Source: Moorena sp. SIO3I8 (GTDB taxonomy: Bacteria; Cyanobacteriota; Cyanobacteriia; Cyanobacteriales; Coleofasciculaceae). Taken from it: a stretch of 40,784 bases of DNA. Position 1 is the stretch's first letter. Each line of letters opens with the position of its first letter. Under the pieces are notes generated by a model. That model was not told the DNA's origin and searched no databases. It saw only the letters and a program-made list of their open reading frames with translations. The stretch is taken from assembly GCF_010692325.1 (NCBI RefSeq), contig NZ_JAAHHW010000058.1, positions 1-40,784 of the forward strand, written 5' to 3'. Shown here one piece after another: positions 1-40,784 of the stretch. The position numbers and the translations under genes are program-made.

Positions 1-109
1 CTCTTAATGGGATGGGCTTTCACCATCATCCAGTACACAGTTAAGGTTTTTCGGGGCTATCCCCGCGAACCTCCTAAGGCATACCCCTCCTGTTTCAGGA
101 GGCTCCTAC
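1..109. other. Gene-free edge with two small hairpins
   Basis: This is the region downstream of the minus-strand phosphatase gene. It holds two short hairpins: CGGGG/CCCCG at 52-65 and CCTCCTG/CAGGAGG at 86-102 with a 3-nt loop. The second lies 8 bases beyond the stop codon and could end that transcript, although no U-run follows it. I see no convincing coding frame. Confidence 0.35.
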
Positions 110-934
110 TTAGAACGAGCCGCACTTCCCGAGAAACTCTACCAAAGGCTTAAACACACTCACTAATTCCGGACGTGCTGCAACTAGAGTCGGAAAGGAC
201 CGCTGACCGTAATCTTGGCCTACTTCCAAGGGGAAAATTGGCTGAGAATCTAGGGGTACCCAAACTGCCCCAGATGCGTGAATAATCACCCAAGCTCCAG
301 CAAAATCCCAAATTTTCGGGGTTGCTTCCACTCCTCCTAAGGTGACACCGTTGGCAGTGGCCAGAAAGTTGTAACTGGCAACCCCTAGCATCCGAATTTT
401 GCAGGGGAAGGGTTGCTTCATCACTGAGGTACTACGGGCGCACAGGTTGAAAAAGTGGTTTTGGCTAGGGGAATCCTGGCTGCTGTGGATGGGACGTCCA
501 TTGAGAAAAGCACCGTTTTCTACACCACTGAGCTCCGATTTCCCCAGCCAAAAACCATGAAAAGATTGCTGGACAGGAGCAAAATGAATATAACCAAACA
601 CTGGAGTTCCCTGATACAACAAGCCTAAGGAAACCCCCCACAGGGGAATTCCTCTAGTAAAGTTGGTGGTGCCATCAAGAGGGTCAATAATCCAGCACCA
701 TTCAGACTCAGGAAATTGGTGGGATGCTTCTTCACTCAGTACGCCATGGCTGGGGAAATGAGATGCGATCGCATCTCTAATTTCTTGATCTGCCCACCTG
801 TCCGCCTGGGTCACTAACGTACCATCGGCTTTTTCGGACCCTTGTACCTGACCAAAGTCCCGGAGGTGCCGATTCCCGACACGGTTTGTGGTGTCCTTGG
901 CAAAGTTGAGAATATCTGTCCAAAAATCATTCAT
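110..934 (-). CDS. Inositol monophosphatase family protein
   Basis: Probably hydrolyses a phosphate monoester of a sugar or inositol (Mg-dependent IMPase/FBPase-like fold) in the cytoplasm. The protein carries the family metal-binding motifs: LSEEAS, then DPLDGTTNF, then a C-terminal WDFAGAW that matches the WDxAAG motif. I chose the ATG at 934 (MNDFWTD, 274 aa, normal for the family). A longer reading from 973 would add 13 residues encoded by a perfect inverted repeat (933-970), which looks like untranslated leader. Substrate cannot be told from sequence: inositol phosphate, histidinol phosphate and PAP phosphatases share these motifs. No neighbour suggests a pathway. Confidence 0.88.
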   Translation of the reverse strand: MNDFWTDILNFAKDTTNRVGNRHLRDFGQVQGSEKADGTLVTQADRWADQEIRDAIASHFPSHGVLSEEASHQFPESEWCWIIDPLDGTTNFTRGIPLWGVSLGLLYQGTPVFGYIHFAPVQQSFHGFWLGKSELSGVENGAFLNGRPIHSSQDSPSQNHFFNLCARSTSVMKQPFPCKIRMLGVASYNFLATANGVTLGGVEATPKIWDFAGAWVIIHASGAVWVPLDSQPIFPLEVGQDYGQRSFPTLVAARPELVSVFKPLVEFLGKCGSF

Positions 935-970
935 ATCATGTCCGGTGGTGCGCGGTACCGGACATGATAT
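933..970. promoter_or_regulatory. Perfect inverted repeat at the phosphatase start codon
   Basis: Arms of 14 bp (ATATCATGTCCGGT at 933-946 and its complement at 957-970) are separated by 10 bases. The left arm overlaps the ATG at 932-934. In RNA this would form a stable hairpin over the ribosome-binding region of the inositol monophosphatase mRNA. As DNA it could be an operator. Function is inferred only. Confidence 0.55.
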
Positions 971-1178
971 CATGGTGTCGTTCTCCGGTAAAAACCACCC
1001 ATCTACCTTAGTTTGTTGAGTTAGTTTGTGGTTTGTTTAACTCTAGACAATCCCCACAGAGCAGGTCAAAGTTGCCGAATATATTAACTATGTACTATTG
1101 CTTAAAGGTTAGTTTCCGTTGAACCTTGGCCAATAGGCCACGCTACGGAACTTGGCAACCCTTCAACTTGCCAACCTT

Positions 1179-1210
1179 CCCTACTCCCTACTCCCTACTC
1201 CCTACTCCCT
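1179..1210. repeat. STRR tract, heptamer CCCTACT
   Basis: Four to five tandem copies of the 7-mer CCCTACT end 24 bp before the ATG at 1235. This is a typical cyanobacterial short tandemly repeated sequence. The rest of 974-1234 holds no gene. Confidence 0.85.
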
Positions 1211-1234
1211 AAAATCCAGATTGATAAATACGAT

Positions 1235-1663
1235 ATGAACTTATTCGGTAGTAATCGGCAAGACTTAGCAATACACAAGTGGCAACATCAGTTAGATCAG
1301 TTTGTTAAAGCCAATCAGAAAGAACTAGCTGCACTGGCTTGGGGGCTATTTCTAGAAAAAGGAGAAAGTGATGAGACCCTCGGACTTGACATGAAACCAA
1401 AGCCACATTTTGTTTACTGTCCTAGGGAAGCAATAGAGACCCTAAATCGTCAGGTTAATCACCAAATTCAGGAAATTTTGGGAGTGGTGGATGCTCATAA
1501 ACCTGAGCAAGAAGTTTTGATTATTGGTATTGGTAATGGACAGTTGAAACTGATTCAATTTGAACCTGAACTTTCACCACCGGAGTGCTTTGAGCAAGTT
1601 GGTAAAGATGTCGATCAATTATTAGAAGAATTAGAGAAGCATATCAGTGAAACAATAAAGTAG
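1235..1663 (+). CDS. Conserved cyanobacterial protein, probable CcmS-type carboxysome assembly chaperone
   Basis: A 142-aa soluble protein with no signal peptide or membrane segment. It has an acidic C-terminus and the conserved-looking blocks QKELAALAWGLFLEKG, KPHFVYCPREAIE and LIIGIGNGQLKLIQFEP. From memory this pattern matches the small cyanobacterial family recently named CcmS, a chaperone that binds the shell protein CcmK1 during beta-carboxysome assembly. I could not verify this by search, so the name is tentative. No ccm gene lies nearby, so context neither supports nor contradicts the role. The start is the first ATG, 24 bp after an STRR tract. A second tract follows the stop. Confidence 0.6.
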   Translation: MNLFGSNRQDLAIHKWQHQLDQFVKANQKELAALAWGLFLEKGESDETLGLDMKPKPHFVYCPREAIETLNRQVNHQIQEILGVVDAHKPEQEVLIIGIGNGQLKLIQFEPELSPPECFEQVGKDVDQLLEELEKHISETIK

Positions 1664-1710
1664 GTATATCAAGTAGGGAGCTCAATTCCGGTTAATTACT
1701 TCGTTTTTAT

Positions 1711-1753
1711 TCCCCCTACTCCCTACTCCCTACTCCCTACTCCCTACTCCCTA
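1711..1753. repeat. STRR tract, heptamer CCCTACT
   Basis: Five to six tandem copies of the same 7-mer as at 1179-1210. It lies between the convergent ends of the CcmS-like gene and the cupin gene. Confidence 0.85.
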
Positions 1754-1781
1754 AAATCTTAGACAAAATTCCCTCAAACTT

Positions 1782-2072
1782 CTAGCCAAATTGATAGTGT
1801 TTTCTAACATTAGAAAGAATCTTCCAGGTGCAAGACATTCCAGCTGGGAAAGTTACCAAATCTCCTTTGGCAATTTGAACTGGTTCACCGCCATCTGGGG
1901 TGACAACTACTTCACCCTCTAGCAAGTAACAAGTTTCTGGATCATCATAAGTCCAGGGAAATTCCGAGACTTCCTTTGTCCAAATTGGCCAATTTGAGAC
2001 ACCTAAGTTATCAAGATGCTCTTCGCTAGGACGTTCAATCAGAATCTTATTGATATTGGTCGGTTTAGACAT
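1782..2072 (-). CDS. Cupin domain-containing protein
   Basis: A 96-aa single-domain cupin of the Cupin_3/DUF861 (EutQ-like) type. The visible cupin signature is CYLLEGEVVVTPDGGEPV followed by KGDLVTFPAGMSCTWKI. The YLLEGEVVV and GDLVTFPAG blocks form the two conserved beta-barrel motifs. The usual metal-binding histidines of motif 1 are not obvious, so it may bind a small ligand rather than be a metalloenzyme. The start ATG at 2072 gives a normal length. Its closest neighbour on the same strand is the vWA-like gene 122 bp upstream, with degenerate TAGCTGA repeats between them. No specific substrate can be assigned. Confidence 0.85.
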   Translation of the reverse strand: MSKPTNINKILIERPSEEHLDNLGVSNWPIWTKEVSEFPWTYDDPETCYLLEGEVVVTPDGGEPVQIAKGDLVTFPAGMSCTWKILSNVRKHYQFG

Positions 2073-2139
2073 ACTTTTGAGATTTTAACCGTTTTCAGTG
2101 GTAAGCTTTCATTTTCATCAAACCAATCAGCTAATACCC

Positions 2140-2187
2140 ATAACCTGATAGCTGATAGCTGACGGCTGAGAGCTGACCGCTGAATGC
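2140..2187. repeat. Degenerate TAGCTGA-type STRR
   Basis: Imperfect tandem copies of TAGCTGA (GATAGCTGATAGCTGACGGC and variants) fill the gap between the vWA-like gene and the cupin gene. The same heptamer, nearly pure, recurs at 37666-37760. Confidence 0.7.
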
Positions 2188-2194
2188 TTACATC

Positions 2195-2812
2195 CTAATC
2201 ATATAGGGCATCAAGCAAAAACTTGGTAATTTTACTTTCCTCCATCGTTGACAAAAGCTTAGTGTCCGCAATGTCTAACTTAGCTCCCGCAGCATGTAAA
2301 TCATCATCTAAAGCCGTTAGAAAACCACGAGTAATGGGATCGTCCCCCACTTGGGCAAACATCACACCCAGTTCTTCCTGAGAATCCATCTTCTTAGTTG
2401 CTGCCACTAGCAATTTGACTAGAGCCATCCGTGGCTTTGGTTCACTATCGAGGATGACGATAATAATGTCACCGTTTGCTTTTGTCTGCTGGCGGGATTT
2501 ACGGCTAAAGTGATCATCAACTGCAACTTTGAGCGGCTCAACCAGATTGATGCTGTCTGAACCATAGGGCTGCTCAAAGAGGTCAACTAATGCCTGACTA
2601 GTGGTGTTGTCATATTTTTGATAGGGAGTAGATGCAATGTAAATAGTGAGTCCGTCTGGATCGAGTTCCTCACATTTCTTTGCCAAGGCGATAATAGACT
2701 CCTGAGCTAGCAACCACTGCTTGTCTAGTCCAGGCAGGGTTCCAAAGGTTTTAGAGGCATTTCTTGCCAGAATTATGGTGTAGTCTCGGTTTTGCAATAG
2801 GTCTTGAGACAC
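2195..2812 (-). CDS. Conserved protein with degenerate von Willebrand factor A-like fold
   Basis: A 205-aa cytoplasmic protein. A hydrophobic beta-strand (YTIILARNASKTFG) is followed by NASKT at the place where vWA domains carry the metal-binding DxSxS motif. A second strand, DIIIVILDSEP, matches the Rossmann-like core. The first Asp of the MIDAS is replaced by Asn, so metal binding may be altered. From context and sequence it could be a vWA/TerY-like protein of unknown role. I do not recognise a characterised homologue. The ATG at 2812 is the first usable start. It precedes the cupin gene on the same strand, but the 122-bp repeat-filled gap argues against tight coupling. Confidence 0.7.
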   Translation of the reverse strand: MSQDLLQNRDYTIILARNASKTFGTLPGLDKQWLLAQESIIALAKKCEELDPDGLTIYIASTPYQKYDNTTSQALVDLFEQPYGSDSINLVEPLKVAVDDHFSRKSRQQTKANGDIIIVILDSEPKPRMALVKLLVAATKKMDSQEELGVMFAQVGDDPITRGFLTALDDDLHAAGAKLDIADTKLLSTMEESKITKFLLDALYD

Positions 2813-3075
2813 AGTTATCCTCTGATATCCATTTGAATCTTATCGTAAGTTTTCCCAGAAATCCTGATCAGAGCCAATCAGGACTTGGGAGAGTCTGGTT
2901 GAAAATGTTCTTTTTCTATAGCTAAGGAGTCGTAAAGAATTAAATTTAACTGTTAAGACTTGAGAGCTTCGGATCTCGGAATAAGGAACAGCAACGGTTT
3001 GAGTAACTTTCAGTTTCTTAACACAGTCAAAAAAAATTATAGCGTTTCTCTTAGTAATGAGATCTATAGCAATTC

Positions 3076-3210
3076 TAGGACTTGTGAGGTACAAATATTT
3101 AGGTTTTAGGGAGCAGGGAGTAGGGAGCAGGGAGCAGGGAGCAGGGAGCAGATAAAAGAGAAGAGGCAAGAGCCAATAGTCAAACAATTATGTGTACCTC
3201 ATGAGTCCTA
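3076..3210. mobile_element. Family-1 STRR element (GAGGTACA/TGTACCTC ends)
   Basis: Inverted ends TAGGACTTGTGAGGTACA (3076-3093) and TGTACCTCATGAGTCCTA (3193-3210) pair with two mismatches. They enclose a core with tandem AGGGAGC heptamers (about 3115-3150). It is one of several such units in this window (see 4449, 9164, 15495, 36500). It carries no gene. A 115-aa open frame across it is low-complexity and not credible. Confidence 0.6.
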
Positions 3211-3443
3211 AAAACGTTATAGCAATTCTAAATCATTTGTAAAATCAGCAAAATCACAATTTTGGCGCTTTGTAGGCAGGGTTTACTGCAACCGTTACCC
3301 TTGCATCAATCCATAGGTCTGTTAGTTCCTATGAATCAGGGTAGGCTATTGAATTAAACCCCGCTCGGGTAAGCACTGACTAACATAATTGCGCTTGTGA
3401 GGGGGAAAATCAGGATTGTCCTCTGATTACAGCAATTCAACTG
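3211..3443. other. Gene-free leader before the hydrolase gene
   Basis: About 230 bp without a gene. It contains small potential hairpins (ATCAGGAT near 3410 with ATCCTGAT-like sequence after it) and no clear sigma-70 promoter. It is probably the leader of the gene at 3444. Confidence 0.3.
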
Positions 3444-4325
3444 ATGTTTCCTGATTTTCTGCCCTCCAATACCCAGCAGCTAGTTGAGTCTAGCTCCATT
3501 GTTCTTGCTCAAAGTATCCAGCGTCAAGCTATCTCAACTCCCCTGAGCCCACAGGCCATTGCCACAACTTACGTTAATCAGGGTAAGGGTGGCACGCCGA
3601 TTCTGTTACTCCATGGCTTCGATAGTTCCCTGCTAGAATTACGCCGCTTGCTACCACTGCTGGCTCAGGACAATGAAACCTGGGCAGTGGATTTGTTGGG
3701 TTTTGGGTTTACGGATCGCATGGCAGGGACTCCATTTAGTCCCAATGCGATCGCAACCCATCTCTATTATTTCTGGAAAACCCTGATTAGAACACCAGTC
3801 ATTGTAGTCGGTGCTTCTATGGGGGGTGCAGCGGCGATTGATTTTACCCTCACTTACCCCCAGGTTGTTAAACAGTTAGTATTAATAGATAGCGCTGGCT
3901 GCACCAAGGCTCCCCCGATGGGGAAGTTCTTATTTCCTCCCTTAGGCTACCTAGCGACAGCATTTTTGGCTAATCCCAAGGTAAGGCAAAGTATCAGCAA
4001 AAACGCTTACTATGATAAAGGTTGGGCGTCTGAAGATGCCCGAATTTGTGCTGCATTGCACCTAGAAATGCCTGGTTGGAATCAAGCCTTGATTGCGTTT
4101 ACCAAAAGTGGTGGTTATGGTGATTTTGGGGATAAGCTGGCTCAGATTAGCCAGCCAACTCTAATTTTATGGGGTGACCATGACCAAATTTTAGGCACTG
4201 CTGCTGCTAGCAAGTTTAAGGATGCGATCGCACAATCTCAATTAATCTGGATTAAAGACTGTGGTCATGTGCCTCACTTGGAACAAGCTCAAGTTACTGC
4301 TGAGCATATTTTAGAATTCGCCTAG
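3444..4325 (+). CDS. Alpha/beta hydrolase
   Basis: A 293-aa serine hydrolase of the alpha/beta fold. Visible features in order are the oxyanion-hole motif LLLHGFDSS, the nucleophile elbow GASMGG (VVGASMGGAAAIDF), the acidic residue in LWGDHDQILG and the catalytic His in CGHVPHLEQ near the C-terminus. The cap region lies between the elbow and the acid. There is no signal peptide, so it is cytoplasmic or membrane-associated. The substrate is unknown; the family includes esterases, lipases, epoxide hydrolases and pheophytinase-like enzymes. The ATG at 3444 has a weak Shine-Dalgarno sequence, which is common in cyanobacteria. A second hydrolase of the same fold is at 20997. Confidence 0.9.
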   Translation: MFPDFLPSNTQQLVESSSIVLAQSIQRQAISTPLSPQAIATTYVNQGKGGTPILLLHGFDSSLLELRRLLPLLAQDNETWAVDLLGFGFTDRMAGTPFSPNAIATHLYYFWKTLIRTPVIVVGASMGGAAAIDFTLTYPQVVKQLVLIDSAGCTKAPPMGKFLFPPLGYLATAFLANPKVRQSISKNAYYDKGWASEDARICAALHLEMPGWNQALIAFTKSGGYGDFGDKLAQISQPTLILWGDHDQILGTAAASKFKDAIAQSQLIWIKDCGHVPHLEQAQVTAEHILEFA

Positions 4326-4334
4326 AATTCGGCA

Positions 4335-4438
4335 TATAGCAAAGGGAACAGGGAACAGGGAACAGGGAACAGGGAGCAGGGAGCAGGGAGTAGGGAACAG
4401 GGAACAAACATTCTCTCAATTGATTTAGGATTGCTATA
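4335..4438 (+). mobile_element. Family-2 STRR element (TATAGCAA/TTGCTATA ends)
   Basis: The ends TATAGCAA (4335-4342) and TTGCTATA (4431-4438) are inverted. The core is tandem AGGGAAC/AGGGAGC heptamers, followed by AACATTCTCTCAATTGATTT. Related copies are at 8231, 19205 and 25022, with matching left and right non-repeat segments. Confidence 0.6.
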
Positions 4439-4448
4439 GCTTCAGGAG

Positions 4449-4612
4449 TATAGCGGTTTTTAGCCTAATGAGGTACACAGGATTTTTCCTCTGTTCCCTC
4501 TTCCCCTCCTGGGAGGGGTTAGGGGTGGGTTACTCTTTCCTGTTCCCTGTTCCCTGTTCCCTGTTCCCTAAAACCAGGAACTCTGTACCTCACCAAATTT
4601 AAAACCGCTATA
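4449..4612. mobile_element. Family-1 STRR element
   Basis: The left end TATAGCGGTTTT (4449-4460) and right end AAAACCGCTATA (4601-4612) are perfect inverted repeats. Inside them, TGAGGTACA and TGTACCTCA also pair. The core holds CCCTGTT heptamers. It lies directly after the family-2 element and 8 bp from the fkbM-type gene end, so it may serve as that gene's 3' end. Confidence 0.65.
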
Positions 4613-4620
4613 TAGCATTT

Positions 4621-5352
4621 TCAATTTAGATTTGAAAACGCGATCGCATGTCCAACATACCAGGGAATATTGGGATAAGCTGGTTCCAGGGGCATGATTT
4701 TATATCCTACAGAGTCAATAAACATCTCAATGCTTTGATTCTTCAGTTTAAAGGAGTCTTGATTCCCATCATCTACTTCATAAATCAGGATGGGCTGAAA
4801 TTCTTTAATAGTTTGGATCATCCCCCTTAAAACATTAATTTCTGCTCCTTCCACATCGATTTTGACAACCGTTGGGGGTTTCAAAGTTTTTTGGGAAACC
4901 AAATCATCAATAGATACAAGGTCAACTGTCATTTCACCTCTGAGATCTGGAGGTGTACCCGCTGTCGCTAAAGTAGCTCCTCCTGAATGATGAGCCAGCA
5001 ACAATTCTCCGGTTCCGGTTGATTCAGAAACGGCTTGTGGGAAAACAGTAACATTGGAGAAACTATTAAGCTCCACATTCCGTAGAATAATGTCAGCATT
5101 GTTTGGAACTGGCTCAAACGCATAAACCTGTCCAGATGGCCCAACTAGCTTCGCAGCAATAATAGTAAAAAAGCCAATATTGGCACCGATATCATAGAAG
5201 ATATGATCGTGGTTTAAGCAGCTTGCTAAGGCTTTCTGAAGCGGAAGTTCATAGGTACCACGTGCAAAATCAGGATTAGAACCATCCCCATGGAATTTTA
5301 GTCCTGCACCTACTCCATTGTTAAGGGTTACCTGTTGATTGCTTAAATTCAT
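4621..5352 (-). CDS. FkbM family methyltransferase
   Basis: A 243-aa SAM-dependent methyltransferase of the FkbM type, which methylates sugar or polyketide hydroxyl groups. Visible features are the SAM-binding motif I FYDIGANIGFFT, the acidic motif II VYAFEPVPNNA and the characteristic VVKIDVEGAEINVLRGM block, ending with a typical PILIYEV strand. The start ATG at 5352 lies only 4 bp after the stop of the 704-aa gene. Its AAAGGTG ribosome-binding site is inside the end of that gene, so the two are almost certainly translated from one mRNA. With the glycosyltransferases and deacetylase upstream, an O-methylated glycan is a plausible product, but this is inference. Confidence 0.92.
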   Translation of the reverse strand: MNLSNQQVTLNNGVGAGLKFHGDGSNPDFARGTYELPLQKALASCLNHDHIFYDIGANIGFFTIIAAKLVGPSGQVYAFEPVPNNADIILRNVELNSFSNVTVFPQAVSESTGTGELLLAHHSGGATLATAGTPPDLRGEMTVDLVSIDDLVSQKTLKPPTVVKIDVEGAEINVLRGMIQTIKEFQPILIYEVDDGNQDSFKLKNQSIEMFIDSVGYKIMPLEPAYPNIPWYVGHAIAFSNLN

Positions 5353-5356
5353 TAGT

Positions 5357-7471
5357 CTACACCTTTGCTACAAAATTTTGAAATACACTTCCTGTATCAT
5401 TTCCCCATTCCCAGTTAGCAACAATCCCAACTCGGTTAATTCTAAGACGCACCGCATCTGGATAAACATCTGTAAGGGCACGATACAATACTGGTTCATC
5501 ATTGATGAAGATCATGTAATTCATGCCATCAAAAATCATGCGGAGCCGATGGGAAACACCCCAGTAAATGCGTTTCCCCACATTTGTCCAGACAGCATCA
5601 AATAATTCTTCAAAGCCATTGAGATAGAAAAAGGAAGACATTGAAGCACCACCGTAACAGTCATCTAACCAGTTATTGATAGTGATATAATTGTCAGCAT
5701 CCTGCCAAAAGATAAACCCTCCACGACCTTTTTCTCCCTGTCCTCGTCTAGTTCCAGGGGGAGTAATGTCTACCTGTAAATCCGCTATGTCTGGGTGATC
5801 CCAATCAATGGTGTAGGCAGTGCGACCTGGATTAGGATGTTTAGCATCAGCTTGGACTTTGGCTGTACTATTCCCAGTCAGCTCAATTACCCCTAGCCCA
5901 ATATTCCGATGCCAGACTTTGCTACCACTAGTGGTGGTTTTTCCCATCAAGTCCCCAGCTGCACCAGCAAAATCTTCAGTGATAGCTATTTCGGTACCCT
6001 CTACTACCCAAGGGGAGCCAAGGTCGAGTTCAGAAGGAATAGGGATAGTGCGTGGGTGAGCCTCAAAGGAGCGAAAATACAGACTATGGTTAGAGTTAAT
6101 CCCACCAATGCCAACACCGGTAGCGTTTTCCAGGCGGGTATCTGTAAACCACTTGTTAAAGACTAACTGGCCATTGAGATACAGGCTGAAGGTCTTACCA
6201 TCATCCAATATCTGTAAAGAGTTGATCGCTGTTGGCTGTAAATACCATAGATCGCTAACAGCTAAACATTCCCAGCTATCATGGTCTTGAATCATAAGTT
6301 GACATTTGTCCCCGTCTGCTAGGAAACTCCAGAATTGGTTTTTATCCTGAACACGCCACACAATGCGGACTCCAGTTATCTGAGTAGAGGTTTCAATCAA
6401 CAAATGGATTAGCCCAGAGGGTGTGGGACACTCCAACATAGCGACGCTATCCGGTTGAGTGGCTCTAGCACCATCAGTTGTTAACTCATAAGTTCCTTGA
6501 GAGACACTCCAGAAACCACCCTTGTCCGCTTCAGCACCATCTAGCAAACCATCACCAATCAGGTCATCTGCCACCTGAGCTGTACCGTACCAGGTGGCGA
6601 TGTCTGAAATTTGGGCTACATTAGCGCCATAGATGCGCGTATCGACTTCAAAACCATTCTGTCCCAAAATACTTTGGTATACACCAGCATATACTGTCGG
6701 ATCATCATTGAAAGGATCAATAGCAATGGGACGCATGTTAGGGTAAGCCGCAAGACCATGAGCATTAGGAACAGAAGCAGCATAATACGCAGCTCCCTTT
6801 TCCCGCAGAACCACGATGTAATAAACCTGGAGATTTTGTAAGCCCCTAAATGCTGAGAGCAGATACCCGCCCAAGCGAGTCCACAACTCTCCATTTTCTG
6901 CCCCAGTGGCATGAACAATAAAGGCATTTCCCTCTGCAGTTGGGTCAACAGGAACTTCCCTGGGGAACCAACCCACTGCCAGATTCTCATCAATATTTGG
7001 CAATTTAAATGGTTTGAAATATTTGGAAATTCTGGAGGTACTACGAATCCACCATAGGAGCTTTCGCAGCATCCTGCTTTTTCCCTGACTAGAAGTCCAA
7101 CGCAGAAGCCGTTTAGCCGGTTTATCCGTCTCAGGACCAATCATCCACCGATGGAGTCGTTCTGTTAGGGGCTCAATCCTTTCGGTCTGGGATGTATTAT
7201 GACCATTGCTCAGAAACACTCCAAAGGCGAGTCCATTGGTACGGGTGTAGGGACCATAAGCAATGCCCTGTCTGCCCCACGCAGGTTTTAGCAGAGGCTG
7301 GAGACGTAATGCGCCATTGTCAATCCCAATCAGCTTTTCGACATCTATACCCTTACGAACTGCACCACTGGGAGTTTTAGTACCAATGGTTTTACCTGCA
7401 CAACAGTTGTCTGAGAATGTGTCTGTGAAGGATTTGTTTACTAAATTTTTTGGTGGATTTAATTGTTGCAT
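5357..7471 (-). CDS. Large conserved protein with two LamG/ConA-like beta-sandwich regions
   Basis: A 704-aa protein with no recognisable signal peptide. The N-terminal 150 residues are basic and low in known motifs (GTKTPSGAVRKG, then an RLLRWTSSQGKSRMLRKLLWW stretch). Residues about 165-270 look like a compact alpha/beta domain. Residues about 320-470 and 500-704 resemble laminin-G/concanavalin-type sandwiches, with blocks like KTFSLYLNGQLVFNKWFTDT, GVGIGGINSNHSLYFRSFEA and LRMIFDGMNYMIFINDEPV. Such domains often bind carbohydrate. No catalytic motif is seen. It is followed 4 bp later by the FkbM methyltransferase. I infer a glycan-binding or surface-associated role but cannot assign a function. 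Confidence 0.75.
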   Translation of the reverse strand: MQQLNPPKNLVNKSFTDTFSDNCCAGKTIGTKTPSGAVRKGIDVEKLIGIDNGALRLQPLLKPAWGRQGIAYGPYTRTNGLAFGVFLSNGHNTSQTERIEPLTERLHRWMIGPETDKPAKRLLRWTSSQGKSRMLRKLLWWIRSTSRISKYFKPFKLPNIDENLAVGWFPREVPVDPTAEGNAFIVHATGAENGELWTRLGGYLLSAFRGLQNLQVYYIVVLREKGAAYYAASVPNAHGLAAYPNMRPIAIDPFNDDPTVYAGVYQSILGQNGFEVDTRIYGANVAQISDIATWYGTAQVADDLIGDGLLDGAEADKGGFWSVSQGTYELTTDGARATQPDSVAMLECPTPSGLIHLLIETSTQITGVRIVWRVQDKNQFWSFLADGDKCQLMIQDHDSWECLAVSDLWYLQPTAINSLQILDDGKTFSLYLNGQLVFNKWFTDTRLENATGVGIGGINSNHSLYFRSFEAHPRTIPIPSELDLGSPWVVEGTEIAITEDFAGAAGDLMGKTTTSGSKVWHRNIGLGVIELTGNSTAKVQADAKHPNPGRTAYTIDWDHPDIADLQVDITPPGTRRGQGEKGRGGFIFWQDADNYITINNWLDDCYGGASMSSFFYLNGFEELFDAVWTNVGKRIYWGVSHRLRMIFDGMNYMIFINDEPVLYRALTDVYPDAVRLRINRVGIVANWEWGNDTGSVFQNFVAKV

Positions 7472-7489
7472 GTTGTTGCTTAATGTTTA

Positions 7490-7560
7490 TATAGTGTTTT
7501 AAATTGGGTGAGGTACTTTCATCCTAGGGAGTAGGGAGTAGGGAGTAGGGAGTAGGTAAT
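7490..7560. repeat. Half of a family-1 STRR element
   Basis: The left end is present (TATAGTGTTTTAAATTGGGT followed by GAGGTAC) together with tandem AGGGAGT heptamers. The paired right end is missing. It sits about 20 bp upstream of the ATG of the 704-aa gene. Confidence 0.5.
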
Positions 7561-7667
7561 AGGGAATATATAACAGGTAACAGTAGGAAAGATCCTCGAG
7601 TTTTTTTTGGTGTTATGCTAAATAAGCAATGTCAAACCCTATCGGGTGTATCTCACTTTTGTAAATT

Positions 7668-7771
7668 TTGCGTAGGGTGCGTTAGGGGTGGGATTGCCCT
7701 GATTTTCCGCCTCTTCGTTCCTGGTTGAAATAGCCCACCCCGTAACGCACCACCCGCTCAAACAGCTTTTA
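7668..7771 (-). repeat. About 105-bp repeat with GTGCGTTA/TAACGCAC arms, copy 1
   Basis: Read on the minus strand it runs AAAGCTGTTTGAGC, GGTGCGTTAC, a variable centre, GAGGCGGAAAATC, then CCCCTAACGCACCCTACGCA. The same blocks in the same order and orientation occur at 36370-36463 on the plus strand. The internal GTGCGTTA and TAACGCAC arms are inverted. It is probably a small non-autonomous element. Confidence 0.65.
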
Positions 7772-7794
7772 GGAGATGCACCCAATCCTATCTC

Positions 7795-7947
7795 ACCTGC
7801 TCCCTTGCTTTCAGAACCATTAAATTTAAATGAAGACCAGCTTAGATGATAGCTGACATTGTCAAGAACAACAAAAAAAATAAAATGGATATATGATGTC
7901 CCATATATCCAGAACTGATATGACTGACTGATAAAGGTCTTGAACAC
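7795..7947 (-). pseudogene. Possible relic of an IS630-type transposase
   Basis: A short frame contains IHFIFFVVLDNVSYHLSW, which resembles the DDE-domain block of IS630/Tc1-type transposases (usually LDNAxxHKS). The frame then runs into the unrelated repeat at 7668-7771. No start, no other transposase motif and no terminal repeats are seen. It is a weak call; chance similarity is possible. Confidence 0.25.
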
Positions 7948-8230
7948 TCTTATTACTTATGATTTCATGATTATCTTGAATGAAGTTGCCAAATTGGCTA
8001 ATTTCTCGCTATTTTTTAGACAATTTATAAATTGTGATAGGTACAAATTCCAGGGTTTTAGGGAGCAGGGACTTCGGAGCAGGTAACAGCGGATCTGGGA
8101 AAGGGGAATAGATAACAAAAATATGTCTTAACCTTTACTTAGAAGGCTATAGACGGCTATATAGTTATTAAATAGGGGTAAAACAGCACAGGCTAAAAAT
8201 CAAGTGCATTGTTATATAAAATTTGAAGTC
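7948..8230. other. Gene-free stretch with broken family-1 repeat
   Basis: No credible gene is present. Around 8038-8100 there is a fragment of a family-1 STRR element (AGGTACAAATTCCAGGGTTT, then AGGGAGC units). It includes the 16-bp module AACAGCGGATCTGGGA at 8085-8100, which recurs at 25033 and 36598. Confidence 0.4.
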
Positions 8231-8314
8231 TATAGCAATCCGTGTAGGAATTGTTATAATTTTTGTTCCCTACTCCCTACTCCCTACTCCCTACTCCCTA
8301 TTCCCTTTGCTATA
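8231..8314 (-). mobile_element. Family-2 STRR element
   Basis: Ends TATAGCAA (8231-8238) and TTGCTATA (8307-8314) are inverted. The strand is opposite to the 4335 copy. The non-repeat arm TCCGTGTAGGAATTGTTATA matches the reverse complement of the arm at 19265-19294. The core is CCCTACT heptamers. It ends 14 bp before the PIG-L gene stop. Confidence 0.6.
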
Positions 8315-8327
8315 GCGTTTATTATAA

Positions 8328-9161
8328 CTATTCAGAATTATGATTCAAACTATATCGACGAAATAATTCATATTTTTGAAAAAAGCAGTCTAAAAACTCA
8401 CCCTCTGACACATCCTTTAAGGTTAGCCAGCGTGGATGAGGAATGAGTTGTTTCATTTGAGATTGATGTTGGTCTAGGGCAGTACGTTTGATATCAAAAA
8501 CATCACCAATATAGACAGATAATCTAAAATCATTCAGTAAGCGAAACCCTGACATTATGGTTTTTTTAAAAAAGGATACCAGGTTTGGTTTACTCCCTTC
8601 CACCCTTGTCCAAGGCCAGTGATTCCAGAACCATATAGGATACTCATAAACTGTCACATCAAATTTAATTGTTTTGAGTGCAGCTACGACAATTTCATTG
8701 GTAGCATTATGGTCAGATACCCCATCATTGTAGTAGGGAACAAAAATTTCTTCAGGAAGATAGTTAAGAATAATTTTGGCGACGTTTTGGATAGCCAAAT
8801 TTCTGGTTTTATCTAATGTTCCATCTTTGAATTCCAGAAAGCTGACATCATGCTGTTGCAGACCAAGTTGTTGAGCGGCTGCCAATGCTTCATTAGCGCG
8901 TATTGATTTTACTTGATTTGCTGGAATCAGATGAGCATGAGATTGACATCCATCCGTCATAAAAACAATTTTTATATCGGCTCCGGCTTGCTTTTTACGG
9001 ATAATTGTTCCACCACAGCCCAGGGTTTCATCATCCTGATGGGGGGAAAATATAATCGCCGATCGTCTTAGATTATTTCTGTCATACTCAACTCTGGTAC
9101 TATGGATTAGAAAACGATAAAACTGGCGTACCAGAGTTTGTAAGGATAATTTATTTATCAT
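8328..9161 (-). CDS. PIG-L family deacetylase
   Basis: A zinc-dependent N-acetylglucosaminyl-type deacetylase (LmbE/PIG-L family). The metal-binding motif SPHQDDE (residues 39-45) follows the strand RSAIIF and precedes TLGCGGTI. A second histidine lies in the DGVSDHNAT block. The length of about 277 aa is typical for the family. I chose the ATG at 9161 (MINKLSLQ). The longer reading from a TTG at 9179 would translate the end of a repeat element. The gene lies between the dual glycosyltransferase and the LamG/FkbM pair on the same strand, so its substrate may be an amino sugar in the same glycan. That link is inferred from context. Confidence 0.9.
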   Translation of the reverse strand: MINKLSLQTLVRQFYRFLIHSTRVEYDRNNLRRSAIIFSPHQDDETLGCGGTIIRKKQAGADIKIVFMTDGCQSHAHLIPANQVKSIRANEALAAAQQLGLQQHDVSFLEFKDGTLDKTRNLAIQNVAKIILNYLPEEIFVPYYNDGVSDHNATNEIVVAALKTIKFDVTVYEYPIWFWNHWPWTRVEGSKPNLVSFFKKTIMSGFRLLNDFRLSVYIGDVFDIKRTALDQHQSQMKQLIPHPRWLTLKDVSEGEFLDCFFQKYELFRRYSLNHNSE

Positions 9162-9163
9162 TT

Positions 9164-9348
9164 TTACAGCATTTTTCAATTGGGTGAGGTACAGATTATT
9201 TGGTTTTAGGGAACAGGGAACAGGGAACAGGGAACAGGGAACAGGGAACAGGGAAAAAATCCTCTGTACCTCAGGTGCGACCCGCGCCTTGAGCGAATTT
9301 AATTCTTAATGGGTCAAGCGCACCTAATAGTTATGAAAAACGCTGTAA
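9164..9348. mobile_element. Family-1 STRR element carrying a nested hairpin element
   Basis: Ends TTACAGCATTTTTCA (9164-9178) and TGAAAAACGCTGTAA (9334-9348) pair 14 of 15. Inside are GAGGTACAG, seven AGGGAAC-type heptamers, and CTGTACCTCA. A second repeat (9273-9325) sits between the inner and outer right-hand arms. The left end stops 2 bp before the PIG-L ATG. Confidence 0.65.
9273..9325. repeat. GGTGCG hairpin element, copy A
   Basis: AGGTGCGACCCGC at the left and AAGCGCACCT at the right form terminal inverted arms around GCGAATTTAATTCTTAATGG. One of six copies in the window (others near 19430, 21993, 25058, 27621 and 39357). Confidence 0.65.
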
Positions 9349-9403
9349 CTTGTCACGTGTCACTATTCCCTGAGCCGAAGTTCAACACTTCTGTTTTTTG
9401 CTG

Positions 9404-12400
9404 TCAAAGAATAGTCTTGTACTGCTTGAGTAAATCATCAACAACTTTCTCGAAAGAAAATAGTTCAACCGCTCGCTGATGTCCAGCTTGTCCCATGGAT
9501 GTTCTAAGTTCTTGGTCAGAAAGAAGTTGCAAGATGGCGTCTGCTAAAGCATCAGCATTACTCCGTTCAACCAGCAGACCTGTCTTACCATCTTCTACAA
9601 TCTCGGGAAAAGCACCAGCTTGGGTAGCAATAACCGGAAGACCTGCAACCATAGCTTCGACAATTGGCATCCCAAATGCTTCGTGACATACTGACGGAAA
9701 TACAAAAATGTCTGCCTGCTGATAATAATTGACTAACTTAGATTGAGGAAGGGAGCCAGTGAAGGATACTTGGCTGGCTAGATCAGCACCAAAGTGATCA
9801 TTCAATTCGGACAGGTATCGTCTCACGTAACCTGTCCAACTTTCATCACCGTAGAATGATGCTAACTCTGCCACTTTGGAGTCATCACTTAATCCCACAA
9901 GATAGTCGTAGGGTAATGCACCTACAGGACCAACGAGATCAAGTTTGGTTTGAGGGCAGCGCTCGAGCACTTTTTTAAACGCCTCTAATAAGACATGGGA
10001 TCCTTTTTCTGGAGATACTCTACCCACATAGAGTAATCGTTTAGCAGGATTTTTGGTGCTGCCATTTTCCTGATTATGGCTGACATATAAATTCATGAAG
10101 CGATCAAGGTTTACCCCATTAAAAACCGGCTGACAGCGCTCGGCAAATTTAGGAAAACGCTCGCGAATCCCTTCTGTGATATACTTACTAGTACCAATAA
10201 CTAAATCTACCTTACTAAGCCGCTTTTCTAGAATTTTGTGGTCCAGTTGGGTCAACCACTCACAATGCATGTGCAGGGCAATTTTTATTCCTGGGTTCAA
10301 GGCTCGTATCACTGGAATAAACTGAGATAAGTTGTGAATGTGAACAACATCACATTGCTGTTTTATCAAGTCATTTGCTACTTGTAAAATATATGCGAGG
10401 TAATAGAGTTGGGAGCAAAATATAGGACGTTTTTGATTCTGGAATCCTGGAATTTTTTCTAGATAGTTTAGCAGTTTTTTATCCCGACCTATGGGAATAT
10501 ATCGATAGTCTACTCCGTCATGACTTGCCGTATTAAAGCGTTCTCCTGGTGTATAGACAATAACATCACCATCTTGAACTAAAAGACGCACGAATTCATA
10601 GGTCAAAATTCCGATAGAATCCATCGGGTTTGGAAACGATGTCATCACAAAGGGTTGACAGACAAATGCTATCTTTAATCGTTTCTTAGAATCTGCTCCG
10701 TTTAATTGATGATTTAATTTGTTGTTTAATTTGTTTTGCTCTCGGTCAATCCTAGTTAATTTATTATGCACTAAAGTGGTGTAGACTTCGTTGTTACTGG
10801 GATTGAGTTTGAGGACATTGTTATAGGATGCGATCGCATCATCTAATTTGCCTTGTTCTTGGAGAGCAACCCCTAAGGTATAATGACTGTTTACCAACTC
10901 TGGCTGTATTGCGATCGCATTCCGGTAGTAAGCCACCGCAGTCTTCACATCGCCCCCTATTTTCCGACTAACGCCCAAATCGTGATTTAAGGCAGCGTAG
11001 TAGGCGTGTTTGTCTTGGGAAAGCTGCCCTTGAGCGTGGAGTGCATTGCCCAAATTCACATCAGCTTCAGTACAGGTAGGCTGAATCTCCAACGCTTTTT
11101 GATAGGATGCGATCGCATCGTCCCAATTACCTTGTTGTTGCAGAGCATACCCAAGGTTGTTGTGAACCGCTATTAAGTTCGGCTGTATTGTTAAGACTCG
11201 TTGGTAACACTCCACCGACTCAGACAACTGACCTTGACCTTGGCACAAATTACCTAAACTAAACCAACCCTTAACAGAATTCGGCTCCGCTTCCACAGTA
11301 GCTCTGAACAACTTCTCGGCCATCTCATACTGACCTGTTTGCTGTGCCAGCACCCCTAAGCCATATAAAGCTTCCGGATGATTAGGGTGTTGTTCCAAAA
11401 TCTTATAGTAAACCTGTACAGCCTTGTTTAAGCGATTGGCTTGACGATGTTGAACAGCAAGTTGTAGTGCTTCAGAAACAGTTTCCATCGCAAATTGTCT
11501 TGGTTTATGGACTACATTTAATAGAAAATCTTCTAATGCTCTTACCGGTTTCAAGTCACCATATAACTTATGCTTATTTTCAGCAACTTGATCAGATATG
11601 TATTGACGATATTGAGCATCTTGACCCAACCGTACCGCAATTTTCACATAATCCTCTTTACTCTTAGCAATTGTCTCTTCCAGACCCATCATTTTTAGAA
11701 TTGCTATCGTATGCCGACCACGCATCAAATCTCCTGGGAATGTCACAATCGGAATATTATGGGTAATCGATTCTAAACTAGAGTTACATCCAGACCAACC
11801 AATGCTATCCAAGAATACATCCGCTATGGCTGAGGTTCCAGCAAACCTCCTGTTATTCATGAACGGTAAAAATATGCAGTAGTCTGTATAATCGAGGCCA
11901 AATTTATTAAAAGCATCCCTTAAACGCTGGGTAAATATCTCAGTAACCTGGTCACTTTTAACATATTTAAGAAATACAAACTTACATCGACAATCTAACT
12001 CCTTAGCAATTCTAGTAAAAACATCATCATAGTGAGGTAAATACTTATATAAAGATTGGCAGCACCAGAACATAATCTCATCATCCTCTAAGCCTATGTC
12101 CTTTTTACTAATTGCTTCCGGTGTAATTTCCAAAGGGGTGTAATGGATAGAGAGATTCGGTAATCTAACTAACCTCTCACTATAATGCTCTTGAGCATTT
12201 TCTGCTTCCATTAAATCACTACTCAAGTAATAGTCAATCGTCGGCATTCCACTAGTATCGGGATGTCCCCAAGATGTCATTTGAATCGGAGCCAGTCTTA
12301 AACAACCCAACTTAACTGTAGTGGGGGACATCCCGAATTCCGGAAAAATCAGGATGTGTAATTTATCTTTTGTAATTACCTCACACCATTCTTCCATAGT

Positions 12401-13798
12401 CAAAGAACCTTGAACAAATTTGACAAATGATTTCGCGGCTATTGCTGTTTCCTTATCCTGTTTTAACCCGGTGTGATAACCAAATAGTTCAAAATTCGAT
12501 CTATCTATATTTTCTACCCAGCCCTTAATCGGTATTTTCCAATTAGAATGATCCCAAAAGAATTCCGAAATAACCCCAATCCGAACTTTTTCATGAGGTG
12601 CTAAATTTGGTAGAGGAATTTTCTGGCTCCACCGGGGATAGCACTTCCACATGATCTGGCAAATCATTGCTCCATAAATTTGCTGTAACTCTCGGTTATT
12701 TAACCCTTGATAGGCCAGATAAAAAGGCTGAAACGCTCCCACCGCCTTAGCAGCACTTAGCAGTTCCATTGGACTTAGCTCTGTATCGCTCTGTGTATAG
12801 CTATCCGCTAATTTTTTCAGACTAGCTTGGTAATTATTTCGCGTTACCTTGATTTCATCAACACTTGAATAAATGATCGGAATCTGACACACGCACATGG
12901 CCAGTTTAGCTTCAGCCAAGTTAGGGTTAATACTTAATGCTTGCTGGTAAGACTGTAGGGCTTCTTCTAGCTTGCACTGTTCGTGGAGTGTATTTCCTAA
13001 ATTGTTATAAACCTCAGCAAAATCAGGTTTCAGCCTAATCGCTTCCTGATAGGACTGTAGCGCTTCCTCTAACTTGCCCTGTTTTTGGAGTATTGTTCCC
13101 AAATTGTTATGAGCGTCAGCATAGTCAGGTTTAAGCCTAATTGCTTCTTGGTAAGACTCTCTTGCAGCATCTAACTTGCCCTGTTTTTGGAATAGAGTCC
13201 CCAAATTGTTATGAGCCTGAAAACAATCTGCTTTAAGCTTAATCGCTTCCTGGTAGGACTCTTGTGCCGCATCTAACTTCCCCTGTACCTGTAGTACATT
13301 TCCCAGATTACAATAAGCCTGAGCATAGTCAGGTTTAACCCTAATCGCTTCTTGGTAGCACCGTACCGCTTCCGATAACTTACCCTGACTATAAAGTAAA
13401 TTTCCTAAATTGTTATGAGCCAGAGCATAGTCAGGTTTAACCCTAATCGCTTCTTGGTAAGACTGTACCGCTTTGTCTAACTCTCCTTGTGCCCAGAAGA
13501 TATTTCCCAAATTGTTATGAACTTCAGCAAAGTCAGGTTTTAGGGTTAAACCTTGTTGGTACAACCCTACCGCTTCCTCTAGCTTATTTTTTTCCTCAAA
13601 TATACTTGCCAGATTAGCAATGGCTATCACGTTATAGGGCTTCGATAAAAGCTTTTCCTCACCCTGATTATCCCCCTGAATCTGTATTACCTGTCTGTAG
13701 ATAGATTCAGCCTGATCTAATTTACCTAATTGATGATTTTGAGCAGCTGTATTGATTAGAGATTCAAGGTTTGATTCTAACAATTGGTTGGTAGTCAT
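9404..13798 (-). CDS. Bifunctional TPR protein with SPINDLY/OGT-like and GT4 glycosyltransferase domains
   Basis: A 1464-aa cytoplasmic protein with four modules. Residues about 10-305 are eight TPRs (HNNLGNLLYSQGKLSEAVRC pattern). Residues about 310-765 resemble the catalytic region of O-GlcNAc transferase/SPINDLY-type enzymes (GT41): YHTGLKQDKE, APIQMTSWGHPDTSGMPTID, FLDSIGWSGCNSSLESI and DLMRGRHTIAILKMMG. Residues about 780-1025 are a second TPR set. Residues about 1045-1464 are a GT-B, GT4 transferase with VHIHNLSQF, LLYVGRVSPEKGSHVLLEAF and the EX7E motif in HEAFGMPIVEAMVAGLPVIA. It probably adds sugars to proteins or a glycan. It starts at the ATG 13798 and leads the minus-strand cluster. 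Fusion of two transferase types in one chain is the notable point. Confidence 0.88.
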   Translation of the reverse strand: MTTNQLLESNLESLINTAAQNHQLGKLDQAESIYRQVIQIQGDNQGEEKLLSKPYNVIAIANLASIFEEKNKLEEAVGLYQQGLTLKPDFAEVHNNLGNIFWAQGELDKAVQSYQEAIRVKPDYALAHNNLGNLLYSQGKLSEAVRCYQEAIRVKPDYAQAYCNLGNVLQVQGKLDAAQESYQEAIKLKADCFQAHNNLGTLFQKQGKLDAARESYQEAIRLKPDYADAHNNLGTILQKQGKLEEALQSYQEAIRLKPDFAEVYNNLGNTLHEQCKLEEALQSYQQALSINPNLAEAKLAMCVCQIPIIYSSVDEIKVTRNNYQASLKKLADSYTQSDTELSPMELLSAAKAVGAFQPFYLAYQGLNNRELQQIYGAMICQIMWKCYPRWSQKIPLPNLAPHEKVRIGVISEFFWDHSNWKIPIKGWVENIDRSNFELFGYHTGLKQDKETAIAAKSFVKFVQGSLTMEEWCEVITKDKLHILIFPEFGMSPTTVKLGCLRLAPIQMTSWGHPDTSGMPTIDYYLSSDLMEAENAQEHYSERLVRLPNLSIHYTPLEITPEAISKKDIGLEDDEIMFWCCQSLYKYLPHYDDVFTRIAKELDCRCKFVFLKYVKSDQVTEIFTQRLRDAFNKFGLDYTDYCIFLPFMNNRRFAGTSAIADVFLDSIGWSGCNSSLESITHNIPIVTFPGDLMRGRHTIAILKMMGLEETIAKSKEDYVKIAVRLGQDAQYRQYISDQVAENKHKLYGDLKPVRALEDFLLNVVHKPRQFAMETVSEALQLAVQHRQANRLNKAVQVYYKILEQHPNHPEALYGLGVLAQQTGQYEMAEKLFRATVEAEPNSVKGWFSLGNLCQGQGQLSESVECYQRVLTIQPNLIAVHNNLGYALQQQGNWDDAIASYQKALEIQPTCTEADVNLGNALHAQGQLSQDKHAYYAALNHDLGVSRKIGGDVKTAVAYYRNAIAIQPELVNSHYTLGVALQEQGKLDDAIASYNNVLKLNPSNNEVYTTLVHNKLTRIDREQNKLNNKLNHQLNGADSKKRLKIAFVCQPFVMTSFPNPMDSIGILTYEFVRLLVQDGDVIVYTPGERFNTASHDGVDYRYIPIGRDKKLLNYLEKIPGFQNQKRPIFCSQLYYLAYILQVANDLIKQQCDVVHIHNLSQFIPVIRALNPGIKIALHMHCEWLTQLDHKILEKRLSKVDLVIGTSKYITEGIRERFPKFAERCQPVFNGVNLDRFMNLYVSHNQENGSTKNPAKRLLYVGRVSPEKGSHVLLEAFKKVLERCPQTKLDLVGPVGALPYDYLVGLSDDSKVAELASFYGDESWTGYVRRYLSELNDHFGADLASQVSFTGSLPQSKLVNYYQQADIFVFPSVCHEAFGMPIVEAMVAGLPVIATQAGAFPEIVEDGKTGLLVERSNADALADAILQLLSDQELRTSMGQAGHQRAVELFSFEKVVDDLLKQYKTIL
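12951..13560 (-). repeat. 102-bp tandem DNA repeats encoding TPRs
   Basis: Six consecutive units of about 102 bp (34 codons) recur with phrases such as CCCAAATTGTTATGAGC and CTAATCGCTTCTTGGTA. They encode near-identical TPRs inside the dual glycosyltransferase. Identity at DNA level implies recent unit duplication or gene conversion. Confidence 0.75.
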
Positions 13799-13988
13799 AT
13801 AGCGGTTTACAGGGCAGAGCTAGGTGGCTGTAATACTAAATCCGTTTTGATTAGATATCAATCATGAAAAATTATTTCCCCCTAGTTGTCTGGTCAGTTT
13901 GGCAAAACTTTACATAACTTTACATTAAGCTGTCCAAGAATAAATTTTTGCTATACTAGTAGTATCGGAATAGTTAAGGAATCCGAAC

Positions 13989-14441
13989 ATGAACCACTGC
14001 GTTGGTACTACCGAAGCTGCATCTTTATTAGGTATTTCTTCTCGACGATTGCGCCAACTCCTGGAGAAGGGTAGGGTCAGGGGTGCCTATAAAAGTGGTA
14101 AATTCTGGATTATTCCTCTTTTCAACCACCTACCACAAATCACCAAAGGTACCCGTGGACCCAAGGGCAAATGGCGTACCAGTCGTCCTCCCGCTTTAGC
14201 CACGATCAATGTCAACCGTAATCGAATTGGCAGCAACAATGCTAAACCTGCCGAAGACCGTCAGCCAGTGATTTCGGTAAAACGAAGCGGTAATAATCTA
14301 TACGGCAACCAGATCGAAATTCTTGGTCCATGTCGGATTGTTTATCAGCCCGATCACCCACTGCGTTGTGGTGCTCGTCTATGGATTGAAACTTTCAGTG
14401 ATGTTCATTTCATTGGTGGTAGTTTTCCCGCTAGTGTCTGA
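13989..14441 (+). CDS. Small HTH (excisionase/MerR-like) DNA-binding protein
   Basis: A 150-aa protein with an N-terminal helix-turn-helix of the HTH_17/excisionase type: TTEAASLLGISSRRLRQLLE, then the wing VRGAYKSGKFWIIP (residues about 6-42). The linker is basic and Pro/Gly-rich (TKGTRGPKGKWRTSRPP). The C-terminal 60 residues are an unrecognised beta-rich segment (SVKRSGNNLYGNQIEILGP). AAGGA precedes the ATG at 13989 by 10 bases, and a TATACT box lies at about 13953. It is divergent from the large glycosyltransferase gene and 190 bp from it, so it could regulate that gene. The stop codon is 7 bp from a MITE. Role in excision or transcription is not decided by sequence. Confidence 0.75.
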   Translation: MNHCVGTTEAASLLGISSRRLRQLLEKGRVRGAYKSGKFWIIPLFNHLPQITKGTRGPKGKWRTSRPPALATINVNRNRIGSNNAKPAEDRQPVISVKRSGNNLYGNQIEILGPCRIVYQPDHPLRCGARLWIETFSDVHFIGGSFPASV

Positions 14442-14448
14442 TCCTAAG

Positions 14449-14584
14449 GGCATTGCTGATTCTGGCTATGGTTTTCCCAATTCTGGGGGTAACAAAACTT
14501 TCAAAGTCCCTCAGAATTCGAGGAGCAACGGGGGCTTTAATAAAACCAGATTATCGCGCATTTATTCCTTAATTCAGGAACGCC
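14449..14584 (+). mobile_element. MITE, degraded copy A (GGCRTTGCTGA ends)
   Basis: Left end GGCATTGCTGA (14449-14459), right end TCAGGAACGCC (14574-14584). The interior CCCAATTCTGGGGGTAACAA ... TTCAAAGTCCC ... AAAACCAGATTATCG parallels copy B at 37770-37916. Flanking 8-mers differ, so no target duplication survives. It fills the gap between the HTH gene and the Rpn gene. Confidence 0.7.
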
Positions 14585-14590
14585 AAAACT

Positions 14591-15481
14591 ATGAGATTTA
14601 TCAGCCCAAAAATAGATTATGTCTTCAAAAAAATATTTGGTTCCAAAGAAAGTCAAACTATATTAATTAGTTTCCTTAATGCTATTATTTACAATGGCGA
14701 ACCAATCATTAAATCTTTAACCATTATTAATCCCTATAATCCCGGTCAAGTATTGACTTTAAAAGACACTTATTTGGATGTAAAAGCAGTGTTAGCGGAT
14801 GGAGAAATTGTCCTAATTGAAATGCAAGTCTCATCCATCACTGGTTTTAGCAAACGGGTACTTTATAATATGGTGAAAGGATATGTTAATCAGTTAAAAA
14901 CAGCAGAGGACTATATTCGTCTTAAACCTGTTATAGCTGTCACAATTACGGATTTTATTTTGTTTGACGAAACTCAGCAAATTATTAATCAATTTGTGTT
15001 TCAAGAAAAAACAGAAAAGTTTGAATGTCTGGAAGAGGAATTGCAGTTAATATTTATAGAATTACCGAAATTCCATAAAAGACTCTCAGAATTAGAAACT
15101 TTAGCCGATAAATGGATTTATTTCATCAAAGAAGCTTCTAGTCTCGATAATATTCCTCCTTCTTTAGGAGAAGTATCAGAGATAGAATCAGCGTTAAATC
15201 TTGCTAATCAAGCTGGTATGACACCAGAAGAATTAGAAATTGCCGATCGCCGTGCTATGGCATTACAAGATGAAAGAGGAAAACTAACTTATGCTGAAGA
15301 AATAGGAAGAAAAAATGAGGCGATAGCCTTAATAATGCGTCAACTGAAAAAGCGTTTTGGGGAAATTGATCAAAAAAACATTAGCAAAATAGAAAATTTA
15401 ACAATTGAAGAGTTGGAAAATTTGGGAGAAGACTTCTTAGATTTCAATAACATAACTGATTTAGAAAATTGGCTTAACTAG
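14591..15481 (+). CDS. Rpn family recombination-promoting nuclease / PD-(D/E)XK nuclease transposase-like
   Basis: A 296-aa protein. The N-terminus FISPKIDYVFKKIFGSKES is the hallmark of the Rpn/PDDEXK_2 family. The nuclease core follows with TYLDVKAVLADGEIVLIEMQ, supplying D and ExQ of the PD-(D/E)XK site. Residues about 225-296 match the DUF4351-type C-terminal helical region (IALIMRQLKKRFGEIDQK). Members cleave DNA and promote RecA-independent recombination in E. coli. The cyanobacterial versions are numerous and often lie in repeat-rich DNA. The ATG at 14591 is 6 bp after a MITE end, whose AGGAA could act as ribosome-binding site. AT-rich codon use compared with neighbours suggests acquisition. 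Confidence 0.88.
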   Translation: MRFISPKIDYVFKKIFGSKESQTILISFLNAIIYNGEPIIKSLTIINPYNPGQVLTLKDTYLDVKAVLADGEIVLIEMQVSSITGFSKRVLYNMVKGYVNQLKTAEDYIRLKPVIAVTITDFILFDETQQIINQFVFQEKTEKFECLEEELQLIFIELPKFHKRLSELETLADKWIYFIKEASSLDNIPPSLGEVSEIESALNLANQAGMTPEELEIADRRAMALQDERGKLTYAEEIGRKNEAIALIMRQLKKRFGEIDQKNISKIENLTIEELENLGEDFLDFNNITDLENWLN

Positions 15482-15494
15482 CATTCAGCCCGGA

Positions 15495-15661
15495 TATAGC
15501 GTTCATAGGACTCATGAGGTACACATTATTTTTTACCTCTTCCCTCTTCCCTTCCCCTCCTGGGAGCAGTAGGGGTGGGTTCCTCTTCCCTGCTCCCTGT
15601 TCCCTGTTCCCTGTTCCCTAAAAAAGCTAATTTTGTACTTAATTAAGTACAAAATTGCTAT
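15495..15661. mobile_element. Family-1 STRR element with a 28-bp palindrome
   Basis: The left end is TATAGCGTTCATAGGACTCA then GAGGTACACA; the right end is AAATTGCTATA. The core has CCCTGTT heptamers. Where other copies have a single TGTACCTCA arm, this one has a perfect palindrome at 15629-15656 (half-site AATTTTGTACTTAA). Confidence 0.6.
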
Positions 15662-15761
15662 AGTTGTTAAGGTAATATAATTGTCCGAACAGCAGTAGGG
15701 AAGCTGATCGCAAAAACGATTAGCCCGAAGGGCTACGCTACGCGATCGCAAAAATATAATT

Positions 15762-17258
15762 ATGATCGACACTTATGATATTGTTGTGGTTGGTGCTGGT
15801 CCAGTAGGATTAGCCACTGCCATTGGCTTACAGCAGCGTGGTATATCTAATTTTCTAGTCCTTGATCAAACTCGTGCCTTTCGTCGAGTTGGTCAGGTTA
15901 TCGATCTTCTGCCTAATGGATTAAAAGCGCTTAACCACATAGCGCCTTCTGCTTACGAAGCCGTTAAAAAAACGGGTATGGAGTTTTTACAGAAAGCCCA
16001 AGCCAATCAAAATCCCGAAACAACCATCAGCAAACAAAAACTACCTAAGACTTCTCCTCAATGGGTTGTCAAAAATTTTAAGGGAGAGCAAATTCATTCT
16101 TTTCCTATTAGCTATGAGGATTGGTTCAAGGATTATGGAGAGGGTCGAGTCTCAATTTCTTGGTACGATTTACAGACCACTCTCAGAAACCAACTTCCCG
16201 TTGAACAGGTTAAAGCGAATCATCGTTGTATCAATGTTGTTGATGAAGGAAACACCGGATATGTTCGGCTAGATTTTGTTTCTGATGCAGCCATAGAAGC
16301 AAATCCCTATGCTCATTGGTCAAACAGACAGAACGATCAGGATACAGTCTCCTTCAATTCAGAGCATAGTGGCCAACAATTTCAAAAAAAATCAATCCGG
16401 GCTAGGCTAGTTGTTGCTGCAGATGGTATCAACTCTACCATTCGTCGGATTGTTTATAACGATAGTCCCTACAGTGGTTTAGCCAGACCTGACTATTCCG
16501 GATTTGCCGCCCTATTCTGTATGAAAATCACGGATATTCCTCCAGAGCTAAGCACAGAGCTTGAAAACAAATTTTTTCAGCAGGAACGGATTCTCACCAT
16601 CACTAATGATCAAATCTCAGAGGATTCGGCTTCTATGGAATCCCCACGGATGCTCCTATTTCGCCGTCCCAATGCTCAGTTTGGGTATTTGATCCATCTT
16701 CCTTTAAACCAGGAAGAGTTGACAGAAAAATCTGGAAGTGCCTTGATTGCTTTAGCATTGCGAGAGTTGGAAAACGCTAATTTTCCCAAAGCTCTCACAC
16801 AATTAGTGGCTTTATCTCCTCCTGTCAAAATCAAATCCCGTCCCTATTACATTCACCGTGTAGAAACTCTATCTCCCTGGAGTTCAGGTAGAGTTATCTT
16901 AGTGGGTGATGCCGCCCATGGGATGCCTCCTTTCATGGCTCAAGGGGCTAATCAAGGATTGGAAGATGCTCTGGTTGTAGCTACCATGATCGCTAATATT
17001 GTACAGAAAAATAATCTTGATAATATCCAAGCAATCGCCAATGCTTGCCTTAACTACGAATCTCTTCGTCGTCCATTAATGGAGAAGATTCAGCAAGCAA
17101 CATTGAACCGAATTCCCTACAGTAACAAACAAGCATGGCATGACTACCAACAATTGGTATATTGTCGTAATTTTGAGCAATTGCTGGAGCAATGTAACCA
17201 TTTAGCAGTCAGCAGTCAGCAGTCAGCAGTCAGCAGTCAGACAAAGGCTGATAGCTGA
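15762..17258 (+). CDS. FAD-dependent monooxygenase
   Basis: A 498-aa flavoprotein of the PHBH/UbiH fold (aromatic hydroxylase type). The N-terminal Rossmann motif is DIVVVGAGPVGLATAIGL. The mid motif is VVAADGINSTIRR, and the FAD-ribityl motif is RVILVGDAAHGMPPFMAQGANQ near residue 380. Substrate is unknown; 3-hydroxybenzoate, kynurenine and salicylate hydroxylases share the fold. The ATG at 15762 follows a small TAGCCC/GGGCTA hairpin. The last 14 residues (AVSSQQSAVSSQ and on) are translated from a CAGCAGT heptamer tract, so the natural C-terminus was probably replaced by repeat DNA. No partner genes are adjacent. It is convergent with larE. Confidence 0.88.
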   Translation: MIDTYDIVVVGAGPVGLATAIGLQQRGISNFLVLDQTRAFRRVGQVIDLLPNGLKALNHIAPSAYEAVKKTGMEFLQKAQANQNPETTISKQKLPKTSPQWVVKNFKGEQIHSFPISYEDWFKDYGEGRVSISWYDLQTTLRNQLPVEQVKANHRCINVVDEGNTGYVRLDFVSDAAIEANPYAHWSNRQNDQDTVSFNSEHSGQQFQKKSIRARLVVAADGINSTIRRIVYNDSPYSGLARPDYSGFAALFCMKITDIPPELSTELENKFFQQERILTITNDQISEDSASMESPRMLLFRRPNAQFGYLIHLPLNQEELTEKSGSALIALALRELENANFPKALTQLVALSPPVKIKSRPYYIHRVETLSPWSSGRVILVGDAAHGMPPFMAQGANQGLEDALVVATMIANIVQKNNLDNIQAIANACLNYESLRRPLMEKIQQATLNRIPYSNKQAWHDYQQLVYCRNFEQLLEQCNHLAVSSQQSAVSSQTKADS

Positions 17259-17272
17259 TAGCTGATAGCTGA
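17203..17272. repeat. STRR tracts CAGCAGT and TAGCTGA
   Basis: About five CAGCAGT-type heptamers encode the C-terminus of the monooxygenase. They are followed at about 17249-17272 by three TAGCTGA heptamers. Then comes ACGCGTGCGCGTAGCGCTAA, a second repeat motif shared with 23361-23416. Confidence 0.8.
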
Positions 17273-17339
17273 ACGCGCACGCGTGCGCGTAGCGCTAATC
17301 GCTGTTCGCTAATAACTGAATGCTTACAAAAAGCCAAAC

Positions 17340-18170
17340 TTATAAAGCTTTCATACTAATCACATCCTGGCCCAAAACTTGATTTAATTTGCCACTGCGA
17401 TATCCTTCTAAATCCAAGGTCACATAGACAAAACCCAACTCCTGAAACTCTGCCACTAACTTCGGTAAATCTGTGGTTACCACAAATTCCTTAATCTCTT
17501 CCGGTAGTAACTCAATCCGTGCAGTATCTCCTTCTGAACGAACCCTCAAATTCGAGAAACCTAACTTCCGTAAATAGATCTCTGCTCGTCCTACCCGTTG
17601 TAACTTAGCTACTGTAATCATTTCCCCATAGGGAAAGCGAGAACTCAGACAAGGTTGGGCAGGTTTATCCCACCACGGCAGTCCTAATTGTTTCGAGAGT
17701 TGGCGCACTTCCGCCTTAGTTACCCCCACTTCCGCTAAAGGCGATCGCGCACCTCGTTCCTTTGCCGCCTGAATCCCTGGACGATAGTCCCTTAAATCAT
17801 CCCCATTCACCCCATCGACTACATAAGGATAGCCTCGCTCCAGGGCTAGAGGTTTGAGAGTGTCGTGGAGTTCACTTTTGCAAAAATAACAGCGATTGAC
17901 CGGGTTAGAGGTATAGTTGGGATTATCCATCTCATGGGTTTGGACAACCTCATGGGTAATGCCAATGGTAGCGGCTTGGATGCGAGCGTCTTCTAATTCT
18001 TCTGGTAATAGTGAGGGGGATTCAGCAGTGACCGCTAAAGCGCGATCGCTTAAAACATCGTAAGCAATTTTAGCAACTAGCGTGCTATCGACTCCCCCAG
18101 AATAGGCAATCAAAGCCCGTTCCATCTCAGCAAATATAGTTTTTAATTGCTTGAGTTTCTGCTCTAGCAT
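17340..18170 (-). CDS. larE: ATP-dependent sacrificial sulfur transferase LarE
   Basis: Builds the nickel-pincer nucleotide cofactor by donating sulfur to the LarB product. The 276-aa protein has the PP-loop SGGVDS at residues 24-29, the NRCYFCKSELH block at 92-102 and the cysteine of AQPCLSSR at residue 174. That cysteine corresponds to the sacrificial Cys176 of Lactobacillus LarE. The C-terminal half is the dimerisation/substrate domain (RVGRAEIYLRKLGFSNLRVR). Only one such Cys is seen, so it looks like the sacrificial type and not the iron-sulfur type. No larA, larB or larC lies in the window. It is 189 bp downstream of the ABC permease with an STRR between them. Confidence 0.93.
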   Translation of the reverse strand: MLEQKLKQLKTIFAEMERALIAYSGGVDSTLVAKIAYDVLSDRALAVTAESPSLLPEELEDARIQAATIGITHEVVQTHEMDNPNYTSNPVNRCYFCKSELHDTLKPLALERGYPYVVDGVNGDDLRDYRPGIQAAKERGARSPLAEVGVTKAEVRQLSKQLGLPWWDKPAQPCLSSRFPYGEMITVAKLQRVGRAEIYLRKLGFSNLRVRSEGDTARIELLPEEIKEFVVTTDLPKLVAEFQELGFVYVTLDLEGYRSGKLNQVLGQDVISMKAL

Positions 18171-18261
18171 GGTTTTGATAAATAATTTTCCCTATTTTTA
18201 GCACTATCCCCATTTACTATCATGCCCCATTTATCATGATTAGACTTCGTGGTAGTTGTCT

Positions 18262-18313
18262 GGAAGAGGGAACAGGGAACAGGGAACAGGGAACAGGGAA
18301 CAGGGAACAGGGA
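18262..18313. repeat. STRR tract, heptamer AGGGAAC
   Basis: Seven near-perfect copies of AGGGAAC between larE and the ABC permease. No TIR of family 1 or 2 is visible around this tract. Confidence 0.85.
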
Positions 18314-18359
18314 AAAAAAATTATGCTCAGGGCTGATAGCTGATAGGTCTTGGCATAAC

Positions 18360-19133
18360 TCAGAATTCCCGTTGCCAGAAGATTAGGATAGCGATCGCTA
18401 GCAGTAGCACGATGTAAAGTAATCCATAAAGTCCATTTAAAAACAGTTCTGGGAACGGGGGTAAGACACCATACACGGCATCATTCTTTAAATTGAGCCG
18501 TGATAAATCCGGGATAACCAAGTATAGGGTTTCAGTCATCCGCTCAATGCCAGGATTCTCGCTCAACTTGCTTAACTCCACTAAATCACGGCTCAAGTGT
18601 CCCATCATATAAACCCCAAAGGTCAGTAAGGTTGCTAGCAGTGAACTAGTAAAGACACCAAACATCAGCGCTACTGCTGTGATTAGAGACAGTTCTAGAA
18701 ATTGGTAAAGCACGGAAACCAGGATGCTAACCACAGGGTATTCAATACTAGAGGCACGTAAGCCCAGCAGATAAATGGTGGTCATAGCCACAACCAGCAC
18801 AGCCAATACACCCGATAAGCCTAAGTGTTTGCCAATGATAAATTCAGCGCGGTTTAGAGGCTTGGGAATTAAGACTAAGACAGTACGCTTTTCGATTTCC
18901 TTGTTAATCAACCCCGTACCAACAAATACTGACACGATTACACCCAGGATACCCATCGCCGCTAGACCCAAATCCAGAAAAATTTTCTCTTCTGTGGTTG
19001 CTGCTACCTCCGGTAACAGCCTCAGGGCTATGCCTAGGGCTAGGGCAAAAAAGCCGATCAGATATAAAACGCGATCGCGTATCACTTCCCGAAAACCATT
19101 AGCTGCGATCGCCCAAATTCTTGCCAAACTCAC
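18360..19133 (-). CDS. ABC-2 type transporter permease
   Basis: A 257-aa integral membrane protein with about six hydrophobic helices. It opens with RIWAIAANGFREVIRDRVLY, typical of the NosY/ABC-2 permease subunits, then GVIVSVFVGTGLINKEIEKRTVLVL. The IEKRT segment is the conserved cytoplasmic loop. GTG at 19133 is chosen as start because GGAG lies 7 bases upstream. The ATPase partner is not adjacent and may be elsewhere. In cyanobacteria this type is usually one half of an exporter of unknown cargo. Repeats separate it from larE, so co-transcription is uncertain. Confidence 0.88.
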   Translation of the reverse strand: MSLARIWAIAANGFREVIRDRVLYLIGFFALALGIALRLLPEVAATTEEKIFLDLGLAAMGILGVIVSVFVGTGLINKEIEKRTVLVLIPKPLNRAEFIIGKHLGLSGVLAVLVVAMTTIYLLGLRASSIEYPVVSILVSVLYQFLELSLITAVALMFGVFTSSLLATLLTFGVYMMGHLSRDLVELSKLSENPGIERMTETLYLVIPDLSRLNLKNDAVYGVLPPFPELFLNGLYGLLYIVLLLAIAILIFWQREF

Positions 19134-19204
19134 CTACTATCTCCTATGCTCCGAATTCTTTTGCTTCCATCATAGGGGAGGTACACAAGGCAAGGGATTT
19201 TTGC

Positions 19205-19302
19205 TATACCAAAGGGAAAAGGGAACAGGGAACAGGGAACAGGGAACAGAGAGTAGGGAAAAGGGAACAAAAATTCTCACAATTCCTACACGGATTGGTA
19301 TA
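19205..19302 (+). mobile_element. Family-2 STRR element with covarying ends
   Basis: The ends are TATACCAA and TTGGTATA, against TATAGCAA/TTGCTATA in the other copies. The same base has changed in both arms so pairing is preserved. The core is AGGGAAC heptamers; the right arm ACAATTCCTACACGGA matches the 8231 copy. Confidence 0.6.
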
Positions 19303-19429
19303 TAAGGTTAAGTAGTGAATAAGCGCGAAGATAAAACTATTCCGGACGAGGCATTTATGATTTTTGTACTTGATCACTGCGCCGTTGAAGGGATTTCAGG
19401 AGTTGCCAAATACCGCCCAGAATTTGCTT

Positions 19430-19476
19430 AGGTGCGCTTTACCTATTAAGAATTAAATTCGCCACGGGTCGCACCT
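19430..19476. repeat. GGTGCG hairpin element, copy B
   Basis: AGGTGCGCTTTACC at the left and GGTCGCACCT at the right surround TTAAGAATTAAATTCGCC. The orientation is opposite to copies A and C. Confidence 0.65.
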
Positions 19477-19553
19477 CTTACTATTTAGACTTTTAAACTA
19501 TCATCAAGTTAGACTCTCAATAGCAATCATTAATAATTACTAATCACCAATTA

Positions 19554-19706
19554 TAGCTTTTTTTATACTAATGAGGTACACATAATTTTTGCCCTGCTAC
19601 CTCTTCTCTATTCCCGATTCCCGATTCCCGATTCCCGATTCCCGATTCCCGATTCCCTGTTCCCTGTTCCCTGTTCCCTGTTCCCTGTTCCCTGTTCCCT
19701 GTTCCC
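19554..19706. repeat. Family-1 left end with CCCGATT and CCCTGTT arrays
   Basis: TATAGC then TAATGAGGTACACATAA starts the unit. Next come about six CCCGATT heptamers, then about seven CCCTGTT heptamers. No TGTACCTC right end is present. The array ends 9 bp before the CPBP gene stop. Confidence 0.65.
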
Positions 19707-19714
19707 TTATATCA

Positions 19715-20485
19715 CTAATCACTGTTATGATTGCGCTTCATCCACCAAGCAACCAAACCAAGAAATAGCAATCCCATTATCCCAGCAGTAGGATCGCGAT
19801 TAATGCCAGTAATCCAGGGAGCAACCTTGCCCGAATAGACTACTAATTGCCCAACATCAATAATATAATAACCCCAAACTAAGCCAGCATGGAGACCAAT
19901 CGATAAACCTAGCCGTCCTTGAGTTGATCCCTTTGCCCAAATCAGGATTAACCCTAGCAGCAATAAACTGGGAAATCTCGGTAAGCCGCGAATCATCTCT
20001 GGAATTGGTTTAAGGAAATGTAGCAGCGCAAATGCGATCGCACCAATCCATTGTGATGTCCTAAAACTATAATCCCGTTGCAACTCATCAAGCAACCAAC
20101 CCCGAAACACCAATTCTTCAGCAAAGCCTATGGCCAAAGCACTGATTAATCCCTCTACAATCAGCCGTGACCATGGCAGTGCAGGGGTTTGGAATGCTAC
20201 CCAACCCAGCCACTCTTGTAATCCAAACAGACTAAGAGTCATTAACAGACCTAGACCTAGTCCTCTGATTAACTCAAGAGCGTTTTGGGCTGTTAGCCGC
20301 AAACCATATTTTTTTAACAGTCCTGGCTGGCGATAAACCTTCCTTCCCCAAACTCGGACTAAGTACAGAAATACCCCGAACATTAGCCCCATAGTCAGGA
20401 TTGTCACTGAGTTTGGGTCGCTACCAATTAAGTATATTGGTGCTGCTATGGGTAACCAAAGCAACAGCAAAGCTAGTATAAACAT
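19715..20485 (-). CDS. CPBP family intramembrane glutamic endopeptidase
   Basis: A membrane protease of the CPBP (Rce1/Abi-like) family, with about six to eight hydrophobic helices. Motif 1 is FAEELVFRGWLLDEL (EExxxR), motif 2 is in FALLHFLKP, and motif 3 is GLHAGLVWGYY. These give the catalytic Glu pair and the two His. I annotate the first ATG (20485, MFILALLLLW). The frame is, however, open for 35 more codons back to the clpS stop, with plausible basic pre-membrane sequence (KRFTPRLARLSLYPAPFRL) and no ATG or GTG; a TTG occurs at 20491. The true start may be non-canonical. It lies directly downstream of clpS on the same strand. Confidence 0.88.
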   Translation of the reverse strand: MFILALLLLWLPIAAPIYLIGSDPNSVTILTMGLMFGVFLYLVRVWGRKVYRQPGLLKKYGLRLTAQNALELIRGLGLGLLMTLSLFGLQEWLGWVAFQTPALPWSRLIVEGLISALAIGFAEELVFRGWLLDELQRDYSFRTSQWIGAIAFALLHFLKPIPEMIRGLPRFPSLLLLGLILIWAKGSTQGRLGLSIGLHAGLVWGYYIIDVGQLVVYSGKVAPWITGINRDPTAGIMGLLFLGLVAWWMKRNHNSD

Positions 20486-20590
20486 CCCCAACCTGAATGG
20501 TGCTGGGTATAGGGATAATCTAGCCAGCCTAGGTGTAAAACGTTTTATAATTTCAAGATTTGGAAAGGGAAGAATTTCTCCTATTGCCCG

Positions 20591-20872
20591 TTATTCGTCA
20601 GGTTCAATTGTACTACTCAGACCCCGGTTCTTCAGGGTTTCGCAATAAAACTCAGCATGCTCTTGAGCACAGGTAATCACCAATGCCAGCCCCGATGTAT
20701 GGGCTTCCATCATAATATTGACTGCTTGAGGTTGAGTCAGACTCGCCACAGTTTCCATCAAGGTTTTAACCACATACTCCATAGAGTTGAAGTCATCATT
20801 ATGGAGCAATACGCGATAGCGAGGCGCGTGTTTACGAACTGTTGAACGCTTCTCAATGGTTTCGACTGACAA
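20591..20872 (-). CDS. clpS: ATP-dependent Clp protease adaptor ClpS
   Basis: The N-end-rule adaptor that hands substrates to ClpC/ClpAP-type proteases. The 93-aa protein shows the conserved YRVLLHNDDFNSMEYVV block, MMEAHTSGLALV and AEFYCETLKNRGL, with the usual disordered N-terminal tail before PRYRV. Length and motifs match ClpS. It is followed on the same strand by the CPBP protease gene in the same reading frame. The start is at 20872; the divergent hydrolase gene begins 125 bp away. Confidence 0.95.
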   Translation of the reverse strand: MSVETIEKRSTVRKHAPRYRVLLHNDDFNSMEYVVKTLMETVASLTQPQAVNIMMEAHTSGLALVITCAQEHAEFYCETLKNRGLSSTIEPDE

Positions 20873-20996
20873 AGCTTGTCCCTCTCTATTTTAGATGTTT
20901 ACACAAACTCTCCATTATATACTGCCATTATTATAACATTAGACATCTGGCAGGGAGAGGTATGATCAAAAAGTTAACATTACTTAATAGTTTACC

Positions 20997-21899
20997 GTGA
21001 CTACCCAGGTAATTGCTACCCCTTCTAATAATCCCATCCCTGGAACTTACTGGCAGTGGCGGGGGGAATCTATATATTATGTACAGGCTGGACAGAAGCC
21101 ATCAGGATGCCCACCGTTACTGTTAATTCACGGATTTGGGGCATCTACAGACCACTGGCGCAAAAACATTGCTCAATTGAGTCAGGATTTTGAAGTTTGG
21201 GCGATTGACTTGTTGGGGTTTGGACGTTCTGCTAAACCAGATGGGGAGTACAGTGGCAATTTGTGGCGAGACCAGTTGCATGATTTTATTACAGAGGTGA
21301 TTGGTCAACCAGTAGTCTTAGCTGGAAACTCCTTGGGGGGTTATGCAGCTTTGTGTGTCGCTGCACAGCGTCCTAGCTCCGCCGTAGGTTTAGCATTGCT
21401 CAATAGTGCTGGACCATTTAGTGATACTCAACCGGCCACTAAAGTCAATCCTGTTAAAAAAGTTCTCAATCAGGTAACCAAATCAATTTTTCTACAACCT
21501 TGGGCTAGTTTCCTTTTATTCCAATACCTGCGGCGACCGTCAATCATTCGCAAAACCCTCAAGAAGGTTTATATTGACCAGAGTGCGGTAACGGAACAGT
21601 TAGTAGACGAGATTTATCGCCCCTCTTGTGATCCTGGTGCTGCTCAGGTATTTGCTTCTGTGTTCAAGTCACCCCAAGGGGAAAAAGTCGATGTGTTGTT
21701 GGAACAGATGACTTGTCCGTTATTGATGCTATGGGGAGAAGGGGATCCTTGGATCAAGAGCAGAGAACGGGGAGCAAAGTTTAGGCAATATTATCCTCAG
21801 TTAACCGAATATTATCTAAAAGCAGGACACTGTCCCCATGATGAGATACCAGAACAGGTGAATAATCTGATCAAGTCTTGGGTAATCGCTAATGGGTGA
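20997..21899 (+). CDS. Alpha/beta fold hydrolase
   Basis: A 300-aa serine hydrolase. Motifs in order: LLLIHGFGASTDHWRKN (oxyanion hole), AIDLLGFGRSAKP, nucleophile elbow GNSLGG (VLAGNSLGGYAALCV), acid in MLWGEGDPWIK, and histidine in AGHCPHDEIPEQVN. This arrangement is close to the cyanobacterial/plant hydrolase group that includes pheophytinase-like enzymes, but the substrate is not proven. The start is GTG at 20997. The ORF closes at 21899, where degenerate GGTAATC repeats begin. It is divergent from clpS. Confidence 0.9.
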   Translation: MTTQVIATPSNNPIPGTYWQWRGESIYYVQAGQKPSGCPPLLLIHGFGASTDHWRKNIAQLSQDFEVWAIDLLGFGRSAKPDGEYSGNLWRDQLHDFITEVIGQPVVLAGNSLGGYAALCVAAQRPSSAVGLALLNSAGPFSDTQPATKVNPVKKVLNQVTKSIFLQPWASFLLFQYLRRPSIIRKTLKKVYIDQSAVTEQLVDEIYRPSCDPGAAQVFASVFKSPQGEKVDVLLEQMTCPLLMLWGEGDPWIKSRERGAKFRQYYPQLTEYYLKAGHCPHDEIPEQVNNLIKSWVIANG

Positions 21900-22260
21900 T
21901 CGCTAATGGGTAATCGGCAATCGGTAATCGGTAAAAGAATGAAAATTTATAGCACTACGGATTAAGGTTAGCACATTGATACAAGTTGAAAAAGGTGCGA
22001 CCCGTGGCGAATTTAATTCTTAATACGGAAAGCGCACCTGCGCTGTTGTAGTAAACTTTTGCATGCATGCCTTTTGCCTCTTGCCTTGCCCGTAGCGCTA
22101 TATTGCCTTATTCAGAAGTGAGGAACTGACGAACTCAGGATTATGTCAAAGATTAACATAACTTAAACCATATCAAAAACGCGATCGCTAACATCTCATT
22201 ACGAGACTAAAAAAAATACACCAAGTGCTGCCAGCAACCCAAACAAACTCGAAGGGAGAC
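21900..22260. other. Gene-free stretch before a PEP-CTERM gene
   Basis: Contains degenerate GGTAATCGGCAATC-type repeats (21900-21935), a GGTGCG hairpin (21993-22039), a HIP1 site near 22181, and the ribosome-binding site GAAGGGAG at 22251-22258. No gene or RNA was recognised. Confidence 0.45.
21993..22039. repeat. GGTGCG hairpin element, copy C
   Basis: AGGTGCGACCCG at the left and AAAGCGCACCT at the right enclose TGGCGAATTTAATTCTTAAT. Same orientation as copy A. Confidence 0.65.
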
Positions 22261-23175
22261 ATGTCAATGAAAAGCACACTAATGAAATTGTGGCTCGGTG
22301 CCTCAATTATTGCCGGTATGAGTGCGATCGCTACTACCCCAGCTGTTGCTGGAAGCCTCACAGGAGCGACCGTGACCGGTACTGACTACTACAAGGTTTC
22401 ATCTGATGGTACGAATACTTTTATCGATCCAAGTGCAACTTTGTCAACTCTCTTGCAAGGTGACGCTAGTAACCCTGGTGGAAACGTAGAGCTATTTGCC
22501 AGCAGTGAAAGCCTGAGCAATAGCGAGTTTGTCACCCATACCGATGTCACTAGCCTAACCGGTCAAATTGGTGGTAAGGACATCACCTTGAGCAGTCTGA
22601 CATTAGCTGACTGGTTGACTGATGTTGGTGGTGGCATCAATTTGGCTCAGAAGTGGTTCAGTGATGCCTTAACTGCAAACGGTCTTGGAACTTTGATTGG
22701 GTCAGGTCTAGATAATCTTCTGTATGGACAATTTCTCGGCAATGGAGGATTGCAACGATTTAGCGACCCCAATATTTCCTACGTCAACCAAGATGACACA
22801 ACAGGCCTAATTACCATTGGGCTAGCAGGTCACTTTAATGCTAGAGATATGTTGGCAGAGATAATTCCTCCAGCCTTCAGTGGTTTACTACCACCTAGTA
22901 TACAGGCTAGTGAAATTGTCAAGGTTGACTACAATGGGGAAACTGAATACCTTTATGGTTTCGAGGCCACCAATTCTGGGCTGCTCAGCCTTGACGATAA
23001 TAACGTTTACACGTATTCTCACACCGGTAACTACCAAGTGGCGTTGCTTGGTACTCCTCCATTACCGTCTGGATCCGAGCCAGAAGATGTGCCTGAATCC
23101 TCTACTTTGCTTGGTCTAATCGTTGTGGGTGGTTTGTTTACTGCTGGAGGTAAACTGCGAAAAGCTAACTGTTAA
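22261..23175 (+). CDS. PEP-CTERM sorting domain-containing protein
   Basis: A 304-aa exported protein. The N-terminal signal peptide is MKSTLMKLWLGASIIAGM with AVA/GS cleavage near residue 30. The C-terminus is a PEP-CTERM signal: VPESSTLLGLIVVGG, a membrane segment, then KLRKANC. Such proteins are sorted and cleaved by an exosortase at the outer surface. The mature part is Ser/Thr/Gly/Asp-rich with no known enzyme motif. It looks like the cyanobacterial group catalogued as NF038130, from memory. ATG 22261 is chosen because GAAGGGAG lies 2-9 bp upstream; the GTG at 22225 would add 12 residues before this strong site. A strong hairpin follows the stop. Confidence 0.87.
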   Translation: MSMKSTLMKLWLGASIIAGMSAIATTPAVAGSLTGATVTGTDYYKVSSDGTNTFIDPSATLSTLLQGDASNPGGNVELFASSESLSNSEFVTHTDVTSLTGQIGGKDITLSSLTLADWLTDVGGGINLAQKWFSDALTANGLGTLIGSGLDNLLYGQFLGNGGLQRFSDPNISYVNQDDTTGLITIGLAGHFNARDMLAEIIPPAFSGLLPPSIQASEIVKVDYNGETEYLYGFEATNSGLLSLDDNNVYTYSHTGNYQVALLGTPPLPSGSEPEDVPESSTLLGLIVVGGLFTAGGKLRKANC

Positions 23176-23199
23176 GCAAAATAGTGAACAATTCTACTG

Positions 23200-23231
23200 A
23201 GAGGGGCGCACAACCAACCGTGCGCCCCTCT
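23200..23231 (+). terminator. Hairpin after the PEP-CTERM gene
   Basis: A 12-bp perfect stem AGAGGGGCGCAC (23200-23211) pairs with GTGCGCCCCTCT (23220-23231) around 8 bases, 25 bp after the stop. It has no U-run, which is common for cyanobacterial 3' ends. Confidence 0.6.
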
Positions 23232-23250
23232 GAGTGATCAAGCAGTTCAT

Positions 23251-23320
23251 GTAGGGTGGGCAGTGCATCAGACAGATAATCAAGCTTGCAAAGCGCGTTG
23301 CTAGGCACTGCCCACCCTAC
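23251..23320. repeat. 70-bp palindromic element with 16-bp arms
   Basis: GTAGGGTGGGCAGTGC (23251-23266) and its exact complement (23305-23320) enclose 38 bp. It is probably a small MITE or REP-like element. Flanks show no direct repeat. Confidence 0.7.
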
Positions 23321-23360
23321 GATTAATGACTTTAACCTGATAGCTGATGGCACCTCAAGT

Positions 23361-23416
23361 AGCGTGCGCGTAGCGCTAATCGCTGTTCGCGTAGCGTGCG
23401 CGTAGCGCATATGCTT
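23361..23416. repeat. GCGTAGCG-rich repeat
   Basis: AGCGTGCGCGTAGCGCTAAT and CGCTGTTCGCGTAGCGTGCG lead to GTAGCGCATATGCTT. The last 36 bp recur in reverse complement at 37566-37603 with one mismatch. It abuts the end of the PDH E2 gene. Related fragments are at 17272 and 27976. Confidence 0.65.
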
Positions 23417-23420
23417 TCAC

Positions 23421-24731
23421 TTAAAGAGTCAAGGATTGCGGATCAGTTTCAATCAACTTCGCCAAGTCTTGCAAGAACGCTGCCGCATCAGTACCATAGA
23501 TAATCCGGTGGTCACAGGTAATATTGACTTGCATCTGACGCTTTACACCCATCATGCCGTCAGGGGTAGCCACTACCGTAGGACGGGATGCACCAATGGC
23601 CAAAATAGAACCCTGTCCTGGGGGCAAAATCGCATCAAACCGGTCTACACCAAACATTCCTAAATTGGATAGGGTGAAAGTACCAGAATTATATTCCTCT
23701 GGCTGCAACTGCTTAGTTCTGGCACGGTCTACTAAATCTTTCCAAGTGCGAGACAGAGAATAAATATCCAGCTGCTCCGCATGGCGCAATACTGGGGTAA
23801 TCAAGCCACCATCAGCCATTGCCACAGCCACAGCTACATTAATGGAACTGTGATACTGAATTCCCCGTTCGGTATAACTAGCATTAACCAAGGGATGCTT
23901 CTGCAAGGTAACTGCTACTGCTTTAGCCAGCAGCCCGGTCATGGTAACACCCTTAGGCTTGATTTTTTTGTATAACTTATCTAACTCATCGGTAGTGATG
24001 GTGTAACCAACCCTGAAGGTAGGCACTTGCAGGCTGACCATCATATTCCGCACCACTGCATTTTGCAAGGTATTGAATGGCACCACTTCTCCAAGGGGTA
24101 CAGCTGCAGGAGGAGTTGGCAGAGGTGCTGGCAGAGGTGCTGGGGTGGGAGTGGGCATTACAGCCGCTGTCGCGGGTGCTGCTGGGGTGGTGGCTGCTGG
24201 TGTCGGAGGAGTGATAACTTTACCTGCTGCTGCTTCCACATCCTCAGCCACAATCCTGCCATGGGGACCACTTCCTCTCAAGGTATTGAGATCAACCTTT
24301 AATTCCTTCGCTAGTTTACGAGCTCGGGGAGAAGCAATAATTCTGCCATTACGGCGGCTGGGAGTATCAGCAACTGCAGCAAGAGCTGTCTGTACCGGTT
24401 CTGGGGTTGAAGCCGTTGCTTGCTGAGCTGTTGCTGTGTCAGTAGCTGGTGTAGATTGGGCAGCTTGTTGTTTAGCTGCTTCAATTTCCGCTTCCGTTTC
24501 CGCAATCAGAGCAATCGGGGCTCCCACCGGAGCAGAGTCACCAGCTGATACCGTGATTGTGGCAAGATAGCCTTCATAGAAGGACTCAACGTCCATATCA
24601 GCCTTATCCGACTCAACCACCACCACGGTTTCACCTTTTTCGACTTTGTCTCCGGGAGATTTTTCCCAGGAAACGATTTTGCCTTCGGTCATGGTTGAAC
24701 TGAGGGCGGGCATGAAAACTTCGTGAATCAT
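23421..24731 (-). CDS. pdhC: Dihydrolipoamide acetyltransferase, E2 of pyruvate dehydrogenase
   Basis: Transfers acetyl groups from E1 to CoA in the pyruvate dehydrogenase complex. The 436-aa protein has a lipoyl domain (residues 1-76; lipoyl Lys43 in ESDKAD), an Ala/Gln/Thr linker, a peripheral-subunit binding domain (about 129-168, ASPRARKLAKEL), an Ala/Pro linker (171-212) and the catalytic acyltransferase domain (about 215-436). The active-site His408 lies in CDHRIIYGTD. Usual bacterial E2s have DHRxxDG; Tyr in place of Asp is also seen in plastid E2. ATG 24731 gives the canonical MIHEVFMPALSSTM start. No other complex gene is adjacent. Confidence 0.93.
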   Translation of the reverse strand: MIHEVFMPALSSTMTEGKIVSWEKSPGDKVEKGETVVVVESDKADMDVESFYEGYLATITVSAGDSAPVGAPIALIAETEAEIEAAKQQAAQSTPATDTATAQQATASTPEPVQTALAAVADTPSRRNGRIIASPRARKLAKELKVDLNTLRGSGPHGRIVAEDVEAAAGKVITPPTPAATTPAAPATAAVMPTPTPAPLPAPLPTPPAAVPLGEVVPFNTLQNAVVRNMMVSLQVPTFRVGYTITTDELDKLYKKIKPKGVTMTGLLAKAVAVTLQKHPLVNASYTERGIQYHSSINVAVAVAMADGGLITPVLRHAEQLDIYSLSRTWKDLVDRARTKQLQPEEYNSGTFTLSNLGMFGVDRFDAILPPGQGSILAIGASRPTVVATPDGMMGVKRQMQVNITCDHRIIYGTDAAAFLQDLAKLIETDPQSLTL

Positions 24732-24956
24732 GGGGTGGTCTTCTAAATCAATTCTAGTGAGCTAGCAAAAACATGATGCCAGCTTGCATTGTAACTTGAA
24801 TAAGCCCCAGAAAGCCATCGTACTGTGTAAAGAAACCATGAGCCACAGGGCTTCGATGGTTTTCTACAATACGGATATCCTCTTTTTCCTCGGGATTAGG
24901 GATTAGGGGAGTGGGTAGCTACCCATCACTCTATACATGCTCATGGCTCTTAACTA

Positions 24957-25010
24957 AGCGATGCAGCGCCGACCTGCGGGGGTTTCCCCCACTCGCGCTT
25001 TGCATCAAGA
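24957..25010. repeat. GATGCA palindromic repeat
   Basis: AGCGATGCAGCGC at the left and GCGCTTTGCATCAAG at the right form imperfect arms around GCGGGGGTTTCCCCC, itself a hairpin. The left-arm motif recurs reversed near 39440-39460 (ACGCTGCATCGCTT). Confidence 0.55.
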
Positions 25011-25021
25011 AAAGCTCTTAT

Positions 25022-25154
25022 CTAGCAAAGGGAACAGCGGATCTGGGAGTAGGGAGCGGTGCGACCCAAGGGCGATTTACTCGCCCTTGGAGGCGCGCAC
25101 CGAGGGAGTAGGGAGTAGGGAACTTTTGATCAAAAATTTCCACAATTCATTATA
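25022..25154 (+). mobile_element. Family-2 STRR element with nested hairpin D
   Basis: Starts CTAGCAAAGGGAACAG and ends AAAATTTCCACAATTCATTA then TAGG, paralleling the 4335 and 19205 copies. The core AGGGAGT heptamers are interrupted by a GGTGCG hairpin (25058-25101), and by the module AACAGCGGATCTGGGA at 25033. Confidence 0.55.
25058..25101. repeat. GGTGCG hairpin element, copy D
   Basis: GGTGCGACC and GGCGCGCACC arms flank a different centre: CCAAGGGCGA pairs with TCGCCCTTGG around TTTAC. The sequence of the inner stem differs from the other copies but pairing is retained. Confidence 0.6.
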
Positions 25155-25430
25155 GGTACCCTATCCGTTGACTACTGACAGGGTTAGTCTAAGAGCTGGT
25201 TTAGTATAGCCTTAAATCTTATTGATTTTGGTTGGTGGATGAAGGTAACTTCACTGAATCTTTAATTAACCAAATAAAACCTTAAAGAAATGAATAAATT
25301 ATTCCAAGACAGGAAACTTATACCTAACCTATAGGTTAATTAATCATAAAATAACTATAATCATATATTTATTCCCTGAATAGTAGCTATTAAAGGTTAA
25401 TTAAAATCCTAAAAATAAGATATAAAAATA

Positions 25431-25448
25431 AATTTTAGCGCTAAAATT
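25431..25448. promoter_or_regulatory. 18-bp perfect palindrome before a PEP-CTERM gene
   Basis: AATTTTAGC and GCTAAAATT lie end to end, 27 bp before the ATG at 25476 and just before the GAGGGG ribosome-binding site (25460-25465). A second palindrome AACCTATAGGTT is at 25326-25337. Either could be an operator; no known regulator consensus was matched. Confidence 0.4.
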
Positions 25449-25475
25449 CAGTCAGTATTGAGGGGTATAAAAGCC

Positions 25476-26219
25476 ATGAAAAAGTTATCAAAACTTACGC
25501 TCACAGCTGCCTTAGTTACTTTGGGCACAGTAGGGGCTAATCCCGCTCTAGCTGATACATACTTACTGGATTTTGAAAAGGATGATGCTGGTAAGGTTCT
25601 CAAGGCTGGAACTAAGACAAATATTGGTGAGCAATGGGCAAAATTCGGTGTGCATATAACCAGTAACAAAGGGTCTAATCATCCCTTAAGGTTATTCAAC
25701 AGCAATTGCGGACCTGATTTTGGGATTACATGCAGCGGTGGAGACGCTGACTTAGCCACGGGACCTTCATTTGGTACGAAGCCACAGGGTAATGTTCTAA
25801 TTATCAACGAGAACACAAATGAAGAACCTGACGACTGGGCTGGCGGTGGCATCATTTCCTTTGTTTTTGATCAAGCCGTTTCTGTTGATTACGTCACCCT
25901 TCTAGACATTGATGAGAATCCGAAGAATAAAAACGGATATCTGGAAGCGTTTCTGGAGGATGGCACAACAGAGAAACAATCACTAAAATTTGGCACAGAC
26001 AACTCCCTATCCACTTACGATTTCAGCCATCTTTCTGAGTATTCAGTGACCAAGTTAGATATTAAACTACCAGGAAGTGGTGCGGTCTCTGGCATCAAGT
26101 TTCGCGATTTCCCAGATCCCCCTAAACCTTCTAAGAAAGTTCCCGAACCAACTGCGACATTGGGTCTGTTGATGTTCGGTGCTATGGGTGCCGGGTCAGT
26201 GTTCAAGCGCCATCAGTAA
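25476..26219 (+). CDS. PEP-CTERM sorting domain-containing protein
   Basis: A 247-aa exported protein. The signal peptide is MKKLSKLTLTAALVTLGTVG with cleavage near ALA/DT. The body is a Gly/Asp/Asn-rich beta protein (DFGITCSGGDADLATGP, WAGGGIISFVFDQAVSVDYV) resembling other cyanobacterial PEP-CTERM proteins of unknown function. The end VPEPTATLGLLMFGAMG, then VFKRHQ, is a classic PEP-CTERM sorting tail. ATG 25476 is chosen: GAGGGG lies 10 bases upstream, and the TTG at 25458 would overlap that site. It shares only the sorting tail with the protein at 22261, so they are separate exosortase substrates. A long AT-rich, palindrome-bearing leader suggests regulation. Confidence 0.85.
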   Translation: MKKLSKLTLTAALVTLGTVGANPALADTYLLDFEKDDAGKVLKAGTKTNIGEQWAKFGVHITSNKGSNHPLRLFNSNCGPDFGITCSGGDADLATGPSFGTKPQGNVLIINENTNEEPDDWAGGGIISFVFDQAVSVDYVTLLDIDENPKNKNGYLEAFLEDGTTEKQSLKFGTDNSLSTYDFSHLSEYSVTKLDIKLPGSGAVSGIKFRDFPDPPKPSKKVPEPTATLGLLMFGAMGAGSVFKRHQ

Positions 26220-26387
26220 TACCATCACGCTTTGCCATTAGTAATTAGATGGACTTAGGCTGAGACGATAATGTTTTTTGTTGAGTGTTGAGTGTTAAGT
26301 ATTGAGTGTTGAGTTTTAACCCTTGACGGTTGACTGTCAACAGCCGACAAGTTAGCTTGATTTCTATCGAATGACACTTGATATGAG

Positions 26388-26870
26388 ATGCTTAACAAAA
26401 AACTTTCCTTGACCTTGCTTACAGGTATTATCCTAATCCTGAGTGCTTGCCATCTGATTAGCAAACCCCCTGAACCCAAACCAACTGAGTCTCCTGCTAA
26501 TGTCCAGACCAAGCGAGAAGACTACAAAGCCATTGACCTAGCCAATAAGGCAACACCGGATCAACTGATTGGTGCCGATCCAAAAGCGATCGCATTATCT
26601 ACCTTTGGTCAAAACCAATCACTGTTGATTGAAGGAAACTTCGATCAACAGGTCAAGGTAGATTATCCTAAACCTGATCAGGCGGTAGTCACCATCACTC
26701 AAACCGGTTTACCGGATGACTCTGTACGTGGCATCCGGTATCGTATTGAGTTATCCCCCAAGAAATCAGCCCAAACTGGCAAACAGTGGCAGGTGATGTG
26801 GGCTGGTCAACAGTTTACCTGTCGAGAGGGACGGGGTCATCAGGATTGGTCAACGGAATTTTGCCAGTAA
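26388..26870 (+). CDS. Hypothetical lipoprotein
   Basis: A 160-aa protein with a lipoprotein signal: KKLSLTLLTGIILILSACHL, whose LSAC lipobox (Cys21) predicts attachment to a membrane. A Pro/Lys-rich linker follows (SKPPEPKPTESPANV). The C-terminal domain (residues about 45-160) includes AIALSTFGQNQSLLIEGNF and GKQWQVMWAGQQFTCREGRG. I do not recognise a characterised family. The ATG at 26388 has weak ribosome-binding sequence. The gene is convergent with the YlqD gene and shares a bidirectional hairpin with it. Confidence 0.75.
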   Translation: MLNKKLSLTLLTGIILILSACHLISKPPEPKPTESPANVQTKREDYKAIDLANKATPDQLIGADPKAIALSTFGQNQSLLIEGNFDQQVKVDYPKPDQAVVTITQTGLPDDSVRGIRYRIELSPKKSAQTGKQWQVMWAGQQFTCREGRGHQDWSTEFCQ

Positions 26871-26918
26871 TGGCTGGATCAATGGCAAAGGGGTGAAAGA
26901 CAATACAGAGATTTTTAA

Positions 26919-26958
26919 ACACGGATAGACAGATAAGCAACTATCTGTCTATCCGTGT
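26919..26958. terminator. Bidirectional terminator hairpin
   Basis: A 17-bp perfect stem ACACGGATAGACAGATA (26919-26935) with TATCTGTCTATCCGTGT (26942-26958) and a 6-nt loop. It lies between the convergent lipoprotein and ylqD genes. A TTTAAAAAT follows the stem on the minus strand. Confidence 0.8.
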
Positions 26959-26980
26959 CTATTCATGTCCTGTGTTTCGG

Positions 26981-27430
26981 TTAAATATCACCGCGAATTT
27001 CTTCGATAATCCCATCGCGGAGCAGAATTTCTACGTTCATCTTTTTGACTAGGTTATCTCCCTCTTCGACCCTGAAGAAGCTTTCTAGCTGACCTTGACT
27101 AACTTCTTGGTCGAGTTCGAGGGTTTGGACTTGTTGTAGTTGCTGAAGTTGCTGGTTTTTCTGGTCTAGCAGTTCACTTTTCTTTTGATTGACCTGCATT
27201 TGAATGCTTTCAATTTGTTGCGATACCTGAGGACCAGGAGGATCCATGCTCTGCTTTTTAATCTCAGCGATCGCTTTTTGTCCCTGGATATCAATCTGTT
27301 GCAGTTGGCCGTCGATTTGGTTGATTTGATTTTGTAGTTGTTGCTGAACCTCTTCTTTCCATCGAGGGGTAACGATGGCTTTGATATTAATTGGCCGTTT
27401 CAATAGTAAGTTCTTGTTAGAGTCGTCCAT
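26981..27430 (-). CDS. YlqD family protein
   Basis: A protein of about 149 aa with the YlqD (PF11068) pattern: LLLKRPINIKAIVTPRWKEE at the N-terminus, then a long Gln-rich coiled coil (residues about 25-115, LQQLQQVQTLELDQEV), then a small beta domain (FFRVEEGDNLVKKMNVEILL). The function of the family is unknown. I start at ATG 27430 (MDDSNKNLL). A TTG at 27487 would add 19 residues without family match. The gene ends 23 bp from the hairpin terminator. Confidence 0.87.
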   Translation of the reverse strand: MDDSNKNLLLKRPINIKAIVTPRWKEEVQQQLQNQINQIDGQLQQIDIQGQKAIAEIKKQSMDPPGPQVSQQIESIQMQVNQKKSELLDQKNQQLQQLQQVQTLELDQEVSQGQLESFFRVEEGDNLVKKMNVEILLRDGIIEEIRGDI

Positions 27431-27526
27431 ATGCGTTCCACTATCTAAGTTTGAGGGATTGAGAGTTTGACTGGTTATATTACTCAATAATTCTTAAAAA
27501 GAAGATTGAGGTTCAGTCTCAAGGTT

Positions 27527-27610
27527 CGAGGCCCGCACCTCTAAACCTTCTAACGTTTTAACAGAAACTCGCGGAATTCCCCACCTTCTTTGACGGTGGG
27601 GATGGATAGC
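27527..27610 (+). mobile_element. Possible right-end relic of an IS200/IS605 (TnpB-type) element
   Basis: GAATTCCCCACCTTCTTTGA with GGTGGGG (stem 27579-27585/27595-27601), preceded by a short frame ending in CTAACGTTTTAA, resembles the 3' end region of cyanobacterial TnpB elements, where the hairpin belongs to the omega RNA. No TnpB catalytic motif remains. The identification is from pattern memory. Confidence 0.4.
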
Positions 27611-27620
27611 CAGACTACGG

Positions 27621-27664
27621 AGGCGCGCTTTCCGTTTGAAGAATTAAATTACGGGGTCGCGCCT
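27621..27664. repeat. GGTGCG hairpin element, copy E
   Basis: Variant ends AGGCGCGCTTTCCG and GGTCGCGCCT flank GAAGAATTAAATTACGG. It lies directly after the TnpB-type relic. Confidence 0.6.
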
Positions 27665-27675
27665 CAACTTACGAC

Positions 27676-28090
27676 GATTCGTGATATAATCTACTTGGTC
27701 GCTGACCCGCCTGACTGACTAAAAGGCTACCTTATGAAAGGTTTACAAAGTACGCTTCAGAGCTCAGGGAAGAGACTTGCCCCGGCTGGTTAGCCATAGA
27801 GCTGTAATTCCATGGTAAGTCTGTCGTAAAAGTTATACGTCGATAGAAGGCGGATGTCTGCCTGTGGACGCTGAGTAAGACCAATTCCAGCAGGCGATAT
27901 TTTGAATGGCCGGGTTCCCCGGCCATTCAAAAGCTCCTCCCTCTGGTTTAGGCGTCGGGGACGCGCGCGGGAAACCCGTTCGCGTAGCGTCGGCTTAGCC
28001 GATAAGACGAATAAGACCGTCCCTGAATTGACCTGAGAATGGGAGCAATCCCATGGCCTTTGGTCAAGCAGGTTGGGGTACTTCACCTTT
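27676..28090. other. Structured gene-free stretch, possible non-coding RNA
   Basis: About 415 bp between the TnpB-type relic and the acyl-ACP synthetase gene. An extended -10-like TGATATAAT lies at about 27678-27686. A 15-bp perfect hairpin with a 3-nt loop (TTTTGAATGGCCGGG at 27900-27914, complement at 27918-27932) and further inverted pairs (GTCGGCTTAGCCGA near 27988) follow. Open frames here (98 and 64 codons, minus strand) overlap each other and have no family pattern. I could not match it to 6S, tmRNA, RNase P, SRP RNA or a group II intron domain V. It may be a regulatory or mobile-element RNA. Confidence 0.35.
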
Positions 28091-28101
28091 CTTACCCTCG
28101 A

Positions 28102-30081
28102 TTAAGCAAACATGCCGTCAATGATAGCGCGATAGCGTTCGGTGACTACAGGTCGTCGGATTTTAAAGGTTTGAGTCATCATGCCATTTTCCTGGGAAAA
28201 CGGCTCTAGAATCAGCCTAAAGGTGCTAATACGGTCATCTGGCCGATAACCTGGGCGATTTTTGACTTCTCGGTTTAATTCAGTCCGGTATAAAGTCTGA
28301 ACCTCTTTAAGATTTAAATCAACATCTGGAGCAAATACGTCAAGGGGAAGATTTTGACCCGCTGCCCACCCTTGTAAGGCATCTAAATTTGGTACTATTA
28401 AAGCACCCAATGCCTTTTGGTCTTGACCTAACAGGATAATCTGGTCAATGTAAGCACTACGCAAACAAGCATCTTCTATCGGTTGTGGCTCAATATTTTC
28501 CCCATTGGTGAGAACTATAGTATCTTTGGCTCTGCCAGTTAGGACTAAATCATTCTGGGGGGTAACCCAACCTAAATCCCCTGTATTAAACCACCGGTCT
28601 AGATCAATTGCCTTAGCAGTAGCTTCTGGTTTGTGATAATACTCCTGCATCACCTGTGGTCCTTTTACCATCACCAACCCTCGTTGACCTTGGGGTAAAG
28701 GCTGATGAGTCTTAGGGTCAACAATCCGGATTTGAGTGTCCGGTAAAGGTGGTCCAGCACTAAAACGCAGGTTACGATACGAACGCCTAGCATTAGTAAC
28801 GGGAGAGGTTTCGGTTAACCCATAGCCTACTAGGACTTCGACACCAATAATCTCAAAGAAGTTATCCAAGTGCCGAGCTAAGGAACCCCCACCACTAACG
28901 ACTTGCTTGATTTGTCCCCCAGTGGCTTCCCGGACTTTTTGATAAACTAGTTTATTAGCCAATTGATGAACCGGCCATAAATAGGAAGCTTGCACTGTGG
29001 CCAATAGTTTTTGGATAGGTGTTGGATTTAAATTATCTAAGGTCAACCCCTGAGCAAGCCGCCGTGCATCAATGTAGCGTTGACTGTACCCTAGCAGGTT
29101 TTGGACTAATTTCTGCTTACCTTCCGGTTGCTCACGAAACTGCTTTTGCACCCCCTCATAGATCGATTCCCACAGTCGCGGTACTCCGACCATAAAGTTA
29201 GGTTTGAAGGTTTTAAGGTCTTTTTTGACATGGCGCAGGTTGGTGTAAATCTGGGTGCAACCCTGAGATAATAGAAAATACTCCGCTGAGCGTTCGTAGG
29301 CGTGCCAGGTAGGCAGGATAGAAAGAACGCGATCGCCTTTTTCAATTTCTATTACTGTACCAAGGGTGTTGACCTGATGCAGGAGATTACCATGGCTCAG
29401 CATCACCCCTTTGGGTTTACCTGTGGTACCAGAGGTATATAGCAGAGTTGCCAAGGTTTCCCGGTTGTGGTTAGCTTTGGTAAGAGACCGAGATGCCCCG
29501 GCTTCCATGAGTTGAGTATAGTTAACAATTTGTCGGGATGATCCGGTCGATAGTGGTTGTTCTTCAGAAAGGAGAATCACTAATTTAATCGGTAGCCCAT
29601 CCAAGCGATCGCCTAATTTTTCCAAAGTTTTGAGGTTTTCTAGCACTACAGCAGTGCTACCGCTATCTTCGAGAATATAAAGCAATTCCTGCCGTTCTGC
29701 TTGACCTGAGCGCACCACATTTACTGCTCCTGCAGTCATGATACCCTGATCGGCAACTAGCCATCGAGGAGAATTATCAGCAAATAACGCAATTCGGGTA
29801 GGAATACCCTTCTCATCCAGTGTTGGCTGGAAGCCTAGGGATTGTAATCCAGCCGCAAATTGCTCGATTTGCTCGTGCAACTGGGTATAGGTCAGGGTCG
29901 AAGCTGGAGCACCATGAGCTCCCACAGCGTGAGGGTCTTGCAGAGCAATGATTGACCCAAAGCGTTGGGCAGCAAGGGGCCAAATTTCTGGTATCGACTG
30001 TAGTGAAGAGTAATCAGCAACACGCCTGAGGTAAACTCTCTCTTGTTGTCTAAGGCGTTCTGCATACTGGTTTTTCGACAT
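28102..30081 (-). CDS. aas: Acyl-ACP / long-chain acyl-CoA synthetase (AMP-binding)
   Basis: Activates free fatty acids with ATP and loads them onto ACP (or CoA), recycling membrane fatty acids. The 659-aa protein has the AMP-binding signature LLYTSGTTGKPKGVMLSHGN, YGLTETSPVTNARR, the FNTGDLGWVTPQNDLVLTGR block and the hinge and catalytic end (MMTQTFKIRRPVVTERY). The adenylation core has insertions typical of the Slr1609-type cyanobacterial acyl-ACP synthetases. ACP versus CoA specificity cannot be read directly. ATG 30081 gives a typical N-terminus. Downstream lies the structured stretch at 27676-28090. Confidence 0.9.
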   Translation of the reverse strand: MSKNQYAERLRQQERVYLRRVADYSSLQSIPEIWPLAAQRFGSIIALQDPHAVGAHGAPASTLTYTQLHEQIEQFAAGLQSLGFQPTLDEKGIPTRIALFADNSPRWLVADQGIMTAGAVNVVRSGQAERQELLYILEDSGSTAVVLENLKTLEKLGDRLDGLPIKLVILLSEEQPLSTGSSRQIVNYTQLMEAGASRSLTKANHNRETLATLLYTSGTTGKPKGVMLSHGNLLHQVNTLGTVIEIEKGDRVLSILPTWHAYERSAEYFLLSQGCTQIYTNLRHVKKDLKTFKPNFMVGVPRLWESIYEGVQKQFREQPEGKQKLVQNLLGYSQRYIDARRLAQGLTLDNLNPTPIQKLLATVQASYLWPVHQLANKLVYQKVREATGGQIKQVVSGGGSLARHLDNFFEIIGVEVLVGYGLTETSPVTNARRSYRNLRFSAGPPLPDTQIRIVDPKTHQPLPQGQRGLVMVKGPQVMQEYYHKPEATAKAIDLDRWFNTGDLGWVTPQNDLVLTGRAKDTIVLTNGENIEPQPIEDACLRSAYIDQIILLGQDQKALGALIVPNLDALQGWAAGQNLPLDVFAPDVDLNLKEVQTLYRTELNREVKNRPGYRPDDRISTFRLILEPFSQENGMMTQTFKIRRPVVTERYRAIIDGMFA

Positions 30082-30232
30082 TCATCAACTCCCTGATTCC
30101 TTAGGTAGCTCTTTCTACCATACTCTTATGCTCAGAGGTGATTGGCAGTGTTGAGTGGACACTATAGTTTCTGTCTTAGATGAAGTCTGGTTAATCACTC
30201 GTAGAATAATCCACACTCACCAGAGTTACCAA

Positions 30233-30296
30233 AGTCCAATCTACTACTATAACTTGTCCCCACACCCGGTCACCCTACCCCCTACCCCCCATTGAA
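30233..30296 (+). repeat. 64-bp direct repeat, copy 1
   Basis: Starts AGTCCAATCTACTACTATAA and continues through CACACCCGGTCACCCTACC to CCATTGAA. Copy 2 at 30620-30683 differs at one position. The 3' part is GGGGGTA-type STRR on the other strand. Confidence 0.85.
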
Positions 30297-30619
30297 TACC
30301 CCAGCATCCTATGCCCTAAGCATGAGCGATCGCGTGGTAATCTCAGTAAAAATTCATGGTGTACTACTCGAAAAATTCATCTGGCATCAGTTTAATAGCA
30401 TCTAAGGGTGAGGCAAGGTATTCTACCGTTGCTTGCCTGAAGACAAATTCGAACAAAAGCCTGCAACAGCGCGTTAATTCCAAATCCACTATTATCAGTC
30501 CCTTCGGGACAGGGGGTAGGGTGTAGGGGGTAGGGGGTAGGGGAAAAACTGTCCCTTACTCATAGGGGTCTAATACCCCGCCTAAAAACTTTGTTTTAGG
30601 GGCAAACAAGTTTAGTAGT

Positions 30620-30683
30620 AGTCCAATCTACTACTATAACTTGTCCCCACACCCGGTCACCCTACCCCCTACCCCCAATTGAA
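30620..30683 (+). repeat. 64-bp direct repeat, copy 2
   Basis: Identical to 30233-30296 except for one base (A for C at 30677). Separated from copy 1 by about 320 bp that include GGGGGTA heptamers. Confidence 0.85.
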
Positions 30684-30940
30684 AGCTTCCCTGTAGCCTA
30701 AACCAATAATAAATAGCGGCTAGACATAGGCGAAGCCTTCTCGAAGATGACACAGTCCGCGCTTCGCTGACTAGATGATCAAAATAATCAACGGGGTTTT
30801 AAACCGGGATTTGGTATCAGACGATACATGAATTTTGTAGCATTAAAGCTCAACTGAGGAACTATACTGGTTCAGAATTAGTTTTCAATTTCCACCCTAC
30901 TATAAATAGCATTACCATCTTTGCCAAGTAAAGGATTCTG

Positions 30941-31909
30941 ATGACCTATCTCGAAACAACTGCTGAATTTTATTCTGAAGTCGCCCAAACACCCCAAGTT
31001 GGTTTGTGTTGTGTCCAAAGTAGCCCCTTACAACTGCCAGGACTGAAAATTCCTCCACTGATGGCGGAGATGAATTATGGCTGCGGTACTACGGTACATC
31101 CCACAGAACTCAGCAATCAGCCAACTGTCCTCTATGTCGGTGTTGGTGGTGGCTTGGAGGCGTTACAATTTGCTTATTTTTCCCAACGTCCAGGGGGTGT
31201 GATTGCTGTTGAGCCAGTTCAGGCCATGCGGGAGGCGGCTACCCGTAACCTGAAGATTGCTGCTGAAGACAATTCCTGGTTTGACCAAAGTTTTGTGGAA
31301 ATTCGGGAAGGGGATGCCTTTGCCCTACCTATGCCAGATGATTCTGTAGATGTGGTTGCTCAGAATTGCCTATTCAACATCTTTGAACCGGCTGACCTGA
31401 TGAAGGCACTCAAAGAAGCCTATCGAGTCTTAAAACCAGGTGGACGACTCTTAATGAGTGACCCGATTGCAACTCGTCCGATTCCACCCCATCTACAGGA
31501 AGATGAGCGGCTACGAGCTATGTGTCTGTCTGGTGCGCTCACTTATCAATCCTATGTCCAGCACTTGGTCAAGTCAGGTTTTGGTCAAGTAGAAATTCGC
31601 GCAAAGCGTCCCTATCGGCTTCTGGATTGCCAAAACTACAACCTCGAAGAACCCCTGTTGCTGGAAAGTCTGGATTCTGTTTCTTTCAAAGTTGTGATCC
31701 CAGAAGATGGAGCATGCATTTTTACTGGCAAGACAGCAACTTACATGGGTGCGGAAGAGTTTTTTGATGACAATGCCGGACACATCCTCTCCCGTGGTGT
31801 GCCAGCCGCTGTTTGTGATAAAACAGCTGGGAAATTAGGAAAGGTGAATCCAGAAGAAATCTTAATCACCGATTCAACTTGGCACTATGTTGGTGGTGGT
31901 TGTTGTTAG
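30941..31909 (+). CDS. arsM: Arsenite S-adenosylmethionine methyltransferase (arsenosugar pathway)
   Basis: Methylates arsenite to dimethylated species, the first stage of arsenosugar formation. The 322-aa protein has Cys23-Cys24 in VGLCCVQSS and Cys48 in MNYGCGTT, SAM motif I VLYVGVGGGLEA, motif AVEPVQAM and the IREGDAFALPMPDDSVDVV block. The C-terminus ends GGGCC. This arrangement matches the ArsM type associated with ArsS. AAAGGA lies 6 bp before ATG 30941. arsS follows after 76 bp, separated by palindromes, and a cysteine-rich ArsR closes the set, so the three genes form an arsenic unit. Confidence 0.9.
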   Translation: MTYLETTAEFYSEVAQTPQVGLCCVQSSPLQLPGLKIPPLMAEMNYGCGTTVHPTELSNQPTVLYVGVGGGLEALQFAYFSQRPGGVIAVEPVQAMREAATRNLKIAAEDNSWFDQSFVEIREGDAFALPMPDDSVDVVAQNCLFNIFEPADLMKALKEAYRVLKPGGRLLMSDPIATRPIPPHLQEDERLRAMCLSGALTYQSYVQHLVKSGFGQVEIRAKRPYRLLDCQNYNLEEPLLLESLDSVSFKVVIPEDGACIFTGKTATYMGAEEFFDDNAGHILSRGVPAAVCDKTAGKLGKVNPEEILITDSTWHYVGGGCC

Positions 31910-31920
31910 AGGTGAAGGAT

Positions 31921-31959
31921 AAAGTCTGTTCGCGAACAGACTTTAGACTTAATAAGTCT
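31921..31959. promoter_or_regulatory. 24-bp perfect palindrome between arsM and arsS
   Basis: Half-site AAAGTCTGTTCG then its complement give a perfect palindrome at 31921-31944. A second, AGACTTA-A-TAAGTCT, follows at 31945-31959. It lies 11 bp after the arsM stop and 26 bp before arsS. It could be a terminator-like or processing hairpin, or a protein-binding site. Confidence 0.55.
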
Positions 31960-31985
31960 CACAATCCCAAGGCGATAAAACTATT

Positions 31986-32981
31986 ATGATTAAAACAGAA
32001 GTTTCAGCGGTTACACCGTTCCGCAAAAAACTGCAAGCTCCCTTAAGTAAACAGCCAATCACGGTTTTACAAATTAATCTTGGTAAACGTTGTAATCTAG
32101 CTTGTGCTCACTGCCATGTGGAAGCTGGTCCTAAACGAACTGAAGAACTTTCTCCAGAAATTTGTGACCAGCTGATTACGCTGATTCATCAGTTTCCTCA
32201 AATTAAGACAATTGACTTGACTGGTGGTGCGCCAGAGATGAACTATGGCTTTAAGCCATTAGTTGAAGCAGCATGGGAAACCGGAAAGGAGGTGATTGTT
32301 CGGTCAAATTTGACCATTTATTTTGAACCAGGATATGAGGATATACCTGACTATTTCGCTAAGCACCAATTACGAGTAGTGGCTTCTTTGCCTTGTTATA
32401 TCGGAGATAATGTAGATAAAATGCGCGGCAAGGGGGTTTACGATCGTTCGATTCGGGCGATTCAATGGCTCAATCGGTTGGGCTATGGGAGAAACCCCAA
32501 ATTAATTATTGATTTGGTCTATAATCCTTCCTTGCCAAGGAGTGAAAAATTTTCTATGACTCCTAATCAGCTTAACTTGGAGAAGGATTATAAAATGTTC
32601 CTAAAAGAACATTTTGATATTAACTTCAACCAGCTATTTACAATTACCAATATCCCCGTTGGTAGAACAAAGTTTTATTTACAACGTACCAAGCTATATG
32701 CTCCCTATATGGCGTTTCTAGAAAATAGTTTCAATGCCAGTACGGTGCAGCATTTGATGTGTCGCAATGAACTGTCTATTGACTATCTGGGTAATGTCTA
32801 CGATTGCGATTTTAATCAGATGGAAAATGTAGCAGCAACGTCTGACACTGGAGAAAGGTTGACAGTTAGTAAACTTCTCGAAGCAGGAAGTTTAGACATA
32901 ATTGAGGAAATTCGTACCGCTTCCTATTGCTATGGCTGTACAGCAGGGTCTGGTTCCAGTTGTGGTGGTGCTTTGATTTGA
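31986..32981 (+). CDS. arsS: Arsenosugar biosynthesis radical SAM protein ArsS
   Basis: A radical SAM enzyme thought to attach the 5'-deoxyadenosyl group to dimethylated arsenic. The 331-aa protein has the [4Fe-4S] motif CNLACAHC (C36, C40, C43) in NLGKRCNLACAHCHVE, and DLTGGAPEM in the SAM domain. The C-terminal DUF3641-type region ends with CYGCTAGSGSSCGGALI. Family identity is strong by order and motifs and by position directly after arsM. The start ATG 31986 has only AAGG about 16 bases upstream. Translation may couple to arsM through the intervening palindrome-bearing leader. Confidence 0.92.
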   Translation: MIKTEVSAVTPFRKKLQAPLSKQPITVLQINLGKRCNLACAHCHVEAGPKRTEELSPEICDQLITLIHQFPQIKTIDLTGGAPEMNYGFKPLVEAAWETGKEVIVRSNLTIYFEPGYEDIPDYFAKHQLRVVASLPCYIGDNVDKMRGKGVYDRSIRAIQWLNRLGYGRNPKLIIDLVYNPSLPRSEKFSMTPNQLNLEKDYKMFLKEHFDINFNQLFTITNIPVGRTKFYLQRTKLYAPYMAFLENSFNASTVQHLMCRNELSIDYLGNVYDCDFNQMENVAATSDTGERLTVSKLLEAGSLDIIEEIRTASYCYGCTAGSGSSCGGALI

Positions 32982-33003
32982 TCCAATCAGAGTTTTTTTT
33001 GAT

Positions 33004-33027
33004 TATAATATGAATGAATTTTCATAT
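33004..33027 (+). promoter_or_regulatory. Candidate arsR promoter with overlapping operator
   Basis: A consensus -10 TATAAT (33004-33009) overlaps an inverted repeat ATATGAA-6-TTCATAT (33008-33027). This layout fits autorepression by an ArsR/SmtB protein. The 7-6-7 spacing resembles ArsR-type sites, but no direct consensus match was checked. A clear -35 was not found. Confidence 0.5.
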
Positions 33028-33061
33028 CAATGATAATTCAACTGCTGAGAATAGCTGAATC

Positions 33062-33367
33062 ATGAACTTAAAAAGTCCATCATCTCAAGCCTTCTGTGTC
33101 CGTAAGCTGAAAGTTTTAGCGGACAACACTCGTCTGACTGTTCTGGAAATCCTGATGGAAGGACCAAAACATGTTGGGGAGCTCAAGGCTGTGTTGGGAA
33201 TAGAGCAAAGCCTGCTATCCCATCATCTCAGAGTTTTGCGGGATGAGGGATTTGTTAGGGCGACGCGAGATGGTAAGGCGGTGCTTTATCAGTGTTCGCT
33301 AACCATTCGGCAAGGAAATGGTAATAGAGCAATTGATTTGGGATGTTGTTGCCTATGTTTTGATTAA
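33062..33367 (+). CDS. arsR: ArsR family metalloregulator
   Basis: A 101-aa winged-helix repressor. The body LKVLADNTRLTVLEILMEGP and the recognition helix IEQSLLSHHLRVLRDEGF are the ArsR/SmtB fold, with the wing VRATRDGKAVLYQC. Cys12 (AFCVRK) and a C-terminal GCCCLC cluster supply likely arsenite-binding thiols, unlike the classic CxC in the recognition helix. It probably represses its own promoter and the arsM-arsS genes in the absence of arsenite. It lies 80 bp after arsS. The pst genes start about 300 bp downstream. Confidence 0.9.
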   Translation: MNLKSPSSQAFCVRKLKVLADNTRLTVLEILMEGPKHVGELKAVLGIEQSLLSHHLRVLRDEGFVRATRDGKAVLYQCSLTIRQGNGNRAIDLGCCCLCFD

Positions 33368-33664
33368 CAAAGTGCTGAGTAATTGCTCAGTTTTAAGTTG
33401 TCAGTTATATAGCGTATGTATCTCGGTTGTGAACACACGTATTGCAGGAAAAGGCTTGCATACAATAGGCATGCTAGCAATAGGGGCAAGAAATCTCACT
33501 TTTATTGTCAAATCAAAAAAGTCCTTTTAGGTTTACATCTCAAATACAAACCTTATATCAAGTCTGGCGGATTTGAAATTATTGAGCAATCCAGCAATTA
33601 TAACTGAGCAATTATAACTGAGCACTCTCATTATTTTATAGATAAGATGACTGACTGATGATTG
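33368..33664. other. Gene-free leader before pstS
   Basis: About 300 bp. A 14-bp perfect tandem repeat (GCAATTATAACTGA at 33594-33607 and 33608-33621) lies 44 bp before the pstS ATG. It is not spaced like the known Pho box (8-bp repeats 11 bp apart). Two short frames here have no family pattern and are rejected. Confidence 0.4.
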
Positions 33665-34519
33665 ATGAAAAATTTAACAACTCTGGCATCAATGTCTATA
33701 GCTTTAGTAGCTTGCTTTTGGCTACAATCCTGTGCCCAATCTCCAGAAGTAGCTACCCAATCAACCGATCAGTTGCAGGGTAAGTTGGTTTTAACTGGTT
33801 CTAGTACAGTAGCCCCCCTGGCGTCGGAAATTGGCAAGGGTTTTGAATCAGAAAATCCTGGTGTACGGGTGGATGTGCAGACAGGAGGCTCGTCTCGCGG
33901 TATTGCAGATGCTCGCCAAGGAGTCGCTGATATTGGCATGGTGTCTCGTGACCTTAAGCAGAGCGAGAAAGATCTGCAAGGGTTTGCGATCGCTCGTGAT
34001 GGGATTGGCATTATCGTCCATAAAACTAATCCGGTGCAATCCCTGAGTAATCAACAGATTGTGGATATCTATCAGGGCAAAATTGATAACTGGCAAGATG
34101 TGGGAGGCAAGAGGGCACCAATTACAGTAGTCAACAAAGCCGAGGGGCGCTCTACCTTAGAGTTATTTCTGAAGTACTTCCAGCTGAAAAATAGCGAGAT
34201 TAAGGCAGATGTGGTGATTGGGGATAATGAGCAGGGGATTAAGACCGTGGCGGGTAATCCTAATGGGATTGGTTATGTCTCTATTGGCACAGCAGAATAT
34301 AGCAGCAAACAGAATGTTCCGATTAAGTTACTGCCCGTTGCTGGAATAGCCGCAACCACAGAAAATGTTCAAAACGGCACATTCCCCCTGTCTCGTTCCC
34401 TGACGTTAGTCACCAAAACTATTCCGGTTGGGTTAGATAAAGCATTTATTGAGTTTTCGCGATCGCAAAAGGTACAAGACATTGTTAAAGAGCAAAACTT
34501 TGTCCCCCTCTCGGAGTGA
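33665..34519 (+). CDS. pstS: Phosphate ABC transporter substrate-binding lipoprotein PstS
   Basis: Binds inorganic phosphate in the periplasm for the Pst importer. The 284-aa precursor has a lipoprotein signal (LVACFWLQSCAQ, lipid-anchored Cys). The domain contains TGSSTVAPLASEIGKGFE, TGGSSRGIADARQG and NKAEGRSTLELF, which match PBP-like phosphate-binding blocks (S/T residues contacting the anion). ATG 33665 is used; the frame also allows a TTG 3 bp earlier. The 3' end overlaps the pstC frame, so the two are translationally linked. The phosphate role is supported by the pstC-pstA-pstB order. Confidence 0.9.
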   Translation: MKNLTTLASMSIALVACFWLQSCAQSPEVATQSTDQLQGKLVLTGSSTVAPLASEIGKGFESENPGVRVDVQTGGSSRGIADARQGVADIGMVSRDLKQSEKDLQGFAIARDGIGIIVHKTNPVQSLSNQQIVDIYQGKIDNWQDVGGKRAPITVVNKAEGRSTLELFLKYFQLKNSEIKADVVIGDNEQGIKTVAGNPNGIGYVSIGTAEYSSKQNVPIKLLPVAGIAATTENVQNGTFPLSRSLTLVTKTIPVGLDKAFIEFSRSQKVQDIVKEQNFVPLSE

Positions 34520-35354
34520 TACTCTCCTAATCTTGACCCTACAAGGCTGTGCTGTGGTGGCTGGTGCTATCGTGGTGCTGATTGTTGTGTTCCTAATCAC
34601 GGAAGCCTTGCCAGTATTGGGACAAGTAGGATTACTCCCTTTTTTTACCGATCCATCCTGGCATCCTGCCGAGACTCTGTACAACTTCACCCCTATGCTT
34701 TGGGGTACCCTATTCGTCACGGCTGGCGCGATGGTAGTGGCCACACCCCTGGGAATTCTATCTGCAGTCTTTTGTCAGTATTACGCGCCTCCACCCATTG
34801 CTGGACTTTATCGACGGCTAATTGAATTGTTGGCAGGGATGCCCTCAGTTGTTTACGGCTTCTGGGGTTTGGTGGAGCTAGTTCCCCTAATTGGACGCTT
34901 CCAGCCACCAGGAGCCAGTCTCCTAGCTGGAATTGCGATTCTGACCCTGATGATTTTGCCAACTATTGCTCTGACCGCAGACGCTAGCTTTGCGAAAGTC
35001 CCCCCAGAATACCTACAGGGAGCAGCAGCCCTGGGACTATCCCGCTGGGCAACAGTCCAAGGTGTTGTGTTTCCGGCTGCTAAGTCGGGGCTGTTTACTG
35101 GCTTGATTTTAGGAACAGGACGGGCGATTGGAGAAACCATGGCCGTGCTGATGGTGTGTGGCAATGTGGTGCAAACTCCCAAAAGCCTATTTGAGCCGAT
35201 GCGAACTCTTACTGCCAATATTGCCTTGGAAATGGCTTACGCTATTGGCAATCACCGCTCAGCACTTTTTGTCAGTGGCTTGCTGCTGATGGCAATAATT
35301 TTGGTACTGGTAGCAATTGCAGAAATCATCAGCAAGGAAGGAATTTATGAGTAA
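34449..35354 (+). CDS. pstC: Phosphate ABC transporter permease PstC
   Basis: One of the two membrane subunits of the Pst transporter. About 301 aa with six hydrophobic helices. The EAA-type cytoplasmic loop is LQGAAALGLSRWATVQGVVF, followed by GRAIGETMAVLMV, as expected of PstC. The start is uncertain: a TTG at 34449 lies 71 bp inside pstS, and another TTG at 34500 overlaps pstS by 20 bp. The downstream TTG is a good alternative because the membrane part begins soon after it. No ATG precedes the first helix. pstA follows after 124 bp containing repeats. Confidence 0.88.
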   Translation: MSFRDRKRYKTLLKSKTLSPSRSDTLLILTLQGCAVVAGAIVVLIVVFLITEALPVLGQVGLLPFFTDPSWHPAETLYNFTPMLWGTLFVTAGAMVVATPLGILSAVFCQYYAPPPIAGLYRRLIELLAGMPSVVYGFWGLVELVPLIGRFQPPGASLLAGIAILTLMILPTIALTADASFAKVPPEYLQGAAALGLSRWATVQGVVFPAAKSGLFTGLILGTGRAIGETMAVLMVCGNVVQTPKSLFEPMRTLTANIALEMAYAIGNHRSALFVSGLLLMAIILVLVAIAEIISKEGIYE

Positions 35355-35394
35355 TAACTTATATCAAGTCTGGTTGAATACCCATAATTAAGGA

Positions 35395-35452
35395 GAGGGT
35401 GGGGAGATGGGGAGATAGGGAGATAGGGACATAGGGACATAGGGAGATATTT
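35395..35452. repeat. STRR, heptamer AGGGAGA/AGGGACA, in the pstC-pstA gap
   Basis: GGGGAGATGGGGAGATAGGG and similar heptamers, then AGGGACAT copies, lie between pstC and pstA. They separate genes that are usually adjacent or overlapping. Confidence 0.8.
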
Positions 35453-35478
35453 ATTAAGGGTAATTATCCTGACATGAT

Positions 35479-36372
35479 ATGAAAACGAAGCCACAACCGA
35501 CAACCGACAACTTCCAACCTGCAACCGACAACTTCCAACCTGCAATCGACAACTTCCAAGTTTCAACGGTGATGATTTGGGCGATCGCACTGTTCGTAAC
35601 TGCTGTATTCCTCTGGATTTTGAGTGATATCGTCTGGCACGGTGTCGGACAAATTAACTGGGAATTCCTGACTACTGCACCAAAGAATGCTGGACGGGAA
35701 GGAGGGATTGCTCCAATTCTGGTTTCCACTCTCCTAATTTTAGGTGTATGTATGACCGTTTCTGTTCCGATTGGAGTAGGGACAGCAATACTGCTAGCTG
35801 AGTTCACAGATACTAAGAGTATTTTCGGGCGTCTGGTTCGTCGTAGCTTAGATGTGCTGGCAGGGGTACCGTCGATTGTGTTTGGACTATTTGGCAATGC
35901 CTTTTTCTGCAAAACCCTAGGGCTAGGCTTTTCAATTTTGTCTGGGGGGTTGACATTAGCCTGTATGGTGTTGCCAATCCTAATTCGATCAACAGAGGAA
36001 GGGTTTCGCGCCGTTAGTGATGATTATCGGCTATCTGCCACTGCCCTTGGTTTATCCCGCACTACCACTCTCTGGAATTTGCTGTTACCAGCCGCAGCAC
36101 CGGGACTAGTGGTGGGATTAGTGTTAGGGATAGGGCGAGCGATCGCTGAGACCGCAGCACTGATCTTTACTAGTGGTTATGTGGATCGGATGCCAGAGTC
36201 TTTGCTGGATTCTGGGCGATCGCTGTCGATTCATATTTTTGATTTGTCGATGAATGTAACAGGGGGAAATGCTAATGCTTATGCCTCAGCTTTAGTGTTG
36301 CTGGTCTTGTTGTTGCTGATTAATGGTACAGCAGCATTGATGGCTGAGTATTGGTTGGGTGCATCTCATTAA
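35479..36372 (+). CDS. pstA: Phosphate ABC transporter permease PstA
   Basis: The second Pst membrane subunit, 297 aa. The core begins near MIWAIALFVTAVFLWILSDI, continues with GVPSIVFGLFGNAFF, and contains the EAA-like loop YRLSATALGLSRTTTLWNLL and GRAIAETAALIFTSGY. The N-terminal 30 residues are unusual: DNFQPAT, DNFQPAI and DNFQVST, encoded by a 21-bp repeat (three times 7). Typical PstA has no such tail, so it looks like repeat DNA recruited into the gene. ATG 35479 is the first start. The true start could be further inside. The stop TAA is the first bases of the repeat at 36370-36463. Confidence 0.9.
   Translation: MKTKPQPTTDNFQPATDNFQPAIDNFQVSTVMIWAIALFVTAVFLWILSDIVWHGVGQINWEFLTTAPKNAGREGGIAPILVSTLLILGVCMTVSVPIGVGTAILLAEFTDTKSIFGRLVRRSLDVLAGVPSIVFGLFGNAFFCKTLGLGFSILSGGLTLACMVLPILIRSTEEGFRAVSDDYRLSATALGLSRTTTLWNLLLPAAAPGLVVGLVLGIGRAIAETAALIFTSGYVDRMPESLLDSGRSLSIHIFDLSMNVTGGNANAYASALVLLVLLLLINGTAALMAEYWLGASH
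35506..35567 (+). repeat. 21-bp tandem repeat in the 5' end of pstA
   Basis: Three units of GACAACTTCCAACCTGCAAC-type sequence start at 35506, 35527 and 35548 and encode the N-terminal DNFQPxx repeats. 21 bp is three heptamers, in keeping with the other STRR tracts. Confidence 0.8.
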
Positions 36373-36463
36373 AGCTGTTTGAGCCAGTGGTGCGTTACAA
36401 GCAGCAACCTAAGGCTGGTTACGAGGCGGAAAATCTCCAGTCCCCCTAACGCACCCTACGCAA
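36370..36463 (+). repeat. About 95-bp repeat with GTGCGTTA/TAACGCAC arms, copy 2
   Basis: AAAGCTGTTTGAGC, GGTGCGTTAC, a variable centre, GAGGCGGAAAATC and CCCCTAACGCACCCTACGCA follow in the same order as in copy 1 (7668-7771, minus strand). It starts at the pstA stop codon. Confidence 0.65.
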
Positions 36464-36499
36464 CTAATTCCGAATTACCAATTTCCAATTACTAATTAC

Positions 36500-36667
36500 T
36501 ATAGGGTTTTTCATAGCTATGAGGTAGACATTTTTTTCGATTCCCGATTCCCGATTCCCGATTCCCGATTCCCGATTCCCGATTCCCGATTCCCTGTTCC
36601 CAGATCCGCTGTTCCCTGTTCCCTAAAATCCACGACGAAAGTACCTCACCAAATTGAAAACCGCTAG
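36500..36667. mobile_element. Family-1 STRR element between pstA and pstB
   Basis: Left TATAGGGTTTTTCATAGCTA then GAGGTAGACA, right AGTACCTCACC and AAAACCGCTAGA. The core has CCCGATT then CCCTGTT heptamers, plus the reversed module TCCCAGATCCGCTGTT at 36598. The element ends 22 bp before the pstB ATG. Confidence 0.65.
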
Positions 36668-36688
36668 AATTTCCAATTTCCAAAAACA

Positions 36689-37534
36689 ATGGTTAACCCT
36701 TTAGAAATAAAACAGCGATTACCGGTAAGCCAGTCTATAAACGACCCATTGATTCAGACCGAGCGGCTATGTTTACATTATGGAACAAAACCGGCCTTTG
36801 CTGATGTATCGTTGCCAATTTATAAAGGTTCGATTACCGCACTAGTGGGACCATCTGGTTGTGGAAAGACTAGTTTTTTAAGTTGCCTAAATCGCTTGAC
36901 AGATTTGATTCCTAATGCTAAAGTTACCGGTAGGATTCGCATTGGTTCCCTAGATGTGCTGAGTCCTAGGATGGATGCGATCGCAAAGCGTGGTGCTATG
37001 GAGCTAATTGCACTTCGCCGTCGTGTTGGAATGATTTTCCAAAAGCCGAGTCCCTTCCCCTTCTCAATCTGGAAGAATCTGGCCTTTCCGTTGCGGGAAC
37101 ATGGTGTTAAAAACCGGGATAACATTGCTCAGCTCATAGAAACCGCACTCCGGGATGTTGGTTTGTGGGATGAAGTAAAAGACCGACTACACACTTCGGC
37201 TCTTGCTCTATCTGGTGGTCAAAAGCAGCGCCTTTGCATTGCCCGTGCCTTGGTTTTGCAACCGGAAGTACTCCTATTAGATGAACCCTGTAGTGCCCTC
37301 GATCCCATATCCAGCGGTGTGGTCGAAGATTTGATAGCTAGGCTCAGGGGACGCTACACCCTGGTGATTGTTACCCATAACCTAGCTCAAGCCAGACGAA
37401 TTGCTGACTATACTGCCGTCTTCTGGGTCAAGGAAGCAGTGGGGCGATTGATTGAATACGGCTGTGTGGAGCAGATTTTTGAATCACCTCAACAAGCCTT
37501 GACAGCTGCCTATGTGAATGGAATGAGAGGATAA
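36689..37534 (+). CDS. pstB: Phosphate ABC transporter ATP-binding protein PstB
   Basis: The ATPase of the Pst phosphate importer. The 281-aa protein has Walker A GPSGCGKTS (residues 54-62), Q-loop MIFQKPSPFPFS, signature LSGGQKQRLCIARAL, and Walker B VLLLDEPCSALDP, then the H-loop in VIVTHNLAQARR. The C-terminal RLIEYGCVEQIFESPQ is typical of PstB. ATG 36689 has little ribosome-binding sequence. The gene is 316 bp from pstA, separated by two repeat elements, so it may be expressed from an internal promoter or at lower level. Confidence 0.93.
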   Translation: MVNPLEIKQRLPVSQSINDPLIQTERLCLHYGTKPAFADVSLPIYKGSITALVGPSGCGKTSFLSCLNRLTDLIPNAKVTGRIRIGSLDVLSPRMDAIAKRGAMELIALRRRVGMIFQKPSPFPFSIWKNLAFPLREHGVKNRDNIAQLIETALRDVGLWDEVKDRLHTSALALSGGQKQRLCIARALVLQPEVLLLDEPCSALDPISSGVVEDLIARLRGRYTLVIVTHNLAQARRIADYTAVFWVKEAVGRLIEYGCVEQIFESPQQALTAAYVNGMRG

Positions 37535-37761
37535 AGCTGTGCTCTTCCCTGCTCCGAATTCCCGTAAGCATATGCGCTACGCGCACGCTGCGCGAACAGC
37601 GGTCAGCCGTCAGTGGTCAGCCGTTGGCCGTTGGCCACGCTACGCGAACAGCTTATTTTATTCAAAAGCTGATAGCTGATAGCTGATAGCTGATAGCTGA
37701 TAGTTGATAGCTGATAGCTGATAGCTGATAGCTGATAGCTGATAGCTGATAGCTGATAGCT
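37535..37761. repeat. GCGCGAAC repeat and TAGCTGA STRR
   Basis: AAGCATATGCGCTACGCGCA (37566 on) is the reverse complement of 23381-23416. GGCCACGCTACGCGAACAGC follows. A nearly pure TAGCTGA array (about 12 copies) runs 37666-37760. No gene lies here. Confidence 0.75.
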
Positions 37762-37924
37762 TACGATTGGGCGTTGCTGATTCTGAGTATGGTTTCGCCC
37801 CCCTAGCCCCCCAATTCTGGGGGGAACAAAACTATCAAAGTCCCCCAAAGTTGGGGGATTTAGGGGGCTGCAATAAAATCAGATAATCGCCCTTCATTCC
37901 TTAATTCAGCAACGCCTACGATTG
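37762..37924. mobile_element. MITE copy B with intact 8-bp target duplication
   Basis: Ends GGCGTTGCTGA (37770-37780) and TCAGCAACGCC (37906-37916) are perfect inverted repeats. They are flanked by the direct repeat TACGATTG at 37762-37769 and 37917-37924. The interior has CCCCCCAATTCTGGGGGG and other C/G palindromes. It carries no gene, so it must be moved in trans. The transposase family is unassigned. It sits 3 bp beyond the MscS gene stop. Confidence 0.85.
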
Positions 37925-37927
37925 TTC

Positions 37928-39091
37928 CTAATTCATACTGGTGTCAGGCAACCAGTTAAGTTCCTTTCTCATATAAACATGGAGCTGATTAATCTCCTCG
38001 TTTTCCAGGATTTCTAATATGGCTAGATTCAAGTTGCTCTGGACATCATAGTAGAGCTTGGGCTCAATCACAAATACCCTAATTTTAATCACACGAGCAT
38101 TCTGTTCAAGGCGGGAAAATACAACTACCATTTTCTGCTTGTTCACGGCATCGATAGTCGGAATTTTTTCTTTAATAGCCTGACAAATTCGCCTAGTTTG
38201 CTTGGCCGAAATCCCATCAATTTTCAGATTTAAATTTATGCCCCACTGAACTGTCTCGCCAGTCTTATCTGACCAATTTGCAAAAATTCCAGAAATCATT
38301 TTAGAATTGGGAAGTTTTTTGGTATAACCCCACTCAGTAATAAGAAGCCTTGTACTTCTCAGACCAATATTGAGTATCTTTACCCTACCACTTACTCCGT
38401 CCAATACTATCACGTCACCGGGTTTATAGAGACCATCAGCGTAGATAACCACTGTACAAAACCAATCATAAACAATGTCTTTTAATAACAAACCTAAGGC
38501 GACACCTGCGCCACCGAGTAGACCGATCAGTGCACCGGCAGATGACCCCAACAAAATTTCACTGGCTTTAATAGCGGCAATCACGATTGCTGCGATCTGA
38601 AAAAGCTTTGGGAAGTAGGGAACTAACAAATCGTCTAGTTCAGTGTCAGTGTTTGCCGCTAATCCGGCTAGAAGCTCCCCCAGTAGTGGAGCAGCACGGT
38701 AAAGAATATAAGTGGCAATGAACAGAATGCTCATAAACAGAATCTCGGGGATTTTCTGATTCTGTTCAGGAGTAAGATGGGTGGCCACAACTAGATGTAC
38801 TAGCCATAGTCCAGCGATCCAAATTAGCCAGCCTAATGGTGCCCTAAGAATCCTAATTAACTCATCGTCTAGGGTGGTTTCTGTACCGCTAGTTATCAGC
38901 TCGAGTCTGTGAATGATTATTGAAGTGAACAAGCCTCGCAATATATGGGTGAAGAGGAGGATGAGCACCACAATAACTATCGTGGTAACAGGAATGTTGG
39001 GGAGCTGGAAGTCGGACTCAAAGATCTTTTCTTTGATTAGGTTGATTCTATTGTTGAATGTACTCTTAAGGTTTTCCATGGTTTCAACCAA
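37928..39091 (-). CDS. Mechanosensitive ion channel (MscS) family protein, copy 1
   Basis: A 387-aa membrane protein. After a short soluble start (NLKSTFNNRINLIKEKIFES) there are about four to five hydrophobic helices up to SAGALIGLLGGAGVALGLL, the Gly/Ala-rich pore-lining helix of MscS channels. The beta domain LYKPGDVIVLDGVSGRVKIL and IGLRSTRLL follow, then a cytoplasmic alpha/beta region. It releases solutes on osmotic down-shock or has a signalling role. The start ATG at 39091 could instead be 39076 (MENLK). A tandem homologue begins upstream at 39678. The stop is next to a MITE. Confidence 0.9.
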   Translation of the reverse strand: MVETMENLKSTFNNRINLIKEKIFESDFQLPNIPVTTIVIVVLILLFTHILRGLFTSIIIHRLELITSGTETTLDDELIRILRAPLGWLIWIAGLWLVHLVVATHLTPEQNQKIPEILFMSILFIATYILYRAAPLLGELLAGLAANTDTELDDLLVPYFPKLFQIAAIVIAAIKASEILLGSSAGALIGLLGGAGVALGLLLKDIVYDWFCTVVIYADGLYKPGDVIVLDGVSGRVKILNIGLRSTRLLITEWGYTKKLPNSKMISGIFANWSDKTGETVQWGINLNLKIDGISAKQTRRICQAIKEKIPTIDAVNKQKMVVVFSRLEQNARVIKIRVFVIEPKLYYDVQSNLNLAILEILENEEINQLHVYMRKELNWLPDTSMN

Positions 39092-39677
39092 AATACAGTA
39101 ACATAGATCGACCTGTGCCTAGCTAAATTGCAAGTCGATGGCAAGTCTCTTGATGGATTTATTTTACTATAAGTGGGTAATTTAACCAATACTCCTAGGT
39201 ATGCAATCAACATGATTGACACCAATTGCCCGTTTGGGCAGCACCCTAGGAGCGAGTTTGAAAGGTTTACTATCTGGGGTGCATCTGATATTTGTAAAAA
39301 AGAAAGGCCCGGGGCCCGGGCGCGGGAATTTTCTTATAATTTTTGCCTAATTTCAAAGGTGCGCTTGACCTTGGCGAATTAAATTCGCGCTTTGGTGCGC
39401 GCCTAAATAGCGATACAGCTTCGGAACAGAGGAGCCAACGCTGCATCGCTTGTTCAAAGCATTGCTAGGATTTAGATACCACCTCACTAACTAAATTTCC
39501 CGGCTCTCCTAGACTGATTATAGTAAATGAGTAGTTTAAATTAGCTTAACCCCTTAAATAGCAAGGGATTCAATAAACTAAAAATACATTTTTATTAAAA
39601 TTGCATTTTTAAATTACTCAAAGCCTTACTAAATAAGGGCTATAGCTATTATTTTAGCATAATTTTTTATAGCCACC
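39092..39677. other. Gap between the two MscS copies
   Basis: 586 bp without a gene. It contains a TGCCC-GTTT-GGGCA hairpin (39227-39240), GC-rich GGCCCGGGGCCCGGGCGCGG (39306 on), hairpin copy F (39357-39404), a fragment of the GATGCA repeat (39440-39455), and an 11-bp inverted pair GGCTCTCCTAG (39502-39512) with CTAGGAGAGCC (39678-39688). The last arm lies at the stop of copy 2. From 39540 the sequence is AT-rich. Confidence 0.45.
39357..39404. repeat. GGTGCG hairpin element, copy F
   Basis: AGGTGCGCTTGACC and TGGTGCGCGCCT flank TTGGCGAATTAAATTCGCGC. The right arm is less perfect than in other copies. It lies between the two MscS genes. Confidence 0.6.
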
Positions 39678-40784
39678 CTAGGAGAGCCAATTTCCCTTGC
39701 TCTGTTTGTAGTCTTGAAGTTGCTTTTCCAGCTCAATATGCAGGTGATCAATCTCCTCTTTTTCCAGGATTTCTAAGATGGCTATGTTCAAGTCTTGCTG
39801 GGCAGAATATTCGAGGTTGGTATCAATCACAAATACCCTAATCATAATCACACGAGCATTCTCTTCAATGTGGGAAAATAACACTTTCATTTTCTGCTTG
39901 TGCAAGCCATCGATAGTCGGAATTGTTTCTTTAAGAGCCTGACAAATTCGGAGAGTTTGCTCCGCTGAAATCCCATCAATTTTCAGAGTTAAATTTATGC
40001 CCCATTCCAACGTTTCGCCAGTCTTATGGGACCTATTTCCCACAATTTTAGCAATCATTTGAGAATTGGTAACTTTTTTGATATAACCCCAGTTCTTAAT
40101 AAGAACCCTTGTACTTCTCAGACCAATATTGAGTATCTTTACACTACCACTTACTCCGTCCAATACTATCACGTCACCGGGTTTATAGAGACGATCAGCA
40201 TAGATAATCACCGTACAACACCAGTCATAGACAATCTCTTTGAATAACAAACCTAAGGCGACACCTGCGCCACCGAGTAGACCGATCAGTGCACCGGCAG
40301 ATGACCCCAACAAAATTTCACTGGCTTTAATGGTAGCAATCAGGATTGCTGCGATCTGAAAAAGCTTTGGGAAGTAGGGGACGAACAAATCGTCGAGTTC
40401 AGTTTCAGTGTTGGCCGCTAATCCGGCTAGAAGCTCCCCCAGTAGTGGAGCAGCACAGTAAAGAATATAGGTGGCAATGAACAGAGCACTCACAAACAGA
40501 ATCTCGGGGATTTTCTGATTCTGTTCAGGACTAAGATGGGTGGCCACAACTAGATGTACTAGCCATAGTCCAGCGATCCAAATTAGCCAGCCTAATGGTG
40601 CCCTAAGAATCCTAATGAACTCATCGTCTAGGGTGGTTTCTGTACCGCTAGTCAGACGCTCGAGTCTGTGAATGATTATTGAAGTGAACAAGCCTCGCAA
40701 TATATGGGTGAAGAGGAGGATGAGCACCACAATAACTATCGTGGTAACAGGAATGTTGGGGAGCTGGAAGTCGGACTCAAAGAT
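39678..40784 (-). CDS. Mechanosensitive ion channel (MscS) family protein, copy 2 (5' end outside the window)
   Basis: A homologue of the gene at 37928 in the same orientation. The frame stays open to base 40784, encoding IFESDFQLPNIPVTTIVI before the first in-window Val, exactly as in copy 1, so the true N-terminus lies beyond the edge. Membrane helices, the pore-like SAGALIGLLGGAGVALGLL and the KPGDVIVLDGVSGSVKIL beta domain are all present. In the aligned membrane half (about 205 residues) I count about 17 differences from copy 1. The last 140 or so residues differ at many more positions. The C-terminus (LEKQLQDYKQSKGNWLS) is distinct. Confidence 0.9.
   Translation of the reverse strand: MFESDFQLPNIPVTTIVIVVLILLFTHILRGLFTSIIIHRLERLTSGTETTLDDEFIRILRAPLGWLIWIAGLWLVHLVVATHLSPEQNQKIPEILFVSALFIATYILYCAAPLLGELLAGLAANTETELDDLFVPYFPKLFQIAAILIATIKASEILLGSSAGALIGLLGGAGVALGLLFKEIVYDWCCTVIIYADRLYKPGDVIVLDGVSGSVKILNIGLRSTRVLIKNWGYIKKVTNSQMIAKIVGNRSHKTGETLEWGINLTLKIDGISAEQTLRICQALKETIPTIDGLHKQKMKVLFSHIEENARVIMIRVFVIDTNLEYSAQQDLNIAILEILEKEEIDHLHIELEKQLQDYKQSKGNWLS

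Follow-up and report, generated by a model that had tools for sequence, protein, structure and literature searches.

Many cyanobacterial heptamer repeats sit within tiny elements that an IS630-type transposase probably mobilises

The window analysed here, a 40,784-nucleotide stretch of Moorena sp. SIO3I8 (GCF_010692325.1, contig NZ_JAAHHW010000058.1, positions 1 to 40,784), carries heptamer repeats (STRRs) and two families of inverted-end elements (Table 1). Members of family 1 are short and have inverted ends of 29 bp, TATAGCGGTTTT-N8-TGAGGTACA, as well as conserved arms, CACAGGATTTTTTCCC on the left and CCCTAAAACCCAGAAATTT on the right. Those of family 2, likewise MITE-like, combine short ends with a core of heptamers. 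A first-pass annotation had listed five family 1 elements, all of which are present with both ends, although its start of 3076 for the first falls within the left end and the true start is 3065. The two half copies that it placed at 7490 and 19554 are real (7490 and 19552), and the AGGGAAC-, CCCTACT- and CCCGATT-type units that it named do occur in the window. As for its four family 2 copies, those at 4335, 8231 and 19205 have both ends, but the copy near 25022 is decayed. The insertion at 8012-8326 had been overlooked.

Table 1 Inverted-end elements, relics and free heptamer repeats in the window.
Feature	Position	Strand	Size	Remarks
Family 1 element, core (GGGAGCA)n	3065..3221	-	157 bp	PWM end pair; end subtype AGGACTCATGAGG / AGGACTTGTGAGG
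Family 1 element, core (CCCTGTT)n plus CTCCTGGGAGGGG insert	4449..4612	+	164 bp	PWM end pair
Family 1 element, core (GGGAACA)n	9165..9347	-	183 bp including both TA	PWM end pair
Family 1 element, core (CCCTGTT)n	15495..15662	+		PWM end pair; degenerate right inner box
Family 1 element, core (CCCGATT)n then (CCCTGTT)n	36500..36668	+		PWM end pair
Decayed family 1 element	7490..7670	-		Left end 7490-7517, core 7525-7565, weak right box near 7647
Family 1 half copy	19552..19707	+		Left end and mixed CCCGATT/CCCTGTT core, without right end
Decayed family 1-like insertion	8012..8326	.	315 bp	Inner box GATAGGTACA; encloses family 2 copy at 8231
STRR with family 1 right-arm relic (CCCTAAAATCCAG)	1178..1211	+		Without inverted end
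STRR with AAAATC arm relic	1714..1753	+		Without inverted end
Free STRR (GGGAACA)n	18262..18314	-		No recognisable ends
Family 2 element	4335..4438	-		TATAGCAATCC arm, (AGGGAAC)n, TATAGCAA end
Family 2 element, core (CCCTACT)n	8231..8314	+
Family 2 element	19205..19302	-		TATACC/GGTATA ends; also in G001
Decayed family 2 copy	25022..25160	-		Split by GC-rich foreign insert; one recognisable end

The window contains 40 matches to GAGGTACA with at most one mismatch, where 25.5 would be expected, and 15 to TATAGCGGTTTT with at most two mismatches, where 3.7 would be expected; neither count was equalled in any of 100 shuffles. Genome-wide, 417 family 1 ends were found vs one control match. The 1.09 Mb searched yielded 59 family 1 end pairs with a spacing of 94-399 bp, and element size is mostly about 90-310 bp. 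As in MITEs, terminal inverted repeats surround a short non-coding core in these 59 pairs, with ORFs of at least 150 codons (stop to stop) holding most of the element in only five cases.

Comparison with relatives shows that several of these elements are absent from otherwise matching sites. The element at 4449..4612 is also in G002 and is missing from G001, G003 and SIO3H5; that at 15495..15662 is common to G001, and that at 36500..36668 is missing from G001, the sole relative compared at this site. Where the window has the decayed copy at 7490..7670, the site is occupied in G002, G003 and SIO3H5 by family 1 elements whose cores differ, and the 8012..8326 insertion is present in G001 and missing from SIO3H5. 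At 9165..9347, sister species show the exact empty site with a single TA. Beyond the latter, 8 of 16 sites tested lack the family 1 element in one or more sister species, three of the 16 (L012:12825, L062:12824 and L076:17194) being uninformative in the joined-flank test among the matches listed. Clean empty sites in close strains, anticipated by the first-pass annotation, were thus found in sister species, and three of the eight absences are base-exact at a single TA: L022:16640 (empty in G001 and G003), L071:5826 (empty in G002 and G003) and L084:5101 (empty in G001; this copy carries no heptamers). The other five are less exact than base level. Family 1 therefore shows the target duplication and empty sites of MITEs, and the TA target duplication of IS630/Tc1-mariner elements, although L059:16939 does not fit: there the element ends are TC/GA and the empty site in G003 is TC, a pattern unaccounted for by simple TA duplication.

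At 5 of 19 loci examined (L118, L119, L120, L122 and L125), IS630-family transposase genes are bounded by family 1 end pairs 1029-1058 bp apart, and no end pair about 1.03 kb apart was found at the other 14. The DDE_3 profile PF13358 was matched with E = 3e-28, above cut-off, while NF033545, in a scan that covered partial transposase pieces only, gave E = 2.1e-21 and 1.7e-24 on two such pieces, both under the 100-bit model cut-off. Copy L119 contains a frame of 136 codons overlapping one of 203, and its end spacers are matched by those of the element at 3065..3221. As in IS630/Tc1-mariner elements, the ends of these five copies enclose an IS630-family DDE transposase, and the copies are putative autonomous partners with the same ends.

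Family 1 very probably represents non-autonomous IS630/Tc1-mariner-type MITEs, whose heptamer core is cargo that later changes by 7-bp units, and an IS630-type transposase seems to move the heptamer-bearing elements. Longer copies that share these ends encode the transposase, which would bind the outer TATAGCGGTTTT and inner TGAGGTACA boxes in trans; the element inserts at TA, which is duplicated, and takes along the GGGA-type heptamer run that most copies hold between their arms. On sequence grounds, we infer such trans-mobilisation of family 1 by this particular IS630 transposase. After insertion, whole 7-bp units are gained and lost and one unit sequence can give way to another, and some STRRs would come to look free-standing once their ends have decayed.

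Among the 59 cores, a self-match run of at least 14 is seen at lag 7 in 31/59 and at lags 4-6 and 8-11 in 0/59. That the same ends enclose different heptamer cores, as first proposed, is true within the genome, between orthologous copies and between genera; at L077:189, for instance, the core unit was replaced while arms and flanks were retained. Elements with only one or two units also exist (94 bp at L076:16757; 86 bp at L226 and L227), and in 10 of the 59 end pairs the core belongs to another class, without heptamers. Between orthologues, 11 of 18 length changes are multiples of 7 bp and 7 are not, a comparison that omits L063:13994 in G002, L078:5627 in G001 and L071:6191 in G001 (one flank unaligned) and excludes L014:9355 and L059:12036 (non-heptamer cores). 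Replication slippage may well have caused these 7-bp steps. Orthologue comparison is a better test of such steps than total length modulo 7, which is only mildly uneven in family 1 (residue 3 in 12 of 37, p = 0.06).

Selection of the core for a host role, such as G-quadruplex formation, transcript ending or repeat-protein binding, with the transposon secondary, would be in line with several of its features. At least four GGG tracts 7 bp apart occur in 33/59 cores, 54/59 elements are not mostly inside an ORF of at least 150 codons, and the two bases after GGGA are a purine then a pyrimidine in 252/254 units within elements and 283/297 outside, counted in arrays chosen for containing GGGA. However, 26/59 cores have fewer such GGG tracts and the non-heptamer class has the same ends, and we consider it unlikely that a host role comes first.

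A less biased sample of 555 kb holds 77 arrays, of which 24 are accompanied by a family 1 end, 11 by family 2 features, 6 by an arm alone and 36 by no end or arm. Inward family 1 ends flank 24/77 GGGA-type STRRs vs 5.6% of random non-coding places (~5x), and both ends flank 7/77 vs 0.3%, confirming that flanking exceeds expectation. The arrays are tandem heptamers and mainly non-coding, as cyanobacterial STRRs are, with 12/77 mostly within an ORF of at least 150 codons. The first-pass view that STRRs are element cores and not isolated tracts holds for many arrays but is too strong, given the 36 without end or arm, which also exclude that every STRR belongs to an element. Many, not all, cyanobacterial heptamer repeats sit within tiny elements, and decay of the ends is a plausible source of some free STRRs.

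Family 2 is nearly restricted to Moorena and probably inserts at TA, judging from its sequence context. The copy L075:5817 sits in an AGCTGAT (GCTGATA) array, consistent with TA insertion, absent sites in relatives are not base-exact, and the G002 counterpart of 4335..4438 is one heptamer longer (111 bp).

If the STRR were primary, inverted-end elements would insert beside or into existing tracts, or tracts would enter MITEs later. Identical units without ends in 36/77 arrays and the L075:5817 copy speak in its favour; yet the empty sites of L071:5826, L022:16640 and window 9165 have a single TA, no ends and no core, arm-to-core junctions recur between genera, and elements with one or two units occur. 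This reading is refuted for elements having empty sites and is otherwise very improbable, and STRRs as targets instead of cargo are rejected because the empty sites lack heptamers. REP/BIME-like or hairpin elements moved by a RAYT or IS200/IS605-type enzyme instead of an IS630 transposase are hardly credible. The inverted ends would pair in RNA, and five of eight absent sites lack an exact TA junction; on the other side stand the duplication of TA and the identical 29-bp ends found around IS630 transposases. Of the "MITE-like or hairpin units" first proposed, the hairpin is not needed: the TA junctions, together with IS630 ends that match, indicate DNA transposition.

The pattern of inner end plus heptamer recurs in 57/388 genomes and 31/149 genera sampled from the order Cyanobacteriales, with units differing, and further genera and families have family 1 arms around units of a different sequence; one pattern match in this order-wide sample, L238 (G184), had no family 1 end on inspection. 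It is conceivable, though doubtful, that IS630-type transposition is a principal source and disperser of GGGA-type STRRs order-wide, that the G-rich core is a hypervariable module kept as an aid to the element and that free STRRs are mostly relics; the core might, for example, set end spacing or form a G-quadruplex during transposition.

Heptamer STRRs have been known since 1990 and serve to fingerprint cyanobacteria; Mazel reportedly described them in that year. To our knowledge, their origin and spread have hitherto been unexplained, and transposition of the family 1 type would give a concrete account of how a large share of them is dispersed. Moreover, empty sites in sister species date insertions, so that a bacterial minisatellite can be traced as it grows, shrinks and is replaced. 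Nezha, a MITE of Anabaena/Nostoc, is not known to have a heptamer core, and Elhai (2008) reportedly found very small mobile repeats in filamentous cyanobacteria, some near heptamer tracts, which may overlap with the present families. Judged by titles and opening lines, none of the papers listed in the literature searched, with most subscription journals outside its scope, describes heptamer-core MITEs in cyanobacteria.

Tandem-repeat MITEs are already known from Porphyromonas gingivalis, where BrickBuilt and MITEPgRS/MITE464 have ends matching a resident IS (PMC4596501). According to excerpts of that paper, BrickBuilt resembles family 1 in its leader, tandem-repeat core and tail and its IS-matching ends, and is always intergenic. 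The Porphyromonas systems differ in their units (23 or 41 nt, with 23 nt in BrickBuilt, vs 7 bp), their IS5-type ends, their inconsistent target duplications vs a TA target, and the 19 BrickBuilt copies in one strain vs hundreds of family 1 ends per genome; unlike them, as excerpted, family 1 spans many genera and has its core unit replaced between relatives. Family 1 works like BrickBuilt and is not a member, having a 7-bp unit and IS630-type ends. In excerpts on Nostoc and Xanthomonas, GGGNATC/GGGGA(C/T)T heptamer arrays are likewise G-rich, mostly non-coding and possibly G-quadruplex-forming, and were generally not found in association with insertion sequences or transposable elements (PMC4692102), whereas 35/77 arrays sampled here have an end or arm from one of the two inverted-end families. 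The MITEs of Anabaena sp. 90 are similarly short (77-541 bp) and largely intergenic (132/147), with no IS with matching ends found; their excerpted description mentions no heptamer core (PMC3542288).

AGCTGAT-type heptamers were rejected as family 1 cores, as 0/13 lie near family 1 ends; several of these arrays lie within another inverted-end family, GTAAGC...GCTTAC (7 pairs).

We consider it very probable that the parts of family 1, MITE-like elements with 29-bp inverted ends, fit together as an IS630-mobilised MITE whose heptamer core was carried along and later altered in whole units. The five elements and the half copies that the first-pass annotation had assigned to this family were confirmed at their positions in the window, where the counts of both motifs tested exceeded every shuffle (0/100 as high). 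Across the draft genome (7.99 Mb in 510 contigs, of which the window is one), 417 matches to the end TATAGCGGTTTT-N8-TGAGGTACA at ≤3 mismatches stand against a single match for the reversed control. An iterated weight matrix recovered 197 ends (3 when the sequence was reversed) from 61 stretches (1,092,663 bases), and these formed 59 inward pairs of 94-399 bp; because 20 of the stretches had been picked for listed ends, and 5 more for earlier hits, the full set gives biased densities.

The usual layout is end, CACAGGATTTTTTCCC, [TGTTCCC]n, TAAAACCCAGAAATTT, end. By a simple rule, 37 of the 59 pairs contain a heptamer run. The core is of another type, around CCCCCTTATTAAGGGGG, in 10, and 12 fall outside both classes, several with visibly irregular heptamers and one (L021:13751) grouping with the 10 non-heptamer copies. 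Self-match runs of at least 14 appear at lag 7 in 31/59 cores and at lags 4, 5, 6, 8, 9, 10 and 11 in 0/59. Four or more GGG tracts phased at 7 bp are present in 33/59. The arrays of family 1 and of family 2, a second MITE-like family with short ends, a conserved arm and a heptamer core, consist of GGGAGTA (75), GGGAACA (62), GGGAATC (52), GGGAGCA (46), GGGAGTC (11), GGGAATA (6) and GGGAGGA (2). A purine then a pyrimidine follows GGGA in 252/254 units inside these arrays and 283/297 outside, counts that inform only on those two bases since GGGA was itself the selection criterion. A 109-bp non-heptamer core, CAACCTCAAAGTCCCCCTTATTAAGGGGGATTTAGGGGGATC, lies between family 1 ends at L021:13751, L055:1970, L059:12036, L082:15951, L090:7309 and L093:8143. 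A short piece, AGCGGATCTGGGAAC, recurs within heptamer runs (window 25030-25050, the relative G003 at window ~7500, and L066:1867) and is itself repeated in G003.

Comparison with Moorena relatives revealed empty sites. G003 lacks the element at 9165-9347, with two bases (TA) common to both flanks, and the same uninterrupted sequence is found at this site in G001, G002 and SIO3H5. Flanks joined without the element were searched against the genus for four family 2 sites and 16 family 1 sites, the latter being the first in list order among 28 pairs whose flanks are nearly unique. The family 1 element was missing from at least one species at eight of the 16 sites, five were seen only in the filled state (L014:9355, L076:16757, L077:189, L078:5627, L083:11179), and three were uninformative. 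Base-exact single-TA junctions were obtained at L022:16640 (G001, G003) and L071:5826 (G002, G003), both with heptamer cores, and at L084:5101 (G001), a copy without heptamers. Absences were less exact at L023:5610, where 8 bases were left behind, L023:13441, L059:12036 (non-heptamer core, TATA left), L059:16939 and L063:13994. The element at L059:16939 has TC...GA as its ends, and G003 has TC at the empty site, which a plain TA duplication does not account for. Symmetric ends, TCTAGC...GCTAGA, are seen in family 1 copies at L059:16939-17144 and L064:1734-1863. For family 2, the elements at L012:4534 and L080:19252 are absent from G002 and G001, respectively, neither base-exact; L071:6191 was seen only in the filled state, and the copy at window 8231 lies within a larger insertion (8012-8326).

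A DDE-domain piece from within one end pair (PF13358, E 3e-28) gave 19 matches, some overlapping, in four genomes of the genus. At five of the 19 loci (L118, L119, L120, L122, L125), end pairs 1029-1058 bp apart enclose an IS630-type transposase; at one further place (L134/L135) the pair is ~1.49 kb apart, and the remaining loci show one end, other pairs or none. The IS630 model NF033545 matched the query piece (E 2.1e-21) and the final 136 codons of L119's longer frame (E 1.7e-24), both below its 100-bit cut-off. L119 has two overlapping frames of 136 and 203 codons, a layout known for IS630 members read by frameshift; frames in the other four are shorter or more broken. The variable end spacer differs among the IS copies, and the L119 end subtype AGGACTCATGAGG / ACGACTTGTGAGG recurs at window 3065 as AGGACTCATGAGG / AGGACTTGTGAGG. 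Family 1 elements would be mobilised in trans by such a transposase. Among described systems, BrickBuilt comes closest.

Among 19 length comparisons of heptamer elements across at least two species, one was equal, 11 differed by a multiple of 7 and 7 otherwise; 11/18 compares with a chance of 1/7 (6e-6, a rough value as the species are not independent). Lengths were 124, 117 and 103 bp at L078:5627 (this genome, G002, G003), 105, 112 and 98 bp at family 2 L071:6191, and 104 versus 111 bp at window 4335. The seven differences that are not multiples of 7 are those at L076:16757 (three relatives), L083:11179 (G002) and family 2 L012:4534 (two) and L080:19252. At L077:189, with arms and flanks kept, the core is GATTCCC in this genome and G003, TGCTCCC plus GATTCCC in G001, and TATTGCC/TATTCCC in G002. 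The whole-unit length changes would arise through slippage.

How many STRRs belong to elements was estimated from 77 GGGA-type arrays in 35 stretches (554,791 bases) that had not been picked for ends. For 24/77 arrays, a family 1 end pointing inward lies within 150 bp, against 5.6% for random non-coding places, and for 7/77 this holds on both sides, against 0.3%. Seven of the stretches do contain a genome-wide-listed end; without them, the first figure is 12/49, against 5.5%. Family 2 arms or ends mark 11 further arrays, by a loose test that also matches 78/6200 random non-coding places, and the family 1 right arm alone marks 6/77. No end or arm of either family was found at 36/77 arrays in these stretches, and 12/77 lie mostly within an ORF of at least 150 codons. 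Of the 46 end-less arrays, window included, 8 had the family 1 right arm on the expected side and none had it on the other. None of 13 AGCTGAT-type arrays adjoined a family 1 end. PMC4692102 reports no general association of Nostoc and Xanthomonas heptamers with mobile elements, and the link therefore appears new within the literature searched.

Family 1 ends (≤2 mismatches) occur in 30/37 genomes, this one counted. An inner box with three GGGA heptamers no more than 35 bp beyond it was seen in 12/37, from 6 genera (controls 0). In an even sample of the order, this pattern was present in 57/388 genomes and 31/149 genera, the reversed control giving 6 matches spread over 4 genomes; long arrays are counted repeatedly, and matches are few in many of the 57, with at least 5 in 30 by our reading of the table. 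Loci from other genera combine both ends and the AAAACC arm with other units (CATTCCC, AATTCCC and TATTCCC in genus g3), and members occur in families f2, f5, f10 and f32 of the Cyanobacteriales. Of the first 18 regions read, 14 had an end pair, three of these (L225, L228, L232) lacking a clear heptamer core; of the second 18, 8 had both ends and 10 did not at the score used. The four Moorena genomes contain 37, 60, 39 and 25 family 2 arms; a single one was found across the remaining 33 genomes.

Heptamers of the AGCTGAT/TCAGC type lie in elements of a third family with inverted ends, GTAAGCATTCAGC...GCTGAATGCTTAC, for which 1.09 Mb yielded 95 ends (10 in the control) and 7 pairs. At the orthologue of window ~9400, G001 and SIO3H5 carry an insertion of this family, possibly with a 5-bp duplication, and G003 has none. 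A palindromic GATGCA...TGCATC element forms inserts of 93 to 229 bp that occur in one Moorena species and are cleanly missing from another.

Positions of the third inverted-end family and of the palindromic element in the window, sampled loci and relatives
Element	Sequence	Position	Remark
Third family	window	2101-2191	
Third family	window	17204-17330	right half
Third family	window	37540-37761	
Third family	L022	17503-17629	
Third family	L084	2909-3056	
Third family	L088	16181-16357	
Third family	L073	10601-10829	
GATGCA...TGCATC	G001	orthologue of window 14414	
GATGCA...TGCATC	G003	orthologue of window 14504	
GATGCA...TGCATC	SIO3H5		within STRR

The protein of window 5357-7471 matched three loci at 95-97% identity, all Moorena (sp. 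SIO3H5, M. bouillonii PNG, sp. SS36440bin_2), in a single pattern-based scan sensitive to close relatives only. A 102-bp tandem repeat (12935-13540) lies within the long ORF 9404-13798, and two ORFs in 37928-40784 share their matching places in G001, with about five copies there standing in a row.
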